Assembly (NCBI RefSeq): GCF_000374845.1
Contig: NZ_KB895412.1
Span: forward strand, 567,056 to 631,055
Length of the DNA stretch: 64,000 bases
Direction of reading: 5' to 3'
Origin: Paenibacillus terrigena DSM 21567
GTDB lineage: Bacteria > Bacillota > Bacilli > Paenibacillales > Paenibacillaceae
Below, piece after piece: positions 1-64,000 of this stretch (position 1 is its first letter; every line of letters begins with the position of its first letter). Under the pieces are notes generated by a model that saw only the letters and a list, made by a program, of their open reading frames with translations, made no database searches and was not told the origin of the DNA. Both the position numbers and the translations under genes were made by a program.

Positions 1-542
1 AGGGAAATAAGGGTAAGACTTCACCGTCTGATGCTTCGCAATCCTTTCCCGTATTTGATCTGACGAAGTATGGCGAGAAGCGTGATGCCGCGGCGAAGCT
101 ATCGCTGAATACAGCTTTTACACAGGAATTAACCCTGCGTCTGAACACGGCGATGAAGGGTGGGAAGATGGTCTATATGATCAATGATAAAGTGTTTCCA
201 GACACGGATCCGATTCCGGTAAAGTCGGGGGACAAGGTAAAAGTAACGTTGATGAATGAATCCAAGACCGATGACCATCCGATGCATCTGCACGGTCACT
301 TTTTCCAAGTGCTCAGCAAAGACGGCAAGCCTATTGAGGGATCCGATCTCGTAAAAGATACGTTAAACCTGAAGCCGGGAGAGCAATATGTGATTGCATT
401 TGAGGCGGATAATCCGGGAGAGTGGATGTTCCATTGCCATGATCTGCACCATGCTTCCGCAGGAATGGTAACCGAGGTGAACTATTCGGATTATAAGAAG
501 GCGTACGTACCAGACCCGAGTGTAGGGAATATGCCGGAATAA
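1..542 (+). CDS. multicopper oxidase, C-terminal part (5' end outside window)
   Basis: The reading frame is open from base 3 and starts before the window, so this is the C-terminal ~179 residues. It carries the type 2/3 copper motif HPMHLHGHFF and the closing motif MFHCHDLHHASAGM, which holds the His-Cys-His cluster of the T1/T3 sites. Both are hallmarks of the last cupredoxin domain of multicopper oxidases (laccase or copper-efflux oxidase type). The family oxidises metals or phenolics and reduces O2 to water, usually outside the membrane. The protein ends about 25 residues past the Cys-His cluster. A hairpin follows the stop codon. The exact subfamily cannot be set without the N-terminal domains. 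Confidence 0.93.
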   Translation, partial: GNKGKTSPSDASQSFPVFDLTKYGEKRDAAAKLSLNTAFTQELTLRLNTAMKGGKMVYMINDKVFPDTDPIPVKSGDKVKVTLMNESKTDDHPMHLHGHFFQVLSKDGKPIEGSDLVKDTLNLKPGEQYVIAFEADNPGEWMFHCHDLHHASAGMVTEVNYSDYKKAYVPDPSVGNMPE

Positions 543-555
543 GATATATGAAAAA

Positions 556-614
556 AAACACCCTCTTGCGACATGATCACTTGTAGATAAGGGATCAAGA
601 CGCAGAGGGTGTTT
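556..614 (+). terminator. hairpin terminator after the multicopper oxidase
   Basis: AAACACCCTCTTGCG at 556-570 pairs with CGCAGAGGGTGTTT at 601-614 around a ~30-nt loop, with a T-rich tail (gttgtt). An A-run on the left side means it could also act on the other strand. Confidence 0.6.
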
Positions 615-650
615 GTTGTTATTGAAGAGTTAGTAGCAGTAAAACGGCGG

Positions 651-790
651 TTTATGTTGGATTTTGTCCAAGATAAGACGCTGAATTGCGGCTATTGTTC
701 CTCTATATTGTATTTGTGTAGGATAGAAGCTTTATATCGCCACATGTTCCACTTATACTGCCTAAAGTTCGTGCAAAAATACAGGATAGC
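651..790. repeat. degenerate ~50-bp intergenic repeats (locus 1)
   Basis: The stretch between the oxidase and the helicase has no convincing gene. It holds diverged copies of a motif resembling TTTATGTTGGAT...GATA, with GATA endings near 671, 721 and 784. The same motif occurs at 17797-17934. Copies here are poorly conserved, so the unit boundaries are approximate. Confidence 0.4.
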
Positions 791-866
791 GCGCTATTGG
801 AGGATAATAACCCCTTAGTTAATGTAAATATCCATGATAGCGGGTGCTCGAAGTTAGACGTGTAAT

Positions 867-2678
867 CTATCTTCTGCCGCGCCCGCTGTTGCCACCACGA
901 CTACCGCGGCCTGAATCTTGGCGTCCGCCACGTCCCGCTGGTTGTGTAGAGCGACTACTGCTGCGCTCACCGCGCCCTGCGGATTGCGCCGCGCGCCCGA
1001 AGTCGCGCTCACCGCGCCCCGCGGATTGCGCCGCGCGCCCGAAGTCGCGCTCGCCGCGCCCTGCGGATTGCGCCGCGCGCCCGAAGTCGCGCTCGCCGCG
1101 CCCTGCGGATTGCGCCGCGCGCCCGAAGTCGCGCTCGCCGCGCCCCGCGGATTGCGCCGCGCGCCCGAAGTCGCGCTCGCCGCGTCCGGCAGATTGAGCC
1201 GCGCGTCCGAAGTCGCGCTCACCGCGTCCCGCGGATTGAGTCGCGCGCCCGAAGTCGCGCTCACCGCGTCCCGCGGGTTGAGCCGCGCGCCCGAAGTCGC
1301 GCTCACCGCGTCCCGCGGGTTGAGCCGCGCGCCCGAAGTCGCGCTCGCCGCGTCCCGCGGATTGCGCTGCGCGCCCGCCGCTGCGCTCCTCGCGCTGTGC
1401 GCCACGGCCTGCTGCGCTGCCGCGGGAAGCCCCGCGCTCGCTGTTGCGCCCTGCGCCTCGACGCTCACCACCACCACCACGACCCGCCTTCGGCGCGTCC
1501 GTGCGGTTCTGGCGTCCCGCTTTGGCTAGGGATGCCTTCGCGTCGCCCGTGCGCTCAAGCCCTGCGGCACCGAGCTGGCGCTTCGGCAGCGTCATGCGGA
1601 TGCCGCGCTCGATGACTTCTAGCGCTCCGCGATCATGCGATGTCACGAATGTAATCGCGGTACCTGTATTCCCGGCACGGCCTGTCCGTCCAATGCGGTG
1701 AATGTAGAGCTCAGCGTCAGCCGGGATATCATAGTTGAAGACATGCGTGACGCCTTCGATATCAAGGCCGCGTGCAGCCATATCTGTCGCGACGAGGATT
1801 TGCAGCTTCGCTTCACGGAATTTCTTCATGACCTGTTCACGCTTCGCTTGCGTCAGGTCACCGTGAAGTTCGTCCGATGCGTATCCTTGCTCTTGCAGCT
1901 CTTGATTCAGCTTGCTCGCCCGGCGCTTGGTCCGGCAGAACACGACAGCTAGATACGGATGCTGCTGCTCGATCAAGGTGCAGAGGTCGTTGAATTTCGA
2001 GCGATCCGACACCTGCATCGCAATTTGAGTAATTTCCGTTAATGTAACTTGTTTCGCTTCCACTTTCACATGGTGCGGCTGCTTCATATAAGCTTGTGCT
2101 AATTGACGCACTTGCTGCGGCATCGTCGCAGAGAAGAGTAATGTCTGACGACGTGTAGGCGTCTGAACAATAATATCCTGAACATCCGTCAAGAAGCCCA
2201 TGTGCAGCATTTGGTCCGCTTCATCCAGGACGAGCATTTTCAGCTTGCCGAGCGTGATCGAACCGCGGCGAAGATGGTCGAGCAATCGCCCAGGCGTTGC
2301 TACAACGATGTGGACAGCGCCTTCAAGCTTACGCAGCTGTCGTTCAACATCTTGTCCACCGTAAGCTGCGAGGACGCGTGCACCTACGACGGGAGCAAGC
2401 TTTTTCAGCTCCGATGTGATCTGGATAGCAAGCTCACGCGTCGGTGTCAGGATAAGCCCTTGTACACCGTCATTATTTACATTAATACGCTCGAGCATTG
2501 GCAATACGAATGCGAGCGTCTTCCCCGTACCTGTCTGCGCTTCGGCGATGACATCATGTTCATTTTGTATAAATGGAATGGACTCTTCTTGAATAGGTGT
2601 CGGGGATGAGATCCCGAGCTCCTGCAGCTTCAGGACGAGTTCCGTTCGAAGGCCTAATTTGTTAAATGGTTTTGTCAT
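867..2678 (-). CDS. DEAD-box ATP-dependent RNA helicase with tandem RGG-rich tail
   Basis: About 603 residues. The helicase core (about residues 1-370) shows the Q-motif context FNKLGL...PTPIQ, motif I AQTGTGKT, Ia PTRELAIQ, II DEAD, III SAT and VI HRIGRTGRAG, so it should unwind RNA using ATP. The C-terminal ~200 residues are a basic low-complexity tail. Nine near-perfect copies of a 14-residue unit (AGRGERDFGRAAQS) are followed by a tenth degenerate unit and an RGG-type end, likely for RNA binding. I chose the ATG at 2678 because AAGGGAG lies 12 nt upstream. An in-frame ATG at 2702 lacks a site. It resembles CshA/DeaD-type proteins, but I cannot choose a symbol. Members often act in cold adaptation and RNA decay. 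Confidence 0.93.
   Translation of the reverse strand: MTKPFNKLGLRTELVLKLQELGISSPTPIQEESIPFIQNEHDVIAEAQTGTGKTLAFVLPMLERINVNNDGVQGLILTPTRELAIQITSELKKLAPVVGARVLAAYGGQDVERQLRKLEGAVHIVVATPGRLLDHLRRGSITLGKLKMLVLDEADQMLHMGFLTDVQDIIVQTPTRRQTLLFSATMPQQVRQLAQAYMKQPHHVKVEAKQVTLTEITQIAMQVSDRSKFNDLCTLIEQQHPYLAVVFCRTKRRASKLNQELQEQGYASDELHGDLTQAKREQVMKKFREAKLQILVATDMAARGLDIEGVTHVFNYDIPADAELYIHRIGRTGRAGNTGTAITFVTSHDRGALEVIERGIRMTLPKRQLGAAGLERTGDAKASLAKAGRQNRTDAPKAGRGGGGERRGAGRNSERGASRGSAAGRGAQREERSGGRAAQSAGRGERDFGRAAQPAGRGERDFGRAAQPAGRGERDFGRATQSAGRGERDFGRAAQSAGRGERDFGRAAQSAGRGERDFGRAAQSAGRGERDFGRAAQSAGRGERDFGRAAQSAGRGERDFGRAAQSAGRGERSSSRSTQPAGRGGRQDSGRGSRGGNSGRGRR
965..1381 (-). repeat. 42-bp tandem coding repeats in helicase tail
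   Basis: About ten head-to-tail units of 42 bp encode the RGERDFGRA repeat. Units differ by few substitutions (CCC/TCC, GCG/ACG), and the GC content is far above the surroundings. Because the unit is a multiple of three and GC-rich, several other frames are open across it by chance. Confidence 0.9.
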
Positions 2679-2702
2679 GAGATTGATGAGCTCCCTTATC
2701 AT

Positions 2703-3070
2703 AAATTCCTGTTGCTATTGTAACATGCGCGGCGTCTTAAGCAAGCAGCGGCGGCATCTTCCGTTTTCTTGTTACCGCGGTACAGCATATATCCTTTACT
2801 GTGGTTGGGTGGATTTGGTATGTATTGTTTTCCAGTTATCTATTGACTATTATCATTGAATCAGGGCATACTGTGAAAACATTCTCATAGAAGAAGTTCA
2901 TAAGCTAACTTCGTTTCATCCGAACTAAGTAATTGCATATGAGGTAGTTTACTGCAAAATCGATAAGGTACAAGTATGATAATTATTTGAACCATATCAT
3001 ATGAAGGAATTAATGAATCAAGCAGTGTTTTCCCACACTACATCTTAGATTACACAATAAGGGGTTATTT
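2703..3070. other. intergenic region between divergent helicase and symporter genes
   Basis: Divergent promoter region of ~370 bp. It is AT-rich in the right half (2860-3060). I see no gene, and no hairpin or promoter that I can defend. Confidence 0.4.
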
Positions 3071-4417
3071 ATGTCAAAGAAGTCACAGCAGCGCAACAAC
3101 ACGGATCAATTCTCATCTTTTGGTTTCATTATGGCTGCAATCGGCAGCGCCGTAGGTATCGGGAACATGTGGAAATTTCCCTATCTTACCGGGAGTAACG
3201 GAGGGGGAGCCTTCCTCTTTGTCTTTATCATTTGTTTAGTCTTGGTAGGTATTCCGATTCTACTCGCAGAGCTATCTTTGGGTCGTGCAGGTCGCGGCGA
3301 TGCGATGACTTGTTTTCAAGTATTGGCGGTTAAGCAGCGCAAGTTGTGGGCTAGCTTTGGGCTGTTATCCATCATCGCGGCATTTATGATCTATTCGTTC
3401 TATATTGTTGTTACGGGTTGGACGTTCAACTATGCGGTAGTATCATTCTCCGGTGCGTTATATCGTCAACCGGATTTTGCTGCGTATTTTAAGGAGTTCT
3501 CAGGAGGGGGCTGGCCTCTCTTCTATATGATCGTGACCGTCGTGATTGCGGCTCGCGTGCTGATGAAAGGCGTGTCCAAGGGGATTGAACTGTTCAATAA
3601 AATTCTGATTCCCGTCCTAGGCGTCTTACTTGTTGTATTAATGGGGGTATCCTTAACGCTTCCTGGTGCAAAAGCAGGCGTTGAGTTTTTCCTAAAACCT
3701 GATTTCTCGGAGCTATCGATTCAATCGACGCTCGTCGCACTTGGACAAGCGTTCTTCTCGTTATCACTAGGGATGGGGGCGATGGTCACGTACGGCGCTT
3801 ATGTGGAGAAAGATCAATCGCTAGGCAAAGCAACGCTCGCCGTGAGTGTCGGGAACATTATCTATGCGGTTATCGCGGGACTTATTATCTTCCCGATGAC
3901 CTTCTCGTATGGACTCGAGCCTACGGCAGGCCCAGGGCTGATCTTCGTTGCATTGCCAGCGGCTTTTGCGAATATGCCATTTGGACATATGCTCGGCGGT
4001 TTGTTCTTCCTGCTTATCGCATTCGCAGCGTTGACATCCTGCGTATCCGTTCTGGAGGTTATTATTGCGTTCGTCATCAAGCATTTAGGTTGGACACGTC
4101 GTCGTGCCGTCACCGTGCTGTCCTGCTTATCAGCGATTCTTGCGATTCCGATCTCCCTATCCGTCGGTGGTCCTATCGCGGAATGGAAGTTATTCGGCTT
4201 CAATCTGTTCGATTTGTTCGATTATATAGCATCGAATATATTCCTGCCGATTGCCGGGTTAGGGGTTACATTATTCATTGGTTATATCACCAAAGCTGGG
4301 GCGCAAGAAGCGAACCTGCAGCCGGGAATGAACAAGGTATGGCTCACCTTACTGCGTTATGTGGTCCCCGTCTTCGTGGTCCTTATCTTCCTGTATTCCA
4401 CAGGGCTTATTGCATAA
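3071..4417 (+). CDS. sodium-dependent transporter, NSS/SNF family (first copy)
   Basis: 448 residues, polytopic. Residues ~18-50 contain AAIGSAVGIGNMWKFPY then GSNGGGAF, the unwound TM1 sodium/substrate region of neurotransmitter:sodium symporters (LeuT/MhsT type). About eleven hydrophobic segments follow, the usual count for short bacterial members. The predicted role is Na+-coupled uptake of an amino acid; the substrate cannot be read from sequence. It is followed after 43 bp by a second paralogue in the same direction, so the two are probably co-transcribed. The ATG follows AAGGGGTTATTT. Confidence 0.92.
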   Translation: MSKKSQQRNNTDQFSSFGFIMAAIGSAVGIGNMWKFPYLTGSNGGGAFLFVFIICLVLVGIPILLAELSLGRAGRGDAMTCFQVLAVKQRKLWASFGLLSIIAAFMIYSFYIVVTGWTFNYAVVSFSGALYRQPDFAAYFKEFSGGGWPLFYMIVTVVIAARVLMKGVSKGIELFNKILIPVLGVLLVVLMGVSLTLPGAKAGVEFFLKPDFSELSIQSTLVALGQAFFSLSLGMGAMVTYGAYVEKDQSLGKATLAVSVGNIIYAVIAGLIIFPMTFSYGLEPTAGPGLIFVALPAAFANMPFGHMLGGLFFLLIAFAALTSCVSVLEVIIAFVIKHLGWTRRRAVTVLSCLSAILAIPISLSVGGPIAEWKLFGFNLFDLFDYIASNIFLPIAGLGVTLFIGYITKAGAQEANLQPGMNKVWLTLLRYVVPVFVVLIFLYSTGLIA

Positions 4418-4460
4418 TACTTCACGACAACTCGTGCAGACAGGAGAAATTGCATTTATT

Positions 4461-5810
4461 ATGGCGAACAACAGAACAGCGCTTGAGACAAAACAAGCCA
4501 CAGATCAATTCAGTAGTGCCGGCTTTATTCTAGCTGCGATCGGCAGTTCCGTCGGCCTTGGAAACATGTGGATGTTCCCTTATATTACGGGACAGAACGG
4601 AGGCGGAGCTTTTGTTCTCCTCTTTTTCTTATGTCTCCTCGTCGTCGGGATGCCTGTCTTGTTGGCAGAGCTTGCGATTGGGCGGGGTGGGCGCGGGGAT
4701 GCAGCTTCCTCATTCCGTAATCTAACCACACGCAGAATATGGCATAAGAGCGGAATTTTCCTTGTTATCGGCGCATTCTTGTTATTTACGTTCTATAGTG
4801 TCGTTGCCGGTTGGACGCTGCAGTATACGCTGCAATCGTTTGTTGGTGATCTCTATTCGAATCCGAATTACACGGAGACATTTGCGCAATATACGAGCGG
4901 ATGGATGCCAATATTCTGGCAGATTATAATTTTCATCATTACAGGCTGGATTGTAGCCAAAGGGATCTCCGGCGGGATTGAGAAGTTCAATAAAATCGTA
5001 CTTCCAGCACTATTGATCATCTTAGTCGTTCTTATGGTGCGCGCGTTATTTTTACCTGGTGCAGGGGAAGGGGTTTCTTTCTTCTTGAAGCCCGATTTCT
5101 CGGAATTGACGGTGGATTCCTTACTGCAAGCACTGGGTCAAGCGTTCTTCTCGCTCTCACTTGGGGTCGGGGGGATGATGACGTACGGTGCTTATGTGGA
5201 GAAGAATCAGTCGCTCAGTCAAGCAACCGTAGCGATTACGGGGGGCAGTGTGGTGTATGCGTTGATTGCCGGACTCATTATTTTTCCGACCACCTTCTCC
5301 TTCGGCATTGCGCCAAGCTCAGGGCCAGGACTTGTGTTTATCGCGCTTCCTGCTGCGTTCTCATCGATGCCTTTCGGGCACATGTTCGGGGCCTTCTTCT
5401 TCATTCTGCTCGCCATTGCGGCGTTGACTTCAGCAATTTCGATGGTTGAGGTACCCGTTGCATATTGTATGAATCGTTGGCAGTGGAGCCGGAAGAAAGC
5501 AGCCACGCTTGTACTAATTGTTTGTTATGTGTTTGCGTTACCCTGTGTTCTCTCCGCAGGCGGTGTGCTTAGTTCTTATACGTTAGGCGGCAAAAATGTC
5601 TTTGACTGGATGAACTACATCACCTCGAATATTATGCTGCCGCTCGGCGGACTCATGATTACGATCTTTGTCGGTTACGTATGGACGAGGTCGGTGGAAG
5701 AGGCAGGGCTTAGCTCGGGATGGTTCAAAGCTTGGATTTTCACACTGCGGTATATTGCTCCATTATTAATTATATTGATCTTGTTATCATCGATTGGTCT
5801 ATTGAAATAA
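4461..5810 (+). CDS. sodium-dependent transporter, NSS/SNF family (second copy)
   Basis: 449 residues from the ATG at 4461, preceded by CAGGAGAAA. The open frame extends upstream into the first gene, but that part is not family-like. It has the same TM1 signature (AAIGSSVGLGNMWMFPY, GQNGGGAF) and the shared core KPDFSEL....LGQAFFSLSLG. It is clearly homologous to its neighbour but diverged, so this is an old tandem duplication, possibly with different substrates or a heteromeric pair. A terminator follows. Confidence 0.92.
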   Translation: MANNRTALETKQATDQFSSAGFILAAIGSSVGLGNMWMFPYITGQNGGGAFVLLFFLCLLVVGMPVLLAELAIGRGGRGDAASSFRNLTTRRIWHKSGIFLVIGAFLLFTFYSVVAGWTLQYTLQSFVGDLYSNPNYTETFAQYTSGWMPIFWQIIIFIITGWIVAKGISGGIEKFNKIVLPALLIILVVLMVRALFLPGAGEGVSFFLKPDFSELTVDSLLQALGQAFFSLSLGVGGMMTYGAYVEKNQSLSQATVAITGGSVVYALIAGLIIFPTTFSFGIAPSSGPGLVFIALPAAFSSMPFGHMFGAFFFILLAIAALTSAISMVEVPVAYCMNRWQWSRKKAATLVLIVCYVFALPCVLSAGGVLSSYTLGGKNVFDWMNYITSNIMLPLGGLMITIFVGYVWTRSVEEAGLSSGWFKAWIFTLRYIAPLLIILILLSSIGLLK

Positions 5811-5825
5811 AGCGAGAACCGAGTA

Positions 5826-5868
5826 GCGTCTACAGCCCTTTTACGTGGTTAGAGTAGACGCCTTTTTT
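5826..5868 (+). terminator. terminator after the symporter pair
   Basis: GCGTCTAC (5826-5833) pairs with GTAGACGC (5854-5861), followed by CTTTTTTAT. Confidence 0.85.
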
Positions 5869-5957
5869 ATGTGTATACATAGAGAATTCTAACGCATCTT
5901 GTTCAGATGAAATTAAGATTGAGTTAAACTGGGGGAAAATTTTTTTATGTATTTTCT

Positions 5958-5986
5958 TGCAACATTTTGTGGAACCCTCCCGTTAA
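5958..5986 (+). promoter_or_regulatory. ECF sigma-type promoter of the repeat protein gene
   Basis: TGCAAC at 5958-5963 and CGTTAA at 5981-5986 are separated by 17 bp. This resembles the -35 AAC / -10 CGT architecture of extracytoplasmic-function sigma factors in Bacillales. It lies ~100 bp upstream of the secreted protein gene. The match is by eye. Confidence 0.55.
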
Positions 5987-6087
5987 GGAGTATGTATGCA
6001 AGAGCACATCATAGAAACATGGCCATGAAAAGAATGAAACACCAAGCAGCAACCATAAAATTTAGATGACAATGGAGGAATTACATC

Positions 6088-8517
6088 ATGAACAAATTTT
6101 ACAAAGTACTCGCTACGGCAACAATTCTAGCAATGGCAGCAGTCCCTGTGGCAAGCGCGCATCAATCGCAGCAAGTACCTAGCATTGCGGTATGCCCTCC
6201 AGGTCCAGTTGATCAAGCGGATCTGAAGAAAGATGTATCTATCTTGAATGCGAATGCGAAGAGCAACCAGAACAAACACGACAAAGAACATAACGAGAAC
6301 AAAGAAAATAAAGAAAACAAACATAATGAAGATAAAGAACATAAAGAACATAAAGAACATAAAGAACATAAAGAAGATAAAGAACATAAAGAGCAAAGAC
6401 AAGTTCTTGGTACAGTCGGCCAAATTACGAACTATACAAATAATCAGAACGGCAAGTACATAACAGTAGTCGGGAGAGGCGTTACGGCGAAAGATCAAAG
6501 CGATATGATTCTCGCGATCACAAAAGATACAAAGATTATTAATTCCAAGGGGAAAAAGGTTAGCATAGATTCCATCATCAAGGGTGGAAAAGCGGTAAAA
6601 GTATTCTATGGTCCAGTGATGACAAAGAGCTTGCCGCCAAGAGGCACGGCGATAACGGTAATCGAACAAGATCAAGCGATGAACGGTGTTATTGGTAAAG
6701 TTACGGAAGCGAAGAATAGCAAAGTCGTCGTGACAGGCAAGAACATTTATAATGGCAAAGAAGAGACGATTGTGCTTCAGCTTACAGGCCACACGCCAAT
6801 CGTGGATCAAAACGGCAAGAAGATTGAGCGCAAAGACATTACAAAAGGTATGAGCATTGAAGCGTTCTACGGCCCGCATACAACAAAGAGCGTTCCTGCA
6901 CAAGCGAAAGCGAGCTACATTATTGTGAATAAGGAGCAACAAGTGCAAGAGCTTGGAACAAGCGGCGTGATCGTGGAGAAGAATGACAGTCAAATCACGG
7001 TTGTAGGTACGCCTGCAGCGCAAGGTGGACAGAAGGAAATCAAGCTTAATGTGACTGATAACACAGTTATCGTGAATGAAAAAGGCGAGAAGCTGACGAA
7101 AGATACACTTAAAGCGAACCAAAACGTAGATGTCTTCTACGGACCAGCGATGACATTCAGCTTGCCACCAATGGGCAATGCAACGAAAATCGTTGTTAAA
7201 GGACAAGAATCGGTTAAAGCCGAGGGAACAATCGAGAAATCGGATTTTGCCAAAGGTTCGCAAATTTATCTGAACGTAAACTCGGATGACAACAAGGTGA
7301 ATGATATTGTTCTAAATATCAACAAAGATACGAAAATCGTGAACCTTCATGGCAACCAAGTGGAATTGAAGCCAGGCATGAAAATTGTTGCTTTCCATTC
7401 TCAAATCATGACGATGTCGATTCCTGGAATCACAGATGCTAATATGATCGTTATTACTGAGGAACAACAAGTACAATTGCCAGGTACTGACGGCATCGTG
7501 ACAGATGTGAACGGGGACCGCGTGACGGTTGTCGGCAATCCGCTTGAGCAAGGTGGACAACAACAAATTATTCTTACTGTCGATAAAGATACAGTGATCG
7601 TGAATGAAAAAGGCCAAGTGCTCAGCAAGGATGCTATCAAACCGAATGTAAGTGTCGAAGCAACGTATGGCCCAATCATGACGGCGAGCTTCCCAGCGAT
7701 GTCGCATGCGAGCAAAATTGTTGTTAAAGGTCAGGAGACTGTAAAAATCGAAGGTACAATCATGAAGGATCGTACAAACGATAAGCAGCTCTATGTGAAC
7801 GTGAAATCCGATAATGAAACGTCGAATGACGTGATTCTGAACGTTACAAAAGATACAAAAATCGTGAACATCCATGGCGGCGAAGCAAAATTGACACCAG
7901 GAACGAAGATCGTTGCGTACCACTCGCCAATCATGACGATGTCGCTACCAGGCATCACGAATGCGGAGTTGATCATCGTAACTGAAGCACAGCAAGAGCA
8001 ATTGCCAGGTACAGACGGCATCGTGACAGATGTGAACGGAGATCGCGTGACGGTTGTCGGCAATCCGCTTGAGCAAGGTGGACAACAACAAATTATTCTT
8101 ACTGTCGATAAAGATACTGTGATCGTGAACGAAAAAGGCCAAGTGCTTAGCAAGGATGCGATCAAACCGAATGTTAGTGTAGAAGCAACGTATGGCCCAA
8201 TCATGACGATGAGCTTCCCAGCGATGTCGCATGCGAACAAAATTGTTGTTAAAGGTCATGAGACTGTGAAAATCGAAGGTACAATCATGAAAGATCGTAC
8301 GAACGATAAGCAGCTGTATGTGAATGTGAAATCCGATAATGAATCGTCGAATGATGTGATTCTGAATATCACGAAAGAAACGAAAATCGTGAATATCCAT
8401 GGCGGCGAAGCGAAATTAACGCCAGGAACGAAAATCGTAGCTTACCATTCGCCGATCATGACGAAATCTCTTCCAGGCATCACAAATGCAGAATTGATCA
8501 TCGTTGTCTCTGAATAA
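6088..8517 (+). CDS. secreted protein with charged His/Lys/Glu linker and eight ~88-residue repeats
   Basis: 809 residues. The N-terminus is a signal peptide (MNKFYKVLATATILAMAAVPVASA). Residues ~55-105 are a low-complexity stretch rich in His, Lys, Glu, Asn and Asp with HKE/DKE units. The rest is eight repeats of ~85-90 residues, each with a pattern close to 'G-I---V---V', 'TKIVN--G' and a hallmark YGPxMTxSxP or HSxIMTxSxPG near its end. Odd and even repeats form two subtypes. The fold may be a small beta-barrel of the DUF5666 kind; that is inference. The His-rich linker and the repeated Met-containing motif could bind metal, but nothing proves it. The RBS is TGGAGGAATTACATC. An ECF-type promoter upstream and a strong terminator downstream make it monocistronic. 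Confidence 0.85.
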   Translation: MNKFYKVLATATILAMAAVPVASAHQSQQVPSIAVCPPGPVDQADLKKDVSILNANAKSNQNKHDKEHNENKENKENKHNEDKEHKEHKEHKEHKEDKEHKEQRQVLGTVGQITNYTNNQNGKYITVVGRGVTAKDQSDMILAITKDTKIINSKGKKVSIDSIIKGGKAVKVFYGPVMTKSLPPRGTAITVIEQDQAMNGVIGKVTEAKNSKVVVTGKNIYNGKEETIVLQLTGHTPIVDQNGKKIERKDITKGMSIEAFYGPHTTKSVPAQAKASYIIVNKEQQVQELGTSGVIVEKNDSQITVVGTPAAQGGQKEIKLNVTDNTVIVNEKGEKLTKDTLKANQNVDVFYGPAMTFSLPPMGNATKIVVKGQESVKAEGTIEKSDFAKGSQIYLNVNSDDNKVNDIVLNINKDTKIVNLHGNQVELKPGMKIVAFHSQIMTMSIPGITDANMIVITEEQQVQLPGTDGIVTDVNGDRVTVVGNPLEQGGQQQIILTVDKDTVIVNEKGQVLSKDAIKPNVSVEATYGPIMTASFPAMSHASKIVVKGQETVKIEGTIMKDRTNDKQLYVNVKSDNETSNDVILNVTKDTKIVNIHGGEAKLTPGTKIVAYHSPIMTMSLPGITNAELIIVTEAQQEQLPGTDGIVTDVNGDRVTVVGNPLEQGGQQQIILTVDKDTVIVNEKGQVLSKDAIKPNVSVEATYGPIMTMSFPAMSHANKIVVKGHETVKIEGTIMKDRTNDKQLYVNVKSDNESSNDVILNITKETKIVNIHGGEAKLTPGTKIVAYHSPIMTKSLPGITNAELIIVVSE
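7480..8517 (+). repeat. 525-bp recent tandem duplication inside the repeat protein gene
   Basis: The segment starting at 7480 recurs at 8005 with the same reading frame (525 bp, 175 codons). The protein differs at only a few residues (for example MTASFP/MTMSFP and ETSN/ESSN). It covers repeats 5-6 and 7-8, showing that the array grows by doubling a two-repeat unit. Confidence 0.88.
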
Positions 8518-8536
8518 TCACTATCGTACAACAGAG

Positions 8537-8569
8537 CAGCCGCTCCCAGAAATGGGGCGGCTGTTTTTT
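8537..8569 (+). terminator. terminator after the repeat protein gene
   Basis: CAGCCGCTCC pairs with GGGGCGGCTG with an 8-nt loop, followed by TTTTTT. Confidence 0.9.
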
Positions 8570-8648
8570 GATGAGAAAATTGCTGAAGTGAGGGATTTCT
8601 TATAGGCGCTAATTCCACCAAGATATGTCAGGGAATGTTTAGTGATTA

Positions 8649-8657
8649 TGTTATAAT
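8649..8657 (+). promoter_or_regulatory. extended -10 promoter of the two-component operon
   Basis: TGTTATAAT is a perfect extended -10. There is no clear -35. The start of transcription would fall near 8664, only a few bases before the first ATG of the kinase, which bears on the choice of start codon. Confidence 0.6.
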
Positions 8658-8668
8658 GATGAAAATGC

Positions 8669-10072
8669 ATGGTTTATGAGGACGGGGAATATCATTTGAT
8701 TTTTGTGCTGATTGTATTGTGGATTGCGTCTCTATTATTACTACTATCCGGCTGGCGCAATCGCTCGGCCCGCTGGCTGAGCAGCGTCGCATTCTGCGGT
8801 GGTTCGGGTGCCCTGGCATCCGTGCTGCAAGAAGTGATACGGCCTGTCGTATCGGTTCTTGGGGGAACAGCAACAACGGATGAAGGTCTCTATATCGCTA
8901 TGACGGTCTTCTCGTTAATTAGCTATTATGGATTGCCCTACTGTTATGTAAGATTCGCGGGAACATACCATGGATTACCGCAACTGCAGCCGAAATGGCG
9001 CTCGCTCCATTGGCTCTTGCTATTACCTGTCGTAGGTATGTTCCTCATTCATCACTATTATCCACCAGATTATAACGTGCTTGTCTACTGGGCGGTACCT
9101 TATATTGTCATCGGGACAGTGCTTATTGTGCGTAAGCGCGGTGTCCAGCCGTGGGAGCAGCGTTCCCATCAGGTGACGATGATAGCGGTCGTTCCTGCTG
9201 TCTTATTCGCGATGGTGATGAATTATGTGATGCCGGCGCTTGGCATCTACGAGATGTGGCGGTATAACGTCTGGACGATCACACTTGCTTTTCTGATCTT
9301 CGTGACCGCTTTGTTCAAATCGGGCTTCCTTGGGGTCCAGCTCTATATTGAGCGCCGCCAAATGGATCGGACGCTCCGAGCGATTACTTCCGGGACAGCG
9401 ATTCTAAATCATGCGATTAAGAATGATATTGGCAAAATCCAGCTCTACTGCGACAAGCTTATCTCTTCGCCAAACAAAGATTCTCAGGATGAGCTGAGGC
9501 AAGATGTGAAGGTGATAGCGCGTGCTGCGACACATATTCAGGAAATGGTGAGCCGTGTGCAGCATAATACACAGGATTTGGTCCTCAGACCGGAACCGGT
9601 ACAACTTGAGACATTAATCTCGGAGACGATCGAGATGCTTCGTCCAAAGCTTACGCAATCGGGTATCGAGGTCAGCACGTCATGGGGCGATGATCAAGCG
9701 TTGATGGAACTTGTCATTGATCGCGCTCAAGTTCATGAGACACTACATAATATTATGATGAATGCCATTGAAGCGATGCTGCAAGGGGGCAAGCTGAGAA
9801 TTCTACGGAATGAGACCAAGCGGTTGTGGATCGTAAGCATTGAAGATACAGGGGACGGTATTCCGAAGGAACATCTGGGCAAGGTGATGAACCCATTCTT
9901 CACGACGAAGGCAAGCAGCTCGAACAACTTTGGGCTGGGACTGGCTTACTGTTATCAAGTGATGAAGAAGCATGGCGGGACGATGCGAATCGAGAGCCGT
10001 CCATCGGGCGGAACAACAGTCTATTTACATTTTGCCAAAAATAAACGAGCAAGTCGGGAGGCTGGAGCATGA
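8669..10072 (+). CDS. membrane sensor histidine kinase
   Basis: 467 residues if the first ATG is used. Six or seven hydrophobic segments span residues ~10-220, followed by the dimerisation region with NHAIKND (His248 as likely phosphoacceptor). The ATPase domain has an N box (NIMMNAIEAM), G1 (DTGDGIP), F box (NPFFTTK) and G2 (GLGLAYCY). It should autophosphorylate and pass phosphate to the regulator encoded next, overlapping by 4 bp (ATGA). The ATG at 8669 has no RBS and sits at the predicted transcript start. TTG at 8696, preceded by GAGGACGGGGA, is a good alternative and leaves the first membrane segment intact. The input signal is unknown. Confidence 0.9.
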   Translation: MVYEDGEYHLIFVLIVLWIASLLLLLSGWRNRSARWLSSVAFCGGSGALASVLQEVIRPVVSVLGGTATTDEGLYIAMTVFSLISYYGLPYCYVRFAGTYHGLPQLQPKWRSLHWLLLLPVVGMFLIHHYYPPDYNVLVYWAVPYIVIGTVLIVRKRGVQPWEQRSHQVTMIAVVPAVLFAMVMNYVMPALGIYEMWRYNVWTITLAFLIFVTALFKSGFLGVQLYIERRQMDRTLRAITSGTAILNHAIKNDIGKIQLYCDKLISSPNKDSQDELRQDVKVIARAATHIQEMVSRVQHNTQDLVLRPEPVQLETLISETIEMLRPKLTQSGIEVSTSWGDDQALMELVIDRAQVHETLHNIMMNAIEAMLQGGKLRILRNETKRLWIVSIEDTGDGIPKEHLGKVMNPFFTTKASSSNNFGLGLAYCYQVMKKHGGTMRIESRPSGGTTVYLHFAKNKRASREAGA

Positions 10073-10722
10073 CAATGATTCGCGTGCTCCTCGTGGAGGA
10101 TGACGAGGATTGGAGAAGGGGGTTGTCCGCTTATGTCACGAAAGAGGCGGATATGGAGGTCATTGGTACGGCTGCAAACGCGGCTGATGCACGTACGCTT
10201 GCTCCAGCCTTGAACCCGGATGTCATCCTCATGGATATCATGCTGGTTGATTCGATGGAGGGGATTGCATTAACCGCCGAAATTAGTGCGTTGTGTGAGG
10301 CGAAAATTATTATGCTCTCGTCGTTGACGGAGAAGCAGGTGATCTTCGATGCGTTCAAAGCGGGGGCGGTTAATTATCTGGTGAAGTCCGACTTTGGGGC
10401 GATTCCTGGGGCGATACGTGAGGCTTATCGTGAGAGTTCGCCGATTGACGCGCAGGTTGCCGAGCAAATCCGAGAGGAGTTCCGCCGCTTGAAGCAGATG
10501 GAACAAGAGTATGAGGCGAAGAAGCTGAAGGATCTGATCACGCCGGCCGAAATTCAAGTCTTGTCGATGATCGACCAAGGTTATACGCAGACACAAATCG
10601 CCGATAAATTCGTGATCTCCATTCGTACCGTGAAAAATCACGTAAGCCATATTCTGAAGAAGCTGCCAGGCAAGAGCAGTAAAGAAGCGGCTAAGAAGGC
10701 GAAGGACATGGGCTTGTTTTAG
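10069..10722 (+). CDS. response regulator, NarL/LuxR family
   Basis: 217 residues. The receiver domain has acidic residues VEDDED (about 9-14), phosphoacceptor Asp56 in VILMDIM, and a conserved Lys in YLVKSD. A helical linker (~135-160) leads to a LuxR-type helix-turn-helix at ~155-215 (TPAEIQVLSMIDQGYTQTQIA, then SIRTVKNHV). It overlaps the kinase gene by 4 bp, so the two are translationally coupled cognate partners. ATG at 10075 is a possible alternative start. Targets are unknown. Confidence 0.95.
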   Translation: MTMIRVLLVEDDEDWRRGLSAYVTKEADMEVIGTAANAADARTLAPALNPDVILMDIMLVDSMEGIALTAEISALCEAKIIMLSSLTEKQVIFDAFKAGAVNYLVKSDFGAIPGAIREAYRESSPIDAQVAEQIREEFRRLKQMEQEYEAKKLKDLITPAEIQVLSMIDQGYTQTQIADKFVISIRTVKNHVSHILKKLPGKSSKEAAKKAKDMGLF

Positions 10723-10728
10723 GTAAAG

Positions 10729-10764
10729 GAGTACCTGCTTGATGTAAGAGCAGGTACTCTTTTT
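10729..10764 (+). terminator. terminator of the two-component operon
   Basis: GAGTACCTGCT (10729-10739) pairs perfectly with AGCAGGTACTC (10749-10759), followed by TTTTT. Confidence 0.92.
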
Positions 10765-10772
10765 CATGTATG

Positions 10773-10920
10773 CAATGAATAGTGGATCGGGGAGGGTATC
10801 TCTTTCCAGTCGATTCTTGTCCGCCCTTTGCGATGATTGGAATAGTCGGTGGCAAAGGGCTCCCAAAGATCGAACGCAGGCTCTTCCAAGAGACACCCTC
10901 CTCCTACGGGTTATTCATTG
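10773..10920. ncRNA. candidate structured RNA, copy 1 of a two-copy family
   Basis: The element is a long interrupted hairpin. Closing helix: 10773-10781 with 10912-10920 (CAATGAATA/TATTCATTG). Outer helix: 10791-10804 with 10888-10901 (14 pairs, one mismatch). Middle helix: TCGAT 10810-10814 with ATCGA 10869-10873. Inner helix: GCCCTTTGC 10823-10831 with GCAAAGGGC 10852-10860. The apical loop is 20 nt. The same plan with different but complementary helix sequences occurs inverted at 59767-59915. The transcribed strand is not settled. It lies between the two-component terminator and the CotD-like gene. A GTG-started frame crossing it (10782-10979) is probably chance. I do not recognise the class. 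Confidence 0.72.
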
Positions 10921-10934
10921 AACAGGCCATGATG

Positions 10935-10968
10935 CCCGTACCTACCCTTAAATCAGGGCAGGTACGGG
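10935..10968. repeat. inverted repeat between the structured RNA and the coat gene
   Basis: CCCGTACCT (10935-10943) and AGGTACGGG (10960-10968) form a 9-bp stem. There is no T-run on either side, so a terminator role for the minus-strand coat gene is only possible. Confidence 0.5.
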
Positions 10969-10975
10969 ATGGGGA

Positions 10976-11377
10976 TTAGCGGGATTTACGGTTGCTGCGA
11001 GTGCTTTTACGAACGGCTTTAGTACGGGCACGCATGCCACAGTGTACGTCTGATTCGGTGACGTGGCAGAAATGTTGCGGGACAGGGATCGTGTGATGTT
11101 GGTTAACGACATTGACTGGATGAACGATCGGTTGTGTTGCTGTGTGGTACTTGTTGTTAACAACCGTTTGCGTTGGAGCTACAATCGCTGGCAATGTGGA
11201 TGGTTGCATAGGCATAGGCATAGGCATAGGCTGCATTGCGTAAGGGCTAACATTCGATGGACCCATGTTAGATGGACCCATGTTGGATGGACCCATGTTC
11301 GACGGGCCTACGTTCGCAGGACTAACATTAGAAGGATATCCCATTGGTTTCATGTTGCTTCCACAATTACGTTTCAT
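10976..11377 (-). CDS. spore coat protein, CotD-like
   Basis: About 133 residues from the ATG at 11377. That start follows AAAGGAGATGA at suitable spacing; an ATG at 11389 overlaps the ribosome site and is unlikely. The N-terminal half has tandem PSN(M/V)GPSN repeats, then a Pro/Met stretch. The C-terminal half has a His-rich segment (KYHTATQPIVHPVNVVNQHH...HFCHVTESDVHCG), which resembles CotD inner coat proteins, and then a very basic tail. It is probably made late in the mother cell. Family assignment rests on the His-rich pattern, so it is moderate. Confidence 0.7.
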   Translation of the reverse strand: MKRNCGSNMKPMGYPSNVSPANVGPSNMGPSNMGPSNMGPSNVSPYAMQPMPMPMPMQPSTLPAIVAPTQTVVNNKYHTATQPIVHPVNVVNQHHTIPVPQHFCHVTESDVHCGMRARTKAVRKSTRSNRKSR

Positions 11378-11577
11378 TTTTAAATTCATCTCCTTTAGCC
11401 GAATTAATATACAATACGTAATACGCCTCCGCCCTGCTTGTTCATTTGCCCCTGGTATAACAGTTTATTTTTTGTGGTGAAGGTACTATAAGAAGATGGT
11501 ACTATTCGTTATCGGATTCCAAGCTACAATGGAATTATGACCAGGTCATAAAGTTCCAGGTGAGGAGAGGGTAACGG

Positions 11578-13182
11578 ATGATTCATCGAATAGAGCGGAA
11601 CTGGCCGACATTGCTCGGCGCAATATTCATATTCATTGCATTAATCACATTGCTCAAATATTCCATTGATCTCGACTTCATTCATGATTCGACGAAGATT
11701 GGCGCAGGTATTCTGGCGGGGTGCGGACTGGTCGTGGCAGGTCTTCGTGGGGCCCTGCGTTCTAACACGGTCATCAGTGAGGTGTTTACGGGACTCGGTA
11801 TCGCACTGCTCTATATGACCTGCTCCTTCGCAGGTGTCTATTATAGTCTGTGGGACTCGATGGTTGTCTTGTTATCCATGCTCGCAATCACCGTTGGTAC
11901 ATGTACCTATGCAGTTCGGTTCAACTCTCGACTCTTGATGTCCATTGGGCTGGTCGGAGCGATTTTGTCACCTATTGTCATGCAGCCGGTGACGGATCAA
12001 GTATTCTCGTTGTTCCTCTATCTGCTCGTTATTAACTCAGCATTCTGGTATATCAGCGTCATGAAGAAGTGGCTCGAGCTTCGGTTAGTTAGCTTTATTG
12101 GCACATGGATTCTCTATGCCGTGTATTTCATCTTGTTCCATCCGGACGTCGATAGGTTCTGGAGTAAGCCTTTTTTATATGCTCTTGCCGCATACGGCTT
12201 TTATTTCATCGCCATGTTCATCGCTTCGTATAAGGAACAGCTGAAATTCAATGGCTTGCATGTGTACTTGGGAATTGCAAACGCAGTGATCTTCGGGTTA
12301 TGGTCGCTCGTGCTGGTTCGAGGCTTCGTGTCATTCGCGGTACCTATGTTCGTGATGGGTGTTCTGTACATTGCAGCGGCCATTGTGGTGCAGCGGCTTG
12401 TAAAGGTATGGAGTATGCCAGTCATGACGAAGCTTTTTGGCGGATTGCTGCTTGTCATTATTGCAACATCGCAATTCGGCAAAGGATGGGAATATAAACC
12501 GCTGATTAGCGTCTATCTCTGGGTCTTCATTGCCGCAACTGTACTGGTTACTGCGAAATGGTGCGCGATAGAGGGGCTTAAATACGCAAGCGTGACGATC
12601 TGGGCTTCCATTGGTCTCTATTGGTACGTTGTCACGTGGAGTACGCCGCGCGGGGAATGGTTCGGTGTATTCATCCCTTTTCTGAACTGGGGAGCAGTTG
12701 CATGGATGCTGCTTGCTTTATTCGGCTTCTATATGTCGCTTCATTTGGATGTGAAGGGGTTAAGTTCGTGGGGACAAAAAATGATGTCAACGGTATTGTC
12801 CCTTATGAGCCATTTTATTGTAGGGGGCTTGCTAACGGTCCAAGTTCAGACGTTATTCGAAGTGTACGAATTCCGGGGTGTGGGATTAACATTATCGATC
12901 TCATGGGCACTCTACTCCTTGCTCTTGTTCCTCTGGGGAGCGTACAGTAATCAATGGTTCTTCCGGATTTTCGGTACGGCTGTGCTCTTGCTTGTTGCTG
13001 CAAAAACGATGATTATCGACCTTGCTGAACAAGCGACGATTTACAAAGTGGTCGTGTTCCTTGTGTTAGGGGGAATCTGCTTCATGATCTCCTACATTAA
13101 TTCCAAGTGGAACCCTCCGCAAGTGCCAACAACGCCTGCTCAGCCGCAACCAGAAGAATTGAATTGGGAAGATGATCTATAA
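11578..13182 (+). CDS. DUF2339-type multi-spanning membrane protein
   Basis: 534 residues, nearly all hydrophobic, with roughly 14 predicted membrane segments. The repeated IGAGILAGCGLVVAGLR / GLGIALLYM pattern is typical of DUF2339 proteins. A short hydrophilic Pro/Gln tail follows. The RBS is GTGAGGAGAGGGTAACGG. The function of the family is not established. The gene appears monocistronic, with a strong hairpin behind it. Confidence 0.8.
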   Translation: MIHRIERNWPTLLGAIFIFIALITLLKYSIDLDFIHDSTKIGAGILAGCGLVVAGLRGALRSNTVISEVFTGLGIALLYMTCSFAGVYYSLWDSMVVLLSMLAITVGTCTYAVRFNSRLLMSIGLVGAILSPIVMQPVTDQVFSLFLYLLVINSAFWYISVMKKWLELRLVSFIGTWILYAVYFILFHPDVDRFWSKPFLYALAAYGFYFIAMFIASYKEQLKFNGLHVYLGIANAVIFGLWSLVLVRGFVSFAVPMFVMGVLYIAAAIVVQRLVKVWSMPVMTKLFGGLLLVIIATSQFGKGWEYKPLISVYLWVFIAATVLVTAKWCAIEGLKYASVTIWASIGLYWYVVTWSTPRGEWFGVFIPFLNWGAVAWMLLALFGFYMSLHLDVKGLSSWGQKMMSTVLSLMSHFIVGGLLTVQVQTLFEVYEFRGVGLTLSISWALYSLLLFLWGAYSNQWFFRIFGTAVLLLVAAKTMIIDLAEQATIYKVVVFLVLGGICFMISYINSKWNPPQVPTTPAQPQPEELNWEDDL

Positions 13183-13193
13183 ATTCATACGCC

Positions 13194-13242
13194 AAAAAAC
13201 AAAGTGCCAAGGTCACTTAAGACGCGGGCACTTTGTTTTTTT
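13194..13242. terminator. bidirectional terminator
   Basis: AAAAAACAAAGTGCC (13194-13208) pairs with GGCACTTTGTTTTTTT (13227-13242). A-run and T-run flank both sides, so it can end the membrane-protein gene on plus and the small gene on minus. Confidence 0.9.
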
Positions 13243-13266
13243 GAATGCAGGACTAGCCGAACAGGG

Positions 13267-13413
13267 TTAATCCGTTTTCTTCTTCTTCCCTGTGTTGAAA
13301 GGTGTGACCGACTTGGCTCCTTCAATCGTATCATTGACGAAGGCCATGTCTTGATTTTTGGCTTTCATGTTCGTGGTACCGGTATAATTGCCCTTGTGTG
13401 TTTTATTTTCCAT
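13267..13413 (-). CDS. small basic protein of 48 residues
   Basis: Short minus-strand frame starting MENKTHKGNYTGTTNMKAK and ending NTGKKKKTD. ATG at 13413 is preceded by GGGGTGAAGCGCACA, a good ribosome site, and the bidirectional terminator lies just behind the stop. The protein is hydrophilic, Lys/Thr/Asn-rich and lacks Cys. Size and composition resemble small spore proteins, but I recognise no family. The RBS, compactness and terminator make it likely to be real. Confidence 0.65.
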   Translation of the reverse strand: MENKTHKGNYTGTTNMKAKNQDMAFVNDTIEGAKSVTPFNTGKKKKTD

Positions 13414-13526
13414 TGTGCGCTTCACCCCGGTTATGAGATAGTTAAGACGATACAGTTAAAGTCTAGCCAATGACTAGGCTTTTTATGTGTTTGTGGTTAT
13501 AATGATAAAGATATTTTAGACGAATA

Positions 13527-13535
13527 TGTTATAAT
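13527..13535 (+). promoter_or_regulatory. extended -10 upstream of ychF
   Basis: TGTTATAAT, a perfect extended -10, lies ~35 bp upstream of the gene. A second TATAAT occurs at about 13498. Confidence 0.55.
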
Positions 13536-13569
13536 GATTAGATGAACCTTGAAGGAGTTGCGAATAGAT

Positions 13570-14670
13570 ATGGCATTGAAAGCGGGAATCGTTGGTTTGC
13601 CGAACGTAGGTAAATCGACTTTGTTTAATGCAATTACACAAGCAGGTGCGGAATCAGCGAACTATCCTTTCTGTACGATTGATCCGAACGTGGGCGTCGT
13701 TGAAGTACCGGATGAGCGCCTAGATAAATTGACAGAGTTGGTTACACCGAATAAGACGGTACCTACAGCATTCGAATTTATCGATATCGCTGGTATTGTG
13801 CGCGGTGCGAGCAAAGGGGAAGGACTAGGGAACAAGTTCCTTGCACATATCCGTGAAGTCGATGCGATCGTACATGTGGTGCGCTGCTTCGTAGATGAGA
13901 ACATCACGCATGTCGACGGCAAAGTTGATCCAATCAGCGACATTCAGACGATCAACTTGGAGCTCGTGCTTGCGGATCTTGAGAGCGTTGAGAAGCGTAT
14001 CGAACGTTCCAAGAAGAATATGAAGGGCGGTAACAAGCAGTACGCAGCCGAAGTGGAAGTGCTGGAGAAGGTAAAAGAAGCTCTCTATGCAGACATGCCT
14101 GCCCGCAGCGTGGAATTAACGGATGATGAGAAATTGGTGATTCGTGATCTTCACTTGCTTACGATGAAGCCTGTTCTATATGCGGCAAATGTGAGTGAAG
14201 ATGGCGTCACAAGTGCTGACGACAATGAATATGTTATCAAAGTAAAGGAATTCGCAGCGGCCGAGAATGCAGAAGTCGTGCCGATCAGCGCCAAAGTAGA
14301 GGCGGAGATTGCAGAACTTGAAGGCGAAGACAAAGCGATGTTCCTCGAAGAATTGGGTCTTGAGGAATCTGGTTTGAACCGTCTTATCAAAGCGGCTTAC
14401 CGTCTACTTGGATTGTATACGTATTTTACAGCGGGAGTACAGGAAGTTCGTGCTTGGACGATTCGTAAAGGGATGAAAGCACCGCAAGCGGCAGGTGTCA
14501 TTCATAGTGACTTCGAACGCGGCTTCATCCGTGCAGAGGTTGTATCCTATGATGATCTCGTTGCAGCAGGTTCGATGAACGTTGCGAAAGAACGCGGACA
14601 GCTTCGTCTCGAAGGTAAAGAGTATGTTGTTAAAGACGGCGATGTTATGCATTTCCGGTTTAACGTATAG
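13570..14670 (+). CDS. ychF: redox-regulated ATPase YchF (Obg family)
   Basis: 366 residues, the usual length. It begins [17 protein letters not shown] with the P-loop at residues ~8-16. It has the switch motif [19 protein letters not shown], a coiled-coil insertion at ~130-200 and a C-terminal TGS domain. YchF/OLA1 proteins bind ribosomes and hydrolyse ATP rather than GTP. The RBS GAAGGAG is at ~13551-13557 with ~12 nt spacing. An in-frame TTG upstream overlaps the site and is rejected. Confidence 0.96.
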
Positions 14671-14688
14671 AACTTGTATACCTTTTCT

Positions 14689-14717
14689 AAGGCTGGGGGC
14701 AGATGCCCTCAGCCTCC
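14689..14717 (+). terminator. weak hairpin after ychF
   Basis: AAGGCTGGGGGC and GCCCTCAGCCT form a stem with a 4-nt loop. It has no T-run on plus, but it lies between converging genes. Confidence 0.45.
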
Positions 14718-14735
14718 TCACTATTTGGGGACGCC

Positions 14736-15290
14736 TCAAGGGACGAAGTAGCTGCGTAAGATCAGGTAGTCGATGGAGAGGGATTGGAATTTCTGACCTT
14801 CAGGGCTATTCGGATCATAGGGATTGGACTGCGGCAGTATCCCCAGCCAGACGTAGGATTCGTTACTCTTCAGCACTGTCCCTGGGATCGGCCCATCTTC
14901 GGCACGCAGCTTCTGATAAGCTTTGCGAGAAAGGCGTGTGATGGTTAATAAAGGCGCTTCTTTTTGGGTGAACTTACCACCCGGTGAGAAGACGAATACC
15001 GTCTCCCATTCCGCTGTTGGAATTTCTTTTCCTCTACGCTCGATCGCAATGAAATTATTTTTCCATTTGGTAGGTAAATTAAATTTGAACTGACATTGTT
15101 CACTATGAAATACATTACCTGTATACTTAATCGGCTTCGGGGGTTGGTCGTACATGAGGTGTTCCTGCTCACTCGGTTTTTCCGGTTCTTTGGTCTCTTC
15201 CTTATTTGGTTCAGGTTGACAGCTAGTCAGGAGAATCAAGATGATTAGGGCGAGCGCAATACGGAAAGGACCGTTCTTCGATGGTTTCAT
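14736..15290 (-). CDS. lipoprotein of unknown function
   Basis: 184 residues. Type II signal peptide with lipobox LTSC at ~residues 21-24, then a Glu/Pro/Lys-rich linker (~25-50) and a ~130-residue domain. The domain starts with FHSEQCQFKFNLPTKWKNN, reminiscent of secreted beta-sandwich domains, and no family is assigned. The RBS AAAGGAGGAC precedes the ATG. It converges on ychF and is divergent from prfA. Confidence 0.8.
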   Translation of the reverse strand: MKPSKNGPFRIALALIILILLTSCQPEPNKEETKEPEKPSEQEHLMYDQPPKPIKYTGNVFHSEQCQFKFNLPTKWKNNFIAIERRGKEIPTAEWETVFVFSPGGKFTQKEAPLLTITRLSRKAYQKLRAEDGPIPGTVLKSNESYVWLGILPQSNPYDPNSPEGQKFQSLSIDYLILRSYFVP

Positions 15291-15561
15291 TGAACGTAAG
15301 TCCTCCTTTTATTCTGGTGACTATCATAACACGTAGTATGGCAATTTTCCGCTTGAATTTATGCTGGCTTGGATAATTGACGAATTTTGCAAGAGATGAC
15401 TAGGTTTTTCGATGGTTTCTGGTTATAATGGTTAAGGACTTTGGGTCCGTACGTAAAATGTGAGAGAGTCAGGTGATTCCGGTGTAGATAGACAATATGC
15501 TGGAGACCGTTCAAATAGATAGCATATGTAGAAAATAATCAATAATTGAGGTGATTCCATC

Positions 15562-16632
15562 ATGATCGATAAATTGCAATCGTTAGCAGATCGTTATGAT
15601 AAATTGAGTGAGTTATTGTGTGATCCAGATGTGACGAACGATTCGAAGAAGCTGCGTGAATATTCGAAAGAGCAGTCCGATCTGCAAGAGACGTATGAAG
15701 CGTACACAGAATATAAGACCGTCATGGAAGAGCTCGAAGCGGCGAAAATGATGCAAGCTGAGAAGCTCGACGATGAGATGAAAGAAATGGTCAAAATGGA
15801 GATTGATGAGCTTAGCTCTCGTCAGAAGGAGCTGGAGGAGCGTATTCACATTCTCTTGCTGCCAAAAGATCCGAATGATGATAAGAACGTTATCGTCGAG
15901 ATCCGCGGTGCGGCAGGCGGCGATGAAGCGGCGTTATTCGCTGCGGATTTATATCGGATGTACACGCGTTATGCAGATGCACAAGGCTGGCGTGTTGAAT
16001 TGATGGATGTGAACATGAACGACCTTGGCGGCTACAAAGAGGTTATCTTCATGATCAATGGTAAAGGTGCTTACAGCCGTCTGAAATACGAGAGTGGCGC
16101 ACACCGCGTACAGCGTATTCCGGCAACGGAATCGGGCGGACGTATTCATACATCGACTTCAACGGTCGCTGTGCTACCGGAAGTTGAAGATCTCGATATT
16201 GAAATTCACGATAAAGATATTCGCGTAGATACGTTCTGTTCGAGTGGTGCGGGCGGTCAGTCCGTTAATACGACGAAATCGGCCGTTCGTGTAACGCATA
16301 TTCCAACAGGGATCGTGGCAACATGTCAGGATGGGAAATCGCAGAACTCCAATAAGGATAAAGCATTGCAAGTATTGCGCGCTCGGATCTTCGACGTGAT
16401 GCGTCAAGAAGAAGAGGCAAAATATGCAGGCGAGCGGAAGAGCAAAGTCGGAACGGGCGACCGTAGTGAGCGTATTCGTACGTACAATTATCCGCAGAGC
16501 CGTGTGACGGATCACCGTATTGGCCTAACATTGCACAAGCTGGATGCTATCATGAACGGTGACATGAATGAGATTATTTCATCGTTGACGCTTGCCGAGC
16601 AGGCTGAAATGATGGAGAAAGTCAACGCGTAA
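15562..16632 (+). CDS. prfA: peptide chain release factor 1
   Basis: 356 residues. The N-terminal coiled-coil domain is followed by [16 protein letters not shown], the stop-codon-recognition domain with [19 protein letters not shown], and the GGQ motif in [12 protein letters not shown] that triggers peptidyl-tRNA hydrolysis at UAA and UAG. The RBS is TTGAGGTGATTCC. It is followed after 51 bp by prmC, which methylates the GGQ glutamine, the conserved pairing. Confidence 0.98.
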
Positions 16633-16683
16633 CAGCTCCGCTCGAGAGCATGATCTTTCGTAGAGAAAAGAGCGTGGATATAG

Positions 16684-17553
16684 ATGAATGGTACAATTCG
16701 CGAAGCCTTGCTAGAGGCTTCTTCTTTTTTAGCACAGCATCAAGTGATGGAACCGTCGCATAATGCGGAGCTCTTGCTCTGCCACTTGCTTGGCTTAGGC
16801 CGTGCAGAGTTCTTTATGCGAATGACGGAGCTGTTCCCGGTGGAACATACGGCGGCATGGCAAATGGTGCTGGCGCGCAAAGCGGCCGGTGAGCCTGCAC
16901 AATATATCATAGGGGAGCAGGAGTTCTATGGGCTTCCTTTTGAGGTAACCCCTGATGTATTGATTCCGCGGCCGGAGACGGAACTGCTCGTCGAAGCGAT
17001 CGTGAAGGAGGGGCGCCGTCTCTGGCCTGACGGCGAGCCGACGGTCTGCGACATCGGCACCGGGAGCGGAGCGATTGCGGTGACGCTGGCGGTTCAGTGT
17101 CCGATGTGGCAGGTTAACGCATCGGACATCTCAGGCGCTGCGCTGGCTGTAGCGCAGCACAATGCAGCGCGCCACGGCGCAGCGGCGCGCATCGCGTGGC
17201 ACAGCGGCGACCTGTTGGCGCCGCTGGCGGGCATGAGATTGGACATCCTGGTGTCCAATCCGCCTTACATCCCCGCGGAGACGATCGCGGGGTTGCAGCC
17301 CGAGGTGCGCGACTTCGAGCCGCGCACCGCATTGGACGGCGGTACGGACGGACTCGATCCGTACCGCCGTATGCTCGCGCAGCTGCCGCTGCTGGCAGCC
17401 GTGCCGCGCGTCGTGGGCTTCGAGCTTGGGCAAGGCCAAGCTCGTGAGGTCGCCGCCTGGATGGAGGCGGCGGGGCATTGGGACACGGTGTACATCGTGT
17501 CTGATTACGCGGGCATTGAGCGGCATGTGATCGCGGTGCGTGAGCAGGCATAA
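16684..17553 (+). CDS. prmC: release factor glutamine methyltransferase
   Basis: 289 residues. N-terminal helical domain (~1-80), then a Rossmann methyltransferase domain with VCDIGTGSGAIAV (SAM-binding motif I) and the NPPY active-site motif at ~residues 195-198. It N5-methylates the Gln of the GGQ motif in release factors. The second half (about 17000-17530) is much richer in GC, with many GCG/CGC codons, than prfA or the first half. It is a possible member of the GC-rich islands seen in this window. Confidence 0.96.
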   Translation: MNGTIREALLEASSFLAQHQVMEPSHNAELLLCHLLGLGRAEFFMRMTELFPVEHTAAWQMVLARKAAGEPAQYIIGEQEFYGLPFEVTPDVLIPRPETELLVEAIVKEGRRLWPDGEPTVCDIGTGSGAIAVTLAVQCPMWQVNASDISGAALAVAQHNAARHGAAARIAWHSGDLLAPLAGMRLDILVSNPPYIPAETIAGLQPEVRDFEPRTALDGGTDGLDPYRRMLAQLPLLAAVPRVVGFELGQGQAREVAAWMEAAGHWDTVYIVSDYAGIERHVIAVREQA

Positions 17554-17631
17554 GCGTGTTATGAACGGTATATAAGAAAAAGGGGCTGTCCCACATTGTT
17601 CGTATGGCGGGGGAATGCCCCGAATTTAAGC

Positions 17632-17682
17632 GAAAGGACCTCAAACTCCACTGTGATGTGGGGCAAGAGGTCTTTCTTTTTA
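17632..17682 (+). terminator. hairpin terminator after prmC
   Basis: GAAAGGACCTC (17632-17642) pairs with GAGGTCTTTC (17667-17676), followed by a T-run. Just upstream, CCCACAT (~17590) can pair with ATGTGGG (~17657), giving competing folds. Confidence 0.7.
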
Positions 17683-17796
17683 ATACACAATATTCATCAC
17701 TATGTGGGGGGCGTATCGTCTTGTCTAGCTGTCCGTCACGCAAGCTCTATACTGGATTATTGCACTAATTTCCGTACAATTTTCCCCAATACAGTG

Positions 17797-17934
17797 CCTA
17801 TGTTGGAAAATTGCACTGTAGCTGTTGAATTTCAAGGTATATCGTAGGAATTAGCCTACGTATCCTGCAAATATCCAACATAGGTGCGTAATAGGCACTT
17901 ATTGATGCTCTATCCTGCATATATCCAACTTAGG
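17797..17934. repeat. ~50-bp intergenic repeats (locus 2)
   Basis: TATCCTGCAAATATCCAACATAGG at 17861-17884 recurs at 17911-17934 with two changes (50-bp period). An inverted copy of its core lies at 17797-17815 (CCTATGTTGGAAAATTGCA). Related but more diverged sequence is at 651-790. No coding potential is seen between 17690 and 17990. Confidence 0.7.
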
Positions 17935-17997
17935 CCACACCGCAGGACGTGGCATCCCCATGGCCTTCAGACGACGATCTCCGAGGATTTCACCACC

Positions 17998-18354
17998 TCA
18001 GTCCTTCCACACCACTTCTTCGCCATACTCCTTGCCCCACTTGTACATCATCTGCAGAATCGGCATCAAGCTCTCACCATAGGCCGTCAGTGAATATTCC
18101 ACACGCGGCGGAACCTCCGCGTACACTTTGCGCGTGACGAGTTGATCTTCCTCCAGTTCACGGAGCTGATTGGTCAGCATTTTTTGCGTAATCGAGGGGA
18201 TGCGTTTCTTGAGTTCGCTGAAGCGCAAAGTGCCATCTAGTCCCATATGCCAGAGGATGATGAGCTTCCATTTGCCGCCGATGACCGCTAAGGTAAGCTC
18301 CTTCTCACAGTTGATTTCTTTGAGATTGATTCGTTCTTTAAGTTCCGTTGCCAA
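17998..18354 (-). CDS. hxlR: HxlR-family transcriptional regulator
   Basis: 118 residues from TTG at 18354, chosen because GGAGGAGGG lies just upstream. The winged helix has the family core [12 protein letters not shown]...[30 protein letters not shown] and then [10 protein letters not shown]. HxlR proteins sense formaldehyde and activate the divergent ribulose monophosphate genes. Those genes lie directly opposite here (hxlA, hxlB), supporting the specific assignment. Near-palindromic AAGTGCGTACTT (~18403) between the genes is a possible operator half-site. Confidence 0.88.
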
Positions 18355-18494
18355 GGCGGTTCCCTCCTCCAATAGTATCCTTCAAGTAACTACACCACTT
18401 CAAAGTGCGTACTTCCTTTTTGATCCGTCTGACTCTAGAATATACCTAGTTTCCCGAATAAACAATCATGGATATTATGGAGGTATATAACATT

Positions 18495-19127
18495 ATGGAA
18501 TTACAATTAGCGCTGGATCTCGTGAACATTCCTGAGGCAATCGAAGTGGTACGTGAGGTTGAAGCATTTATCGATATCGTAGAAATTGGCACACCTGTCG
18601 TCATTAACGAAGGTCTTCACGCGGTAAAAGCGATGAAAGAGCAGTTCCCGAATTTGAAAGTATTGGCTGACCTCAAAGTCATGGATGCAGGCGGATATGA
18701 AGTGATGAAAGCATCCGAAGCAGGTGCGGACATTATTACGGTACTTGGCGTATCCGATGACTCGACAATTAAAGGCGCTGTGGCTGAAGCGAAGAAACAG
18801 AACCGTAAAGTGATGGTCGACATGATCAATGTCAAAGACATGGAGACACGTGCACAAGAGATCGACGCGATGGGCGTAGACTACATCTGCGTGCACTCCG
18901 GTTACGACCACCAGGCGGAAGGCAAAAACTCATTCGAGGAATTGAATGCCATCAAACGCGTTGTTAAACAGGCTAAAACGGCTATCGCAGGCGGCATCAA
19001 GCTCGATACCTTGCCAGAAGTGATTCAAGCGAACCCGGACCTCGTTATCGTTGGCGGCGGGATTACAAGCCATGCGGATAAGAAATCAGTGGCTGCCGAA
19101 ATGCGTCAATTGATTCAGCAAGGGTAA
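18495..19127 (+). CDS. hxlA: 3-hexulose-6-phosphate synthase
   Basis: 210 residues. Start ATG at 18495 follows GGAGGTATATAACATT; upstream in-frame ATGs are not supported. It is a TIM-barrel of the orotidine-decarboxylase superfamily with LALDLV, ADLKVMDAGGYE and GGGITSHAD. It condenses formaldehyde with ribulose 5-phosphate to hexulose 6-phosphate, the first step of the RuMP pathway used for formaldehyde detoxification. It is followed by hxlB after 5 bp. Confidence 0.96.
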   Translation: MELQLALDLVNIPEAIEVVREVEAFIDIVEIGTPVVINEGLHAVKAMKEQFPNLKVLADLKVMDAGGYEVMKASEAGADIITVLGVSDDSTIKGAVAEAKKQNRKVMVDMINVKDMETRAQEIDAMGVDYICVHSGYDHQAEGKNSFEELNAIKRVVKQAKTAIAGGIKLDTLPEVIQANPDLVIVGGGITSHADKKSVAAEMRQLIQQG

Positions 19128-19132
19128 CGCCG

Positions 19133-19702
19133 ATGTCGATGCAGACAACGATGCAGAGCTATGCGACAGGGATTCTAGAAGAGCTCTCGCGCACCGTTCA
19201 AGCGGTGGATGAAGCATCCATGAACGCCTTGATCGCTCAGATTGTTCGTGCGGATCGGATCTTGGTTGCGGGGGCAGGTCGGTCGGGATTGATGATGCGT
19301 GCCTTCGCGATGCGGCTCATGCATCTCGGATTCAATGCTTATGTTGTCGGGGAGACGGTGACGCCGGGCCTCGGGGAGAATGGGCTGCTTATTATTGGTT
19401 CAGGATCGGGGGAGACGAAGAGTCTCGTTGCGATGGCGGAGAAGGCGAGAGCCATTGGCGCATCTGTTGCGGCCATCACGATTCACCCGGGATCAACCAT
19501 TGGCGAGCTTGCACATACCATCATTCAAGTACCGGCTGCGTCTAAGGAGAACACCTCTCTGGCGCGTGCGACCATTCAGCCGATGGGGGCTTTGTTCGAA
19601 CAGTCGCTGCTGATTATATTTGATGCGATCATCCTGCAGTTGATGGGCATCGGAGAAGTTGATAATACGGCGATGCTCGGGCGGCATGCCAATTTGGAAT
19701 AG
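19133..19702 (+). CDS. hxlB: 6-phospho-3-hexuloisomerase
   Basis: 189 residues, a single SIS domain (VAGAGRSGLMMRAFAMRLMHLGF...GSGSGETKS). It isomerises hexulose 6-phosphate to fructose 6-phosphate, the second RuMP step. It is tightly coupled to hxlA and followed by a strong terminator. Confidence 0.95.
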   Translation: MSMQTTMQSYATGILEELSRTVQAVDEASMNALIAQIVRADRILVAGAGRSGLMMRAFAMRLMHLGFNAYVVGETVTPGLGENGLLIIGSGSGETKSLVAMAEKARAIGASVAAITIHPGSTIGELAHTIIQVPAASKENTSLARATIQPMGALFEQSLLIIFDAIILQLMGIGEVDNTAMLGRHANLE

Positions 19703-19706
19703 GGAA

Positions 19707-19735
19707 AAGGGACGCGGTTCTGCGTCCCTTTTTTG
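19707..19735 (+). terminator. terminator of hxlAB
   Basis: AAGGGACGC pairs with GCGTCCCTT around a 6-nt loop, followed by TTTTTT. Confidence 0.92.
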
Positions 19736-19772
19736 CATGGATTTATTTTTTCATAGAATGCTAGGTTGATAG

Positions 19773-19801
19773 GTTTATCCCCCTCTGTTCTGGACATACT
19801 G
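19773..19801 (+). promoter_or_regulatory. sigma-F-type promoter of spoIIR
   Basis: GTTTA (19773-19777), 14-bp spacer, GGACATACTG (19792-19801). The -10 fits GGNNANANTR exactly and the -35 fits GYATA with one mismatch. spoIIR is a known sigma-F target in forespores. Confidence 0.75.
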
Positions 19802-19838
19802 AGAAATACCAAAGGATAGAGCGGGGAGGCTTCATCAC

Positions 19839-20546
19839 ATGGCAAATCTTATTCAGATTCTTAAGAAAAAAAGCACTTATTCGATCATGATTATTCTTAT
19901 TCTATTAGGTTGGTTCTTAAATCTGGTAGGTTCGGCAGCTGTCGTATCGGCGGCTTCAACAGAGGTAGGGGCAACGCAAGAAATTCCGAAAGAATCAATC
20001 CGGCTGCGCATTCTTGCGAATTCGGATTCGGCGTTCGATCAGAAGGTTAAGCGCGAGATTCGTGATAAAGTCGTAGATCAAGTGAACACTTGGGTAGCAA
20101 CATTAGAGGATCCACAGAGTTTGAAGCAAGCGCGTGCGAAGATTAAGGATCACCTGTCCGATATTGAGAAATTGGTGGGCAAGGAGCTAGCGGCTCGCGA
20201 GCAGGATTACGGGTATAAGGTTGAACTTGGCGTGGTGCCTTTTCCGACGAAGATGTACGGGGATCAAGTCTATCCTGCTGGGGATTATGAGGCTCTCCGC
20301 ATTACACTGGGTAAAGGGGAAGGTCAGAACTGGTGGTGCGTGTTGTTCCCTCCACTTTGCTTCATCGATGCAGGGACAGGAGAGGCTGTTGCACAAGCTG
20401 CGGATACGGAAGGTGCGCCGCTCGTGGCTGACGGAGGATCGACATCGACGACTCCAGCGGATGGTGGCGGAGAGACGGAAGTACGCTTCTTCTTATGGGA
20501 TTGGATTGTCAAAATATTCGACTTTATCGCGGGGTTGTTCAGCTAG
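19839..20546 (+). CDS. spoIIR: stage II sporulation protein R
   Basis: 235 residues. N-terminal membrane/signal segment (~15-40), then the family core IRLRILANSDSAFDQKVKREIRD and VVPFPTKMYGDQVYPAGDYEALRITLGKGEGQNWWCVLFPPLCFID. SpoIIR is secreted from the forespore and triggers SpoIIGA to process pro-sigma-E in the mother cell. The C-terminal tail ends with a hydrophobic segment FFLWDWIVKIFDFIAGLF. The RBS is GGGGAGGCTTCATCAC. Confidence 0.95.
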   Translation: MANLIQILKKKSTYSIMIILILLGWFLNLVGSAAVVSAASTEVGATQEIPKESIRLRILANSDSAFDQKVKREIRDKVVDQVNTWVATLEDPQSLKQARAKIKDHLSDIEKLVGKELAAREQDYGYKVELGVVPFPTKMYGDQVYPAGDYEALRITLGKGEGQNWWCVLFPPLCFIDAGTGEAVAQAADTEGAPLVADGGSTSTTPADGGGETEVRFFLWDWIVKIFDFIAGLFS

Positions 20547-20609
20547 AACGGTTGATTGTCAAATTGTGATATAATAAAGGTTAACTTATTAGTAAGGAAC
20601 TGAGCGCTC

Positions 20610-21806
20610 ATGCAAGCAAATGAAATGATACGCAACACAACATATTGGGAAGTTCGAGATCTTGAGGCCTCAACCGAGGCACTGGATGAAGCGGCGGAGA
20701 TTCTCGCATCGGGCGGGACGGTCGCTTTTCCGACAGAGACGGTATATGGGCTTGGTGCAGATGCGCGAAGTACAAGTGCGGTCGAACAGATTTTTGCCGC
20801 TAAAGGAAGACCATCGGACAATCCGCTCATTGTACACATCGCGAATATTGCCGACCTAGACACGCTCGTCTTGCCATACAATTCGACGGCACGTCAATTG
20901 ATGGACCGTTTCTGGCCCGGACCGCTCACGATCGTATTGCCTGTACGTCTAGGCGTCATCTCCCCCCGCGTAACTGCGGGGTTATCGACGGTTGGCGTGC
21001 GCATGCCGGCGCATGATGTCGCACTCGCGTTGATCGCGCGTGCAGGCTGCCCCATCGCGGCGCCAAGCGCGAATCGCTCGGGGCGCCCAAGCCCGACGCT
21101 CGCCGCGCACGTGCGTGAAGACCTTGCGGGCCGTATCGACGGCATCGTCGATGGCGGGCCGACAGGCGTCGGCGTCGAGTCGACGGTCGTCGAGCTTATC
21201 GGCGACCGCGTCAACGTGCTGCGCCCGGGCGGCATCACGGTCGAGGCGCTGCGCGAGGTCGCGGCCGAGGTCACGATCGACCCGGCGCTCACGCGTACGT
21301 CCGACATCGCGCCAAGCGATGCCATCGCGGCATCGACGGAGCAGATTACGGACGCGAGTCGCCATGCTGGCGACAGCGCCTTAGCGCAAGGCACAGCGGA
21401 GCACGCCGCTCCTGCGGACGACGCAGGCCATACCCCACGTTCGCCGGGGATGAAATACGCGCACTATGCGCCGCGCGGGACCATGAGCATCGTTAAGGGC
21501 GATGCGCCAGGACAAGTCTCGGCTTGGATTCAAGCCGAGCTCGATGCTGCATCGCAGCGCGGGGAACGCAGTGGCGTACTTGCCTTCGACGAGCATATCG
21601 CCGCGTATCGCGCGGATGTCGTCGTCTCCTGTGGCAGCTTGCATGCGTTGGAGCATGCCGCGCAGCGACTCTATGCCGCGCTGCGTGAATTCGACGAGCA
21701 GGGCGTCACGTTGATTCTCGCCGAAGCTTGTCCCGAAGACGGGATTGGCCTTGCGGTCATGAACCGGCTCGTGAAGGCTGCAGGTCACCGAATCATCCAG
21801 CTCTAA
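20610..21806 (+). CDS. ywlC: L-threonylcarbamoyladenylate synthase, Sua5/YwlC type
   Basis: 398 residues, longer than the ~346 usual in Bacillus. N-terminal YrdC domain (~25-215) with FPTETVYGLGADA, KGRPSDNPLIVHI, APSANRSGRPSPT and ESTVVEL. The C-terminal Sua5 domain (~285-398) begins SPGMKYAHYAP. It makes threonylcarbamoyl-AMP for the t6A modification of ANN-reading tRNAs. The extra length is an Ala/Asp/Ser-rich linker (~235-280). Bases ~20940-21640 are strikingly GC-rich relative to the ends. Confidence 0.95.
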   Translation: MQANEMIRNTTYWEVRDLEASTEALDEAAEILASGGTVAFPTETVYGLGADARSTSAVEQIFAAKGRPSDNPLIVHIANIADLDTLVLPYNSTARQLMDRFWPGPLTIVLPVRLGVISPRVTAGLSTVGVRMPAHDVALALIARAGCPIAAPSANRSGRPSPTLAAHVREDLAGRIDGIVDGGPTGVGVESTVVELIGDRVNVLRPGGITVEALREVAAEVTIDPALTRTSDIAPSDAIAASTEQITDASRHAGDSALAQGTAEHAAPADDAGHTPRSPGMKYAHYAPRGTMSIVKGDAPGQVSAWIQAELDAASQRGERSGVLAFDEHIAAYRADVVVSCGSLHALEHAAQRLYAALREFDEQGVTLILAEACPEDGIGLAVMNRLVKAAGHRIIQL

Positions 21807-21929
21807 ATTTCGGTTACTCATCCCCTGTTCTACTGCGTTGTTTCCCCCTTGTCCCACAATTTCAATGTATCTTTCCGGCCCTGTCCGCATATGGTTGTAC
21901 AAGATCACATGGACAATGGAGGAACGTGG

Positions 21930-22490
21930 ATGGAAACGGGCATAGCAATTTGGGGCGAGCTAATCACCATACTGGTCATGGCCGTTGCGTTAGGGTTTGA
22001 CGCCTTCTCGCTCGGACTGGGTATCGGTATGAAAGGGATTCGCGTGCGAGAGATTATTAAGATCGGGGCCGTTGTTGCGATCTTCCATATCTTGATGCCG
22101 CTTGCTGGGTTGTACATGGGGCGGTATTTGGGGGCGCTGCTCGGTAATGTTGCGACGCTCGCTGCAGGCGGGCTGCTGCTATTGCTCGGTGGACATATGA
22201 TATATAGCTCCCTGCGGGGAGATGCCGTTCAATCCATTAATTATCGCAGCAGTTGGGCGATTGTTTTATTTTCCCTCTCCGTGAGTATCGATTCCTTCTC
22301 CGTAGGTGTATCCTTAGGCATGTTCCCTATTAACTTATGGCTGACGATTTTATCCTTTGGACTGTGCGGCGGGATTATGTCGATCCTGGGGCTTATGCTT
22401 GGCAGCCAAGTTAGTCATCGTCTAAGCGAATATGGCGAGGCGTTTGGCGGTGTTATTTTATTTACATTTGGCGTATTATTTATTTTATAA
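21930..22490 (+). CDS. mntP: manganese efflux pump MntP
   Basis: 186 residues from ATG at 21930, which follows TGGAGGAACGTGG; the frame is open further upstream but without family similarity. Six hydrophobic segments with the two symmetric motifs GFDAFSLGLGIGMKG and SIDSFSVGVSLG, each with the conserved Asp of MntP. It exports Mn2+. No yybP-ykoY manganese riboswitch is visible in the 120 bp upstream. Confidence 0.93.
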   Translation: METGIAIWGELITILVMAVALGFDAFSLGLGIGMKGIRVREIIKIGAVVAIFHILMPLAGLYMGRYLGALLGNVATLAAGGLLLLLGGHMIYSSLRGDAVQSINYRSSWAIVLFSLSVSIDSFSVGVSLGMFPINLWLTILSFGLCGGIMSILGLMLGSQVSHRLSEYGEAFGGVILFTFGVLFIL

Positions 22491-22545
22491 TTTGAATTCG
22501 ATGAGACGAATTTAATCTAGCAAGCAAAAAGGAGATGAGCGTGTG

Positions 22546-23121
22546 ATGAACATCTTATTCGTATGCACCGGGAACACATGCCGGAGTCCGATGGCAGAAG
22601 CGCTGCTGCGCAAGCTTGCGAAGGATGCAAATCTGGATATCGAAGTTCGTTCGGCGGGTGTTGCAGCGTCGCAGGGCGCGTCCATCTCGAGAAATGCGGT
22701 TACGGCGTTACAAGACCATCAGATTGCTGCTGCGGGAGCTACGTCTACCCCGCTGACGGATAGCGAAATCGAATGGGCAGATCTGATCCTGACGATGACG
22801 AGCGGACATAAGCAGCACGTTGTTCAACAGTTCCCTGGCTCGATTGAGCATACTTATACGCTCAAGGAATATGTGGAAATGGACGAGCAAGTCATTGCAG
22901 ATTTGATTACGCTTGAAGAGCGCATTGCTGACTGGCAGATGAAGCATGCCTTAGGTGAGCCGATTCCGGATTCGGACCGAGCAGCCATTATTGCGCTGCA
23001 ACAGCGCATTCCCAGCTTTGATATAAGTGATCCGTATGGCGGTTCTCTGGGAGAATATCGTCATTGCTTGGCCGAAATTCATAGCGCATTAATGAAGCTG
23101 CTGAAGCGTGCACAAGGCTGA
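22546..23121 (+). CDS. ywlE: low-molecular-weight phosphatase, protein-arginine-phosphatase-like (YwlE)
   Basis: About 191 residues from ATG at 22546 (GTG at 22543 is equally placed behind AAAAAGGAGATGA). The P-loop is CTGNTCRSP with Cys7, Thr11 and Arg13. Thr at position 11 is the residue that favours phospho-arginine in Bacillus YwlE. The Asp loop is DPYGGSLGEY. The protein is ~40 residues longer than typical YwlE because of an insertion at ~100-145 rich in Glu/Ile/Asp. Predicted role: removal of arginine phosphorylation placed by McsB. Confidence 0.9.
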   Translation: MNILFVCTGNTCRSPMAEALLRKLAKDANLDIEVRSAGVAASQGASISRNAVTALQDHQIAAAGATSTPLTDSEIEWADLILTMTSGHKQHVVQQFPGSIEHTYTLKEYVEMDEQVIADLITLEERIADWQMKHALGEPIPDSDRAAIIALQQRIPSFDISDPYGGSLGEYRHCLAEIHSALMKLLKRAQG

Positions 23122-23131
23122 AAATGCCCCA

Positions 23132-23160
23132 TTGATTTTCATGATCGTTTGAGATATGAT
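23132..23160 (+). promoter_or_regulatory. promoter of the riboswitch-controlled rpiB operon
   Basis: TTGATT (23132-23137), exact 17-bp spacer, TATGAT (23155-23160). It directly precedes the ZTP aptamer. Confidence 0.7.
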
Positions 23161-23177
23161 GATCCTATCGAGACAGA

Positions 23178-23292
23178 TCCGATGTAACTGGCGACGAAGT
23201 GGATATTACCACGGTGGAGCATCGGAACATACGGCCGGTCGCCTGGGCAAAAGAGCAAAGACGTGGATTCGACGCGTCATGCTCTTTTTTTC
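23178..23292 (+). promoter_or_regulatory. ZTP (pfl) riboswitch
   Basis: P1 CCGATG/CATCGG encloses ACTGGCGAC and a GTGG/CCAC hairpin followed by GGTGGAG. The 3' part is CGGTCGCCTGGGCA, the signature of ZTP riboswitches. GGCGAC can form the pseudoknot with GTCGCC. A terminator follows immediately, so ligand binding should permit read-through. Known targets are one-carbon and purine genes, matching glyA downstream. Confidence 0.93.
23250..23292 (+). terminator. riboswitch-controlled terminator
   Basis: AAAGAGCA and TGCTCTTT with an inner GACG/CGTC stem, followed by TTTTTTT. It begins right after CCTGGGCA of the aptamer. Confidence 0.85.
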
Positions 23293-23322
23293 GTTTTTTC
23301 CCCACAAATTAGGTATACTATA

Positions 23323-23360
23323 AGAGGTTGTTCAATAAGTCAGCCGGTTTTTTGAACACA
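23323..23360 (+). repeat. dispersed hairpin repeat, copy A (short)
   Basis: AGAGGTTGTTCAATAAGTC with right arm GGTTTTTTGAACAC. TGTTCAA pairs with TTGAACA. It lies between a TATACT box (23314-23319) and rpiB. Copies B and C are at 32691-32746 and 53087-53340. Confidence 0.75.
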
Positions 23361-23406
23361 TATTGTTATGGAATACGATTACGATGGGGTAGCAGGAGGA
23401 ACGACT

Positions 23407-23859
23407 ATGAAAATCGCTATTGGCGCAGACCACGCAGGAACGCTTCTCAAAGACGGGCTAATTCAAGTTATACGTTCATTAGGACATGATGTGGAAGATC
23501 TCGGTTGCAATTGTACGGATTCAGTTGATTATCCGGATTATGCGATTGCTGTATGTGAGCAAGTAGTGAAGGGGCAAGCTGATCGTGGAATTCTTGTCTG
23601 TGGGACAGGAATTGGCATGAGCATCGCAGCGAATAAAGTTCCAGGTATCCGTTGTGCATTGGTGCATGATCTTTTCTCCGCAAAAGCAACGCGTGAACAT
23701 AATAATACGAATGTACTGGCAATGGGTGAACGCGTGATTGGTCCTGGCATTGCAGAGGAAATCGTGAAAGTATGGCTCGATACACCGTTTAGCGAAGGGC
23801 CGCGTCACGTGAACCGTGTGAACAAAGTGAATCAAATCGAGCAGCAATATCGCTCCTAG
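23407..23859 (+). CDS. rpiB: ribose 5-phosphate isomerase B
   Basis: 150 residues from ATG at 23407 behind AGGAGGAACGACT. MKIAIGADHAGTLLK and GTGIGMSIAANKVPGIRCALVHD are the RpiB/LacAB signatures. It interconverts ribose and ribulose 5-phosphate, feeding PRPP and the RuMP acceptor. First gene of rpiB-ywlG-glyA, under the ZTP riboswitch. Confidence 0.95.
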   Translation: MKIAIGADHAGTLLKDGLIQVIRSLGHDVEDLGCNCTDSVDYPDYAIAVCEQVVKGQADRGILVCGTGIGMSIAANKVPGIRCALVHDLFSAKATREHNNTNVLAMGERVIGPGIAEEIVKVWLDTPFSEGPRHVNRVNKVNQIEQQYRS

Positions 23860-23901
23860 AAGACTCTTTTTTAGTGGAAGAAGTGAAAGGAGACGGTTAC
23901 G

Positions 23902-24459
23902 ATGAATCAACAAGGACAAGAATCTATTCAGCAGCAAGTCGAGCAGATCCTACGTGAGCTTGTCGAGGCGGCACCGATTCGAGCAGGCCAGATCGTCGTG
24001 ATCGGCACGAGCACCAGCGAAGTCGTAGGTCAGCGTATCGGGACGAGCGGTGCCGAGGCGATAGCGGCCGAATTGTATGCTGGGCTTGAGAAGGTTCGCA
24101 GCGAAATTGGCTTCTATCTCGCCTTTCAATGCTGTGAGCATTTGAATCGAGCGCTTGTCGTCGAACGCGCAGCGGCAGAATACTATCGGCTCGATGAGGT
24201 GTCCGCGGTACCAATTGTGAAAGCCGGCGGATCGATGGCGTCATATGCGTATCGTCATCTTACGGAGCCATGTCTCGTGGAGACCATCGAAGCGCATGCG
24301 GGGATAGACATTGGGGAGACGCTTATTGGTATGCATTTGCGCCGCGTCGCTGTTCCTATACGTCCATCGATTAAGCAGGTGGGGCAGGCACGCGTGACGA
24401 TGGCCCGAACGAGGCCGAAGTTAATCGGCGGCGAACGAGCAGTTTATACGTGCAATTAG
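23902..24459 (+). CDS. ywlG: TIGR01440 / YwlG family protein
   Basis: 185 residues with the family core [39 protein letters not shown] and [11 protein letters not shown]. The biochemical function is not established. The conserved position between rpiB and glyA suggests a metabolic role. The RBS is GAAAGGAGACGGTTACG. Confidence 0.9.
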
Positions 24460-24509
24460 CACTAAATATATTGGAGCCTTGCTCCGCTAATCATGAGGAG
24501 GAATTGGAA

Positions 24510-25760
24510 ATGGTAGATCATTTGAGACAGGCAGACCCTGAAGTATTAAAAGCAATGGACTTGGAGCTTCAACGCCAGCGCAACAACATTGAGTTGATCG
24601 CATCAGAGAACATCGTGAGCGAAGCGGTTATGGAAGCGATGGGAACCGTTCTTACGAATAAATATGCAGAAGGCTACCCAGGGAAACGTTATTATGGCGG
24701 TTGTGAACATGTCGACATCGTGGAAGATATCGCTAGAGACCGTGCCAAAGAATTGTTCGGTGCTGAACATGCCAACGTGCAGCCTCACTCCGGTGCACAA
24801 GCGAACATGGCGGTATACCTAGCGGCATTGAAACCTGGCGATACGGTTCTCGGTATGAACCTTGCCCATGGCGGTCATTTAACGCATGGTAGTCCGGTCA
24901 ATGCATCCGGAATACTCTATAACTTTGTTGCTTATGGCGTATCCGAAGAAGATTTCCGCATCGATTATGATGATCTGCGCAAAGCAGCATTCAAACACAA
25001 ACCTCGCATGATCGTAGCGGGTGCAAGTGCGTACCCACGCATTATTGATTTTGAGAAAATCGCAGCGATTGCGAATGATGTGGGCGCATTGTTCTTCGTC
25101 GATATGGCGCATATTGCAGGTCTAGTGGCTGCAGGATTGCATCCTAGCCCAGTGCCTCATGCACATTTCGTAACAACAACGACGCACAAAACATTGCGCG
25201 GACCTCGCGGTGGTATGATTCTTTGCCGCAAATCATGGGCACAAGCGATTGATAAAGCGGTATTCCCAGGTTCGCAAGGCGGACCACTTATGCACGTGAT
25301 TGCTTCGAAAGCTGTTGCGCTTGGTGAAGCATTGCAGCCATCCTTCAAGACTTACGCACAGAACGTGGTTAACAACGCGCAAGCGCTAGCAGCCGGATTG
25401 GTAGAAGAAGGCTTGAACTTGGTGTCCGGCGGAACGGATAACCACTTGATGCTGATTGATACACGCAACTTGAACATTACAGGTAAAGATGCAGAGCATG
25501 TGCTAGACTCCGTGAACATTACTGTGAACAAAAATGCAATTCCATTCGATCCAACGAGCCCATTCGTAACAAGTGGTATTCGTATCGGTACACCTGCCGC
25601 CACTTCCCGCGGTATGGATGAAGCAGCGATGAAGACCATTGCGAAAGTGATTGCATTGACGCTGAAGAACCCGAAAGACGAAGCTGTATTGGAAAAAGCA
25701 CGCGGTATGGTACGTGATTTGACAGCGCAATATCCGCTCTACCCGAACTTGAAATACTAA
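24510..25760 (+). CDS. glyA: serine hydroxymethyltransferase
   Basis: 416 residues from ATG at 24510 (ATGAGGAGGAATTGGAA upstream); the frame extends earlier but into the RBS region. [23 protein letters not shown] and the PLP lysine in [14 protein letters not shown] (~residue 227) are diagnostic. It converts serine and tetrahydrofolate to glycine and methylene-THF, the main one-carbon source for purines. That fits control by the ZTP riboswitch upstream of rpiB. A strong terminator follows. Confidence 0.98.
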
Positions 25761-25780
25761 TCTTAAAAAGTAGATTGAAG

Positions 25781-25813
25781 ACCGACTCCTCACTGATAGG
25801 GGTCGGTTTTTTT
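25781..25813 (+). terminator. terminator of the rpiB-ywlG-glyA operon
   Basis: ACCGACTCC pairs with GGGGTCGGT, followed by TTTTTTT. Confidence 0.92.
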
Positions 25814-25917
25814 GACATTATAGAATATTAATAGGTTTGGGGTCCCTGCAAAGTACCTGAATAAGCATCGAAGCAGTGGCCCCGCTTTGTGGGGGAATTT
25901 TGTGGGGATGAAATTTA

Positions 25918-27213
25918 TTGACACGTCACAACCCTTTCGCTATGCTGTCAAAAACAGGAAGACGGGTGAAGCGGTTGGAGAACCAACGAAGAATACAAGC
26001 GCTTGCATGGATTACTGCGATTTGCTTATTAGGGGATTCGATGCTCTACGTTGTGCTCCCCATCCATTGGAAGGAAATCGGCTTGTCCTCGTTATGGGAG
26101 GTCGGTATTCTACTCTCTGCGAATCGATTGATTCGGCTGCCGCTTAATCCGTTGATTGGCTGGTTGTACCGTTCCATCTCTACTCGTACGGGGGTATTGC
26201 TTGCCGTTAGTCTCGCCGCGATTACGACAGCCTCTTATGGCATAGTCGGAAGCTTCTGGGTGCTTCTCTTGATGCGGATATTATGGGGCATTGCTTGGAG
26301 CTTTTTGCGTCTCGGAGGATACCTGACGGTGATGCAGCTCTCCGATTCCGGGAATCGTGGGCGATATATTGGTACATATAATGGAATTTCAGGTATTGGC
26401 GGTCTTGTCGGCATGTTGGTGGGTTCCTTTGCAGTCGATCATTTCGGTATGCGAGCTGTATCGCTCATTTTTGGCGCGATTGCCCTGCTGAGTATTCCTT
26501 ATGTCATTCGTCATATCTCAGACTCACGAATTGAGATTCACACGGACCTATCGCAGGGTGCGCCGAGAATGAGCCCATGGAGAGTGCCAACCGTGTTATG
26601 GATGCTCGTCACGGGTCTAGCGACAGCGCTAGTCTTCCAAGGAATGTTCAATGCCACGTTAAGTCGACTCATTCAAGTGCATGAATCCACGTTCGTGACG
26701 ATTGGGGTCTTTACGATTGGAGCAGCTTCGCTTACAGGTATCCTGCAAGCCATTCGTTCGAGCTGGCAGCCGTGGCTGGCGCCCCTGATTGGCAGAGGCT
26801 TTGACCGCGCAGCACGTCCGCATCGTGTCGTTGCTGCTGTACTGCTCGCGTCGGCGTGTCTGCTTGCCATGCTCCCGATGCCAATGCCGTTTGGTGTCTG
26901 GATCGTCTTGCTGCTTGGCCTGCAGCTGGTCATTAGTGCCGTGACCACCGTCGTAGATTCGTTCGCGACCGAGGTCTCAGCCTCGCAACCGTCGAAAGTG
27001 GCCATCATGACAGCCTACACTGTAACGACGGATCTTGGAGCCTCGATTGGGCCAACGCTTGCCTACACCTTGGATGCAGCAACGGGGACGGCTTCGATCT
27101 ACTGGTGCGCTGCTGTCATTGTCTTAGCGATCAGTCTTCGATGGCTGATTCCTATCCCCGCATCGTCGAATCGCAATCAACACAACAAGGGCTCTGAATC
27201 CATCGCGGATTAA
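25918..27213 (+). CDS. MFS transporter
   Basis: Up to 431 residues with ~12 membrane segments. MFS features include RLPLNPLIGWLYRSISTRTG (motif A position, loop 2-3) and LMRILWGIAWSFLRLGGYL (TM4). The substrate is unknown. Start uncertain: TTG 25918 follows GGGGATGAAATTTA; ATG 25942 lacks a site; GTG 25966 follows AGGAAGACGG. It opens an accessory block inserted between glyA and upp. Confidence 0.85.
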   Translation: MTRHNPFAMLSKTGRRVKRLENQRRIQALAWITAICLLGDSMLYVVLPIHWKEIGLSSLWEVGILLSANRLIRLPLNPLIGWLYRSISTRTGVLLAVSLAAITTASYGIVGSFWVLLLMRILWGIAWSFLRLGGYLTVMQLSDSGNRGRYIGTYNGISGIGGLVGMLVGSFAVDHFGMRAVSLIFGAIALLSIPYVIRHISDSRIEIHTDLSQGAPRMSPWRVPTVLWMLVTGLATALVFQGMFNATLSRLIQVHESTFVTIGVFTIGAASLTGILQAIRSSWQPWLAPLIGRGFDRAARPHRVVAAVLLASACLLAMLPMPMPFGVWIVLLLGLQLVISAVTTVVDSFATEVSASQPSKVAIMTAYTVTTDLGASIGPTLAYTLDAATGTASIYWCAAVIVLAISLRWLIPIPASSNRNQHNKGSESIAD

Positions 27214-27221
27214 GAGCCCTT
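27187..27221. terminator. hairpin between converging genes
   Basis: AAGGGCTCT (27187-27195) pairs with AGAGCCCTT (27213-27221). It includes the MFS stop codon and probably serves both directions. Confidence 0.65.
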
Positions 27222-27239
27222 CCCTTCGTGCATATCGTA

Positions 27240-27950
27240 TTAGTCAAATCTACGTTTCCGGTAGATAATCAGGCAGGCTGGGATCGATAGAGCGGTCCAG
27301 ATCAAGATGTTCAGGAAGTCGCCTTGAATAGCGCTGAATCCATTTCCCTTCGTGATTTCTGTTAAGGCATGGATCAGATGATCTGTTGGTAAGTAAGATA
27401 CGATGGTTTCCAAGAACTCATTTTTCAACATGGGTGCGAACATCGGTCCGACCATGAAGATCAATAGGACCGGTAAGCCAGAGATTGACGTCTCTTGTAC
27501 CGTACGTGAAATGAGACCGATAATGGTACCAATCGCGATGAACATGATAAGTGCTAAGAGGAACATAAGAACTAACCAGAGATAGTCCATCGTTAATGTA
27601 GGGCCTACGACGACCACGCTAATGGCAACGACCACGATCGAGATGAGCATTGTGATGAAGCTTTTGCCGAATAAGATTTCAATGGCAGACGCTGGGGACA
27701 GCATCAAGACGCGAAGCGTATGCTTCTCTTTTTCCTCGGATACCATGCTGGCTTGGACGAAGGCTGCCGTCATCGACAGGACGAATAGAATCGGCATGCT
27801 TAATAGAATACCGGCTTCCATCCCCATTCTCTGGAACAGTAAAGTGAACATGATTGGCATCGCAGCCATTAATAAGACTTGCGGATTTTTAATCGCATCT
27901 TTCCATTCTTTTTGAACAATCGCTTGAAATCTTCTCATTGAAAATGTCAT
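27240..27950 (-). CDS. ABC-2 type transporter permease
   Basis: 236 residues with six predicted membrane segments and an N-terminal cytoplasmic stretch (RRFQAIVQKEWKDAIKNPQVLLMA) typical of ABC-2/NatB-like permeases. EEKEKHTLRVLMLSPAS is a conserved coupling-helix region in this group. The start overlaps the stop of the ATPase gene by 4 bp (ATGA). Together they form an exporter of unknown substrate. Confidence 0.9.
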   Translation of the reverse strand: MTFSMRRFQAIVQKEWKDAIKNPQVLLMAAMPIMFTLLFQRMGMEAGILLSMPILFVLSMTAAFVQASMVSEEKEKHTLRVLMLSPASAIEILFGKSFITMLISIVVVAISVVVVGPTLTMDYLWLVLMFLLALIMFIAIGTIIGLISRTVQETSISGLPVLLIFMVGPMFAPMLKNEFLETIVSYLPTDHLIHALTEITKGNGFSAIQGDFLNILIWTALSIPACLIIYRKRRFD

Positions 27951-28795
27951 TGTAAGTTCCCTCCCGTAAGTTTTACGAATATATCTCCTAATGTTGGTTC
28001 GTTGGAATGAATGGATTGTAATTGGCCATTCACCATGTATTCATTGATTTTCTCGATGCCTGCTGCATCTTGAACGATAATTTCTTTTCCGTTGTGTTCT
28101 GTGACGACGGTAATGCTGTGATCGCTATACATAAGACGTAAGTTCTGCGGCGTATCGAGTGCCGAAATTTCACCTTCGTGGATAAAGGCAATGCGGTCGC
28201 AGAGCTGCTCGGCTTCCGACATATCATGTGTCGTTAAGAAAATCGTTGTCCCGGCGGCATTGAGCTTACGTAAGCTGTCATGAATGTGCAACGTATTTTT
28301 CGGATCGAGTGCCGATGTTGGTTCATCCAAGAATAATAGATCCGGCTTGTGGAGCAGTGCTCTGGCGAGCGTGACCCGCTGACGCATCCCTTTCGAGAGT
28401 TGCTTCACGAGAGCTTTCTTATCTTGAAGCAGGTTCACTTCGCCCAAGACTTCATCAATGCGCTTCAGGGGCACATCATATAGTTTGCAGAACAGCTCCA
28501 GATTGTCGTACACGCTAAGTCGTTCGTATAATCCGCTATTATCGGTTAAGATGCCGATTCGATTTAAATGAGAGAAATCTTTGGTTCTTGTGATGTCTTT
28601 CCCGAATACATGAACCTCGCCAGCCGAGAGTGTGAGTTGCGAAGTAAGTATTTTAATGGTAGTTGTTTTACCCGATCCGCTTGGACCGAGGAACCCGAAA
28701 ATTTCACCCTTGCGTACGTTAAATTCAATATGTTTGAGTGCTGTCTTGCTGCCGAATGATTTCATTAATTGTTTGACTTCAATGATATTCTCCAT
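27947..28795 (-). CDS. ABC transporter ATP-binding protein
   Basis: 282 residues. Walker A GPSGSGKTT, signature LSKGMRQRV, Walker B LLFLDEPTSALD, and H-loop TTHDMSEAEQL are all intact. Residues ~215-282 form a C-terminal extension seen in CcmA/NatA-type exporters. It is co-transcribed with the permease and downstream of the ABC-LytTR regulator. TATAAT on minus (28867-28872) in the gap suggests its own promoter. Confidence 0.95.
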   Translation of the reverse strand: MENIIEVKQLMKSFGSKTALKHIEFNVRKGEIFGFLGPSGSGKTTTIKILTSQLTLSAGEVHVFGKDITRTKDFSHLNRIGILTDNSGLYERLSVYDNLELFCKLYDVPLKRIDEVLGEVNLLQDKKALVKQLSKGMRQRVTLARALLHKPDLLFLDEPTSALDPKNTLHIHDSLRKLNAAGTTIFLTTHDMSEAEQLCDRIAFIHEGEISALDTPQNLRLMYSDHSITVVTEHNGKEIIVQDAAGIEKINEYMVNGQLQSIHSNEPTLGDIFVKLTGGNLQ

Positions 28796-28935
28796 CGCTT
28801 AATTCCTCTTTTCGCTTAGGTCTCTTGCTTACATCCCCAATATTAGAGAAAAACCCGAGAACCCGCATTATATATGGGATGAAAAGAGTATACGAGGGGT
28901 TGAAACCTGCAATTTCGGACTTGAATGAATCACAT

Positions 28936-30126
28936 TTAGATGCCAATTAGCGCACGTAATTCATCGAATTTCCCCTTCGATAACGGAATGGAAGACTTTG
29001 ATTTATCGTCCAAAATAAGACTGTAGCTGTTCCGTGTCCACGTGATCACTTCACGCACATGTTGGAGGTTCACGATGTAGGATCGGTGACAGCGGAAGAA
29101 GCCGAATAGCTTGAGCTTCTCTTCTAAATCCCCCAGTTTGATGGTGCAGGCAAATACGCCTTCATTCACATGGAGCTGAGAGACTCCCTCATTGCTCTCG
29201 ATGAACAGAATTTCGGTCGGATCGAATAAGATGATCTTGTCATTCACCTTGGCGGGAATTTTCTCGATTCGCATCGGGTAGGTCTGGACAGGTGATTCGC
29301 TAGGAGCTACCCGGACTTCATCGTGCTCTGCATCGGACTCTCCAGCAGGTGCAGGCGATGCATCCGCGATCGGTAAGTTGGAAGCTATATCCGCTTGTTC
29401 AATGCTTGTTGTCTGTTCTAATGGCGTCTCATCTGTCACGGCTGTGTCGGATGGGCTTGATGGCTCGGGTTCGCTAGCGCCCTCAAGCTCGATTTTCTTG
29501 AATTGCTGACCTTTCAGGGAATAGACCTCGCTTGTGATCGAAAGGGCATCTTCCATCGACGAAGTCGTCATGAAGATCGCCGTTCCCTGTTCTTGAAGAT
29601 GTGCGATCACCTGACGGACGATAATACAGCTCTCGAGGTCAATGTTCTGCTCTAGTTCTTCCAGAATAAGCAGTTCAGGGCGATGAATGATGCTGCGGCC
29701 GAGATGAAGGCGTCGTTGCTCAGAGAACGTCAGCTTGCCGCAAGGCAGCTCCTTCTTGTCCCATAATCCGATTCGGCGGATGATTTCATCGATGGAGCTC
29801 GCATCTACACCGTACAATTGGCAAAAGAAATGCAAATATTGATGCACTTTCAGTCGTTCGTAGACACCATCATGACGCAAGCATACGCCAATCTGCTCCG
29901 GCGTCTTGCGATGGACAAGATGGAGTTCGACGCCATTCCATCGCGCGCTTCCATTGGAAACGGGTGTTAGGCCAAGTAATAACTCGATGAGTTGAAATCC
30001 GATATCGGGATTGCATTGTATCGCAGCACATTGCCCGGCTTCCAAGACCAAGTCCATAGTAGGGATAATGGTGTTGTTGCCTGACATTTTGCTTAATTGA
30101 TGGATATGAAAAGATTTGATTGTCAT
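28936..30126 (-). CDS. degenerate ABC ATPase domain fused to LytTR DNA-binding domain
   Basis: 396 residues from ATG at 30126, which follows AGAGAGGTCCTCAGC; the open frame continues upstream without domain content. Residues ~1-210 align with an ABC nucleotide-binding domain. The P-loop is lost (AIQCNPDIGFQLIELL, no GK[ST]). The signature is reduced to LTFSEQRRLHLGRS and Walker B reads LLILEEL. A Pro/Ser/Glu/Ala linker (~215-285) leads to a LytTR domain (~290-396) with ILFIESNEGVSQLHV, FFRCHRSYIVNL and SIPLSKGKFDELR. It is likely a regulator of the adjacent exporter, using a non-catalytic NBD as a docking or sensing module. The regulatory role is inference. Confidence 0.88.
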   Translation of the reverse strand: MTIKSFHIHQLSKMSGNNTIIPTMDLVLEAGQCAAIQCNPDIGFQLIELLLGLTPVSNGSARWNGVELHLVHRKTPEQIGVCLRHDGVYERLKVHQYLHFFCQLYGVDASSIDEIIRRIGLWDKKELPCGKLTFSEQRRLHLGRSIIHRPELLILEELEQNIDLESCIIVRQVIAHLQEQGTAIFMTTSSMEDALSITSEVYSLKGQQFKKIELEGASEPEPSSPSDTAVTDETPLEQTTSIEQADIASNLPIADASPAPAGESDAEHDEVRVAPSESPVQTYPMRIEKIPAKVNDKIILFDPTEILFIESNEGVSQLHVNEGVFACTIKLGDLEEKLKLFGFFRCHRSYIVNLQHVREVITWTRNSYSLILDDKSKSSIPLSKGKFDELRALIGI

Positions 30127-30294
30127 GCTGAGGACCTCTCTATCTAATTCGAAATAAGTGCAATCTAATGATAGCGGAAGAATAGAGGAACGAAAAGGAA
30201 AAGGATGTAAATCATTCATTTCTTAGGAAACTCAAAAAGGACAGGCGCATTGGTAGGCCTATCCTTTGCATTCATATATTCGATGATGTTCTGT

Positions 30295-31731
30295 TTACCC
30301 GATCTGCAGCGTCAATGTACCGTCCTTATAGTTCCATTGGAAGGCAGGGAATTTCGACTGGATGGCACCGAGCTCCAGGTAGGTCTCATTTTTCTCGCTC
30401 CACACCGATTGGGAAGCTGCGGTGAACGTCAATTTGCTCGAATCAGATTTTTGAAGCGTGAGCGTCTGAGTGGTTTTATCCCACTTTGGCTCTGCATTCG
30501 TGAGCGCCGCGACAATGCGTGATGGGAGGTAGACCTTGTTTCCTTTTTGAATAACAGGAATCGGTTCAAGCGTGAGATCCTCGAACGCCATAAGTTGATT
30601 ATTCTTGATCGTAACGGTGAGTTTGCCGTTATTGACGACCTTCATCGCTGTTAATAACTGTACGTTGTTACCCGTTCGCATGATATCCGGCTTGAGTCCT
30701 TTTCCATTGAAGTCCGTCATGTTCGGCGTTACATACTGCTGGGTTGTCAGTTTGAGCAGCCCCCCATCGGACAATGGGATGACGGACTGGATCCGCCCCT
30801 TACCAAAGGTGGTTGTGCCGACTAAGGTTGCAATGCCATGGTCATGCAAAGCCCCGGATAGAATTTCAGAAGCGCTGGCAGAATTCTTGTTTACGAGTAT
30901 TGCGACAGGCATAGGAAGACTTGAGCCGTTCTGAATTTCTGTAGGTTGCAGCTTGCCGGTGTTATCTTTCGTATACATCAAGATGCCTTTCTCGATGAAA
31001 TGTTCTGCAATATGCTGGGCAGACTCGACATAGCCGCCTGGATTGTTACGTAAGTCGACGATAAGTGACTTCATGCCGCGCTGTTGCAGCTTGGAGAGGT
31101 GTTCGGCGAACTCTTCATCGGCCTTGCTTGTGAAGCTCGAAATCTGAATATAACCGATGTGACCCGGCAGCAGAGCGCTTGCAACCGCAGGTATATGGAT
31201 TGCCTCACGCTTGATATTGAAATCCATCAGCTTACCGCTGCGTTTGATCGTAACGGTTACCGAAGTACCGGCTTTACCAAGGATGTATTTTTGCACAAGG
31301 GAGCTGTCAGTAATCGCCTTGCCATCCACTCGGGATAGGATATCGCCTTTCTGAATGCCTGATTTCTCGGCAGGAGATCCCTTGAATACACGCATAATGG
31401 CGGCTTTTCCATCTTCAAAGTGAGTCTCGATACCGATCCCTTCATATTGAAGGTTGAGTTGATTCTGGAACGCCTTACTCTCTTCAGGGGTAAAGTATTG
31501 CGAGTAGGGATCGTTCAGCCCAGAGACCATGCCTTTTAACGCTTTTTGGACAAGTTCTTCCTTTTGTGCATCGGTGATATTGTAAGCGTCGATATATTGC
31601 AAGACTTCATTCAGGATCGCCGTTGAATTCGAAGTAGATTCGGCATACGTGCGTTCAGGAAGGATTGTTGCTGCCGTGAGTAGGGATAGAGATAATGCCA
31701 TCGTTATAAAAATACGGTTGATTCGGGACAT
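30295..31731 (-). CDS. secreted S41 C-terminal processing protease with copper-amine-oxidase-N-like domain
   Basis: 478 residues. Signal peptide (~1-30), helical region with YSQYFTPEE, PDZ domain (~90-175: IMRVFKGSPAEKSGIQKGDIL), and S41 protease core. The core has the nucleophile Ser in NSASASEILSGAL and the general-base Lys in TTFGKGRIQS. The last ~100 residues (VYLPSRIVAALTNAEPKWDKTTQTLTL) match the copper-amine-oxidase N-terminal-like domain common in Paenibacillus surface proteins. Predicted to trim proteins outside the membrane. AAAGGATTG lies upstream of the ATG with long spacing. Confidence 0.93.
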   Translation of the reverse strand: MSRINRIFITMALSLSLLTAATILPERTYAESTSNSTAILNEVLQYIDAYNITDAQKEELVQKALKGMVSGLNDPYSQYFTPEESKAFQNQLNLQYEGIGIETHFEDGKAAIMRVFKGSPAEKSGIQKGDILSRVDGKAITDSSLVQKYILGKAGTSVTVTIKRSGKLMDFNIKREAIHIPAVASALLPGHIGYIQISSFTSKADEEFAEHLSKLQQRGMKSLIVDLRNNPGGYVESAQHIAEHFIEKGILMYTKDNTGKLQPTEIQNGSSLPMPVAILVNKNSASASEILSGALHDHGIATLVGTTTFGKGRIQSVIPLSDGGLLKLTTQQYVTPNMTDFNGKGLKPDIMRTGNNVQLLTAMKVVNNGKLTVTIKNNQLMAFEDLTLEPIPVIQKGNKVYLPSRIVAALTNAEPKWDKTTQTLTLQKSDSSKLTFTAASQSVWSEKNETYLELGAIQSKFPAFQWNYKDGTLTLQIG

Positions 31732-32056
31732 TGCTCAGTTCAATCCTTTCTTCAATTCTTTGAATGAAAATAGCTATGCTTTCACTTATATCACCAACGG
31801 AGAAGGGGTGTCAATTTAGATAAGATGCGGGGAAGGTTGGCAATATGATGAATAAGGTTTCCTTGCAATGCGAACAAATAGTATTATGCTTATTGGGAAG
31901 TTGTCAAAATTTCTCTTAAAAAATACATAACATGACAAAGATCAGCAGGTATTGCGTGCAGTGTAAAGCCTAGAATGGTATAATATCGAAGGTTATGTTG
32001 CTGCAATCATCGAAGAATCTGCAGACGAGAGCAATTGACAATCAGGAGGAAGAAAA
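31732..32056. other. intergenic region between divergent protease and upp genes
   Basis: ~325 bp with an extended -10 for upp (TGGTATAAT, 31976-31984). The rest is AT-rich, with no gene or clear hairpin. Confidence 0.5.
31976..31984 (+). promoter_or_regulatory. extended -10 of upp
   Basis: TGGTATAAT ~75 bp upstream of the start codon. A possible -35 TGCAGT has 16-bp spacing. Confidence 0.55.
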
Positions 32057-32686
32057 ATGGCTAAATTAGTAATTTGCGATCACCCTTTAATTCAACACAA
32101 ACTGACTTTTATTCGAGATGTAAAAACAACAACAAAGGACTTCCGTGAGCTAGTCGACGAAGTTGCGATGTTAATGGCGTACGAGATTACACGCGACCTT
32201 CCGCTCGAGACGATTACGGTAGAGACACCTGTGACATCGACGGAGACCAAAGTCATCGCTGGACGTCCACTTGGACTCATTCCGATTCTGCGTGCAGGCC
32301 TTGGGATGGTAGACGGCGTATTGAAGCTCGTACCGAAAGCAAAGGTAGGACATGTCGGCTTATTCCGCGATCCAGAGACATTAATGCCTGTCGAATATTA
32401 TGTGAAACTGCCAACGGATGCAGAAGAGCGTGAGTTGATCGTCATTGATCCGATGCTCGCAACAGGCGGGTCCGCGATTGCAGCGATTGATGTATTGAAG
32501 AAACGTAACTGTACACAAATCAAATTGATGTGTCTGATTGCAGCGCCAGAAGGTGTGAAAGCTGTTCAAGATGCGCATCCGGACGTGGATATCTATCTTG
32601 CGGCACTCGATGATCATTTGAATGATCATGGTTATATTGTGCCTGGTCTTGGGGATGCAGGAGACCGCTTGTTCGGAACGAAGTAG
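32057..32686 (+). CDS. upp: uracil phosphoribosyltransferase
   Basis: 209 residues, the family length. [15 protein letters not shown] and the PRPP-binding loop [16 protein letters not shown] are diagnostic. It salvages uracil to UMP. The RBS AGGAGGAAGAAA precedes the ATG. It keeps the usual Bacillales order glyA-upp-epimerase-atp, although here a block separates it from glyA. Confidence 0.98.
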
Positions 32687-32690
32687 AGTT

Positions 32691-32746
32691 AGAGGTTGTT
32701 CAAAAAGTCATCTTTTGATGTGATGAAAAGCCGACTTTTTGAACAC
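32691..32746 (+). repeat. dispersed hairpin repeat, copy B
   Basis: AGAGGTTGTTCAAAAAGTC (left arm) and GACTTTTTGAACAC (right arm) form a strong stem. It lies between upp and the epimerase gene, 38 bp upstream of the latter. The T-run inside the right arm could make it terminator-like. Confidence 0.8.
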
Positions 32747-32783
32747 GTATGATAAGGTAAGACTATGAGGCGAGGTGTAACAC

Positions 32784-33923
32784 ATGGAGAAAATTAAAGT
32801 CATGACGGTGTTTGGCGTACGGCCAGAAGCGATCAAAATGGCTCCGCTCATTCTTGAGCTGGAGAAACATCCGGACCAAATCGAATCTATCGTCTGCGTG
32901 ACGGCACAGCATCGTCAGATGCTTGACCAAGTATTGGAAGTGTTCAATATCCATCCAAATTTTGACTTGGATGTGATGAAGGACCGCCAGACGCTTAACG
33001 AGATTACGATTCGTGTCTTGCAAGGATTGGAGCCTGTGCTTCAAGAAGCCAAACCGGACATTATTCTTGTTCACGGGGATACGCTAACGACGTTCCTGGC
33101 AAGCTATGCGGCATTCATGCAGCAGATTAAAGTTGGACATGTGGAGGCAGGACTTCGCACGTGGAATAAGATGTCGCCATATCCGGAAGAGTTGAATCGC
33201 CAGTTAACGGGTGTGATTGCCGATTTACATTTTTCGCCAACCAAGATATCCGCCAATAACTTGTATAATGAAAATAAATCAGAGTCCATGGTATTTGTCA
33301 CAGGCAATACGGTAACAGACGTGTTTCAATATACTGTACAGCAAGATTACACCCATCCCGTACTCGAGTGGGCGAAGGGAAAAAGATTGATTTTGATGAC
33401 GGCACACCGCCGTGAATCGCAAGGTGAGCCGCATCGGAATATTTTCCGCGCTGTCAAACGCATCGCTGATGAGTTCGAAGATGTGGCGATCGTCTATCCT
33501 GTCCATCTAAGTCCAGCGGTAAAAGAGCCGGCTTATGAAATCTTGGGCAATCATCCGCGCATTCAATTGATTGAGCCGCTTGATGTCGTAGATTTACATA
33601 ACTTTTATCCGCATACGCACTTGATTCTGACCGATTCGGGAGGCTTGCAGGAAGAAGCGCCGTCCTTTGGAGTTCCGGTACTTGTTCTGCGAGACACAAC
33701 GGAGCGCCCGGAAGGGATTGAGGCAGGGACATTAGAGCTTGTAGGCACAGATGAAGAGCATGTCTATCAACGCACACGTACGTTGCTGACGGACACGGCT
33801 ACGTATGACCGAATGAGCGGAGCGGTCAATCCGTACGGCGATGGAAAAGCCTCGGAACGCATTGTTCAGGCGATTTTGTATCATTTTGGCAGAACAACAG
33901 AGCGACCTGAGCAATTCCAATAA
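32784..33923 (+). CDS. mnaA: UDP-N-acetylglucosamine 2-epimerase (non-hydrolysing)
   Basis: 379 residues. MTVFGVRPEAIKMAPL, VHGDTLTTFL, HVEAGLRT and LTDSGGLQEEAPSFGVPVLVLRDTTERPEG are family signatures. It interconverts UDP-GlcNAc and UDP-ManNAc for wall polymers such as teichoic acid linkage units. The RBS is GAGGCGAGGTGTAACAC. Confidence 0.97.
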   Translation: MEKIKVMTVFGVRPEAIKMAPLILELEKHPDQIESIVCVTAQHRQMLDQVLEVFNIHPNFDLDVMKDRQTLNEITIRVLQGLEPVLQEAKPDIILVHGDTLTTFLASYAAFMQQIKVGHVEAGLRTWNKMSPYPEELNRQLTGVIADLHFSPTKISANNLYNENKSESMVFVTGNTVTDVFQYTVQQDYTHPVLEWAKGKRLILMTAHRRESQGEPHRNIFRAVKRIADEFEDVAIVYPVHLSPAVKEPAYEILGNHPRIQLIEPLDVVDLHNFYPHTHLILTDSGGLQEEAPSFGVPVLVLRDTTERPEGIEAGTLELVGTDEEHVYQRTRTLLTDTATYDRMSGAVNPYGDGKASERIVQAILYHFGRTTERPEQFQ

Positions 33924-34065
33924 AAGTTCATAAAGTTGTAATATTTGCGAACAAATGGCTCGCAAATACAGCATACAGTGATACTGTACGGTTTTGGTGA
34001 ATCAAAAACCCTATAATATCAACGTTTCTAGGGCTTCGTTCAAACACTTTTAACATATAAATGAA

Positions 34066-34095
34066 TTGACAATTCCCATTTTTTTTAAGTAAAAT
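34066..34095 (+). promoter_or_regulatory. promoter of the atp operon
   Basis: Perfect -35 TTGACA (34066-34071), 18-bp spacer, TAAAAT (34090-34095), ~30 bp before atpZ. Confidence 0.7.
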
Positions 34096-34124
34096 AAACT
34101 GGGATTCTAAGGATTGATTGGTAG

Positions 34125-34358
34125 ATGACAACGTCGAAAAATGGCGGATCACCATGGCGAGCAATGGGGCTTGTAACCTTGCTGGGACTGGATCTTGCCG
34201 TATGTACACTAGCCGGATACTTCTTTGGAAAATGGCTAGGAGAAAAAGTTGGAAGCGTTCCATTGTGTACAGCAGCAGGGGTTTTGCTTGGTCTTATCAT
34301 CGGTGTGAGCAATGTCATTGTTCTGATCAAAAAGGTGTTGGAGGATTCAAATGGATGA
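34125..34358 (+). CDS. atpZ: AtpZ/AtpI-family membrane protein
   Basis: 77 residues with two membrane segments (~15-35 and ~42-68), GYFFGKWLGEKVG between them. Such proteins precede F-type ATPase operons and are proposed to help assembly or Mg2+/Ca2+ supply. It overlaps atpI by 8 bp. The RBS is weak (AAGGATTG). Confidence 0.85.
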   Translation: MTTSKNGGSPWRAMGLVTLLGLDLAVCTLAGYFFGKWLGEKVGSVPLCTAAGVLLGLIIGVSNVIVLIKKVLEDSNG

Positions 34359-34725
34359 CTTGTCGATCCACCTTAAGGCGCTCCAACGAGTGACTTTCAT
34401 TTTTTTAGCAATTTGTCTGACGGGCTGGGCTTTAATTCCATCTGTGCGTAGTATTGCAGCTGGGCTTGTGCTTGGCGGAGTTGTGAGCTTGGTGAACTCC
34501 TATTTTCTAGCTTATAAAATTAGAAACGTAACCAAGAAGGTACTCGAAGAGGGACAGAAACGCGTGAATCTCGGTCTCCTGACTCGGGTGGCGATGGCCA
34601 TATTGGCTGTGATGGTTGCTGTAAAGTCTGACAGCGTTAATGTTTATGCAACAGTAGCAGGTCTGCTATTCGCGCAATTCATTATATTGTTCATTGGGTT
34701 TACGCAAACGCGCAAAAACAAGTAG
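34351..34725 (+). CDS. atpI: ATP synthase subunit I
   Basis: 124 residues, four membrane segments, matching the AtpI family, which aids c-ring assembly. RBS GTTGGAGGATTCAA lies inside the end of atpZ. Confidence 0.85.
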   Translation: MDDLSIHLKALQRVTFIFLAICLTGWALIPSVRSIAAGLVLGGVVSLVNSYFLAYKIRNVTKKVLEEGQKRVNLGLLTRVAMAILAVMVAVKSDSVNVYATVAGLLFAQFIILFIGFTQTRKNK

Positions 34726-34754
34726 ACGTTCTGGCTGAGAAAGGGGTGAGAAAC

Positions 34755-35558
34755 ATGCATGAAGCACCAATAATTAAACTTGGCGGTTTTAACATCGATA
34801 TTTCGATCGTAACCATGTTAATTGTTACTTGTGTGGTTGTATTTATTCTAGCGCGACTAGCGGTACGTAATTTATCGGTTGAAAATCCAGGGAAGCTGCA
34901 GAACTTTATGGAGTGGGCTGTTGAGTTCGTTCAAGGAATGATCTCCAGCACGATGGATTTCAAAAAGGGTAAAGTGTTCGTATCATTAGGTATGACGCTA
35001 ATGATGTTTATTCTCGTAGGGAACTTGTTAGGCTTGCCTTTCGGGATTGTGACGGAATATTCTGAACCGGGGCATAAAATCTTCGGCCAAGAGATTACGA
35101 CGGTGAACGCAGCGGCGTTCGAGGCCATTCACGAGAAGAAGCCGGATGTAGAACATCCTCATATCGGAGTCGCTTGGTGGAAATCCCCGACGGCGGATGT
35201 GAACGTCACAATGGGCTTGGCGTTTTTGATTTTCTGTATCGTCCATTTCTTAGGGATGACGAGAAATACGAAAGCCTACTTTAAGAGTTATATCGAGCCT
35301 TTCCCAGTGTTCTTCCCCATTAAGTTCATTGAGGTCTTCTCGAACTTATTGACGCACGGTATGCGTCTATACGGGAACATTTTCGCAGGTGAGGTACTCA
35401 TCTCCGTATTGCTCGGAGCTGGCGTATTCGGGATTCCAGGATTGATCATTTGGCAAGGCTTTAGTATCTTCGTCGGATGTATCCAGGCCTTCGTATTTAC
35501 GATGTTGACCATGGTATACATTTCACATGCAGTTGAGGATCATAGCGCAGAGCATTAG
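34755..35558 (+). CDS. atpB: F0 ATP synthase subunit a
   Basis: 267 residues from ATG at 34755 (AAAGGGGTGAGAAAC upstream); GTG at 34746 is less likely. It has the essential Arg in THGMRLYGNIFAGE and multiple membrane helices. It forms the proton half-channels facing the c-ring. Confidence 0.96.
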   Translation: MHEAPIIKLGGFNIDISIVTMLIVTCVVVFILARLAVRNLSVENPGKLQNFMEWAVEFVQGMISSTMDFKKGKVFVSLGMTLMMFILVGNLLGLPFGIVTEYSEPGHKIFGQEITTVNAAAFEAIHEKKPDVEHPHIGVAWWKSPTADVNVTMGLAFLIFCIVHFLGMTRNTKAYFKSYIEPFPVFFPIKFIEVFSNLLTHGMRLYGNIFAGEVLISVLLGAGVFGIPGLIIWQGFSIFVGCIQAFVFTMLTMVYISHAVEDHSAEH

Positions 35559-35620
35559 GACTCCATTCAAGCTAATTTATAGCTTGGTTGTAGATACAAA
35601 ACAAAAAACATTATTCTTGA

Positions 35621-35860
<240 letters not shown>

Positions 35861-35950
35861 TAAAACAAGATATAAGGTTTGGCGGGGAGGCTTAGGCTAT
35901 CCGCGCCTTCCTTTTGGTTGATTAACCGCTTCAGAAAGGAGTGACTAGGT

Positions 35951-36436
35951 TTGAAAATTGAATGGACATCGACAGTGTTTACGTTAGTCGCGTTTATTAT
36001 TTTGTATGTTCTGTTGAACAAATACGCGTTCAAACCGTTATTCAGCATCATGGAGAAACGTAAAGAACTCGTACTCGGACAAATGCAGGACGCCGAGGAA
36101 AACCGCAAACAAGCGTCGCAATTGCTTGAAGATCAGAAAGCTGCGCTTCAAGCTGCGCGTAAAGACGCTTACGATATTATTGAGCAAGCAAAAACAACTG
36201 GATCGAAGCAGGCTGATGAGCTTATCGCTACAGCGAAATCGGAATCGAACCGTCTGAAAGAAGAGGCTGTTCGCGATATCGAGAGCGAGAAGAACAAAGC
36301 GGTTGCTGCACTTCGCAGTCAAGTTAGTGGCATGTCCGTCATGATCGCATCCAAAATTATCGAGAAGCAAATCGATGAGAAATCGCAAGAGCAATTGGTT
36401 GCAGAGTACCTTAAAGAGGTAGGGGACAAAGCATGA
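35951..36436 (+). CDS. atpF: F0 ATP synthase subunit b
   Basis: 161 residues, TTG start after AAAGGAGTGACTAGGT. One N-terminal membrane helix, then a long charged helical stalk (AEENRKQASQLLEDQKAAL). Peripheral stalk. Overlaps atpH by 4 bp. Confidence 0.95.
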   Translation: MKIEWTSTVFTLVAFIILYVLLNKYAFKPLFSIMEKRKELVLGQMQDAEENRKQASQLLEDQKAALQAARKDAYDIIEQAKTTGSKQADELIATAKSESNRLKEEAVRDIESEKNKAVAALRSQVSGMSVMIASKIIEKQIDEKSQEQLVAEYLKEVGDKA

Positions 36437-36969
36437 GCCAAGACCTTGTTGTAGCGAAAAGATATGCCAAAGCATTATTCGAAGTTGCTCAGCAGAACAA
36501 CAACATTGCTCAAGTCGAAGAAGACTTGAAAGCTGTTGTAGCAGCGATTGATGGTAATGTGGATATTACTCGTTTTTTGAATGCGCCTAATATCGACCTT
36601 TCGGTCAAAGTTGACGTTATTCATAAAGCGGTAGAAGGCAAGCTGGCTGAAGCAGTCATTAGTCTTATTTCCGTTCTAATTAAGAATAGCAGACAAGATA
36701 CCCTCGGCGCAGTGTTACAAGCTTATATCAAAGTTGCGGGTGAAGCATTAGGTCAAGATGACGCGGTTGTCGTGTCCGCCTATGCTTTGAGCACACCGGA
36801 AATAGAGTTAGTAGCCGGCCATTTCGGTAAAATCGTGAATAAAAAGATTCGCGTTCAAAACGTAGTCGACAAGAGCATCATCGGCGGGATCCAAGTTCGT
36901 ATCGGTGATCGTCTGTACGACGGCAGCTTGTCCGGCAAATTGGCGCGTTTGGAAAAATCGTTAAAGTAA
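36433..36969 (+). CDS. atpH: F1 ATP synthase subunit delta
   Basis: 178 residues. VAKRYAKALFEVA at the N-terminus and the C-terminal VVDKSIIGGIQVRIGDRLYDGSLSGKL are typical. It connects the stalk to the alpha3beta3 head. Confidence 0.95.
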   Translation: MSQDLVVAKRYAKALFEVAQQNNNIAQVEEDLKAVVAAIDGNVDITRFLNAPNIDLSVKVDVIHKAVEGKLAEAVISLISVLIKNSRQDTLGAVLQAYIKVAGEALGQDDAVVVSAYALSTPEIELVAGHFGKIVNKKIRVQNVVDKSIIGGIQVRIGDRLYDGSLSGKLARLEKSLK

Positions 36970-36994
36970 TCTCAAGCACTGTAGATAGGGGTGA

Positions 36995-38515
<1,521 letters not shown>

Positions 38516-38624
38516 CGAGAACCGAGCCTGCTCGGATCGGTATCCTGTATTAACTTGGCTTAGGACAAGGTCGCTCGCTTATTAGCACTAGACCTTGTCT
38601 GCTAAGTTTGAAAGAGGTGAAATC

Positions 38625-39485
38625 ATGGCAAAAGGAATGCGCGATATAAAACGCCAGATTAAAAGCGTTCAGAATACAAAGCAAATTACGAAAGCAATGG
38701 AAATGGTCGCAGCTGCAAAGCTAAGAAAGGCGCAGGAGAAGGCGGAAGCCTCACGCCCATACGCTGAGAAGCTTAAAGAAGTGGTCGGCAGTATTGCAGC
38801 AGGAACGCAAGGGATAAAACACCCGATGCTGCAAAGCCGCGATGTGAAAAAGACGGGTTATCTCGTCATCACATCCGACCGCGGACTATGTGGTGGCTCC
38901 AATACCAACGTCATTCGTACTGTAATGAATACGATTCGTGAAAATCATAAATCGCATGATGAATACTCGTTGTTCGTCATCGGGCGTAAAGGACGCGACT
39001 ATTTCCGTCGCAGAGAACTTCCGATTGTTCAGGAAGTGACGGAGTTGTCCGATTCTCCGACTTTTTCGGATGTCAAATCGATCGCTTCCAAGGCGGTACA
39101 ATTTTTCGAAGAGGAACAATATGATGTGCTCTACATTTTCTACAATGAATTTGTGAATGCATTGACTCAAGTTCCTGTGAAGAAAAAGCTGCTCCCGCTT
39201 GACGAAGTGAAGGTTGAAGGAAGCGTATCTAGCTATGAATATGAACCTTCTGCGGAAGAAGTGCTTGATGTGCTGCTTCCTAAATATGCAGAGACTTTAA
39301 TTTATAGTGCGGTACTTGATGCAAAAGCAAGTGAGCTGGGCGCGAAAATGACAGCAATGGGTAGCGCAACGAAAAATGCGACGAAGATGATCAATGAATT
39401 GACATTGACGTATAACCGTGCGCGTCAGGCTGCGATTACGCAAGAAATTTCCGAGATTGTGGCTGGAGCGAACGCTCAGTCTTAA
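38625..39485 (+). CDS. atpG: F1 ATP synthase subunit gamma
   Basis: 286 residues from ATG at 38625 (GAAAGAGGTGAAATC). Begins AKGMRDIKRQIKSVQNTKQITKAMEMVAA and ends with NELTLTYNRARQAAITQEISEIVAGA, the two helices of the rotor shaft. The 109-bp gap after atpA contains GACCTTGTC-type inverted repeats. Confidence 0.97.
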   Translation: MAKGMRDIKRQIKSVQNTKQITKAMEMVAAAKLRKAQEKAEASRPYAEKLKEVVGSIAAGTQGIKHPMLQSRDVKKTGYLVITSDRGLCGGSNTNVIRTVMNTIRENHKSHDEYSLFVIGRKGRDYFRRRELPIVQEVTELSDSPTFSDVKSIASKAVQFFEEEQYDVLYIFYNEFVNALTQVPVKKKLLPLDEVKVEGSVSSYEYEPSAEEVLDVLLPKYAETLIYSAVLDAKASELGAKMTAMGSATKNATKMINELTLTYNRARQAAITQEISEIVAGANAQS

Positions 39486-39506
39486 TAGATGGGTTTAGGA
39501 GGGTAA

Positions 39507-40916
<1,410 letters not shown>

Positions 40917-40942
40917 GTATGTAAGTTTTAGGAGGGTTCCAT

Positions 40943-41347
40943 GTGAGTACCTTTTTATTGGAAGTTGTAACTCCCGAGCGTAAAGTGTACGCGAAGGAAG
41001 TCAATATGGTTATTGTGAAAGGGATGGAAGGTGAGCTTGGTATTCAAGCGAACCACGTCCCGCTCGTAACACCTTTGAAGGTTGCTCCAGTGGTCATCAA
41101 AATGAACGGCAAAGCGGAAGAAATTGCAGTTCATGGTGGATTTGTTCAAATTGGTAAAGAAAAAGTGGTCATTCTTGCTGAAACGGCTGAACTTCCAGGG
41201 GATATTGATTATAACCGTGCGAAGGCAGCAAGAGAACGGGCAGAACGCCGACTTGCCAATAAGAAAGACCATATTGATCATCGCCGTGCAGAGCTTGCTC
41301 TCCAAAGAGCGCTTGCTCGTATCGAAGTGAGTGAACACAAAATCTAG
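40943..41347 (+). CDS. atpC: F1 ATP synthase subunit epsilon
   Basis: 134 residues, GTG start after TTTAGGAGGGTTCCAT. Beta-sandwich domain (LEVVTPERKVY, GELGIQANHVPLVT) and a C-terminal helical hairpin (RAKAARERAERRLANK). Last gene of the operon. Hairpins follow. Confidence 0.96.
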   Translation: MSTFLLEVVTPERKVYAKEVNMVIVKGMEGELGIQANHVPLVTPLKVAPVVIKMNGKAEEIAVHGGFVQIGKEKVVILAETAELPGDIDYNRAKAARERAERRLANKKDHIDHRRAELALQRALARIEVSEHKI

Positions 41348-41368
41348 CTATCTAGCTTCCCCCTAAAT

Positions 41369-41422
41369 CCCCCTTCACCATTGAAGGGGGACCCCAGGGC
41401 GCTGACGCCCCTGGACCCCGTA
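41369..41422 (+). repeat. GC-rich double hairpin after atpC
   Basis: CCCCCTTC/GAAGGGGG (41369-41376, 41383-41390), followed by CCAGGGCG/CGCCCCTGG. No T-run. Possible mRNA 3'-end stabiliser. Confidence 0.6.
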
Positions 41423-41484
41423 AACTGGGCGATATGAGCTGCGGTTGCGCGGGTTTAGGTGCGGATGGTGGGTGGAGCGCTACT

Positions 41485-41533
41485 AAAAAGCCTGATTTAT
41501 ATTGCCTTATGGCAATATAAATCAGGCTTTTTT
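41485..41533 (+). terminator. strong terminator of the atp operon
   Basis: Left arm 41485-41506 (from AAAAAGCCTG to TATTGCC) and right arm 41511-41533 are perfectly complementary (22 bp), with a TTAT loop and T-run. The flanking A-run allows bidirectional use. Confidence 0.92.
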
Positions 41534-41581
41534 CGCTTTCAATTGGCGGTGTTTAGTTTCTTCAAAGCGGATTGGTGGAAT

Positions 41582-41850
41582 GAGCGGCGATTGGTGGGTT
41601 GTGAGGTAATACGTGCAAGGAACGCTCACTGTGCGACTGTGCTGCCTGCGGCATCCCCAGCGCACCCGCTTACTCTCAGGATTTGCATGTGGTACTTTCG
41701 AAGAGAGCGGGGAGCGGAGAGCGGAGAGAGCGGCGGTTGGCGGGTTGTGAGCGCGAGTGTGCAATGAGCGCCCCGGTACGGCCGTTTTGCTATGCAAAAC
41801 CAGCGTCCCTACTTCATTTCAGGATTTGCGAGCATATTCGTAAAAAGGAG
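41582..41850. repeat. degenerate direct duplication in non-coding DNA
   Basis: Unit 1 (about 41582-41705) and unit 2 (about 41728-41850) share GAGCGGCG.TTGG.GGGTTGTGAG at the left and CCCAGCG..CCC....TTCAGGATTTGC at the right, offset ~145 bp. GC-rich with short GAGCGG repeats. Frames across it look non-coding. Confidence 0.6.
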
Positions 41851-41888
41851 TACGAGGGCGGAGAGCAGCTATTGGGTAAGCAGAGTAA

Positions 41889-41953
41889 AAGGCGAGAATG
41901 ACACGCACGCCTGCATGAATGCAATATTGAGCCGGACGCACTTTTTCTCGCCA
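41889..41953 (-). terminator. hairpin downstream of the His-rich gene
   Basis: GGCGAGAA and TTCTCGCC (arms at ~41889-41896 and 41946-41953). On minus it is followed by TTTTAC. Confidence 0.5.
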
Positions 41954-41972
41954 TTTATCTTTTTTTTAAATA

Positions 41973-42167
41973 CTATCTTTGAGAAGTACTCATCATATGA
42001 TGATAATGATAATGATGGTGATGATGGACGAAGTGATGAGCTTGTGGATGACTTTGGGTATGAAATTGGGGATGATGCATCATGTGTTCATGACCTTGAT
42101 GTAAATGGGATTGTGGATCGGGATCCCTTTGTTGAGATCCTTGAACACTAAGTTTTTCTTGATTCAT
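41973..42167 (-). CDS. small His-rich protein
   Basis: 64 residues with 18 His, concentrated in HHFV-H5-YHYHH near the C-terminus, plus Gln/Pro/Met. No signal peptide or Cys. ATG at 42167 follows AAAGGAGAAAGTCA, an excellent ribosome site, and a hairpin lies downstream. Composition suggests Ni/Zn/Cu binding or a spore-coat component (compare the His-rich CotD-like protein in this window). No family is assigned. Probably real. Confidence 0.7.
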   Translation of the reverse strand: MNQEKLSVQGSQQRDPDPQSHLHQGHEHMMHHPQFHTQSHPQAHHFVHHHHHYHYHHMMSTSQR

Positions 42168-42803
42168 TGACTTTCTCCTTTCACCTTTGAATAATTCATA
42201 TTATGTCTGCACAGGATTAGTGACACTTGACCTAAATGAATTGGGCTACTTATAGTCGCCTTTAAGGGGATTTACTGACGAAGCACCCTCTAACGGACCC
42301 ATGAGCGCTTATTAGTAAAAGTTCGAGGTTCACGACGTTGGCACAAAGGACGAGCCAATAATTGCAAGTGTTAACCGAGGAAGAGCACGAATTCCAGTTT
42401 TCATGGGACAGGAATACTGCATTATCGGTTGGAGAGCGGAGCGCTCGCCTTTGAAATCGGGAAAATACAATAACTCGCCCAATCACATTTCCCGATTTCA
42501 ACAGCGATGGAAACCGATACACCTGCGTTCCCCCACTACATTTTCATCTCCATCACGCTCCATCGAGCTACCAGCATCCTTTCAGTCACAAACTCTTCAC
42601 GAATTTGCATTCTCTCCCCCGCATATATAGCAAGTACAAGGGTTGTTAGACACATTAAAAAATACGCCGAAAACTACAAATGAAAACCCAGGTTTTGGAT
42701 AGACGATATTGGTAGGTTTTGTTATAATTGTTACGGGTTTATTACAGTTTTTTTCGTTTTGTATAATAAAATTATATAGTTGTGAACGGAGGCGAGAGAG
42801 GAC
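42168..42803. other. long intergenic region upstream of the nuo operon
   Basis: 636 bp without a convincing gene; frames of 75-86 residues lack ribosome sites and family character. It contains a 12-bp inverted repeat GAAATCGGGAAA/TTTCCCGATTTC (42453-42464, 42488-42499) and, near its end, AT-rich promoter-like sequence. Confidence 0.55.
42720..42728 (+). promoter_or_regulatory. extended -10 upstream of nuoA
   Basis: TGTTATAAT ~75 bp before the start codon. A second -10-like GTATAATA lies at ~42761. Confidence 0.5.
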
Positions 42804-43172
42804 ATGGAATACTCGAATAACTATGTCATTGTAGCGATCTTCATTGCGCTGGGAATTTTGCTACCAGTGGTAGCGCTTACAGTGGGAAGATTTCTAAGAC
42901 CTAGCAAACCTACCGAAATCAAGCAATCGACCTATGAGAGTGGGAACGAGCCGGTAGGGGTAGGGCAGGTACGATTTAATATCCGCTATTATCTATTCGC
43001 ACTGATGTTTGTTATTTTCGATGTGGAGACCGTGTTTCTTTACCCGTGGGCCGTGGCGTATCAGCAGCTTGGACTCTTCGTACTTGTTGAGATGTTGATA
43101 TTTGTCGCATTGTTGCTTGTGGGGCTTATATACGCTTGGAAGAAGAAGGTGCTCAAATGGAACTCAATTTAG
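42804..43172 (+). CDS. nuoA: NADH-quinone oxidoreductase subunit A
   Basis: 122 residues, three membrane segments, with YESGNEPVG and [26 protein letters not shown], the conserved NuoA core. First gene of an 11-gene complex I operon. RBS GAGAGAGGAC. Confidence 0.97.
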
Positions 43173-43675
43173 AATCGATTAGTCCTGAGGAACGTCAGGA
43201 GCTAGAAAGAAATGTATTCATGGGAACACTGGAACAATTGAAGGCGTGGGCGCGAAGCAACTCGCTCTGGCCGCTTACGTTCGGGCTTGCATGTTGTGCG
43301 ATTGAAATGATGGGAACGGGAGCATCCCACTATGATTTGGACCGATTTGGCGTTATATTCCGAACATCGCCTCGTCAATCTGACGTGATGATCGTAGCAG
43401 GGACGGTAACGAAGAAAATGGGTCCTTTATTGCGTCGTTTGTACGACCAAATGCCAGAGCCGAAATGGGTTATCGCAATGGGATCATGTGCAACGGCTGG
43501 CGGTCCTTATGTGAAATCGTATGCCGTGATGAAAGGCGTGGATCAAATTGTACCGGTCGATGTTTACATCCCGGGCTGCCCACCGAACCCGGCTGCTTTG
43601 ATCTATGGCATTAATAAATTGCAAGAGAAGATTCGTTATGAAGCGAAGACCGGGAAGCAGGTGACGAACCAATGA
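43157..43675 (+). CDS. nuoB: NADH-quinone oxidoreductase subunit B
   Basis: 172 residues from ATG at 43157 (AGAAGGTGCTCAA upstream), overlapping nuoA by 16 bp. The N2 cluster ligands are present: [25 protein letters not shown]. It passes electrons to quinone. Confidence 0.97.
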
Positions 43676-44469
43676 GTGATGAGCAAGAGGTGAAACCTGA
43701 CAAACCGGAACGCAAGATCATGACGCCGGAAGAACGCGAAGCGAAGGTCAAGGCGGCTGCCGAAGCACGAGCAGCACGCGAACGTGCGAAGGCTGAAGCT
43801 GGAGGCGGCGACGTACCGGCACCAGAAGCGGCGGCAGATGGAGCTGCTGGAGCCACACCAGAGCGCAAAGTGCTAACGGATGAAGAGAAAGAAGCGAAGG
43901 TCAAAGCTGCAGCTGAAGCGAGAGCAGCCAGAGCCAAGGCCAAGGAAGAAGCCGAGGCAGCTGCAGCAGAGGCTGCGCCGAAGGAGCCTTCCCATAACCA
44001 GCCTCGCTTAGATCATGCCATTGCGATTCTGAAAGAAAAAATAGCCGAAGATGTGGTGGAAGAGTCCTCGATTAACGAGAATAACAACCACTTGCCGACA
44101 CTTACGATTAAGAACGAACATTGGTATACATGTGCGGAACTTCTCAAGCATGATCCGGAGTTTCAATGCGACTATCTTCGGAATGTGTCGGGTGCGGATC
44201 ATGAGACGCATATGGAAGTGGTCTATCATATGGTATCCATCACAACGCAGCACGAATATTGCATTCGTGTAAAGACGGATCGTGATCAGCCGTCCGTCGA
44301 TTCGGTGACGCCGATTTGGCAAACGGCCAATTGGAATGAGCGTGAAATCTATGACTTACTCGGTATCGCATTTCCGGGTCATCCCGATTTGCGCCGAATT
44401 ATGATGTCCGATGATTGGGTAGGGCATCCACTGCGCAAAGACTATGTACCGCTAGATTCGGAGGTGTAA
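43672..44469 (+). CDS. nuoC: NADH-quinone oxidoreductase subunit C with duplicated charged N-terminal extension
   Basis: 265 residues. The 30-kDa subunit domain occupies about residues 105-265 ([44 protein letters not shown]). The first ~100 residues are an extra Ala/Glu/Lys/Arg helix-forming region. It contains an internal duplication: [23 protein letters not shown] recurs as [22 protein letters not shown], each preceded by a PERK(I/V)(M/L)T segment. Overlaps nuoB by 4 bp. The extension's role is unknown. Confidence 0.95.
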
Positions 44470-44475
44470 TCACGC

Positions 44476-45576
44476 GTGATTCGGACAGAAGAACTTCTAT
44501 TGAATGTAGGACCGCAGCATCCCAGTACACATGGTGTATTTCGGATCGTCGTGAAATTAGACGGAGAAGTGATTAAAGAAGCAACGCCCGTGATGGGCTA
44601 CCTGCATCGTGGTACGGAGAAGCTGGCAGAGGATTTGAACTATACGCAGATCATTCCATATACCGACCGTATGGATTATGTGTCAGCCATGACGAACAAC
44701 TATGTGCTCGTGGATGCGGTGGAGAAAATGATGCAGCTCGAAATTCCGGAGCGTGCTGAGTTTCTAAGATTGATCGTGATGGAATTGCAGCGTCTTGCCA
44801 GTCACATGGTATGGTGGGGGACCTATTTGCTTGATATTGGAGCCATGAGCCCTTTCTTATATGCATTCCGGGATCGTGAGATCATCATCGATTTATTTAA
44901 CGAATTGTGTGGAGCACGACTTACCTATAACTACATGCGTGTAGGCGGTGTGAAGTGGGATGCGCCAACTGGCTGGATCGATAAGGTTCGAGAGTTCATC
45001 CCTTATATGAAGAAGAAGCTTGTTGAGTACGATAATCTCGTGAGCGGTAACGAGATCTTTCTGCAACGGATTATCGGGGTCGGCAAATACGATGCGCAAA
45101 CGGCCATTGATTATGGTTTAAGCGGGGCAAATTTGCGTTGTACCGGGGTGAATTGGGATCTGCGGAAAAATGAGCCGTACAGCATCTACGACCGGTTCGA
45201 TTTCGATGTACCGCTCGGTACCAATGGCGATTGCTATGACCGCTATGTCATTCGAATGGAAGAGATGCGCCAGACGTTGCGTATCCTGGAGCAAGCGATT
45301 GAGCAATTCCCGAAAGACGGCGAGATTATGGGCAAGGTTCCCCGTGTCATCCGTCCGCCGGCAGGCGAGATCTATGCGCGTATTGAATCGCCGCGCGGTG
45401 AGATTGGTGCTTATATCGTCTCTAAAGGAAAAGCAGAACCGTATCGCTTGAAGTTCAGACGTCCTTCCTTCGTGAATCTGCAGATTTTACCGAAGCTTCT
45501 CGTCGGGGAGACCATGACGAACCTCATTACGATTCTAGGCGGCGTTGATATCGTCGTTGGGGAGGTTGACTGTTAA
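44476..45576 (+). CDS. nuoD: NADH-quinone oxidoreductase subunit D
   Basis: 366 residues, GTG start. NVGPQHPSTHGVFR at the N-terminus, GYLHRGTEKLAE, and a C-terminal ILGGVDIVVGEVD (proper C-terminus of the 49-kDa subunit). It shapes the quinone site with NuoB. Ends 1 bp into nuoH. Confidence 0.97.
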   Translation: MIRTEELLLNVGPQHPSTHGVFRIVVKLDGEVIKEATPVMGYLHRGTEKLAEDLNYTQIIPYTDRMDYVSAMTNNYVLVDAVEKMMQLEIPERAEFLRLIVMELQRLASHMVWWGTYLLDIGAMSPFLYAFRDREIIIDLFNELCGARLTYNYMRVGGVKWDAPTGWIDKVREFIPYMKKKLVEYDNLVSGNEIFLQRIIGVGKYDAQTAIDYGLSGANLRCTGVNWDLRKNEPYSIYDRFDFDVPLGTNGDCYDRYVIRMEEMRQTLRILEQAIEQFPKDGEIMGKVPRVIRPPAGEIYARIESPRGEIGAYIVSKGKAEPYRLKFRRPSFVNLQILPKLLVGETMTNLITILGGVDIVVGEVDC

Positions 45577-46586
45577 TGGGCGCTTGGTTGCAAGAATCGT
45601 TAACATGGACGAATTTTGCTATATTTCTAGCCTGGAGCATTGTATTTCTATTTATCGTATTGGGGTTTGTAACCTATGCCATATACTATGAACGCAAAGT
45701 CATAGGCTGGATGCAAGGGCGGATTGGTCCGAACCGGGTTGGTCCATTCGGATTGTTCCAGACCGTTGCAGATATCCTGAAGCTGCTTATTAAAGAGGAT
45801 ACGATCCCACGAAAAGCGGATCGTTGGTTGTTCATCCTTGCACCCGTTATTACGTACGTTCCTGCATTTGCGGTTCTAGTCACGATTCCTTATACGAATT
45901 CACTTTATTTTACAGACCTCAATGTAGGCTTGTTGTATTACGGCGCGTTATCTTGTATTTCAACGATTGGCATCATTCTGGGCGGTTGGGCTTCCAACAA
46001 TAAATACTCCTTACTCGGCGGCATGCGCTCAGCAGCCCAGATGATTAGTTACGAGATTCCACTGGTTATATCGGTGGTTGGTGTCATTATGGTCAGTGGC
46101 AGCTTAAGCTTGCGTACCATTGTAAATGGGCAAGGCGATGCGTTCTGGCAGTGGAATTTCCTTCCGCAGATCATCGGATTTGTGGTGTTCATCATCGCAG
46201 CGGTCTCTGAGCTTAACCGTACACCATTCGATTTGCCGGAAGCTGAGTCTGAGCTCGTTGCAGGGTACCATGTCGAGTATAGTGGATTCCGATTTGCATT
46301 CTTCATGCTCGCAGAATATGTATACATGTTCGCTATTGCATCGCTTACGACGGTTCTATTCCTCGGTGGATGGCATGCGCCGCTTCCGTTCTTAACGTTC
46401 ATCCCAGGAGTGATCTGGTTCATCCTGAAATTCACATTCTGTGTGTTCTTCTTGTTCTGGCTACGCGCAACGATGCCGCGTATTCGTGTGGATCAGCTCA
46501 TGAGCTTCGGTTGGAAAGTGCTGCTCCCACTATCGCTCCTGAATGTGTTCATTACGGCTATCTACATGGAACTATTCATCAAATAG
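45576..46586 (+). CDS. nuoH: NADH-quinone oxidoreductase subunit H
   Basis: 336 residues, ~8 membrane segments. ERKVIGWMQGRIGPNRVGPFG and AAVSELNRTPFDLPEAESELVAGYHVEYSG are NuoH signatures lining the quinone entry. Confidence 0.97.
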   Translation: MGAWLQESLTWTNFAIFLAWSIVFLFIVLGFVTYAIYYERKVIGWMQGRIGPNRVGPFGLFQTVADILKLLIKEDTIPRKADRWLFILAPVITYVPAFAVLVTIPYTNSLYFTDLNVGLLYYGALSCISTIGIILGGWASNNKYSLLGGMRSAAQMISYEIPLVISVVGVIMVSGSLSLRTIVNGQGDAFWQWNFLPQIIGFVVFIIAAVSELNRTPFDLPEAESELVAGYHVEYSGFRFAFFMLAEYVYMFAIASLTTVLFLGGWHAPLPFLTFIPGVIWFILKFTFCVFFLFWLRATMPRIRVDQLMSFGWKVLLPLSLLNVFITAIYMELFIK

Positions 46587-46601
46587 AAGGGGAGAGTACC
46601 G

Positions 46602-47057
46602 ATGAAGGGATTGCTTAAAGGGCTGGGAGTCACGTTCAAGACGATGACCTCCAAAAAAGTAACCTATAAATACCCGGATGTACCGCTCGAAATGCCGGAT
46701 CGCTTTCGTGGTATTCAATATTTTGAGCCGGATAAATGTATCGTGTGCAATCAGTGTGCAAAGATCTGTCCGACAGAATGCTTGACGCTGACAGGCAAAC
46801 CGAACCCGGATCCAGAGAAAAAAGGGAAAGTCATCGATACGTTCGATATTAACTTTGAACTCTGCATTCTGTGCGATTTATGTACGGAAGTGTGTCCGAC
46901 AGAAGCGGTTGTTATGACGAATAACTTTGAGCTAGCGGCATACAGCCGTGATGACCTGTTCAAAAATAAAGAGTGGTTGTACGAGAATAACAACCATATT
47001 CGTAAGGAGAATAACTCGGCGATGACGACGAGGGGGGGCGTCAAGAAAGATGTTTGA
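46602..47057 (+). CDS. nuoI: NADH-quinone oxidoreductase subunit I
   Basis: 151 residues with two 4Fe-4S motifs, CIVCNQCAKICPTECL and CILCDLCTEVCPTEAV, for clusters N6a and N6b. Overlaps nuoJ by 8 bp. Confidence 0.97.
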   Translation: MKGLLKGLGVTFKTMTSKKVTYKYPDVPLEMPDRFRGIQYFEPDKCIVCNQCAKICPTECLTLTGKPNPDPEKKGKVIDTFDINFELCILCDLCTEVCPTEAVVMTNNFELAAYSRDDLFKNKEWLYENNNHIRKENNSAMTTRGGVKKDV

Positions 47058-47568
47058 TTTGAGCTTCCAGCTTACGGGCGAATATGTTGCTTTCTTTATC
47101 CTTGCAGTTTGTATTATCGCAGGTGCCGTCTTAATGCTTAGTTTCAGTAAAGTCATTCACATGGTGGTCTCACTCGCTTTTGCTTTTATCGGGCTTGCCG
47201 GGATGTATGTACTCTTGAATGCGGAATTCGTGGCTTTCGTGCAAGTCCTCATCTATGCGGGAGCGATTTCGATCCTGATGATCTTCGGTATTATGATGAC
47301 GCGGCATGATCAGAAGGATGAAGAGATCCGAAGACCGTGGCACGAAGCAATTACGGCGGTTGGATGTCTAGCCTTGTTCGGATTGTTGTTCTACGCCATT
47401 CGCGCGACAGAGCTGCCTGCTGCGGCTTGGGATCCTCCGAAGGACAATACGCTGGAGATCGGTAAGCTGCTCTATACGGAGCACGTGATACCGTTCGAAT
47501 TGATGTCGGTGCTGCTCACGGTTGCTTTTATCGGGGCGATTGTGATTGCCAAAAGGGAGGAGGACTAA
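47050..47568 (+). CDS. nuoJ: NADH-quinone oxidoreductase subunit J
   Basis: 172 residues, five membrane segments, with [21 protein letters not shown] typical of NuoJ/ND6. A membrane proton-pathway subunit. Confidence 0.95.
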
Positions 47569-47569
47569 G

Positions 47570-47881
47570 ATGAGCGGAATGTTAGGTTCGTATCTGATGC
47601 TCGCTGCCATTTTGTTCTGCCTTGGTCTGTACGGTGCATTAACGAAACGGAGCGCTGTTGTCGTCTTATTATCCATTGAATTGATGCTGAACGCGGTGAA
47701 TTTGAACCTCGTCGCTTTTTCGAAATATGGGGTTGTTCCTGGACTGAAGGGCCAAATCTTCTCGCTCTTTAACATCTCGATTGCTGCTGCGGAAGCTGCA
47801 ATAGGTATCGCGATCCTCATCGCGCTATACCGGAATAAGGGAACAGCGAATGTGGATGAATTCAATGAGATGAAGCGATAA
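47570..47881 (+). CDS. nuoK: NADH-quinone oxidoreductase subunit K
   Basis: 103 residues from ATG at 47570, preceded by AAGGGAGGAGGACTAAG. Three membrane segments; [18 protein letters not shown] and [11 protein letters not shown] carry the conserved Glu residues of NuoK. Confidence 0.96.
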
Positions 47882-47899
47882 CCAATAGGAGGAAATGCA

Positions 47900-49780
47900 A
47901 TGGAATTTGTCTACTCGCAATATGCCTTTGTCGTTCCGATCCTCCCGCTGATCGCCTTCCTGATTCTTACGGCACTTGGTCGGCAGATGAAAGAGATCGG
48001 TGGATGGATCAGTATAGTATTTACGCTCGCTTCATTTATATATGCATTATTAATAGGAATCGAGCGAATCGGCGGTCAGGCAGAGGATTATACCAAAAAT
48101 ATGGATTGGATCCGATTCGGTGATGTGAATCTAACAGTCGGGTTCGAAGTCACGAACCTGAATGCGCTCATGCTCATGATCGTGACGTTCGTCAGTTTAC
48201 TCGTTAATGTCTATTCCAGAGGATATATGAAAGGCGATGACCGGATCAATATTTTCTTCGCGTATGTCTCTCTGTTCACCTTCTCCATGTTGGGGTTGGT
48301 CATTTCGTCGAATTTACTAGAGCTCTATATCTTCTGGGAGCTTGTAGGGGTTTGTTCCTTCCTGTTGGTTGGGTTCTGGTATCAGAAACCGGCAGCCAAA
48401 GCAGCTGCCAAGAAGGCTTTTATCGTAACACGTATTGGGGATGTAGGCCTATTTATCGCGATCTTGCTGCTCTACGTCTACATGCCGGATCATGCACTAG
48501 ATTTCGCATCCATCCATAATGTGTTCACACAGCCTGAGGTGATGACCGCTGCTGGCATTAGCGCGGGGATCTCTACGCTTATTGCGATTCTAATCTTCGT
48601 AGGCGCGATCGGCAAATCCGGTCAATTCCCACTACATACGTGGTTGCCTGATGCGATGGAAGGTCCAACACCGATTAGTGCGCTGATCCATGCCGCGACG
48701 ATGGTTGCAGCGGGTGTGTACTTGGTGGCGAGAACCTTCGAAGTGTTCCATGCCTCACCGGCGGCGATGGAAGTCGTCGCATATGTCGGCGGGTTCACGG
48801 CGATCTTCGCAGCGACAATCGGGATTGCGCAGAATGATATCAAACGGATCCTTGCGTACTCGACGGTCAGTCAGCTCGGCTATATGATGATGGCACTGGG
48901 AATCGGGTCCGTAACAGCAGGGATGTTCCACTTGTTTACGCACGCATTCTTCAAAGCATTGTTATTCCTTGGTGCAGGTAGCGTGATTCATGTGGTTCAT
49001 AAGCAAGATGTCAATGAATTGGGTGGCTTAGGCTCCAAAATGAAAATAACGGCATGGACGTTCGGTATTGGCGCATTAGCATTATCGGGTATTCCGCCAT
49101 TCTCCGGATTCTGGTCGAAGGATGCAATTCTGACCGCAGCATGGGAAGGGCACAAAGGATTATTCGTTATCGGGCTCATTGCTGCGTTCTTCACCGCGTT
49201 CTATATGTCGAGACTCTTCTTCTTGGTCTTCACGGGCAAATCGGAAGCCGCTAAAGATGCGCACGAATCTCCAGCGACAATGACGATTCCACTCGTATTG
49301 CTCGCCATTCTAGCTGTCGTAGCGGGTTTCGTCTTCACACCATTTAATAGCTGGTTCGGAACATGGCTGGAAGGCACGGAGACGAAGGAGCATGCGAATG
49401 TGATCGTCATGATCCTATCGACGGTCGTTGGGTTGCTTGGCATTGGACTCGGCTGGCTCATTTATCGTCAAAAATCAATCTCGCGGGATGCGATTGCTTC
49501 CAGTGCGCCATGGCTTACGAAATTACTCGCGAATAAGTATTATATCGATGAAGTCTATCAAGTGATCATTGTAGCACCACTGCGTGCGATCGGACTCGCG
49601 CTCTCCGCTTTCGATCAATGGATCGTGGATGGTATCGTTCGCGGCGTAGCCGGGTTGACGGTCCTAACAGGACGGACATCGACACGGATGCAGAACGGCC
49701 AGGTGCAGACTTATGGATTGATTACACTGCTCGGCTGCGTCATTCTGATCTTGGGTATTGTCGGAAGGAGGTTATGGTAG
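47900..49780 (+). CDS. nuoL: NADH-quinone oxidoreductase subunit L
   Basis: 626 residues, antiporter-like subunit with ~15-16 membrane segments. FWELVGVCSFLLVGFW, SGQFPLHTWLPDAMEGPTPISALIHAATMV and IAQNDIKRILAYSTVSQLGYM are diagnostic. The C-terminal lateral helix region ends at ~626. The stop abuts nuoM. Confidence 0.97.
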   Translation: MEFVYSQYAFVVPILPLIAFLILTALGRQMKEIGGWISIVFTLASFIYALLIGIERIGGQAEDYTKNMDWIRFGDVNLTVGFEVTNLNALMLMIVTFVSLLVNVYSRGYMKGDDRINIFFAYVSLFTFSMLGLVISSNLLELYIFWELVGVCSFLLVGFWYQKPAAKAAAKKAFIVTRIGDVGLFIAILLLYVYMPDHALDFASIHNVFTQPEVMTAAGISAGISTLIAILIFVGAIGKSGQFPLHTWLPDAMEGPTPISALIHAATMVAAGVYLVARTFEVFHASPAAMEVVAYVGGFTAIFAATIGIAQNDIKRILAYSTVSQLGYMMMALGIGSVTAGMFHLFTHAFFKALLFLGAGSVIHVVHKQDVNELGGLGSKMKITAWTFGIGALALSGIPPFSGFWSKDAILTAAWEGHKGLFVIGLIAAFFTAFYMSRLFFLVFTGKSEAAKDAHESPATMTIPLVLLAILAVVAGFVFTPFNSWFGTWLEGTETKEHANVIVMILSTVVGLLGIGLGWLIYRQKSISRDAIASSAPWLTKLLANKYYIDEVYQVIIVAPLRAIGLALSAFDQWIVDGIVRGVAGLTVLTGRTSTRMQNGQVQTYGLITLLGCVILILGIVGRRLW

Positions 49781-51397
49781 ATGATTGCCAATATTCCGAT
49801 TCTTACGCTCATCGCCTTGTCTCCGCTGCTCGGGGTACTCATTTTATTATTCATGCCGCAGGATAAGAGCAGAGCGATGAAAGTGATTGCCATCGCTTCA
49901 ACGGTGCTTACACTCGGTCTTGCCACTTGGATGTATGCAGCCTATGAATACAGCGGTAAGGGCACGGCCTATGAAGAAAATGTACGATGGATCAATATTG
50001 CGCTGAACAAAGAGTTCATGGCTGACCAGTTTGCATCGTACAGTATTCAATTTAATTATCATCTTGCGATGGATGGCATATCGCTTCTCCTCGTCCTACT
50101 GACGGCGGTCGTCAGTGTGATGGCAGCACTTGCTTCGTTTCACATTAAGAAGCGCACGAAAATGTACTTCATCTTATTCTTACTTCTTGAAGTGGGCATG
50201 TTCGGCGTATTTATGGCGAGAGACCTGTTCTTATTCTTCTTATTCTTCGAAGTGACCTTGGTCGCAACGTATTTCTTAATCGGGATTTGGGGTTACGGAG
50301 GCCGCGAGCGAGCGGCGAATAAGTTCTTGATCTATAACGGCTTTGGATCTGCGCTCATGCTGATCGCATTCGTCCTATTAATTGCAACGGCAGGATTTAC
50401 GATCGATACCACTGCGAATGCGCAAGGGCACTATATGTATTCTGGCAGCTTATCGACCATTATGCAGAACCTGTTGGATCCGAATTCCTATGTCAATATG
50501 AATCCAGAGCAAATGACGAGTGCTTTCTTCATGTCGGAAGGGATGAAGACAACTATTTTCGTCTTGCTCCTTGTTGCCTTTGGTATCAAGCTTCCATTCT
50601 TCCCGTTTCATACGTGGATGCTCAAGGTGCATAATGAAGCGCCACCAGCCGTCGTTATGATTCACTCGGGGATTCTGCTGAAGATGGGAGCCTATGGACT
50701 CATTCGATTTGCACTCTTCTTGTTCCCGCATCAGGCGGAATCGTGGTCAACGACGTTAGCTATTCTTGGGGTTGTGAATATTCTGTACGGTGCCGTGCTG
50801 GCTCTCGTCCAACGGGAGTTCAAGCTTGTTCTGGCCTATTCGAGTATCAGTCATATGGGTGTTGTTCTTCTAGGACTTTCGGCACTGAATGAAATCGGTC
50901 TGCAAGGCGCGATGTATCAGATGATCTCGCATGGATTTATCTCCGCATTGTTCTTCTTGATTGTCGGCAGTCTCTACGAAAGGACGCTTACGACGCAGCT
51001 GGATGAGCTTGGCGGACTTGCGCGAAGCATGCCTTTCATGAGTGGGATTCTACTTATTGCAGGTCTTGCATCCTTAGGTTTGCCTGGTTTATCGGGATTC
51101 GTTGGAGAATTTCTCTCCTTCCTAGGCTTGTTCAGTACGATGAAAGTTGTTGCGGTTGTAGGTGCACTTGGAATTATTCTAGGCGCTGTCTACGTCCTAC
51201 GAGGGGTACTGGGTATCACCTATGGTCCGATGGAAGACCGTTATATCGGCATCCGTGATGCTCGTCTAATTGAGGCTGTGCCCATGATTGCTCTGACTGC
51301 ATTGATCGTATTGCTCGGTGTCTATCCGACGATACTCATTGATCCGCTGCAGCATAGCTTCGACCAATTTCTAGAACTTATCAAGGTAGGAGGTTAG
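49781..51397 (+). CDS. nuoM: NADH-quinone oxidoreductase subunit M
   Basis: 538 residues, antiporter-like. FFLFFEVTLVATYFLIGIWG, FPFHTWMLKVHNEAPPAVVMIHSGILLKMGAYG and FKLVLAYSSISHMGVVLLG are NuoM signatures. Starts on the base after the nuoL stop. Confidence 0.97.
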   Translation: MIANIPILTLIALSPLLGVLILLFMPQDKSRAMKVIAIASTVLTLGLATWMYAAYEYSGKGTAYEENVRWINIALNKEFMADQFASYSIQFNYHLAMDGISLLLVLLTAVVSVMAALASFHIKKRTKMYFILFLLLEVGMFGVFMARDLFLFFLFFEVTLVATYFLIGIWGYGGRERAANKFLIYNGFGSALMLIAFVLLIATAGFTIDTTANAQGHYMYSGSLSTIMQNLLDPNSYVNMNPEQMTSAFFMSEGMKTTIFVLLLVAFGIKLPFFPFHTWMLKVHNEAPPAVVMIHSGILLKMGAYGLIRFALFLFPHQAESWSTTLAILGVVNILYGAVLALVQREFKLVLAYSSISHMGVVLLGLSALNEIGLQGAMYQMISHGFISALFFLIVGSLYERTLTTQLDELGGLARSMPFMSGILLIAGLASLGLPGLSGFVGEFLSFLGLFSTMKVVAVVGALGIILGAVYVLRGVLGITYGPMEDRYIGIRDARLIEAVPMIALTALIVLLGVYPTILIDPLQHSFDQFLELIKVGG

Positions 51398-51401
51398 TCC
51401 C

Positions 51402-52967
51402 ATGAATCCAACTGAAACGATCATGCCACTGCAATGGGCCGATCTTGCCACCTTGGCACCGGAATTAACATTGGTCATCGCGGCAATTCTCCTATCTCTG
51501 CTAGATTTATTCTTACCGAAAAGGGTCAATCGTGATGGGCTAGGTGTATTCTCCTTGGTAGCTGTACTGATCTCCCTCGGATTTGTCGTCTGGCGGATGA
51601 TCGATATGAGCAGCGGGGCAGAGACGGCTTCAACAGCTCAGGCGCTGCATCTACTGGGGCAGAGTTACCGGGTTGATGATTTTGCGAATCTGCTGAAAAT
51701 TATTTTCTTAGGCGGAACGGCACTTATTATTTTCATGAGTCTAGGATCGATTCGTGAGGAAGAGATTCCGCATAAGGGTGAGTATTACTACTTACTACTG
51801 CCTGCGGTACTCGGTGCGATGATGATGGCATCCTCTGGCGATCTGATTACGCTATATGTTGGGCTTGAATTGTTGAGTATCACTTCCTATGTGCTCGTAG
51901 CGCTTAAGAAAAATGATCTCAAATCCAATGAGAGTGCATTCAAATATGTCGTACTTGGAAGTATCTCTTCCGCCTTCATATTGTATGGTATGTCCTTTCT
52001 CTATGGGATGTCAGGATCGACGGATCTTGCTACGATTGCTCAGATGTTATCGCAGCATTTGGACGATTTCAAAGTCTTAATCTATGTCAGCTTCTTCTTG
52101 ATGCTCGCAGGATTCGGGTTCAAAATCGCGGTTGCCCCATTCCACGTATGGGCGCCAGATGTGTACCAAGGGGCGCCGACGCCAGTTACTGCGTTCCTCG
52201 CGGTCGTTTCCAAGGCAGCTGGCTTTGCGATTTTATTCCGAATCGTCTATAACGTATTTTTCCCGCTCGCGAGCCAAGAATATCTGTATATTAGCAGTGA
52301 TGTCATGCTCACGCTCCTGATCGTCGCTGCGATCGCGATGGTTATCGGGAATACGGCAGCACTTCGTCAACGGAATATGAAGCGATTGCTGGCCTTATCC
52401 GGTGTTGCGAACGCAGGGTACTTGCTCGTACCGATCGGGTTATCCATGACACCGCTGCATGTCTCGAATTTCTCCGAGTTCGCGTTTTATCTTATTGCCT
52501 ATCTATTCATGAACATCGGCGCATTCGCCGTGGCGATGATTGTGAGTCGGGATGCGGGCCATGATGAGATCAGCGGCTTCGCAGGGTTGTACTACCGGGC
52601 TCCTTTTACCGCGGTGGGAATGACGATCCTGCTCCTGTCCTTTGCGGGCATACCGCTTACGGGCGGGTTTATCGGAAAGCTCTTCATTGTTCTCGGGGCC
52701 GCACAGATGAAGGCCTATTGGATCGCTGCGATCATGATCATTACCAGCGTCATCTCACTGTACTACTACTTCGGAATCATCCGTCAAATGTATATGCGTT
52801 CGGTGGGTGAGATGCCTTCCATTCGATTCCCAGCACCACTTGGGATTACGGTATGGATCTGTGTTGCTGCAACGATCTATCTCGGGGTTATGCCGAATAC
52901 GGTGCTAGATGTGATCAATAAATTTTTTGCCCTTTCGTTTGATTTATTCATTCGAGTAGGGAGTTAG
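51402..52967 (+). CDS. nuoN: NADH-quinone oxidoreductase subunit N
   Basis: 521 residues, antiporter-like. LYVGLELLSITSYVLVALKK, VAPFHVWAPDVYQGAPTPVTAFLAVVSKAAGF and QRNMKRLLALSGVANAGYLL identify it. Last gene of the operon. nuoE, nuoF and nuoG are absent, so the NADH-oxidising module is missing. Confidence 0.97.
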   Translation: MNPTETIMPLQWADLATLAPELTLVIAAILLSLLDLFLPKRVNRDGLGVFSLVAVLISLGFVVWRMIDMSSGAETASTAQALHLLGQSYRVDDFANLLKIIFLGGTALIIFMSLGSIREEEIPHKGEYYYLLLPAVLGAMMMASSGDLITLYVGLELLSITSYVLVALKKNDLKSNESAFKYVVLGSISSAFILYGMSFLYGMSGSTDLATIAQMLSQHLDDFKVLIYVSFFLMLAGFGFKIAVAPFHVWAPDVYQGAPTPVTAFLAVVSKAAGFAILFRIVYNVFFPLASQEYLYISSDVMLTLLIVAAIAMVIGNTAALRQRNMKRLLALSGVANAGYLLVPIGLSMTPLHVSNFSEFAFYLIAYLFMNIGAFAVAMIVSRDAGHDEISGFAGLYYRAPFTAVGMTILLLSFAGIPLTGGFIGKLFIVLGAAQMKAYWIAAIMIITSVISLYYYFGIIRQMYMRSVGEMPSIRFPAPLGITVWICVAATIYLGVMPNTVLDVINKFFALSFDLFIRVGS

Positions 52968-52987
52968 TCGATAAAAGTATTGAAGAG

Positions 52988-53014
52988 AGCCTTCCTTCGC
53001 GGAAGGCTTTTTTT
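52988..53014 (+). terminator. terminator of the nuo operon
   Basis: AGCCTTCC pairs with GGAAGGCT, loop TTCGC, followed by TTTTTT. Confidence 0.93.
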
Positions 53015-53086
53015 GCCAGATGCAATCTTCTACAAAGTAAAAGGGGATTAAGTCCGGCGTATCGAAGAAGTAGAGGTACCTATTTT

Positions 53087-53340
53087 TAGAGGTTGTTCAA
53101 AAAGTCATCATTTGATCACGAAGTCATTCAAGAAGCATAACCGTCATCGAATCTTGCGTTCACCTTCGAAGTCCGGTACTCATTTAGGTTTCGCCTAAAC
53201 TCCGTTCCTCTAAAAGTTTTTCGAAGAAAAACTCGCTACGGAAGCATATGCCCTTCAGGTTCTCGCAACCTTAGCATATGCTTACGATGTAAGTTTTCAT
53301 AGAAAACTTTCAGGTGCTGAAATGCCGATTTTTTGAACAC
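53087..53340 (+). repeat. dispersed hairpin repeat, copy C (long)
   Basis: It has the same ends as copies A and B (AGAGGTTGTTCAAAAAGTC ... CGATTTTTTGAACAC) but a ~215-bp interior full of palindromes: AGTTTTTC/GAAAAACT (~53213), AGCATATGC/GCATATGCT (~53244 and ~53272), and AAGTTTTC/GAAAACTT (~53291). It encodes nothing. Located 55 bp before the subtilase gene. Confidence 0.8.
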
Positions 53341-53394
53341 TCATTTTTAGAAGAAACATGAGATAGGTAAATGGATGGTAGAATAGGAGAAGCA

Positions 53395-56232
53395 ATGAAA
53401 AGATTACGATACCGCATCGTCGTCGTAGTGATGTGTATGCTGCTACTGCAGTACATGAGTGAAGCAACAACAGGGATGATGACAGCAAAGGCAGAGCAGT
53501 CGCAGCTGCATTCAACGAATAGCAATCAGATTGCGCAGGAAGCACAAATCGAAGAAGATCAACCGAAATCCTGGATCGTAAAATGGAAAGGCTCGTCCCA
53601 AGATCAGGGTTTATTACATGATACAGAAGTTCTAAGCAAGCAAGAGGCTGTAAATGTCTATGTTGTACGTCTGAAGCAGGGGATTGAACCGATGGCTTGG
53701 TTGGCACGGGCTAGAGAATCTGCCGAAGTGGAGTATGTGCAGTCGAATAATCCGGTAACGGTGCTCAAGGTGCCGAACGATACCCATTATGAGAGTCAGA
53801 AATATTTGCGCCAGATTCATGCTGATTCGGCTTGGGAACAAGTCACAGGTAACACCAAGCTTACGATCGGCGTCGTGGATACCGGGGTGGATTTGAAGCA
53901 TGCGGATTTGCGAGATAATTTGGTGGATGGCGTTAATCTGATTAAGCCTAGCCAGCTTCCGCAGGATGATAATGGACATGGGACGAGTGTCGCGGGTGTG
54001 ATTGGAGCCGTGGGGAATAACCGATTGGGCGTTAGCGGCATATTATGGGATGCAAGAGTAATGCCGATTAAGGCGCTGGATTCCTCGGGATCGGGTGATG
54101 AAGATAAGCTCGGCGAAGGGATTGTCTATGCGATTGAACATGATGTGAAGATCGTCGTGCTATCCGTAGGCTTGTATCGGTATTCAACCTATATGCAGCA
54201 AATCGTGCAATACGCAGAGAGCAAAGGGGTATTACTCATCGCAGCAACGGGGAATGATGGAGCGGAGTTGGCCGGAAAAGTAGCCGTGAAATATCCTGCG
54301 GCATATCCCGAAGTGATCGCTGTCGGTGGGACAGCTGATTTGAAGACCGCAGAGCCACGCTCGAACTATGGTCCAGAAGTGGATGTCGTTGCTCCATGGC
54401 GGGTCTATACCACAGCGTTAGGTGGAGGCTACACAAGCGATGAAGGAACTTCGATGGCTGCGCCGCAAGTTGCAGCTGTCGCAGCGATGATCTGGTCCAA
54501 ATATCCGGATATGAAGCCTTATCAGATTCGCAATTTAATTCGCCAGTCGGCACAGGATCTTGGAACGATGGGATGGGATGCGAAGACGGGGTACGGTCTA
54601 CTCCGCGCAGATCGGGCATTGACGATGAAACCAAAGGAGGATATTTACGAGGATAACGGAAGTCGTGAGATCGCGAAGGCGTTTCCGATTGATACTTCGA
54701 TGTCTGCTGTACTGCAAGGAGAGGATGAAGATTGGTTCTATGTCAATGCACCTTATGATGGGACCTTGACCCTTCAGACACAACTTATTCAGGGCGGAAC
54801 GCCACTGCAGCTGACCTATTACACTTCGACGAAAGCCGGAGGAACCAAAGTTGCAAGTCTAACGAATACGAAGACACAGATTCCAGTGAAAAAGGGCAAA
54901 AATATTTTGCAATTTAAGCTGACAAATATGAAGTCCAAAACACCTGTAACGTACAAATTGATTTCAAGATTTACGATATACAGTGACCCATACGAGCATA
55001 ACAATAAGCAATACCAGGCTTTTACACTTCCGACACGAAGTCAGGAGGTCATTGGAACCTTCCATCAGGACGGAGATGAGGATTGGTTCGTGTTCCGTGT
55101 GACGGATCAAGGAACATTACGGCTCAAGCTCGATAGTGATACGGCACGTATCGATCCGGCGATGGAGATCAGCGGTCCTGGGATGGAGAAATTAACAATC
55201 GATTCTTTCAGTGAGGATAGCTCAGACAGTGAGAGCATTACGCTTGTGGATATCAAGCCGGGTCAGTATTATATGCGGGTCTATAATGCGATTTCGCCAA
55301 AAGCAAGTGCTGTTGCCGGTGAATATAAGCTATCCATCCAATACGTTACGCAATATACGGATCCCAATGAACCGAATGACAAGAGCTATCAAGCGGTAAC
55401 AGCAGTGTCAGATACCGATTATATGGGCGTATTCGGATCGAATACAGATGTGGACTGGTTCGAATATCGTGTAGACCAGAAGAGTTATGTGGAGCTAAGT
55501 GTTAGAGGCATTCCTTCGAACCGTGTTGTTACAATGAACGTATATGATCGCAAGCAGAAGGCATTATTCAAGATGTCGAATAGCTTAGGTAATACATCGC
55601 TCAAATCAGCACGAATCATGGAGCCGGGAACGTATCTCGTACGATTGTCGACCAATCAAATGTTTAATGGACAATACTATCAATTCAAAATGCATGCAGA
55701 AACACTTATAGCCGGATTTCGAGATATTAAAGGCCACTGGGCGGTTCCAGCGATTACGGCTTTGACGGAGCGGCGATGGATTGGTGGGTATGATGGGTAT
55801 CGCTTCGAGCCAGATCGAGGGATCACTCGGGCGGAAGCAGTCTCCATCCTAAGCAAGGCTTTTAAGTTCAAAGCAGGGAATGCGGTTCAGTATAGCGATG
55901 TCAATGTGAAGCATTGGGCGTATGCCGATATCGCCAAAGCTGAAGCAGCAGGGATTGTACATGGTTATCAGGATGGCACCTTCGCGCCGAACCGGTTCGT
56001 TACACGTGCGGAGATGGCAGTGATGATCGGTAATGCGATGAAGGAGAAGCCGAGAGGAAGCGGTAAAGGTCCTTTTACCGATGTGAGTGTGAATCACTGG
56101 GCTGCCCCGATGTTGAGTCAAATGAAATCACGTGGATATTTGAAAGGTTACAGTAATGGATCTTTTAAGCCGGACGCTTCGGCGAGCCGGGCTGAATTCA
56201 CGACCATGTTATACGAAATTTTGGTTAAATAA
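53395..56232 (+). CDS. S-layer-anchored subtilisin-like serine protease (S8, PPC, 3x SLH)
   Basis: 945 residues from ATG at 53395 (AGGAGAAGCA). Signal peptide (~1-32), propeptide-like segment (~55-125), S8 domain with Asp162 (VVDTGVD), His195 (DNGHGTSVAG) and Ser353 (DEGTSMAAP). Three bacterial pre-peptidase C-terminal-type repeats follow, each with (E)DxDWF (~430-780), then three SLH domains (~785-945: FRDIKGHWA, YSDVNVKHWA, FTDVSVNHWA) for wall anchoring. A surface protease. Monocistronic or followed by the DUF1146 gene 29 bp later. Confidence 0.95.
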   Translation: MKRLRYRIVVVVMCMLLLQYMSEATTGMMTAKAEQSQLHSTNSNQIAQEAQIEEDQPKSWIVKWKGSSQDQGLLHDTEVLSKQEAVNVYVVRLKQGIEPMAWLARARESAEVEYVQSNNPVTVLKVPNDTHYESQKYLRQIHADSAWEQVTGNTKLTIGVVDTGVDLKHADLRDNLVDGVNLIKPSQLPQDDNGHGTSVAGVIGAVGNNRLGVSGILWDARVMPIKALDSSGSGDEDKLGEGIVYAIEHDVKIVVLSVGLYRYSTYMQQIVQYAESKGVLLIAATGNDGAELAGKVAVKYPAAYPEVIAVGGTADLKTAEPRSNYGPEVDVVAPWRVYTTALGGGYTSDEGTSMAAPQVAAVAAMIWSKYPDMKPYQIRNLIRQSAQDLGTMGWDAKTGYGLLRADRALTMKPKEDIYEDNGSREIAKAFPIDTSMSAVLQGEDEDWFYVNAPYDGTLTLQTQLIQGGTPLQLTYYTSTKAGGTKVASLTNTKTQIPVKKGKNILQFKLTNMKSKTPVTYKLISRFTIYSDPYEHNNKQYQAFTLPTRSQEVIGTFHQDGDEDWFVFRVTDQGTLRLKLDSDTARIDPAMEISGPGMEKLTIDSFSEDSSDSESITLVDIKPGQYYMRVYNAISPKASAVAGEYKLSIQYVTQYTDPNEPNDKSYQAVTAVSDTDYMGVFGSNTDVDWFEYRVDQKSYVELSVRGIPSNRVVTMNVYDRKQKALFKMSNSLGNTSLKSARIMEPGTYLVRLSTNQMFNGQYYQFKMHAETLIAGFRDIKGHWAVPAITALTERRWIGGYDGYRFEPDRGITRAEAVSILSKAFKFKAGNAVQYSDVNVKHWAYADIAKAEAAGIVHGYQDGTFAPNRFVTRAEMAVMIGNAMKEKPRGSGKGPFTDVSVNHWAAPMLSQMKSRGYLKGYSNGSFKPDASASRAEFTTMLYEILVK

Positions 56233-56261
56233 TGGGTTGAAATCGGAAGGAGGAGCTGCGC

Positions 56262-56507
56262 ATGGATGATTCGATGACATCGTTGGTTGGTTTAAGTGGA
56301 TTGGTCGGTATTATCGTAACGTTAGGCTGTATTGGACTCGCCTGGTGGGCGCTTCAAGCGGTGAAGTTTGATTTGTTCTTGAGGAATGCCAAGGGGCCCC
56401 AAGGAAAGCTGTTACACGTGTTCCTATCGGTGATTATCGGTCACTGGGTGTCTGAATTCGTGCTCCAATATTGGGAGTGGACACAGCGGCTTAAGGGTTT
56501 GTTCTAA
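56262..56507 (+). CDS. DUF1146 small membrane protein (YwzB-like)
   Basis: 81 residues, two membrane segments (~10-32 and ~48-65), with WWALQAVKFDLFLRN and the C-terminal half VFLSVIIGHWVSEFVLQYWEW, as in DUF1146. Function unknown. In Bacillus it sits between the atp operon and murA, and the position relative to murA is kept here. RBS GGAAGGAGGAGCTGCGC. Confidence 0.85.
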   Translation: MDDSMTSLVGLSGLVGIIVTLGCIGLAWWALQAVKFDLFLRNAKGPQGKLLHVFLSVIIGHWVSEFVLQYWEWTQRLKGLF

Positions 56508-56608
56508 ATTGAGCCATGATTAATCTGCAGTCTGCAAGTTGTGTCGAATAACATCGAACAATTGTGTGAAGACTGGTAAATAAGAAAATGAATAGAAATG
56601 TTACGATT

Positions 56609-56637
56609 TTGTAACTATTTTAATAAGTTCTTGATAT
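56609..56637 (+). promoter_or_regulatory. promoter candidate upstream of murA
   Basis: TTGTAA (56609-56614), 17-bp spacer, TGATAT (56632-56637). An AACCC...GGGTT inverted repeat (56649-56671) lies in the leader. Confidence 0.5.
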
Positions 56638-56764
56638 GATCGCGAAAATAACCCTTGTAAGTCTTTAGGGTTGAATGGTAATATGAACTTTGAGCAAAAC
56701 AGGCGTGTCATTATCTTTGTTATTTTGGAGAAAATGGTAAAAATTTATCGCGGAGGGAACCAGA

Positions 56765-58105
56765 ATGAGCAAATTTATCGTCCGCGGCGGCAAACGGTTA
56801 ACCGGAAGTGTTCGCGTCAATGGTGCAAAGAACTCTGTTCTTCCGATAATCGCTGCCTCTCTACTGGGGGAAGATGGAGTAAGCGTGATCTATGACGCAC
56901 CTCCTCTTGACGATGTTATGACGATCAATAAAGTACTAGGGGTATTAGGGGCAGAGGTTACATATCTCAATGAAACGATCCGTGTCAATGCACAGAACAT
57001 TGAGTCATGCGAAGCACCTTATGAATATGTTCGTAAAATGCGTGCATCGTTCCTTGTTATGGGACCTTTATTAGCACGATTGGGCCACACTCGTATTTCA
57101 TTGCCAGGCGGCTGCGCGATCGGCACAAGACCGATTGATCAGCATTTGAAAGGCTTTGAAGCGATGGGTGCGGAAATTGGCCTTGGCCAAGGGTATATCG
57201 AAGCGAAAATTAATGGCCGGTTACGCGGTGCGAAGATCTATCTTGATGTCGCAAGTGTAGGGGCAACTGAAAATATTATGATGGCAGCGACGTTAGCTGA
57301 AGGCGTGACGATCATTGAGAATGCAGCCAAAGAACCTGAAATCGTGGATCTCGCGAACTATCTGAATGCGATGGGTGCGAAGGTGCGTGGCGCAGGAACG
57401 GGAATCATTCGAATTGAAGGTGTTGAGAAGCTGCAAGGTGCGGAGCATACGGTAATCCCGGATCGTGTTGAAGCGGGAACGTATATGATTGCTGCAGCGA
57501 TGACAGGTGGCGATGTCTACGTCGAGGGTGCTATTGCCGATCATTTAGGACCAGTTATTTCGAAGCTGCAAGAGATGGGCGTAACGGTAGAGCCAGACGA
57601 GAATGGCATTCGTGTTACTGCGGATCGTCCACTTCGTTCAGTTGATGTGAAGACTTTACCTTACCCAGGATTCCCGACAGATATGCAATCCCAGATGATG
57701 GCGTTGCTACTCATCTCCGAAGGGACATCGGTTGTAACGGAGACGGTGTTCGAGAACCGCTTCATGCATGTGGATGAGTTCATGAGCATGCGCGCATCTA
57801 TCAAAGTCGATGGCCGTACGGCTGTCGTTAGCGGGGGATCGAAGCTCTTCGGTGCGAAAGTAACGGCAACGGATTTACGTGCAGGTGCAGCTTTAATCTG
57901 TGCAGGATTGGTTGCAGAAGGTACGACGGAAGTGAGCGGCGTGCATCATATCGACCGTGGCTACGTGAACTTGGCTGAGAAGCTCTCGAAATTGGGTGCA
58001 GATATTTATCGTGTATCCTACGATGAATCTAAGCTGAATCCACTCGAGGTGGAGAAGAAAGAAGAGAAGAAACCGCTGTTCCAAGTGCAGCCTACTTGGG
58101 CATAA
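56765..58105 (+). CDS. murA: UDP-N-acetylglucosamine 1-carboxyvinyltransferase
   Basis: 446 residues. Active-site Cys117 in [15 protein letters not shown] (also the fosfomycin target), substrate residues NGAKNSVLP, and [17 protein letters not shown]. It transfers enolpyruvate from PEP to UDP-GlcNAc, the first committed peptidoglycan step. The short charged tail (EKKEEKKP) is extra. RBS GGAGGGAACCAGA. Confidence 0.98.
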
Positions 58106-58121
58106 CTTAACCTTTGAATGT

Positions 58122-58159
58122 AGAGACCGAGATGACGATTTGTCGTTTCGGTCTTTTTG
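58122..58159 (+). terminator. terminator of murA
   Basis: AGACCGA pairs with TCGGTCT with an inner ACGA/TCGT stem, followed by TTTTT. Confidence 0.85.
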
Positions 58160-58392
58160 TGTTGTTGCAACGGAGTCGGAGTGAGGCTTTAGAATAAATC
58201 GTGAAATACTAGGGTGGTTCTTTTTGGGGAATACTAGATTGGGATGTGTTGGACATCTTATTTAGTACTAGATCATAGAACGTGAATCTAAGCACGGTAA
58301 GGTGAAATCGATTCTATTCGAAGTTCTAGCATGTCTTCTCGCTTCATACTAATAAGTAGAGTAGAAAGACAAGCAGACGGAGGAACCTAGCA

Positions 58393-59649
58393 ATGACACG
58401 AATGACGGTGAAGCTTTCAGAGGATCACGCCCGTCCTGCGGAGGACGGGCCTAAGAGCAGCGCCAGCGCACGTGCGGACCGCACTGTGCGCGTGAGCGCT
58501 AGCCCCACCGCGGGCGTGCAAGCACCCGCCCGCGAACCCCGCGTCCCGCGCGGCGAAGTCGTCGCCCGCGCGGGACGCAAGCCGCCGCGCAGGCTGACGC
58601 GGCGGGGGCCGCTCGCCTGGGCGGCGGGAATGCTCCTGCTGTGCATGATCATTCCCGCGCTGCTCGTGCAGCGGCAGCACACCCCTGTGACGGACGAGAC
58701 AGTCGCCGTCCGTGAACCCAAACCCGCGCCGAGCCCGCCTCTGCAAGAGGCTGTGCCGCGCGAACCGCTTGTCCGCGTCTACCTCGCGGGCGACCAAGCG
58801 ATCGAGAAAGTCACGCTCGAACAATATGTCCGCGGCGTTGTTGCCGCCGAGATGCCGAGTGAGTTCGAGATGGAAGCCCTCAAAGCGCAGGCGATTGCAG
58901 CGCGCACCTTCATTGTTAGACGGATGGCGGATCAAGATACAACCGGCGTTCCTGTGAAGGGGGCGGATGTGACAGATACCGTCACCCATCAAGCGTATTT
59001 GCCGATCAAGACACTCAAGTTGAACGAGAACCGCAAAAAGCTCGCTCGGTTGAGCCAAGCCGTCAGTGAGACACGCGGAATCGTCATGACTTATAAAGGT
59101 TCACCCATCGAGGCATCCTTCTTCTCGACGAGTAACGGGTATACCGAGAATTCCGAAGATGTGTGGTCGAATAAAATACCATATCTGCGCAGCGTGTCGA
59201 GTCCATGGGATAAGGCGATTGCGCCGCATTACACGGATACCGTCCGTATGACGCTCGATCAATTTATGAGACGATTACGCGTGTCACTGCCTTCCTTACC
59301 GGCTTCGGCAAGTGTGGCGCGGAAACAGCAGGCTTATGCGAACGCCGTCGAGCCTCGCGTATTATCCAAGACCGAAGGGCACCGGATTAAGCTCATCCGG
59401 ATTGGCGGCAAAAATTACACGGGCAAGGAAGTGCGAGAGAAACTGGGCCTTCGCTCAAGTGAATTTACATGGAAGATTCGTGATGGCAATATCGAGATCA
59501 CGACATACGGTTATGGCCATGGTGTGGGGATGAGTCAATGGGGAGCGAATGGGATGGCAAAAGAGGGCGCGTCGGTAGAAGAGATTCTAAGACACTACTA
59601 TACGGGCATCTCTTTGGAACAATCTGCAGAGTTCCTGCCTCAGGAATAA
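58393..59649 (+). CDS. spoIID: stage II sporulation protein D
   Basis: 418 residues. A long, Arg/Pro/Ala-rich cytoplasmic N-terminus (~1-72), one membrane segment (LAWAAGMLLLCMIIPALLV, ~73-92), then the SpoIID domain: VTLEQYVRGVVAAEMPSEFEMEALKAQAIAARTF and YGYGHGVGMSQWGANGMAKEG. A lytic transglycosylase acting with SpoIIM and SpoIIP in engulfment. Bases ~58430-58830 are very GC-rich. CATACTAA at 58345-58352 resembles a sigma-E -10, but the -35 is poor. Confidence 0.95.
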   Translation: MTRMTVKLSEDHARPAEDGPKSSASARADRTVRVSASPTAGVQAPAREPRVPRGEVVARAGRKPPRRLTRRGPLAWAAGMLLLCMIIPALLVQRQHTPVTDETVAVREPKPAPSPPLQEAVPREPLVRVYLAGDQAIEKVTLEQYVRGVVAAEMPSEFEMEALKAQAIAARTFIVRRMADQDTTGVPVKGADVTDTVTHQAYLPIKTLKLNENRKKLARLSQAVSETRGIVMTYKGSPIEASFFSTSNGYTENSEDVWSNKIPYLRSVSSPWDKAIAPHYTDTVRMTLDQFMRRLRVSLPSLPASASVARKQQAYANAVEPRVLSKTEGHRIKLIRIGGKNYTGKEVREKLGLRSSEFTWKIRDGNIEITTYGYGHGVGMSQWGANGMAKEGASVEEILRHYYTGISLEQSAEFLPQE

Positions 59650-59766
59650 CTAGCAGGCGGGGGTAGATGTATCTATCTTTAACAAGCTTGTCTGGGCTTC
59701 AATTCAATAGCCCCGCAAGCCCCCTTGCTCCCCCGAATTGCAGCATGTTGCCAAGTCCCTTCTTCT

Positions 59767-59915
59767 ATATGAAATTAAAAAGGAGAAGAAGGTGTTCCAC
59801 GTAAGAGTTTACGTCCGGCCTTTGGTAGCCCATTCCATCCATAACATCTAATCAAGGGAATGGGCGGACAAGAGCCGGCTGGAGTGGAACACCTCTTCGG
59901 ATCTACTTTTCATAT
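59767..59915. ncRNA. candidate structured RNA, copy 2 of a two-copy family (inverted relative to copy 1)
   Basis: Closing helix: ATATGAAA 59767-59774 with TTTCATAT 59908-59915. Outer helix: 59785-59800 with 59884-59898 (one bulge). Middle helix: CCGGC 59815-59819 with GCCGG 59874-59878. Inner helix: GCCCATTCC 59828-59836 with GGAATGGGC 59857-59865. The apical loop is 20 nt. Read on minus, it aligns with copy 1: TCTTGTCCGCCC, GGGCTNCCAAAG, ACGYARRCTCTT and GATC-containing ends are shared. It lies between spoIID and the sigma-F promoter of spoIIQ. On minus, CCTTTTTAATTT follows the outer helix. Strand undecided. Confidence 0.72.
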
Positions 59916-59992
59916 CATTAGAATTACCTTCTCCCAAAACATGCTCGTAATTCCCCTCCACTATGAATCTTAAAAATTACTTTTCCAATCAC

Positions 59993-60021
59993 GTATAAAA
60001 GAAAAAGCCTTGGTAACAATG
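59993..60021 (+). promoter_or_regulatory. sigma-F-type promoter of spoIIQ
   Basis: GTATA (59993-59997), 14-bp spacer, GGTAACAATG (60012-60021): both match the sigma-F consensus GYATA / GGNNANANTR exactly. Confidence 0.82.
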
Positions 60022-60040
60022 GTTATTGAGGTGATAGAGA

Positions 60041-60790
60041 ATGAATAATGAACAAAACAAAAACAAAGCAGGTCATGAAGAATCTCCTAAAAACTCACTA
60101 GGGGTAACGGGCGCGAAGCCTTCTTCATGGAAAAGAGCAATGTCGAAGAAATGGGTATTTCCAGCAGTGTACATGGCAGCAATCGCAATCTTATTGACCG
60201 TATTGGTCGTCTACCAGGGGGCTAGATCCAAAACTAGTCCAGACCTCAGCACGAGCACCATCACCGAGAATGTAGACGGTACAAAGACAACGGATGCGAC
60301 CACGGATGGAAAAACACCGGATGCGACGGAAGTTGCTACGAACAGCGAACCAATCGCATGGCCTGTCGAGAATGAGAAAGATGTAAAAGTCGTTATGCCG
60401 TTCTATGATACGAACGATTCCTCTGAAGTACATAAGGATGCAATGGTCGAATACAACGACACATTCATTCCGAATGTGGGGATCGACTTAGCACGTAAAG
60501 ACGACAAACCTTTCGAAGTTCTTGCTGCACTCAGCGGTAAAGTAACAAGAGCAGATAAGAACCCTGTTGCGGGTCAAGTGGTCGAGATTCAAAGTGCTGA
60601 TGGTACGAAAACGATCTATCAGAGCTTGACAGACTTGAAAGTGAAGAAAGATATGGAGATCAAGCAAGGCGATGTGATTGGTACAGCCAGTCGCAACGAA
60701 CTCGAGAAAGATCTTGGCGTTCACGTTCACTTTGAAGTCCATAAAGACAACAAGCCGGTCAATCCACAGACTCTATTAGGCAAACAATAA
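60041..60790 (+). CDS. spoIIQ: stage II sporulation protein Q-like, degenerate LytM domain
   Basis: 249 residues. Cytoplasmic N-terminus, one membrane segment (~38-60), Thr/Asp-rich linker, then an M23/LytM domain (~100-245). The zinc site is incomplete: the first motif reads NVGIDLA where active enzymes have HxxxD with a leading His, while HVHFEVH is kept. Bacillus SpoIIQ likewise lacks the first His and acts as a scaffold binding SpoIIIAH across the septal space. Strong sigma-F promoter, forespore expression expected. RBS TTGAGGTGATAGAGA. Confidence 0.92.
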   Translation: MNNEQNKNKAGHEESPKNSLGVTGAKPSSWKRAMSKKWVFPAVYMAAIAILLTVLVVYQGARSKTSPDLSTSTITENVDGTKTTDATTDGKTPDATEVATNSEPIAWPVENEKDVKVVMPFYDTNDSSEVHKDAMVEYNDTFIPNVGIDLARKDDKPFEVLAALSGKVTRADKNPVAGQVVEIQSADGTKTIYQSLTDLKVKKDMEIKQGDVIGTASRNELEKDLGVHVHFEVHKDNKPVNPQTLLGKQ

Positions 60791-60817
60791 ACAATGCTAT
60801 AACGTCAAACCAAACAG

Positions 60818-60852
60818 CCTTCATTCGGCTTATGCCGGATGGAGGTTTTTTT
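60818..60852 (+). terminator. terminator of spoIIQ
   Basis: CCTTCATTCGGC pairs with GCCGGATGGAGG (one mismatch), loop TTAT, followed by TTTTTTT. Confidence 0.9.
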
Positions 60853-60917
60853 ATTGCCATAAAGCGTCGAACTTCATGCTTACAAAAATGTTAGCGATCT
60901 TGTAAGTCAATTAAATG

Positions 60918-61067
60918 GTTGGGCACGAGAAAAAGTTCCTCGTCGTAGATGATATGAATCCAACTTTTCAGCTGAGCGTGTTCAGCTTGTTGAAATCAAG
61001 TAAGTAACTTGAATCAAGTTCAAGGTGAGAGCATCCTTAGGGTATCCCGGGATGAGCTCGCCTTTTT
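60918..61067 (+). ncRNA. possible small RNA: chain of hairpins ending in a terminator
   Basis: No open frame. Stems: GTTGG/CCAAC (60918-60922, 60960-60964) enclosing CGAG/CTCG; AGCTGA/TCAGCT (60970-60975, 60982-60987); CAAGT/ACTTG (60997-61001, 61007-61011); and a terminator GGTGAGAGCATCC/GGGATGAGCTCGCC with TTTTT (61024-61067). A terminator without an upstream gene suggests a short transcript. It could instead be the leader of spoIIID. Confidence 0.45.
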
Positions 61068-61176
61068 GGCGTGCAAAGTCAGTCTGGTCAAGAGATTGCA
61101 GCCTTTTTACAGAATCGAATTCATGGTTTTCAGAAAATAATTGTACAGATTTCAGCTTGTCTGTCTTGGAAACAAA

Positions 61177-61204
61177 GAATATATAGGCACGCCCCTCATA
61201 TAAT
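61177..61204 (+). promoter_or_regulatory. sigma-E-like promoter of spoIIID
   Basis: GAATATA (61177-61183), 13-bp spacer, CATATAAT (61197-61204); one mismatch in each element to KMATATT / CATACAMT. spoIIID is sigma-E dependent in Bacillus. Confidence 0.65.
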
Positions 61205-61237
61205 GTACCAAACTATCTCGAGTAGGGAGGCGGGAGC

Positions 61238-61525
61238 GTGCACGACTACATCAAAGAACGCACCATTAAAATAGGCCGTTGTATCGTGGAAACGAAGAAC
61301 ACGGTTCGAACCATTGCGAAGGAATTTGGAGTGTCAAAAAGCACGGTGCACAAAGATTTGACCGAACGACTGCCGGAGATCAATTCGGAGCTTGCTGACC
61401 AAGTAAAGCACATTTTGGAATACCACAAATCGATTAGACATCTGCGGGGAGGAGAGGCAACTAAGATTAAGTACAAGAAAACGAGCAACAAAAAGCGCGA
61501 AGTGATCGTCGCAGGCAAGTCTTAG
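61238..61525 (+). CDS. spoIIID: sporulation transcriptional regulator SpoIIID
   Basis: 95 residues, GTG start after TAGGGAGGCGGGAGC. DYIKERTIKIGRCIVETKNTVRTIAKEFGVSKSTVHKDLTERL is the SpoIIID helix-turn-helix; the C-terminal basic tail is also present. It controls mother-cell genes after sigma-E. Followed by mbl as in Bacillus. Confidence 0.97.
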   Translation: MHDYIKERTIKIGRCIVETKNTVRTIAKEFGVSKSTVHKDLTERLPEINSELADQVKHILEYHKSIRHLRGGEATKIKYKKTSNKKREVIVAGKS

Positions 61526-61706
61526 AACCGTGAGGAGTGAAGTCGTAATTGCTCATATAATCTAAAGTGTGGTAATTTATAGAGGTATGACATTTTTTGA
61601 AGGAATTTCCCGGGTAATGTCGAATGCTTTTATATTATCGTGGGTTCAAAAGGTGATTTTGAACTGCCTTTATTAAAACTGTATACTTTGGAGGACATGG
61701 TCAATT

Positions 61707-62708
61707 ATGCTTAGCAAGGATATCGGGATCGATCTCGGCACAGCGAACGTGCTGATTCACGTAAAGGGTAGAGGTGTCGTGCTTGACGAACCTTCCGTCG
61801 TAGCAATCGAAAGTGAAACAAAACGGGTACTAGCGGTTGGTGAAGAAGCAAGACGCATGGTCGGTCGTACACCGGGTAATATCATTCCGATACGCCCTCT
61901 GAAGGACGGAGTTATTGCCGATTTTGAAGTTACGGAAGCGATGCTTAAATATTTCATCGATCGTGTTGGCGGTCGCAAATGGTACAGTCACCCGCGCATA
62001 CTGATCTGTGCGCCGACGAATATAACTTCGGTTGAACAGAAGGCGATTCGTCAGGCGGCAGAGCGGTGCGGTGCGAAGGAAGTTTTTATGGAAGAAGAAC
62101 CGAAGGCAGCAGCAATCGGGGCTGGAATGGATATATTCCAGCCTAGCGGGAACATGGTTGTTGATATCGGCGGCGGGACAACGGACGTAGCTGTGCTCTC
62201 CATGGGCGACGTCGTTACCGCCTCTTCTATTAAAGTCGCAGGGGACAAGTTCGATGCTGCGATCATGAAATATATTAAGAATAAATATAAATTGTTAATT
62301 GGAGAACGGACTTCCGAAGATATCAAGATCAATATCGGAACAGTCTATCCGCATGGACGCCAATCCGAGATGGACATTCGTGGGCGTGATATGGTATCTG
62401 GACTTCCGTTTACGGTGACGATTAATTCGAATGAAATACGGGAAGCGCTCTGGGAATCGGTAACGAGCATTGTCGTAGCAGCGAAGTCGGTATTGGAACG
62501 GACACCGCCGGAATTGTCTGCCGATATCATCGATCGCGGGGTTATCCTAACAGGCGGCGGCGCATTATTGGACGGATTGGACGAGCTGCTCGCCGAAGAG
62601 TTGAAAGTGCCGGTGCTTGTTGCTGAGGACCCGATGCATTGCGTAGTTAAAGGTACGGGAATTATGCTCGATAATTTGGACAAGGTCGTAAAGAAAAACT
62701 TCAGATAA
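61707..62708 (+). CDS. mbl: MreB-like cell shape protein Mbl
   Basis: 333 residues, actin fold. Phosphate-1 motif DIGIDLGTANVLIHVKGRGVVLDEPSVVA, phosphate-2 VVDIGGGTTDVAVLS, adenosine motif ILTGGGALLDGLD. It guides lateral wall synthesis. Assigned as Mbl rather than MreB because of its place between spoIIID and flhO. RBS TTGGAGGACATGGTCAATT. Confidence 0.95.
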   Translation: MLSKDIGIDLGTANVLIHVKGRGVVLDEPSVVAIESETKRVLAVGEEARRMVGRTPGNIIPIRPLKDGVIADFEVTEAMLKYFIDRVGGRKWYSHPRILICAPTNITSVEQKAIRQAAERCGAKEVFMEEEPKAAAIGAGMDIFQPSGNMVVDIGGGTTDVAVLSMGDVVTASSIKVAGDKFDAAIMKYIKNKYKLLIGERTSEDIKINIGTVYPHGRQSEMDIRGRDMVSGLPFTVTINSNEIREALWESVTSIVVAAKSVLERTPPELSADIIDRGVILTGGGALLDGLDELLAEELKVPVLVAEDPMHCVVKGTGIMLDNLDKVVKKNFR

Positions 62709-62778
62709 ACCGATATATGCTTTATACGTAGATTTGAGTGTGTATAGCATCAATCGATTTAGATGAGGGGGATCCACG

Positions 62779-63690
62779 ATGCTTCGAGGTTTATATACGG
62801 CTGCCGCAGGGATGATTAGTCAGCAGCGTAGACATGATACAGTAACTAATAATATCGCCAATATTAATACACCGGGGTACAAACAAGTCAATGCTGTGGA
62901 ACGGTCTTTTCCAGAGATGCTCGTCTCGTTAATGGGGGGCGATCATAACCCGCGCGGCTCCTTAGGGAAGCTGAACACAGGTGTGTTCGCGGAGGAGAGT
63001 CTGCCGCAGTATACGCAAGGCGATGTAACGGAGACAGGAAATGGTTCGGATTTTGCTCTGCTTGCGGATCTTGAAGCAATTGATCCGAGTACCAATGAGC
63101 CGATTGTCTTTGATGCGAATGGCCGGAAAGTCCTAGATAACGGCGAAGTGAAGTACAAGCCTCAGGCGTTCTTTGCAGTGCAGAATGCAAATGGCGAGAC
63201 GCGCTATACCCGAGACGGAAGATTCAAGGTTGATAAGGATGACAATCTGCTTAGCAGTACAGGGTCACTAGTCCTCGGTGCAAACGGTCAGCCGATTAAG
63301 TTAAAAGATCAATTGGGGAATTCAGTCCCAATCTCGAACCTCCGTGTAAATGCGAAGGGCGAGTGGCTGGATAATGCAACAGGACAGCCTGTGGTGGGGA
63401 TGAATGCGATTGGGATTACCCGGATAGAGAACCCGAATTTGCTGATTCGCGAAGGCGATGGCAATTATAAATTCACGACCGAAGAAGATGCTGCGAATAA
63501 TGCAGGACCACTTGGGCTGAGAGATGCTGTGGAAGTGCGCCAAGGATCGGTGGAACGATCGAACGTTGATTCCGCGCAATCCATGGTTGACATGATGGCT
63601 GCAGCACGTGCTTATGAAGCGAACCAGAAGATCATTCAGTATTACGATCGCAGCTTAGATAAAGCCGTAAATGAAGTGGGACGTGTCTAG
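62779..63690 (+). CDS. flhO: flagellar hook-basal body protein FlhO
   Basis: 303 residues. N-terminal rod/hook signature LRGLYTAAAGMISQQRRHDTVTNNIANINTPGYKQ and C-terminal SVERSNVDSAQSMVDMMAAARAYEANQKIIQYYD, both FlgF/FlgG type. In Bacillus the mbl-linked copies are FlhO and FlhP, rod components. RBS GAGGGGGATCCACG. Confidence 0.94.
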   Translation: MLRGLYTAAAGMISQQRRHDTVTNNIANINTPGYKQVNAVERSFPEMLVSLMGGDHNPRGSLGKLNTGVFAEESLPQYTQGDVTETGNGSDFALLADLEAIDPSTNEPIVFDANGRKVLDNGEVKYKPQAFFAVQNANGETRYTRDGRFKVDKDDNLLSSTGSLVLGANGQPIKLKDQLGNSVPISNLRVNAKGEWLDNATGQPVVGMNAIGITRIENPNLLIREGDGNYKFTTEEDAANNAGPLGLRDAVEVRQGSVERSNVDSAQSMVDMMAAARAYEANQKIIQYYDRSLDKAVNEVGRV

Positions 63691-63750
63691 AAGTAGATCA
63701 TTCTTTGGTATCGCGGAGACTTCCGCTTCACGTGAAAGGGGTACATATCA

Positions 63751-64000
63751 ATGAATAACTCAATGATTTCCGCTATGGTATCGATGACAGGCATTCAGCA
63801 GAAGCTCGATATCATTTCCGATAATATGGCGAATTCGAATACGACGGGATACAAGGCGAAGAAAGCTTCGTTCGAAGACGTACTGACGAATATCCAGCAG
63901 CATGACTCGAAGATGAAGCAACCGGGACGTTCGACACCACTTGGGTTTACGCAGTCTTGGGGAACACGGATGACCGCACTATCGGAAGATGCGACACAAG
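63751..64000 (+). CDS. flhP: flagellar hook-basal body protein FlhP (3' end outside window)
   Basis: First 83 residues. MNNSMISAMVSMTGIQQKLDIISDNMANSNTTGYKAKK is the FlgF/G-type N-terminal rod motif. ATG at 63751 follows GAAAGGGGTACATATC, 60 bp after flhO. The gene runs off the window. Confidence 0.92.
   Translation, partial: MNNSMISAMVSMTGIQQKLDIISDNMANSNTTGYKAKKASFEDVLTNIQQHDSKMKQPGRSTPLGFTQSWGTRMTALSEDATQ

Follow-up and report, generated by a model that had tools for sequence, protein, structure and literature searches.

A probable IS1182-type MITE with a structured core recurs across the Paenibacillales

Two long interrupted hairpins in a 64,000-nt stretch of Paenibacillus terrigena DSM 21567 (GCF_000374845.1, NZ_KB895412.1, positions 567,056–631,055 of the forward strand; hereafter the window) had been described in an earlier note as a two-copy structured RNA family. 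Comparison with related genomes makes it rather likely that both descend from an IS1182-type MITE that is spread over the whole order and encloses a structured core, and that they are old copies of it. The repeat family is very common in Paenibacillus and its relatives and apparently undescribed. Young copies in other Paenibacillus genomes look mobile. The core probably has a role at the 3′ ends of transcripts and in their spacers, and the family would be chiefly a mobile palindrome, with a core that may double as RNA. The strand of the model match, + at copy 1 and − at copy 2, is referred to below as the reader's strand; the proposed RNA strand is the opposite one.

The structured core of copy 1 is a 117-nt model match at positions 10789–10905 (match on +, proposed RNA strand −; model R1, E 7.3e-25; model R2, 111.7 bits, E 1.1e-25), flanked by the outer arms CAATGAATA (10773–10781) and TATTCATTG (10912–10920), which pair with one another as judged from sequence and folds. 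The core of copy 2 lies at 59783–59899 (match on −, proposed RNA strand +; R1, E 2.7e-25; R2, 117.3 bits, E 4.3e-27), and its outermost arms in the fold, GAATTGCAGCATGTT (59735–59749) and AACATGCTCGTAATTC (59938–59953), likewise pair. The helices and unpaired motifs that had been described at 10773–10920 and 59767–59915 are present in the sequence, but both hairpins exceed those limits, by a few pairs at copy 1 and out to 59735–59953 at copy 2. A third copy, with a diverged core missed at first reading, is found at 42413–42527 (+, with the match on −; R2, 46.1 bits, E 3.5e-9), with a gene that looks by eye like nuoA downstream of it; in P. selenitireducens, the locus matching this region (L209) has three tandem copies. 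Copies 1 and 2 fold better than 200 of 200 dinucleotide shuffles on both strands (z of −4.15 and −6.78, respectively, on the reader's strand, and −5.28 and −6.18 on the other), and a chance hairpin is ruled out by these scores together with the family-wide covariation described below.

The two-copy family of the earlier note expands accordingly. Model R1 gives 16 matches in the P. terrigena genome at E ≤ 0.1 and model R2 at least 25 copies at E ≤ 1e-6 (30 candidates scored), copy numbers that rule out an ordinary two-copy sRNA; one relative, G190, has 103 copies. Matches occur in 256 of 296 sampled genomes of Paenibacillales, with weak matches (E 2e-10 to 6e-8) in four genomes from other orders of the class. 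Three pattern-scan hits beyond Paenibacillales (Pseudomonas, Pelagimonas, and Longimicrobiales) have no model match and were taken as chance. The view that no known class is involved held up, as Rfam gave no match to the element at its curated scores, in the window or in 20 loci, and sub-threshold Rfam hits near copy 1 look chance-like. A literature search of open-licence PMC papers yielded no paper on this repeat family among the matches listed.

The signs of mobility come from copies in related genomes. An IS1182-like motif, CAGNCTGTYGARAAACC (≤4 mismatches), is present at both ends of 26 of 255 copies and, read outwards as a control, of 0 of 255, the motif having been picked after these copies and the IS had been viewed and 15 of the 26 end-bearing copies being from G190. 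The other 229 copies have no clear ends at both sides, and no window copy carries the motif at both ends. Beside TIR-like ends, whole hairpins are repeated exactly and in direct orientation over 27 bp (L124), 22 bp (L228), 19 bp (L261), and 18 bp (L174 and L123). Mobile copies with target-site duplications, named in the earlier note as counter-evidence to an RNA family, are thus found in related genomes, and they match an IS1182-family IS. Presence/absence of a copy at the same gene border was observed as well. The outside flanks of the 26 end-bearing copies resemble each other beyond the null 95% point in direct orientation in 17 and in inverted orientation in 14, with the better similarity direct in 12 and inverted in 13; such evenness is expected for palindromic targets and is not decisive.

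The IS in question, from the related genome G182, has the ends CAGCCTGTTGAAAAACCC and CAGATTGTTGACAAAGCCC, and all six of the copies listed are flanked by one repeated hairpin each; in one copy, the two ORFs score 211 and 258 bits against the NCBIfam IS1182 transposase. Another genome, G136, has an IS with CAGCCTGTTGAGAAACCC as well as an element (L126) with GAGCTTGTTGAGAAACCC. Of 12 genomes examined, four have a DUF772 gene and eight gave none; the latter include P. terrigena itself, its sister genome G001, G002, and G190, so that the partner there is either absent or of another kind. The G190 unit measures ∼210 nt from end to end, which leaves no room for a transposase gene. When TIRs were sought in G190 beyond the listed elements, the five loci obtained held a lone end, half of an element or a unit lacking the core, and inspection by eye of the frames listed for these loci revealed no transposase.

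Copy 1 may retain traces of a similar event. On its left, directly 3′ of a response-regulator gene, is a terminator-like hairpin on the + strand, GAGTACCTGC...GCAGGTACTC with a T run (10729–10764; sequence and fold), and on its right a second hairpin, CCCGTACCT...AGGTACGGG (10935–10968; sequence, fold, and the sister-species copy L071). Both share a GTACCT/AGGTAC stem, and the sister-species copy has GTACCTGC..GCAGGTAC on either side. The stem is common to the two hairpins but their loops, compared by eye, match better inverted than direct, and for this reason we can only infer that the right hairpin is an eroded target duplication. Such shared-stem hairpins on both sides are confined to copy 1 among the window copies. 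No clean unoccupied target was found within the genus (two loci) or for one G190 copy. Locus L093 is rearranged and broken at the element in both G001 and G002, and L080 is rearranged with other repeats inserted. For the G190 copy, G154 retains one half of the element, and the aligned stretch of G231 lacks the element and the terminator hairpin alike; the two cases resemble deletions rather than unoccupied targets.

The compensatory helix changes first seen in two copies hold far more widely, and covarying homologues in related genomes are plentiful. Twelve copies from the P. terrigena genome keep a double change at 21 of 35 pairs. Among 68 copies, double changes occur at 32 of 35 pairs, 92.0% of pair cells are paired (64.6% in shuffles), and the covariation score is 0.70 (0.21 shuffled and 0.09–0.15 with slid partners), all of which lean towards the structure since the 68-copy alignment was fitted to it. 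Within the core, the helices covary across the order, and the unpaired motifs, GGACGYnnnRCTC among them, and the bulge and loop sequences are conserved. The arms vary between copies yet are often self-complementary, 59% of 257 copies having arms more palindromic than the null 95% point, and their pair counts (G.U 273 vs. A.C 302) have no RNA strand sense. Much of the compensatory signal is therefore DNA palindromy, and because compensation cannot by itself separate RNA from a DNA palindrome here, the earlier conclusion, in favor of an RNA and against a mobile DNA palindrome, does not follow from it.

The core differs from the arms in this respect (p 4e-4). On the reader's strand, all core helices minus one conserved U.G pair give G.U 100 vs. 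A.C 187 cluster-columns, and helices 1, 2, and 4 only give 89 vs. 171 (p 4e-7), although cluster-columns are not fully independent and both p values should be read with that caveat. By these counts, one conserved U.G pair excepted, the wobble asymmetry of the core helices is RNA-like for the opposite strand. The excepted pair, in helix 3, is found in 90 of 107 clusters and is a standard wobble on the reader's strand only; when it is included the core sum is even, 190 vs. 190. The RNA-like signal that exists in the core, bar this pair, points mostly to the other strand: the reader's choice of strand was probably wrong, with the conserved U.G pair speaking against that verdict. As controls, 50 terminator hairpins gave G.U 22 and A.C 7, and tRNA gave G.U 9 and A.C 0, the latter from just five distinct tRNAs and too few to stand alone. 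Folding energy was dropped as strand evidence, the reverse strand being slightly better and the G.U share about equal.

The foremost alternative is that the element is mobile junk without any RNA role, a palindrome at the DNA level only, in which hairpin-templated repair or gene conversion between the arms maintains complementarity. The arms without strand sense are in keeping with it, as are the even core sum once the conserved U.G pair is counted and the reduced copies, namely the half element of G154 and the core-less units of G190. It is nevertheless unlikely given the conserved bulge and loop sequences and a core wobble asymmetry unlike that of the arms. In 13 orthologous comparisons, moreover, 22 compensated double changes stand against 150 broken single changes, meaning that templated repair, if any, is incomplete. 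Gene context also speaks against a pure palindrome: among 152 copies within 250 nt of genes, the opposite strand lies in the mRNA of co-directional genes in 62 cases and the reader's strand in 30, while 51 copies lie between convergent genes and 9 between divergent ones (a raw count without a baseline).

A second alternative, that of a stand-alone structured RNA class (an sRNA or cis-regulator) whose dispersal is secondary and whose flanking hairpins are the neighbors' terminators, draws on the strong covariation and conserved unpaired motifs, which span several families of the order, on the core wobble asymmetry, and on the lack of an Rfam family. It also draws on position, which is conserved between species: 11 of 14 loci of the P. 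terrigena genome are occupied in G001 too. This alternative is quite improbable, as the left and right hairpins of a copy, specific to that copy, match each other, some exactly, the ends are common to the element and an IS1182-family IS, one genome holds 103 copies, and orientation to genes is not constant. On a third reading, the element would be a REP/BIME-like repeat mobilized as a single-stranded hairpin by a Y1 (RAYT) transposase. Imperfect palindromes with a conserved unpaired motif, intergenic copies, and tandem clusters suggest this, but it is very hard to reconcile with target duplications of 18–27 bp and inverted ends shared with a DDE-type IS.

The favored explanation is a non-autonomous palindromic MITE, widespread in Paenibacillales, of which the window elements would be old copies. 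These copies have no recognizable ends and occupy positions in common with a sister species. In relatives, the sequences show an IS1182-type-ended unit lying at intrinsic-terminator stem-loops, with a whole stem-loop outside each end and, inside, a core that forms a ∼115-nt interrupted hairpin flanked by arms. An IS1182-family transposase would have moved the element by recognizing its ends and stem-loop targets, and copies, once fixed, would be retained at their gene borders through a role of the core in transcript 3′ ends and intercistronic parts, with the opposite strand presumably the one mainly read. The core would most likely act as a stable hairpin bounding, protecting or processing mRNA; arm pairing may be maintained in part at the DNA level, through hairpin-templated repair or a cruciform. 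A simple MITE explains too little of the order-wide conservation of the core. One possible, still tentative, extension is that the core constitutes a new order-wide structured RNA, with its conserved bulge and apical loop on the opposite strand, riding a terminator-seeking IS1182-type MITE and giving many transcripts per genome the same 3′-end or intercistronic module, or else that the folded DNA hairpin is the recognition target of the transposase, which would explain the palindromic arms.

A bacterial order that is well sampled would thus contain a large and apparently unannotated family of repeats, one that at first sight resembles a regulatory RNA and settles in gene-end hairpins. Some copies lie within what seem, by eye, to be the purB-purC and pheS-pheT operons. 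It also exposes a trap for covariation-based RNA discovery, in that DNA palindromes of mobile elements pass covariation tests; setting G.U against A.C pairs, for arms and for core, is of help in telling such palindromy from an RNA signal.

Among known systems, bcr1 of the Bacillus cereus group is a dispersed repeat of ∼150 bp with mobile features and a conserved fold, and by description, the only level at which the two were compared, the present family resembles it in all three respects. The present family shows duplicated terminators and extends across its order. The title of a cited paper gives bcr1 as specific to the B. cereus group, and the repeat is named in PMC3733652 and PMC2267715, in neither of whose main texts does the word Paenibacillus occur. 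The REP, ERIC, NEMIS, and RUP repeats are similarly palindromic, lie beside genes, are transcribed with their neighbors, and have a possible effect on mRNA, but they have other ends and occur in other taxa (PMC3733652). Members of the IS1182 family (IS1272 and TnSha1, from staphylococci) are described in PMC5678879 and PMC4923244 as targeting stem-loops, often terminators, without a primary-sequence preference, and the present element shares these targets. IS1272 and TnSha1 reportedly delete or replace the stem-loop without target duplication; duplication of a whole terminator is drawn in PMC5678879 as a possible pathway only, and the present family would supply natural examples of it. Compared with IS1272 and TnSha1, the present element is too short to carry a transposase gene and is a single long palindrome with a conserved core.

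The two elements of the window, copy 1 (10773-10920) and copy 2 (59767-59915, inverted), lie where the earlier note placed them and carry the helices and unpaired motifs described there, as inspection of the sequence confirms. Each folds better than 200 of 200 shuffles on either strand, and the element comprises a core, an interrupted hairpin of ~115 nt with helices 1-4, between variable palindromic stretches termed arms. No Rfam match falls on the element in a search of the whole window and 20 related loci, and the earlier note had recognised no known riboswitch or sRNA class in it; the family was likewise not found in the literature among the matches listed. Rfam recognises one RNA in the window, a ZMP/ZTP riboswitch (23174-23255, plus strand, 58.4 bits), and at one related locus, L051, an S10-Clostridia ribosomal leader scores barely above threshold (2174-2275, plus strand). 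The earlier note had set RNA function against a mobile DNA palindrome, a contrast that was wrong: the element is mobile and palindromic, and it may be an RNA as well. It is filed here as an IS1182-type non-autonomous mobile element (MITE) with a conserved structured core, found order-wide.

The family is far larger than the two copies first reported. A third, diverged copy was matched by covariance model at 42413-42527 on the minus strand of the window, upstream of what by eye appears to be nuoA; the matching region in P. selenitireducens (L209) carries three tandem copies. In blastn searches of the P. terrigena genome at E<=1, copy 1 finds 9 places and copy 2 finds 14, the last few weak. The covariance-model search proposed in the earlier note finds homologues in plenty in this genome, its relatives and the order. 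A model built from 12 P. terrigena copies gives 16 matches there at E<=0.1. Among 59 genomes, P. terrigena and its relatives, 26 match at E<=0.001. Across the order, a second model, from 68 copies, finds counterparts in 256 of 296 genomes and in 36 of 48 genera (E<=1e-5, only 12 candidates scored per genome). With this second model 25 copies are reached in P. terrigena at E<=1e-6 with only 30 candidates scored; one relative, G190, holds 103 copies. Class-wide, 13 of 121 genomes match, nine from the same family (P. terrigena included) and four, with weak scores, from outside the order. Of the matches listed by a pattern scan, most come from Paenibacillus and a few from Cohnella and Saccharibacillus.

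The compensatory helix changes noticed between the two copies extend far beyond them, and covariation of the element is real. Across 12 P. terrigena copies, a change is kept on both sides in 21 of 35 pairs; across 68 copies, double changes occur in 32 of the 35, standard pairs fill 92.0% of cells (64.6% when shuffled), and the covariation score is 0.70, against 0.21 for shuffled and 0.09-0.15 for slid partners. The conserved core sequence comprises TCTTGTCC or CTGTTG, CAAAG, ACGY..RCTC and an apical GATTAGA. The arms differ between copies yet are self-complementary in many: in 59% of 257 copies they lie above the 95% point of a null in which arms were exchanged, and in some the palindrome extends beyond the core with paired stretches of 60-90 nt on each side. 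At one orthologous site in two species (L094 and L069) the arms are almost wholly different and complementary in both. In 13 orthologous comparisons, with some loci entering more than one of them, 480 arm pairs stayed the same, 22 have changed on both sides with complementarity kept, 150 are broken by one change, 15 are broken with both sides changed, and 164 fall in gaps.

Pairing maintained for RNA should leave the transcribed strand with more G.U than A.C, as is seen in terminator-like hairpins of the same loci (22 vs 7, 50 hairpins) and in five tRNAs (9 vs 0). The arms show no such excess (273 vs 302, 152 copies). In the core, counted as cluster-columns over 107 clusters, the strand folded in the earlier note runs mostly against the RNA expectation: G.U and A.C number 71 and 122 in helix 1, 6 and 8 in helix 2, 12 and 41 in helix 4 and, once the conserved pair of helix 3 is left aside, 11 and 16 in that helix. 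Read on the opposite strand, helices 1, 2 and 4 have 171 G.U against 89 A.C (p 4e-7), and their wobble balance differs from that of the arms (p 4e-4). One helix-3 pair shows the opposite trend, being U.G on the folded strand in 90 of 107 clusters; it was regarded as invariant and left out of the count, and its inclusion makes the core strand sum even, 190 vs 190. By these counts the arms behave as DNA, whereas the variable core pairs lean towards RNA on the strand opposite to that originally chosen, with one conserved pair discordant. We infer that the core may function as an RNA.

Gene context shows a preference for the same strand. For 152 copies the closest frame of 90 aa or more on each side is no further than 250 nt away. 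Of these, 51 sit between convergent genes, 9 between divergent genes, and the rest between co-directional ones, whose mRNA would carry the opposite strand in 62 and the folded strand in 30 (p 0.001; 44 vs 23, p 0.014, with the first loci left out), although related copies are not independent, genes are simple open frames and the counts have no genome-wide baseline. Copy 2 is flanked by spoIID and an M23 peptidase gene, each on the plus strand, which would put the opposite strand into its mRNA; the neighbours of copy 1 are a response-regulator gene and a minus-strand frame.

When 14 P. terrigena loci were set against the surroundings of copies in two congeners, the sister species (G001) also had a copy at 11 of them and the other (G002) at 6. 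Tandem numbers vary between orthologous loci (2 v 1, 1 v 4, 1 v 2); at L076 (G001:C1:6653469-6654134) four, perhaps five, copies of two alternating types stand against one in P. terrigena. At gene borders that by eye look like purB-purC and pheS-pheT, some Paenibacillus species carry a copy and others have none; such copies are those at L191 3647-3763, L166 1412-1533 and L185 1028-1148. G154 holds a reduced form, half an element, and two G190 loci (L320, L335) hold short units with element-like ends and no core, either internal deletion products or a separate repeat. L118 (G001) and L119 (G002) cease to align with P. terrigena L093 within the element, whichever side is followed, which suggests that break points of rearrangements fall in it. 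Mobilisation in P. terrigena is historical at best.

The whole unit in one G190 subfamily reads copy-specific hairpin, CAGAGTGTCGAGAAACC, arm, core, arm, GGTTTCTCGACAGACTC, matching hairpin, the T run of this last hairpin lying outside. The end motif stands on both sides of 26 of 255 copies at <=4 mismatches in 17, against none read outward (41 vs 2 at <=5, 99 vs 47 at <=6). Flanks of these 26 exceed the null 95% point in direct orientation in 17 and inverted in 14, the better similarity being direct in 12 and inverted in 13, a near-even balance that palindromic targets would allow. In 30 of 255 copies, and in no exchanged pairs, the two flanks share an exact direct repeat of 14 nt or more. 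Part of these repeats are tandem copies of the element itself; others are whole hairpins adjoining ends that resemble terminal inverted repeats, as at L124 (27 bp), L228 (22), L261 (19) and L174 (18). Hairpins with the common stem GTACCT/AGGTAC flank copy 1 on both sides, more clearly in its sister copy, and are read as a putative eroded target duplication; none was seen in the flanks of copy 2.

An IS1182-family insertion sequence is the likely partner of the element, judging from sequence. One such IS occupies 15 places in G182, with equal DUF772 domain scores at all; its ends are CAGCCTGTTGAAAAACCC and CAGATTGTTGACAAAGCCC, and one hairpin is repeated on both sides in 6 of 6 copies examined. 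Its two frames reach 211 and 258 bits against the NCBIfam IS1182 transposase (whole-protein cut-off 270) and also match Pfam DUF772 and DDE_Tnp_1_6. G136 carries an IS with CAGCCTGTTGAGAAACCC together with an element (L126) with GAGCTTGTTGAGAAACCC. At L340, L341 and L353, a small inverted repeat, CCTGTTGA..AACAGG, occupies the very left end of IS1182-family elements. A DUF772 gene is present in 4 of 12 genomes searched and was not found among them in P. terrigena, its two congeners or G190, so an IS1182-type partner would now be absent there. Staphylococcal IS1182-family elements are reported to target stem-loops, which are deleted or replaced without duplication (PMC4923244; PMC5678879), and duplication of a whole stem-loop is drawn as a possible pathway (PMC5678879).

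Follow-up and report, generated by a model that had tools for sequence, protein, structure and literature searches.

The window analysed here is a stretch of 64,000 nucleotides from the genome of Paenibacillus terrigena DSM 21567 (contig NZ_KB895412.1, positions 567,056 to 631,055). On its minus strand an S41 protease gene, a gene fusing an ABC nucleotide-binding domain (NBD) to a LytTR domain, a 140 bp gap, an ABC ATPase gene and an ABC-2 permease gene follow one another. The features of the locus are, in that order:

30295-31731, same strand as the fusion and upstream of it: S41/PDZ protease with a copper-amine-oxidase-N1-like tail
28936-30126, minus strand: pseudo-NBD-LytTR fusion regulator, 396 aa, ATG start (open reading frame call, Pfam, AlphaFold2)
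29992-30018, minus strand: former Walker A of the fusion, residues 37-45, QCNPDIGFQ, with no GK[ST] (motif alignment)
29806-29871, minus strand: post-Q-loop segment of the fusion, residues 86-107 (DGVYERLKVHQYLHFFCQLYGV), where its NBD is least eroded (conservation analysis)
29272-29490, minus strand: acidic disordered linker of the fusion, residues 213-285 (AlphaFold2)
28945-29241, minus strand: LytTR DNA-binding domain of the fusion, residues 296-394 (Pfam, E 3.2e-25)
28880-28926, minus strand: three direct repeats with a 21 bp period, candidate LytTR operator (cores ATTCA at 28926, TTTCA at 28905 and TTTCA at 28884)
28867-28872, minus strand: -10 box TATAAT, 7 bp past the last repeat core, with no -35 (gap alignment, promoter scan)
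27947-28795, minus strand: exporter ABC ATPase, intact (Pfam, motif alignment)
27240-27950, minus strand: ABC-2 permease, intact (Pfam)

An earlier note, made from the sequence alone, had placed an exporter ATPase and permease just downstream of the fusion, and this is borne out by Pfam and by the window, where both genes are intact and on the same strand. The note had also described the N-terminus of the fusion as NBD-like, without the Walker A GK[ST] and with a broken signature, and as followed by a LytTR domain; domain search, alignment and AlphaFold2 modelling agree on the first description and the domain search on the second. The LytTR domain scores 88.6 bits against a curated cut-off of 22.6. 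The ABC_tran match is weak (E 1.1e-7) and begins at profile position 27, the P-loop part being absent. These are the only two Pfam domains in the fusion, and no receiver domain was found in it. In the AlphaFold2 model, residues 1-210 form a full NBD fold (block pLDDT 90-98), the LytTR domain is modelled confidently and residues from about 220 to 285 are disordered. The nearest solved folds identified by Foldseek in the PDB are NBDs, namely LptB with ATP, TM_1403, NosF and ABCA4. TAL-effector matches from a PDB sequence search were discarded, as these are summed weak repeat hits with no stretch that passes alone.

The motifs of an active ATPase (Walker A, LSGGQ, Walker B DE and the H-loop histidine) are all altered in the fusion of the window. 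Compared with the neighbouring ATPase, the Walker A reads QCNPDIGFQ rather than GPSGSGKTT, the signature LTFSEQRR rather than LSKGMRQR and the H-loop TTSSM rather than TTHDM; a further motif pair is LLILEELEQNID in the fusion and LLFLDEPTSALD in the ATPase. Searches of the same family, of a set of named genomes and at class and phylum level supplied the fusions; the named genomes gave 80 loci, of which 79 have the fusion at full length. GK[ST] is present in none of 109 aligned fusion NBDs, mostly from Bacilli, with one call (L067) too short to cover the region. The degeneracy is therefore neither chance nor error, and a frameshift or assembly artefact as its cause was rejected, since the same state is found across the Bacilli sequences. 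The H-loop histidine is lost in the aligned fusions as well, and LSGGQ is typically replaced by L[ST]xSExxR. Partner ATPases, of which every fourth sequence was inspected, retain GPSG[SA]GKTT, LSKGM or LSRGM, LDEP and TTH. On the alignment, with neither Walker A nor H-loop histidine in any Bacilli fusion, the loss of the ATP-binding motifs is family-wide in Bacilli.

Erosion of the NBD is not uniform. When conservation in the fusion is expressed as a fraction of that in the ATPase, the minimum is at the Walker A (0.41) and the maximum in the segment LYERLxVxxxLxxxxxLY that follows the Q-loop (0.79). No part of the NBD is more eroded than the nucleotide pocket. Solved NBD structures place the post-Q-loop region along the groove that receives the coupling helix of the permease. 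The D-loop aspartate and the SExxR that replaces the signature are also kept. Of the two halves of the fusion, LytTR is the better conserved, and even the most eroded members retain it. In a strongly eroded fusion from Cohnella (L105) the ABC part is undetected by Pfam, yet the model has an NBD-like topology.

A P-loop (GSRGSGK[ST] or GSPGSGKTT) and the Walker B DEP survive in five fusions from outside Bacilli (L201, L203, L205, L207 and L210), where the H-loop histidine is replaced by TFG. These loci also have a separate ATPase downstream. Intact ATP binding, which the earlier note had set as evidence against its reading, is matched by a motif in a few distant relatives, but in these the H-loop histidine is already gone and the genes are arranged in the same way. 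Three non-Bacilli genomes (G998, G1165 and G1166) have two fusion copies each, L202, L206 and L215 lying beside L203, L205 and L210; one copy has GSRGSGK[ST] and the other a damaged P-loop, GSHGNGKDP or GSQGNGKAP. In the NBD tree all of the fusions form a single clade against the partner ATPases (support 97-99), within which the P-loop-bearing fusions branch first. Within the P. terrigena genome, no other match to the NBD of the fusion is better than the partner ATPase. The pattern fits a single old fusion to an exporter-type ATPase, with stepwise loss of catalysis and later of nucleotide binding. The input domain would be an ancient paralogue of an exporter ATPase that lost catalysis first and ATP binding afterwards.

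Co-occurrence with exporters elsewhere, which the earlier note had set as a test, is near absolute. Adjacency to an exporter was not used as a criterion in selecting the named loci. A permease lies within 3.5 kb downstream of the fusion in 79 of 79 named loci, and an ATPase is directly downstream in 70 of the 79 and at +2553 in one more (L032), although these loci share descent and include a few near-duplicates, so that the counts overstate their independence. Across 300 genomes of the family, the permease and a fusion or LytTR hit occur together in 94, the permease alone in 1, the hit alone in 10 and neither in 195 (Fisher p 5e-65). Several divergent matches first found through the LytTR domain only are eroded fusions adjoining an ATPase and a permease.

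Some loci have unusual features. The sole family genome with a permease and no hit (G208, locus L180) has a fusion gene reduced to a 109-aa fragment, next to which the ATPase and the permease are both intact. At L187 (positions 1385-2989) the ATPase and permease are seemingly joined in one 534-aa frame next to the fusion. The L219 locus is on plasmid pBMV_2 of Priestia megaterium ATCC 14581, typed as mobilizable; it is flanked on one side by a gene for a site-2 protease and on the other by one for an AraC regulator, and two mersacidin-family lantibiotic genes are nearby.

The gap between the fusion and the ATPase gene (28796-28935) had been named in the earlier note as a place to look for DNA binding, and direct repeats of the LytTR operator type, with a 21 bp period, are present there. 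On the minus strand the gap of the window reads ATTCA-N16-TTTCA-N16-TTTCA-N7-TATAAT. Over 89 such gaps there are 52 TTCA-TTCA pairs at a distance of 21, against a mean of 0.8 in shuffles (maximum 4 in 200 shuffles), and a second peak of 23 pairs at 42. A test that presupposes no core finds a self-match at lag 21 in 36 of the 89 gaps, against a mean of 1.3 at other lags. In the P-loop-bearing and odd lineages it does so in 8 of 12 gaps, where the cores are different, for example CCAGTTGTC or CACCACTCGTC. A core that varies by lineage while period and place stay constant is what would be expected from co-evolution of a regulator with its sites. In the 6.36 Mb genome of P. terrigena the triple repeat has two matches, this gap and one other; a reversed control also has two, so uniqueness is weak evidence and it is the comparative signal that carries the case.

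Known LytTR sites are 9 bp repeats lying 10-13 bp apart (PMC11347149), and repeat spacing in the LytTR Regulatory Systems (LRS) is mostly 12 bp (PMC6193735). Judged by sequence, the 21 bp direct repeats match this operator geometry of approximately two helical turns. Of 89 regions upstream of the fusion gene, 6 match themselves at lag 21, no more than at other lags, and LRS-style autoregulation of the fusion was rejected in the absence of a clear repeat signal there. With the last repeat as the anchor of the alignment, the gaps share a -10 box at a fixed 7 bp spacing and have no conserved -35 region. A sigma-70 promoter scan of the gap on the operon strand found no -35/-10 pair, in line with a missing -35, which argues for an activator. 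The repeat nearest the -10 box occupies the space between the -35 and -10 positions, so a bound protein could also repress; CoxC represses at a site overlapping the -35 (PMC11347149). Taken together, the association with the operon and the operator-like repeats make it very probable that the fusion controls the adjacent transporter operon.

At ten loci without an ATPase beside the fusion (L074, L075, L077-L081, L084, L189 and L182), the fusion and the permease are kept. In all but L182, the permease directly follows the fusion with no ATPase between, and a PF06695 (Sm_multidrug_ex) gene is nearby. Within the named set, PF06695 is nearby in 8 of 8 ATPase-less loci and in 1 of 71 others (p 3e-10, with kinship ignored). 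In the printed sequences of the ATPase-less loci the repeats instead precede the PF06695 gene, with cores that are clear in L074, L075, L078, L079, L081, L084 and L189 and weaker in L077 and L080. On the NBD tree L182 belongs to a separate lineage, and its repeats precede a permease-PF06695 operon. From this comparison, what is constant across loci appears to be the regulator and the permease, and what is controlled appears to be the transporter gene behind the repeats. That these loci keep regulator and permease is the best evidence for placing the permease on the sensing side. It is possible, with somewhat less than even odds, that here the permease and the dead NBD-LytTR protein are no longer a pump and have become a complex of receptor and transcription factor controlling the PF06695 transporter. 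If this is true, the family displays a path from exporter to one-component sensor.

The most probable explanation, at about 0.62, is that the fusion is a one-component regulator of the transporter operon whose dead NBD most likely reads the state of the exporter from the seat of an ATPase. We infer that its LytTR domain binds the 21 bp-spaced repeats before the ATPase-permease operon and so controls that operon. The dead NBD would most likely take an ATPase seat in the permease assembly, and exporter conformation, occupancy or subunit balance would set how much of the regulator is free or active on the DNA. Docking is supported because the post-Q-loop segment is the best kept part of the NBD and because the ATPase-less loci keep fusion and permease. 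The earlier note had proposed a one-component regulator that docks on, or competes with, the exporter ATPase to sense transport status. Its direction is upheld by co-occurrence and the repeats; docking and the sensing of transport status stay conjectural, as does the choice between activation and repression.

In a mirror-tree test, the distances among the pseudo-NBDs track those of the ATPase (partial r 0.59) and not those of the permease (-0.03), which counts against docking on the permease only, although a correlation between paralogues that share a fold may have trivial causes. This result would also suit a dead NBD that pairs with free cytosolic ATPase as an NBD-NBD heterodimer, such that unassembled ATPase titrates the regulator and the permease has no direct part. 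So would the kept D-loop aspartate and SExxR, since the D-loop aspartate and the signature are dimer-interface positions in NBDs. The retention of the permease at ten loci with no ATPase beside the fusion speaks against such titration, which is rather unlikely. In ordinary loci, a mixed NBD pair in which the dead domain touches the ATPase is no less likely than contact with the permease, and a pseudo-NBD in one ATPase seat would touch both.

It is also conceivable that the fusion regulates the operon while its NBD merely dimerises or binds a small cytosolic ligand, with no contact to the transporter. In favour of this, NBD folds act as dimer modules, the model shows the fold whole, and small-ligand sensing is common among one-component regulators. 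This is nevertheless quite improbable, as it would leave unexplained both the near-absolute linkage to one permease family and the permease retained where the ATPase is gone, and as the nucleotide pocket is the most eroded part of the domain. Asymmetric exporters with one degenerate NBD exist and the NBD fold is kept here, but that the fusion is mainly a non-catalytic exporter subunit, regulating weakly or elsewhere, is very improbable given that LytTR is its more conserved half and persists in the most eroded members, and given the operator-like repeats in the adjacent promoter.

A pump that reports on its own activity commonly relies on a kinase or a separate regulator for this. In this family, a copy of an exporter-type ATPase has apparently been disarmed and joined to a DNA-binding domain, reusing a transporter part as a sensor beside a working exporter, an arrangement that recurs across many Bacillota. 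Stages with the P-loop intact, the P-loop lost, the NBD eroded and the partner ATPase lost survive in extant lineages, so that the passage from transport enzyme to transcription sensor can be put to the test. A predicted operator and target are also supplied for a large family annotated only as LytTR or ATP-binding proteins.

Early LytTR surveys reportedly recorded an architecture of ABC ATPase plus LytTR, for example BH3894; we know of no analysis of its degeneracy, operator or gene order. No paper on an NBD-LytTR fusion was found in the open literature searched, a scope outside which two older LytTR surveys fall. In Escherichia coli, MalK and MalT tie a transporter NBD subunit to a transcription regulator that reads transport state; unlike the fusion, MalK is an active ATPase and MalT a separate protein. 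NatAB of Bacillus subtilis is an ABC-2 exporter pair under an adjacently encoded LytTR regulator, but NatR, a response regulator, works with a kinase, NatK. BceAB-BceRS similarly lets the state of a Firmicutes exporter govern the exporter's own operon, and uses a histidine kinase with a response regulator for this (PMC6978683), whereas the fusion locus lacks both kinase and receiver and its ABC-2 permease is small. The LRS of Streptococcus mutans, HdrRM and BrsRM, share with the fusion a LytTR regulator without a receiver domain, an adjoining membrane-protein gene, in some cases adjoining ABC transporter genes, and direct repeats (with a 12 bp spacer) near the controlled promoter (PMC6193735). 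For their regulators no NBD is described and the partner is a membrane inhibitor; their repeats precede the -35 of the operon that contains the regulator gene itself (PMC6193735), whereas those of the fusion lie behind the regulator gene, before the exporter operon, and lack a -35. The permease follows the fusion in all loci, directly in most ATPase-less ones. CoxC and RcoM resemble the fusion in joining an N-terminal sensory domain to LytTR in one component and in targeting three direct repeats approximately two helical turns apart, but their sensors respond to CO (through an MHYT domain in CoxC), where the fusion has a dead NBD as input (PMC11347149). LytTR one-component regulators adjoining ABC exporters are therefore a known kind; the dead-NBD input domain, its graded decay, the 21 bp operator and the ATPase-less variants are new.
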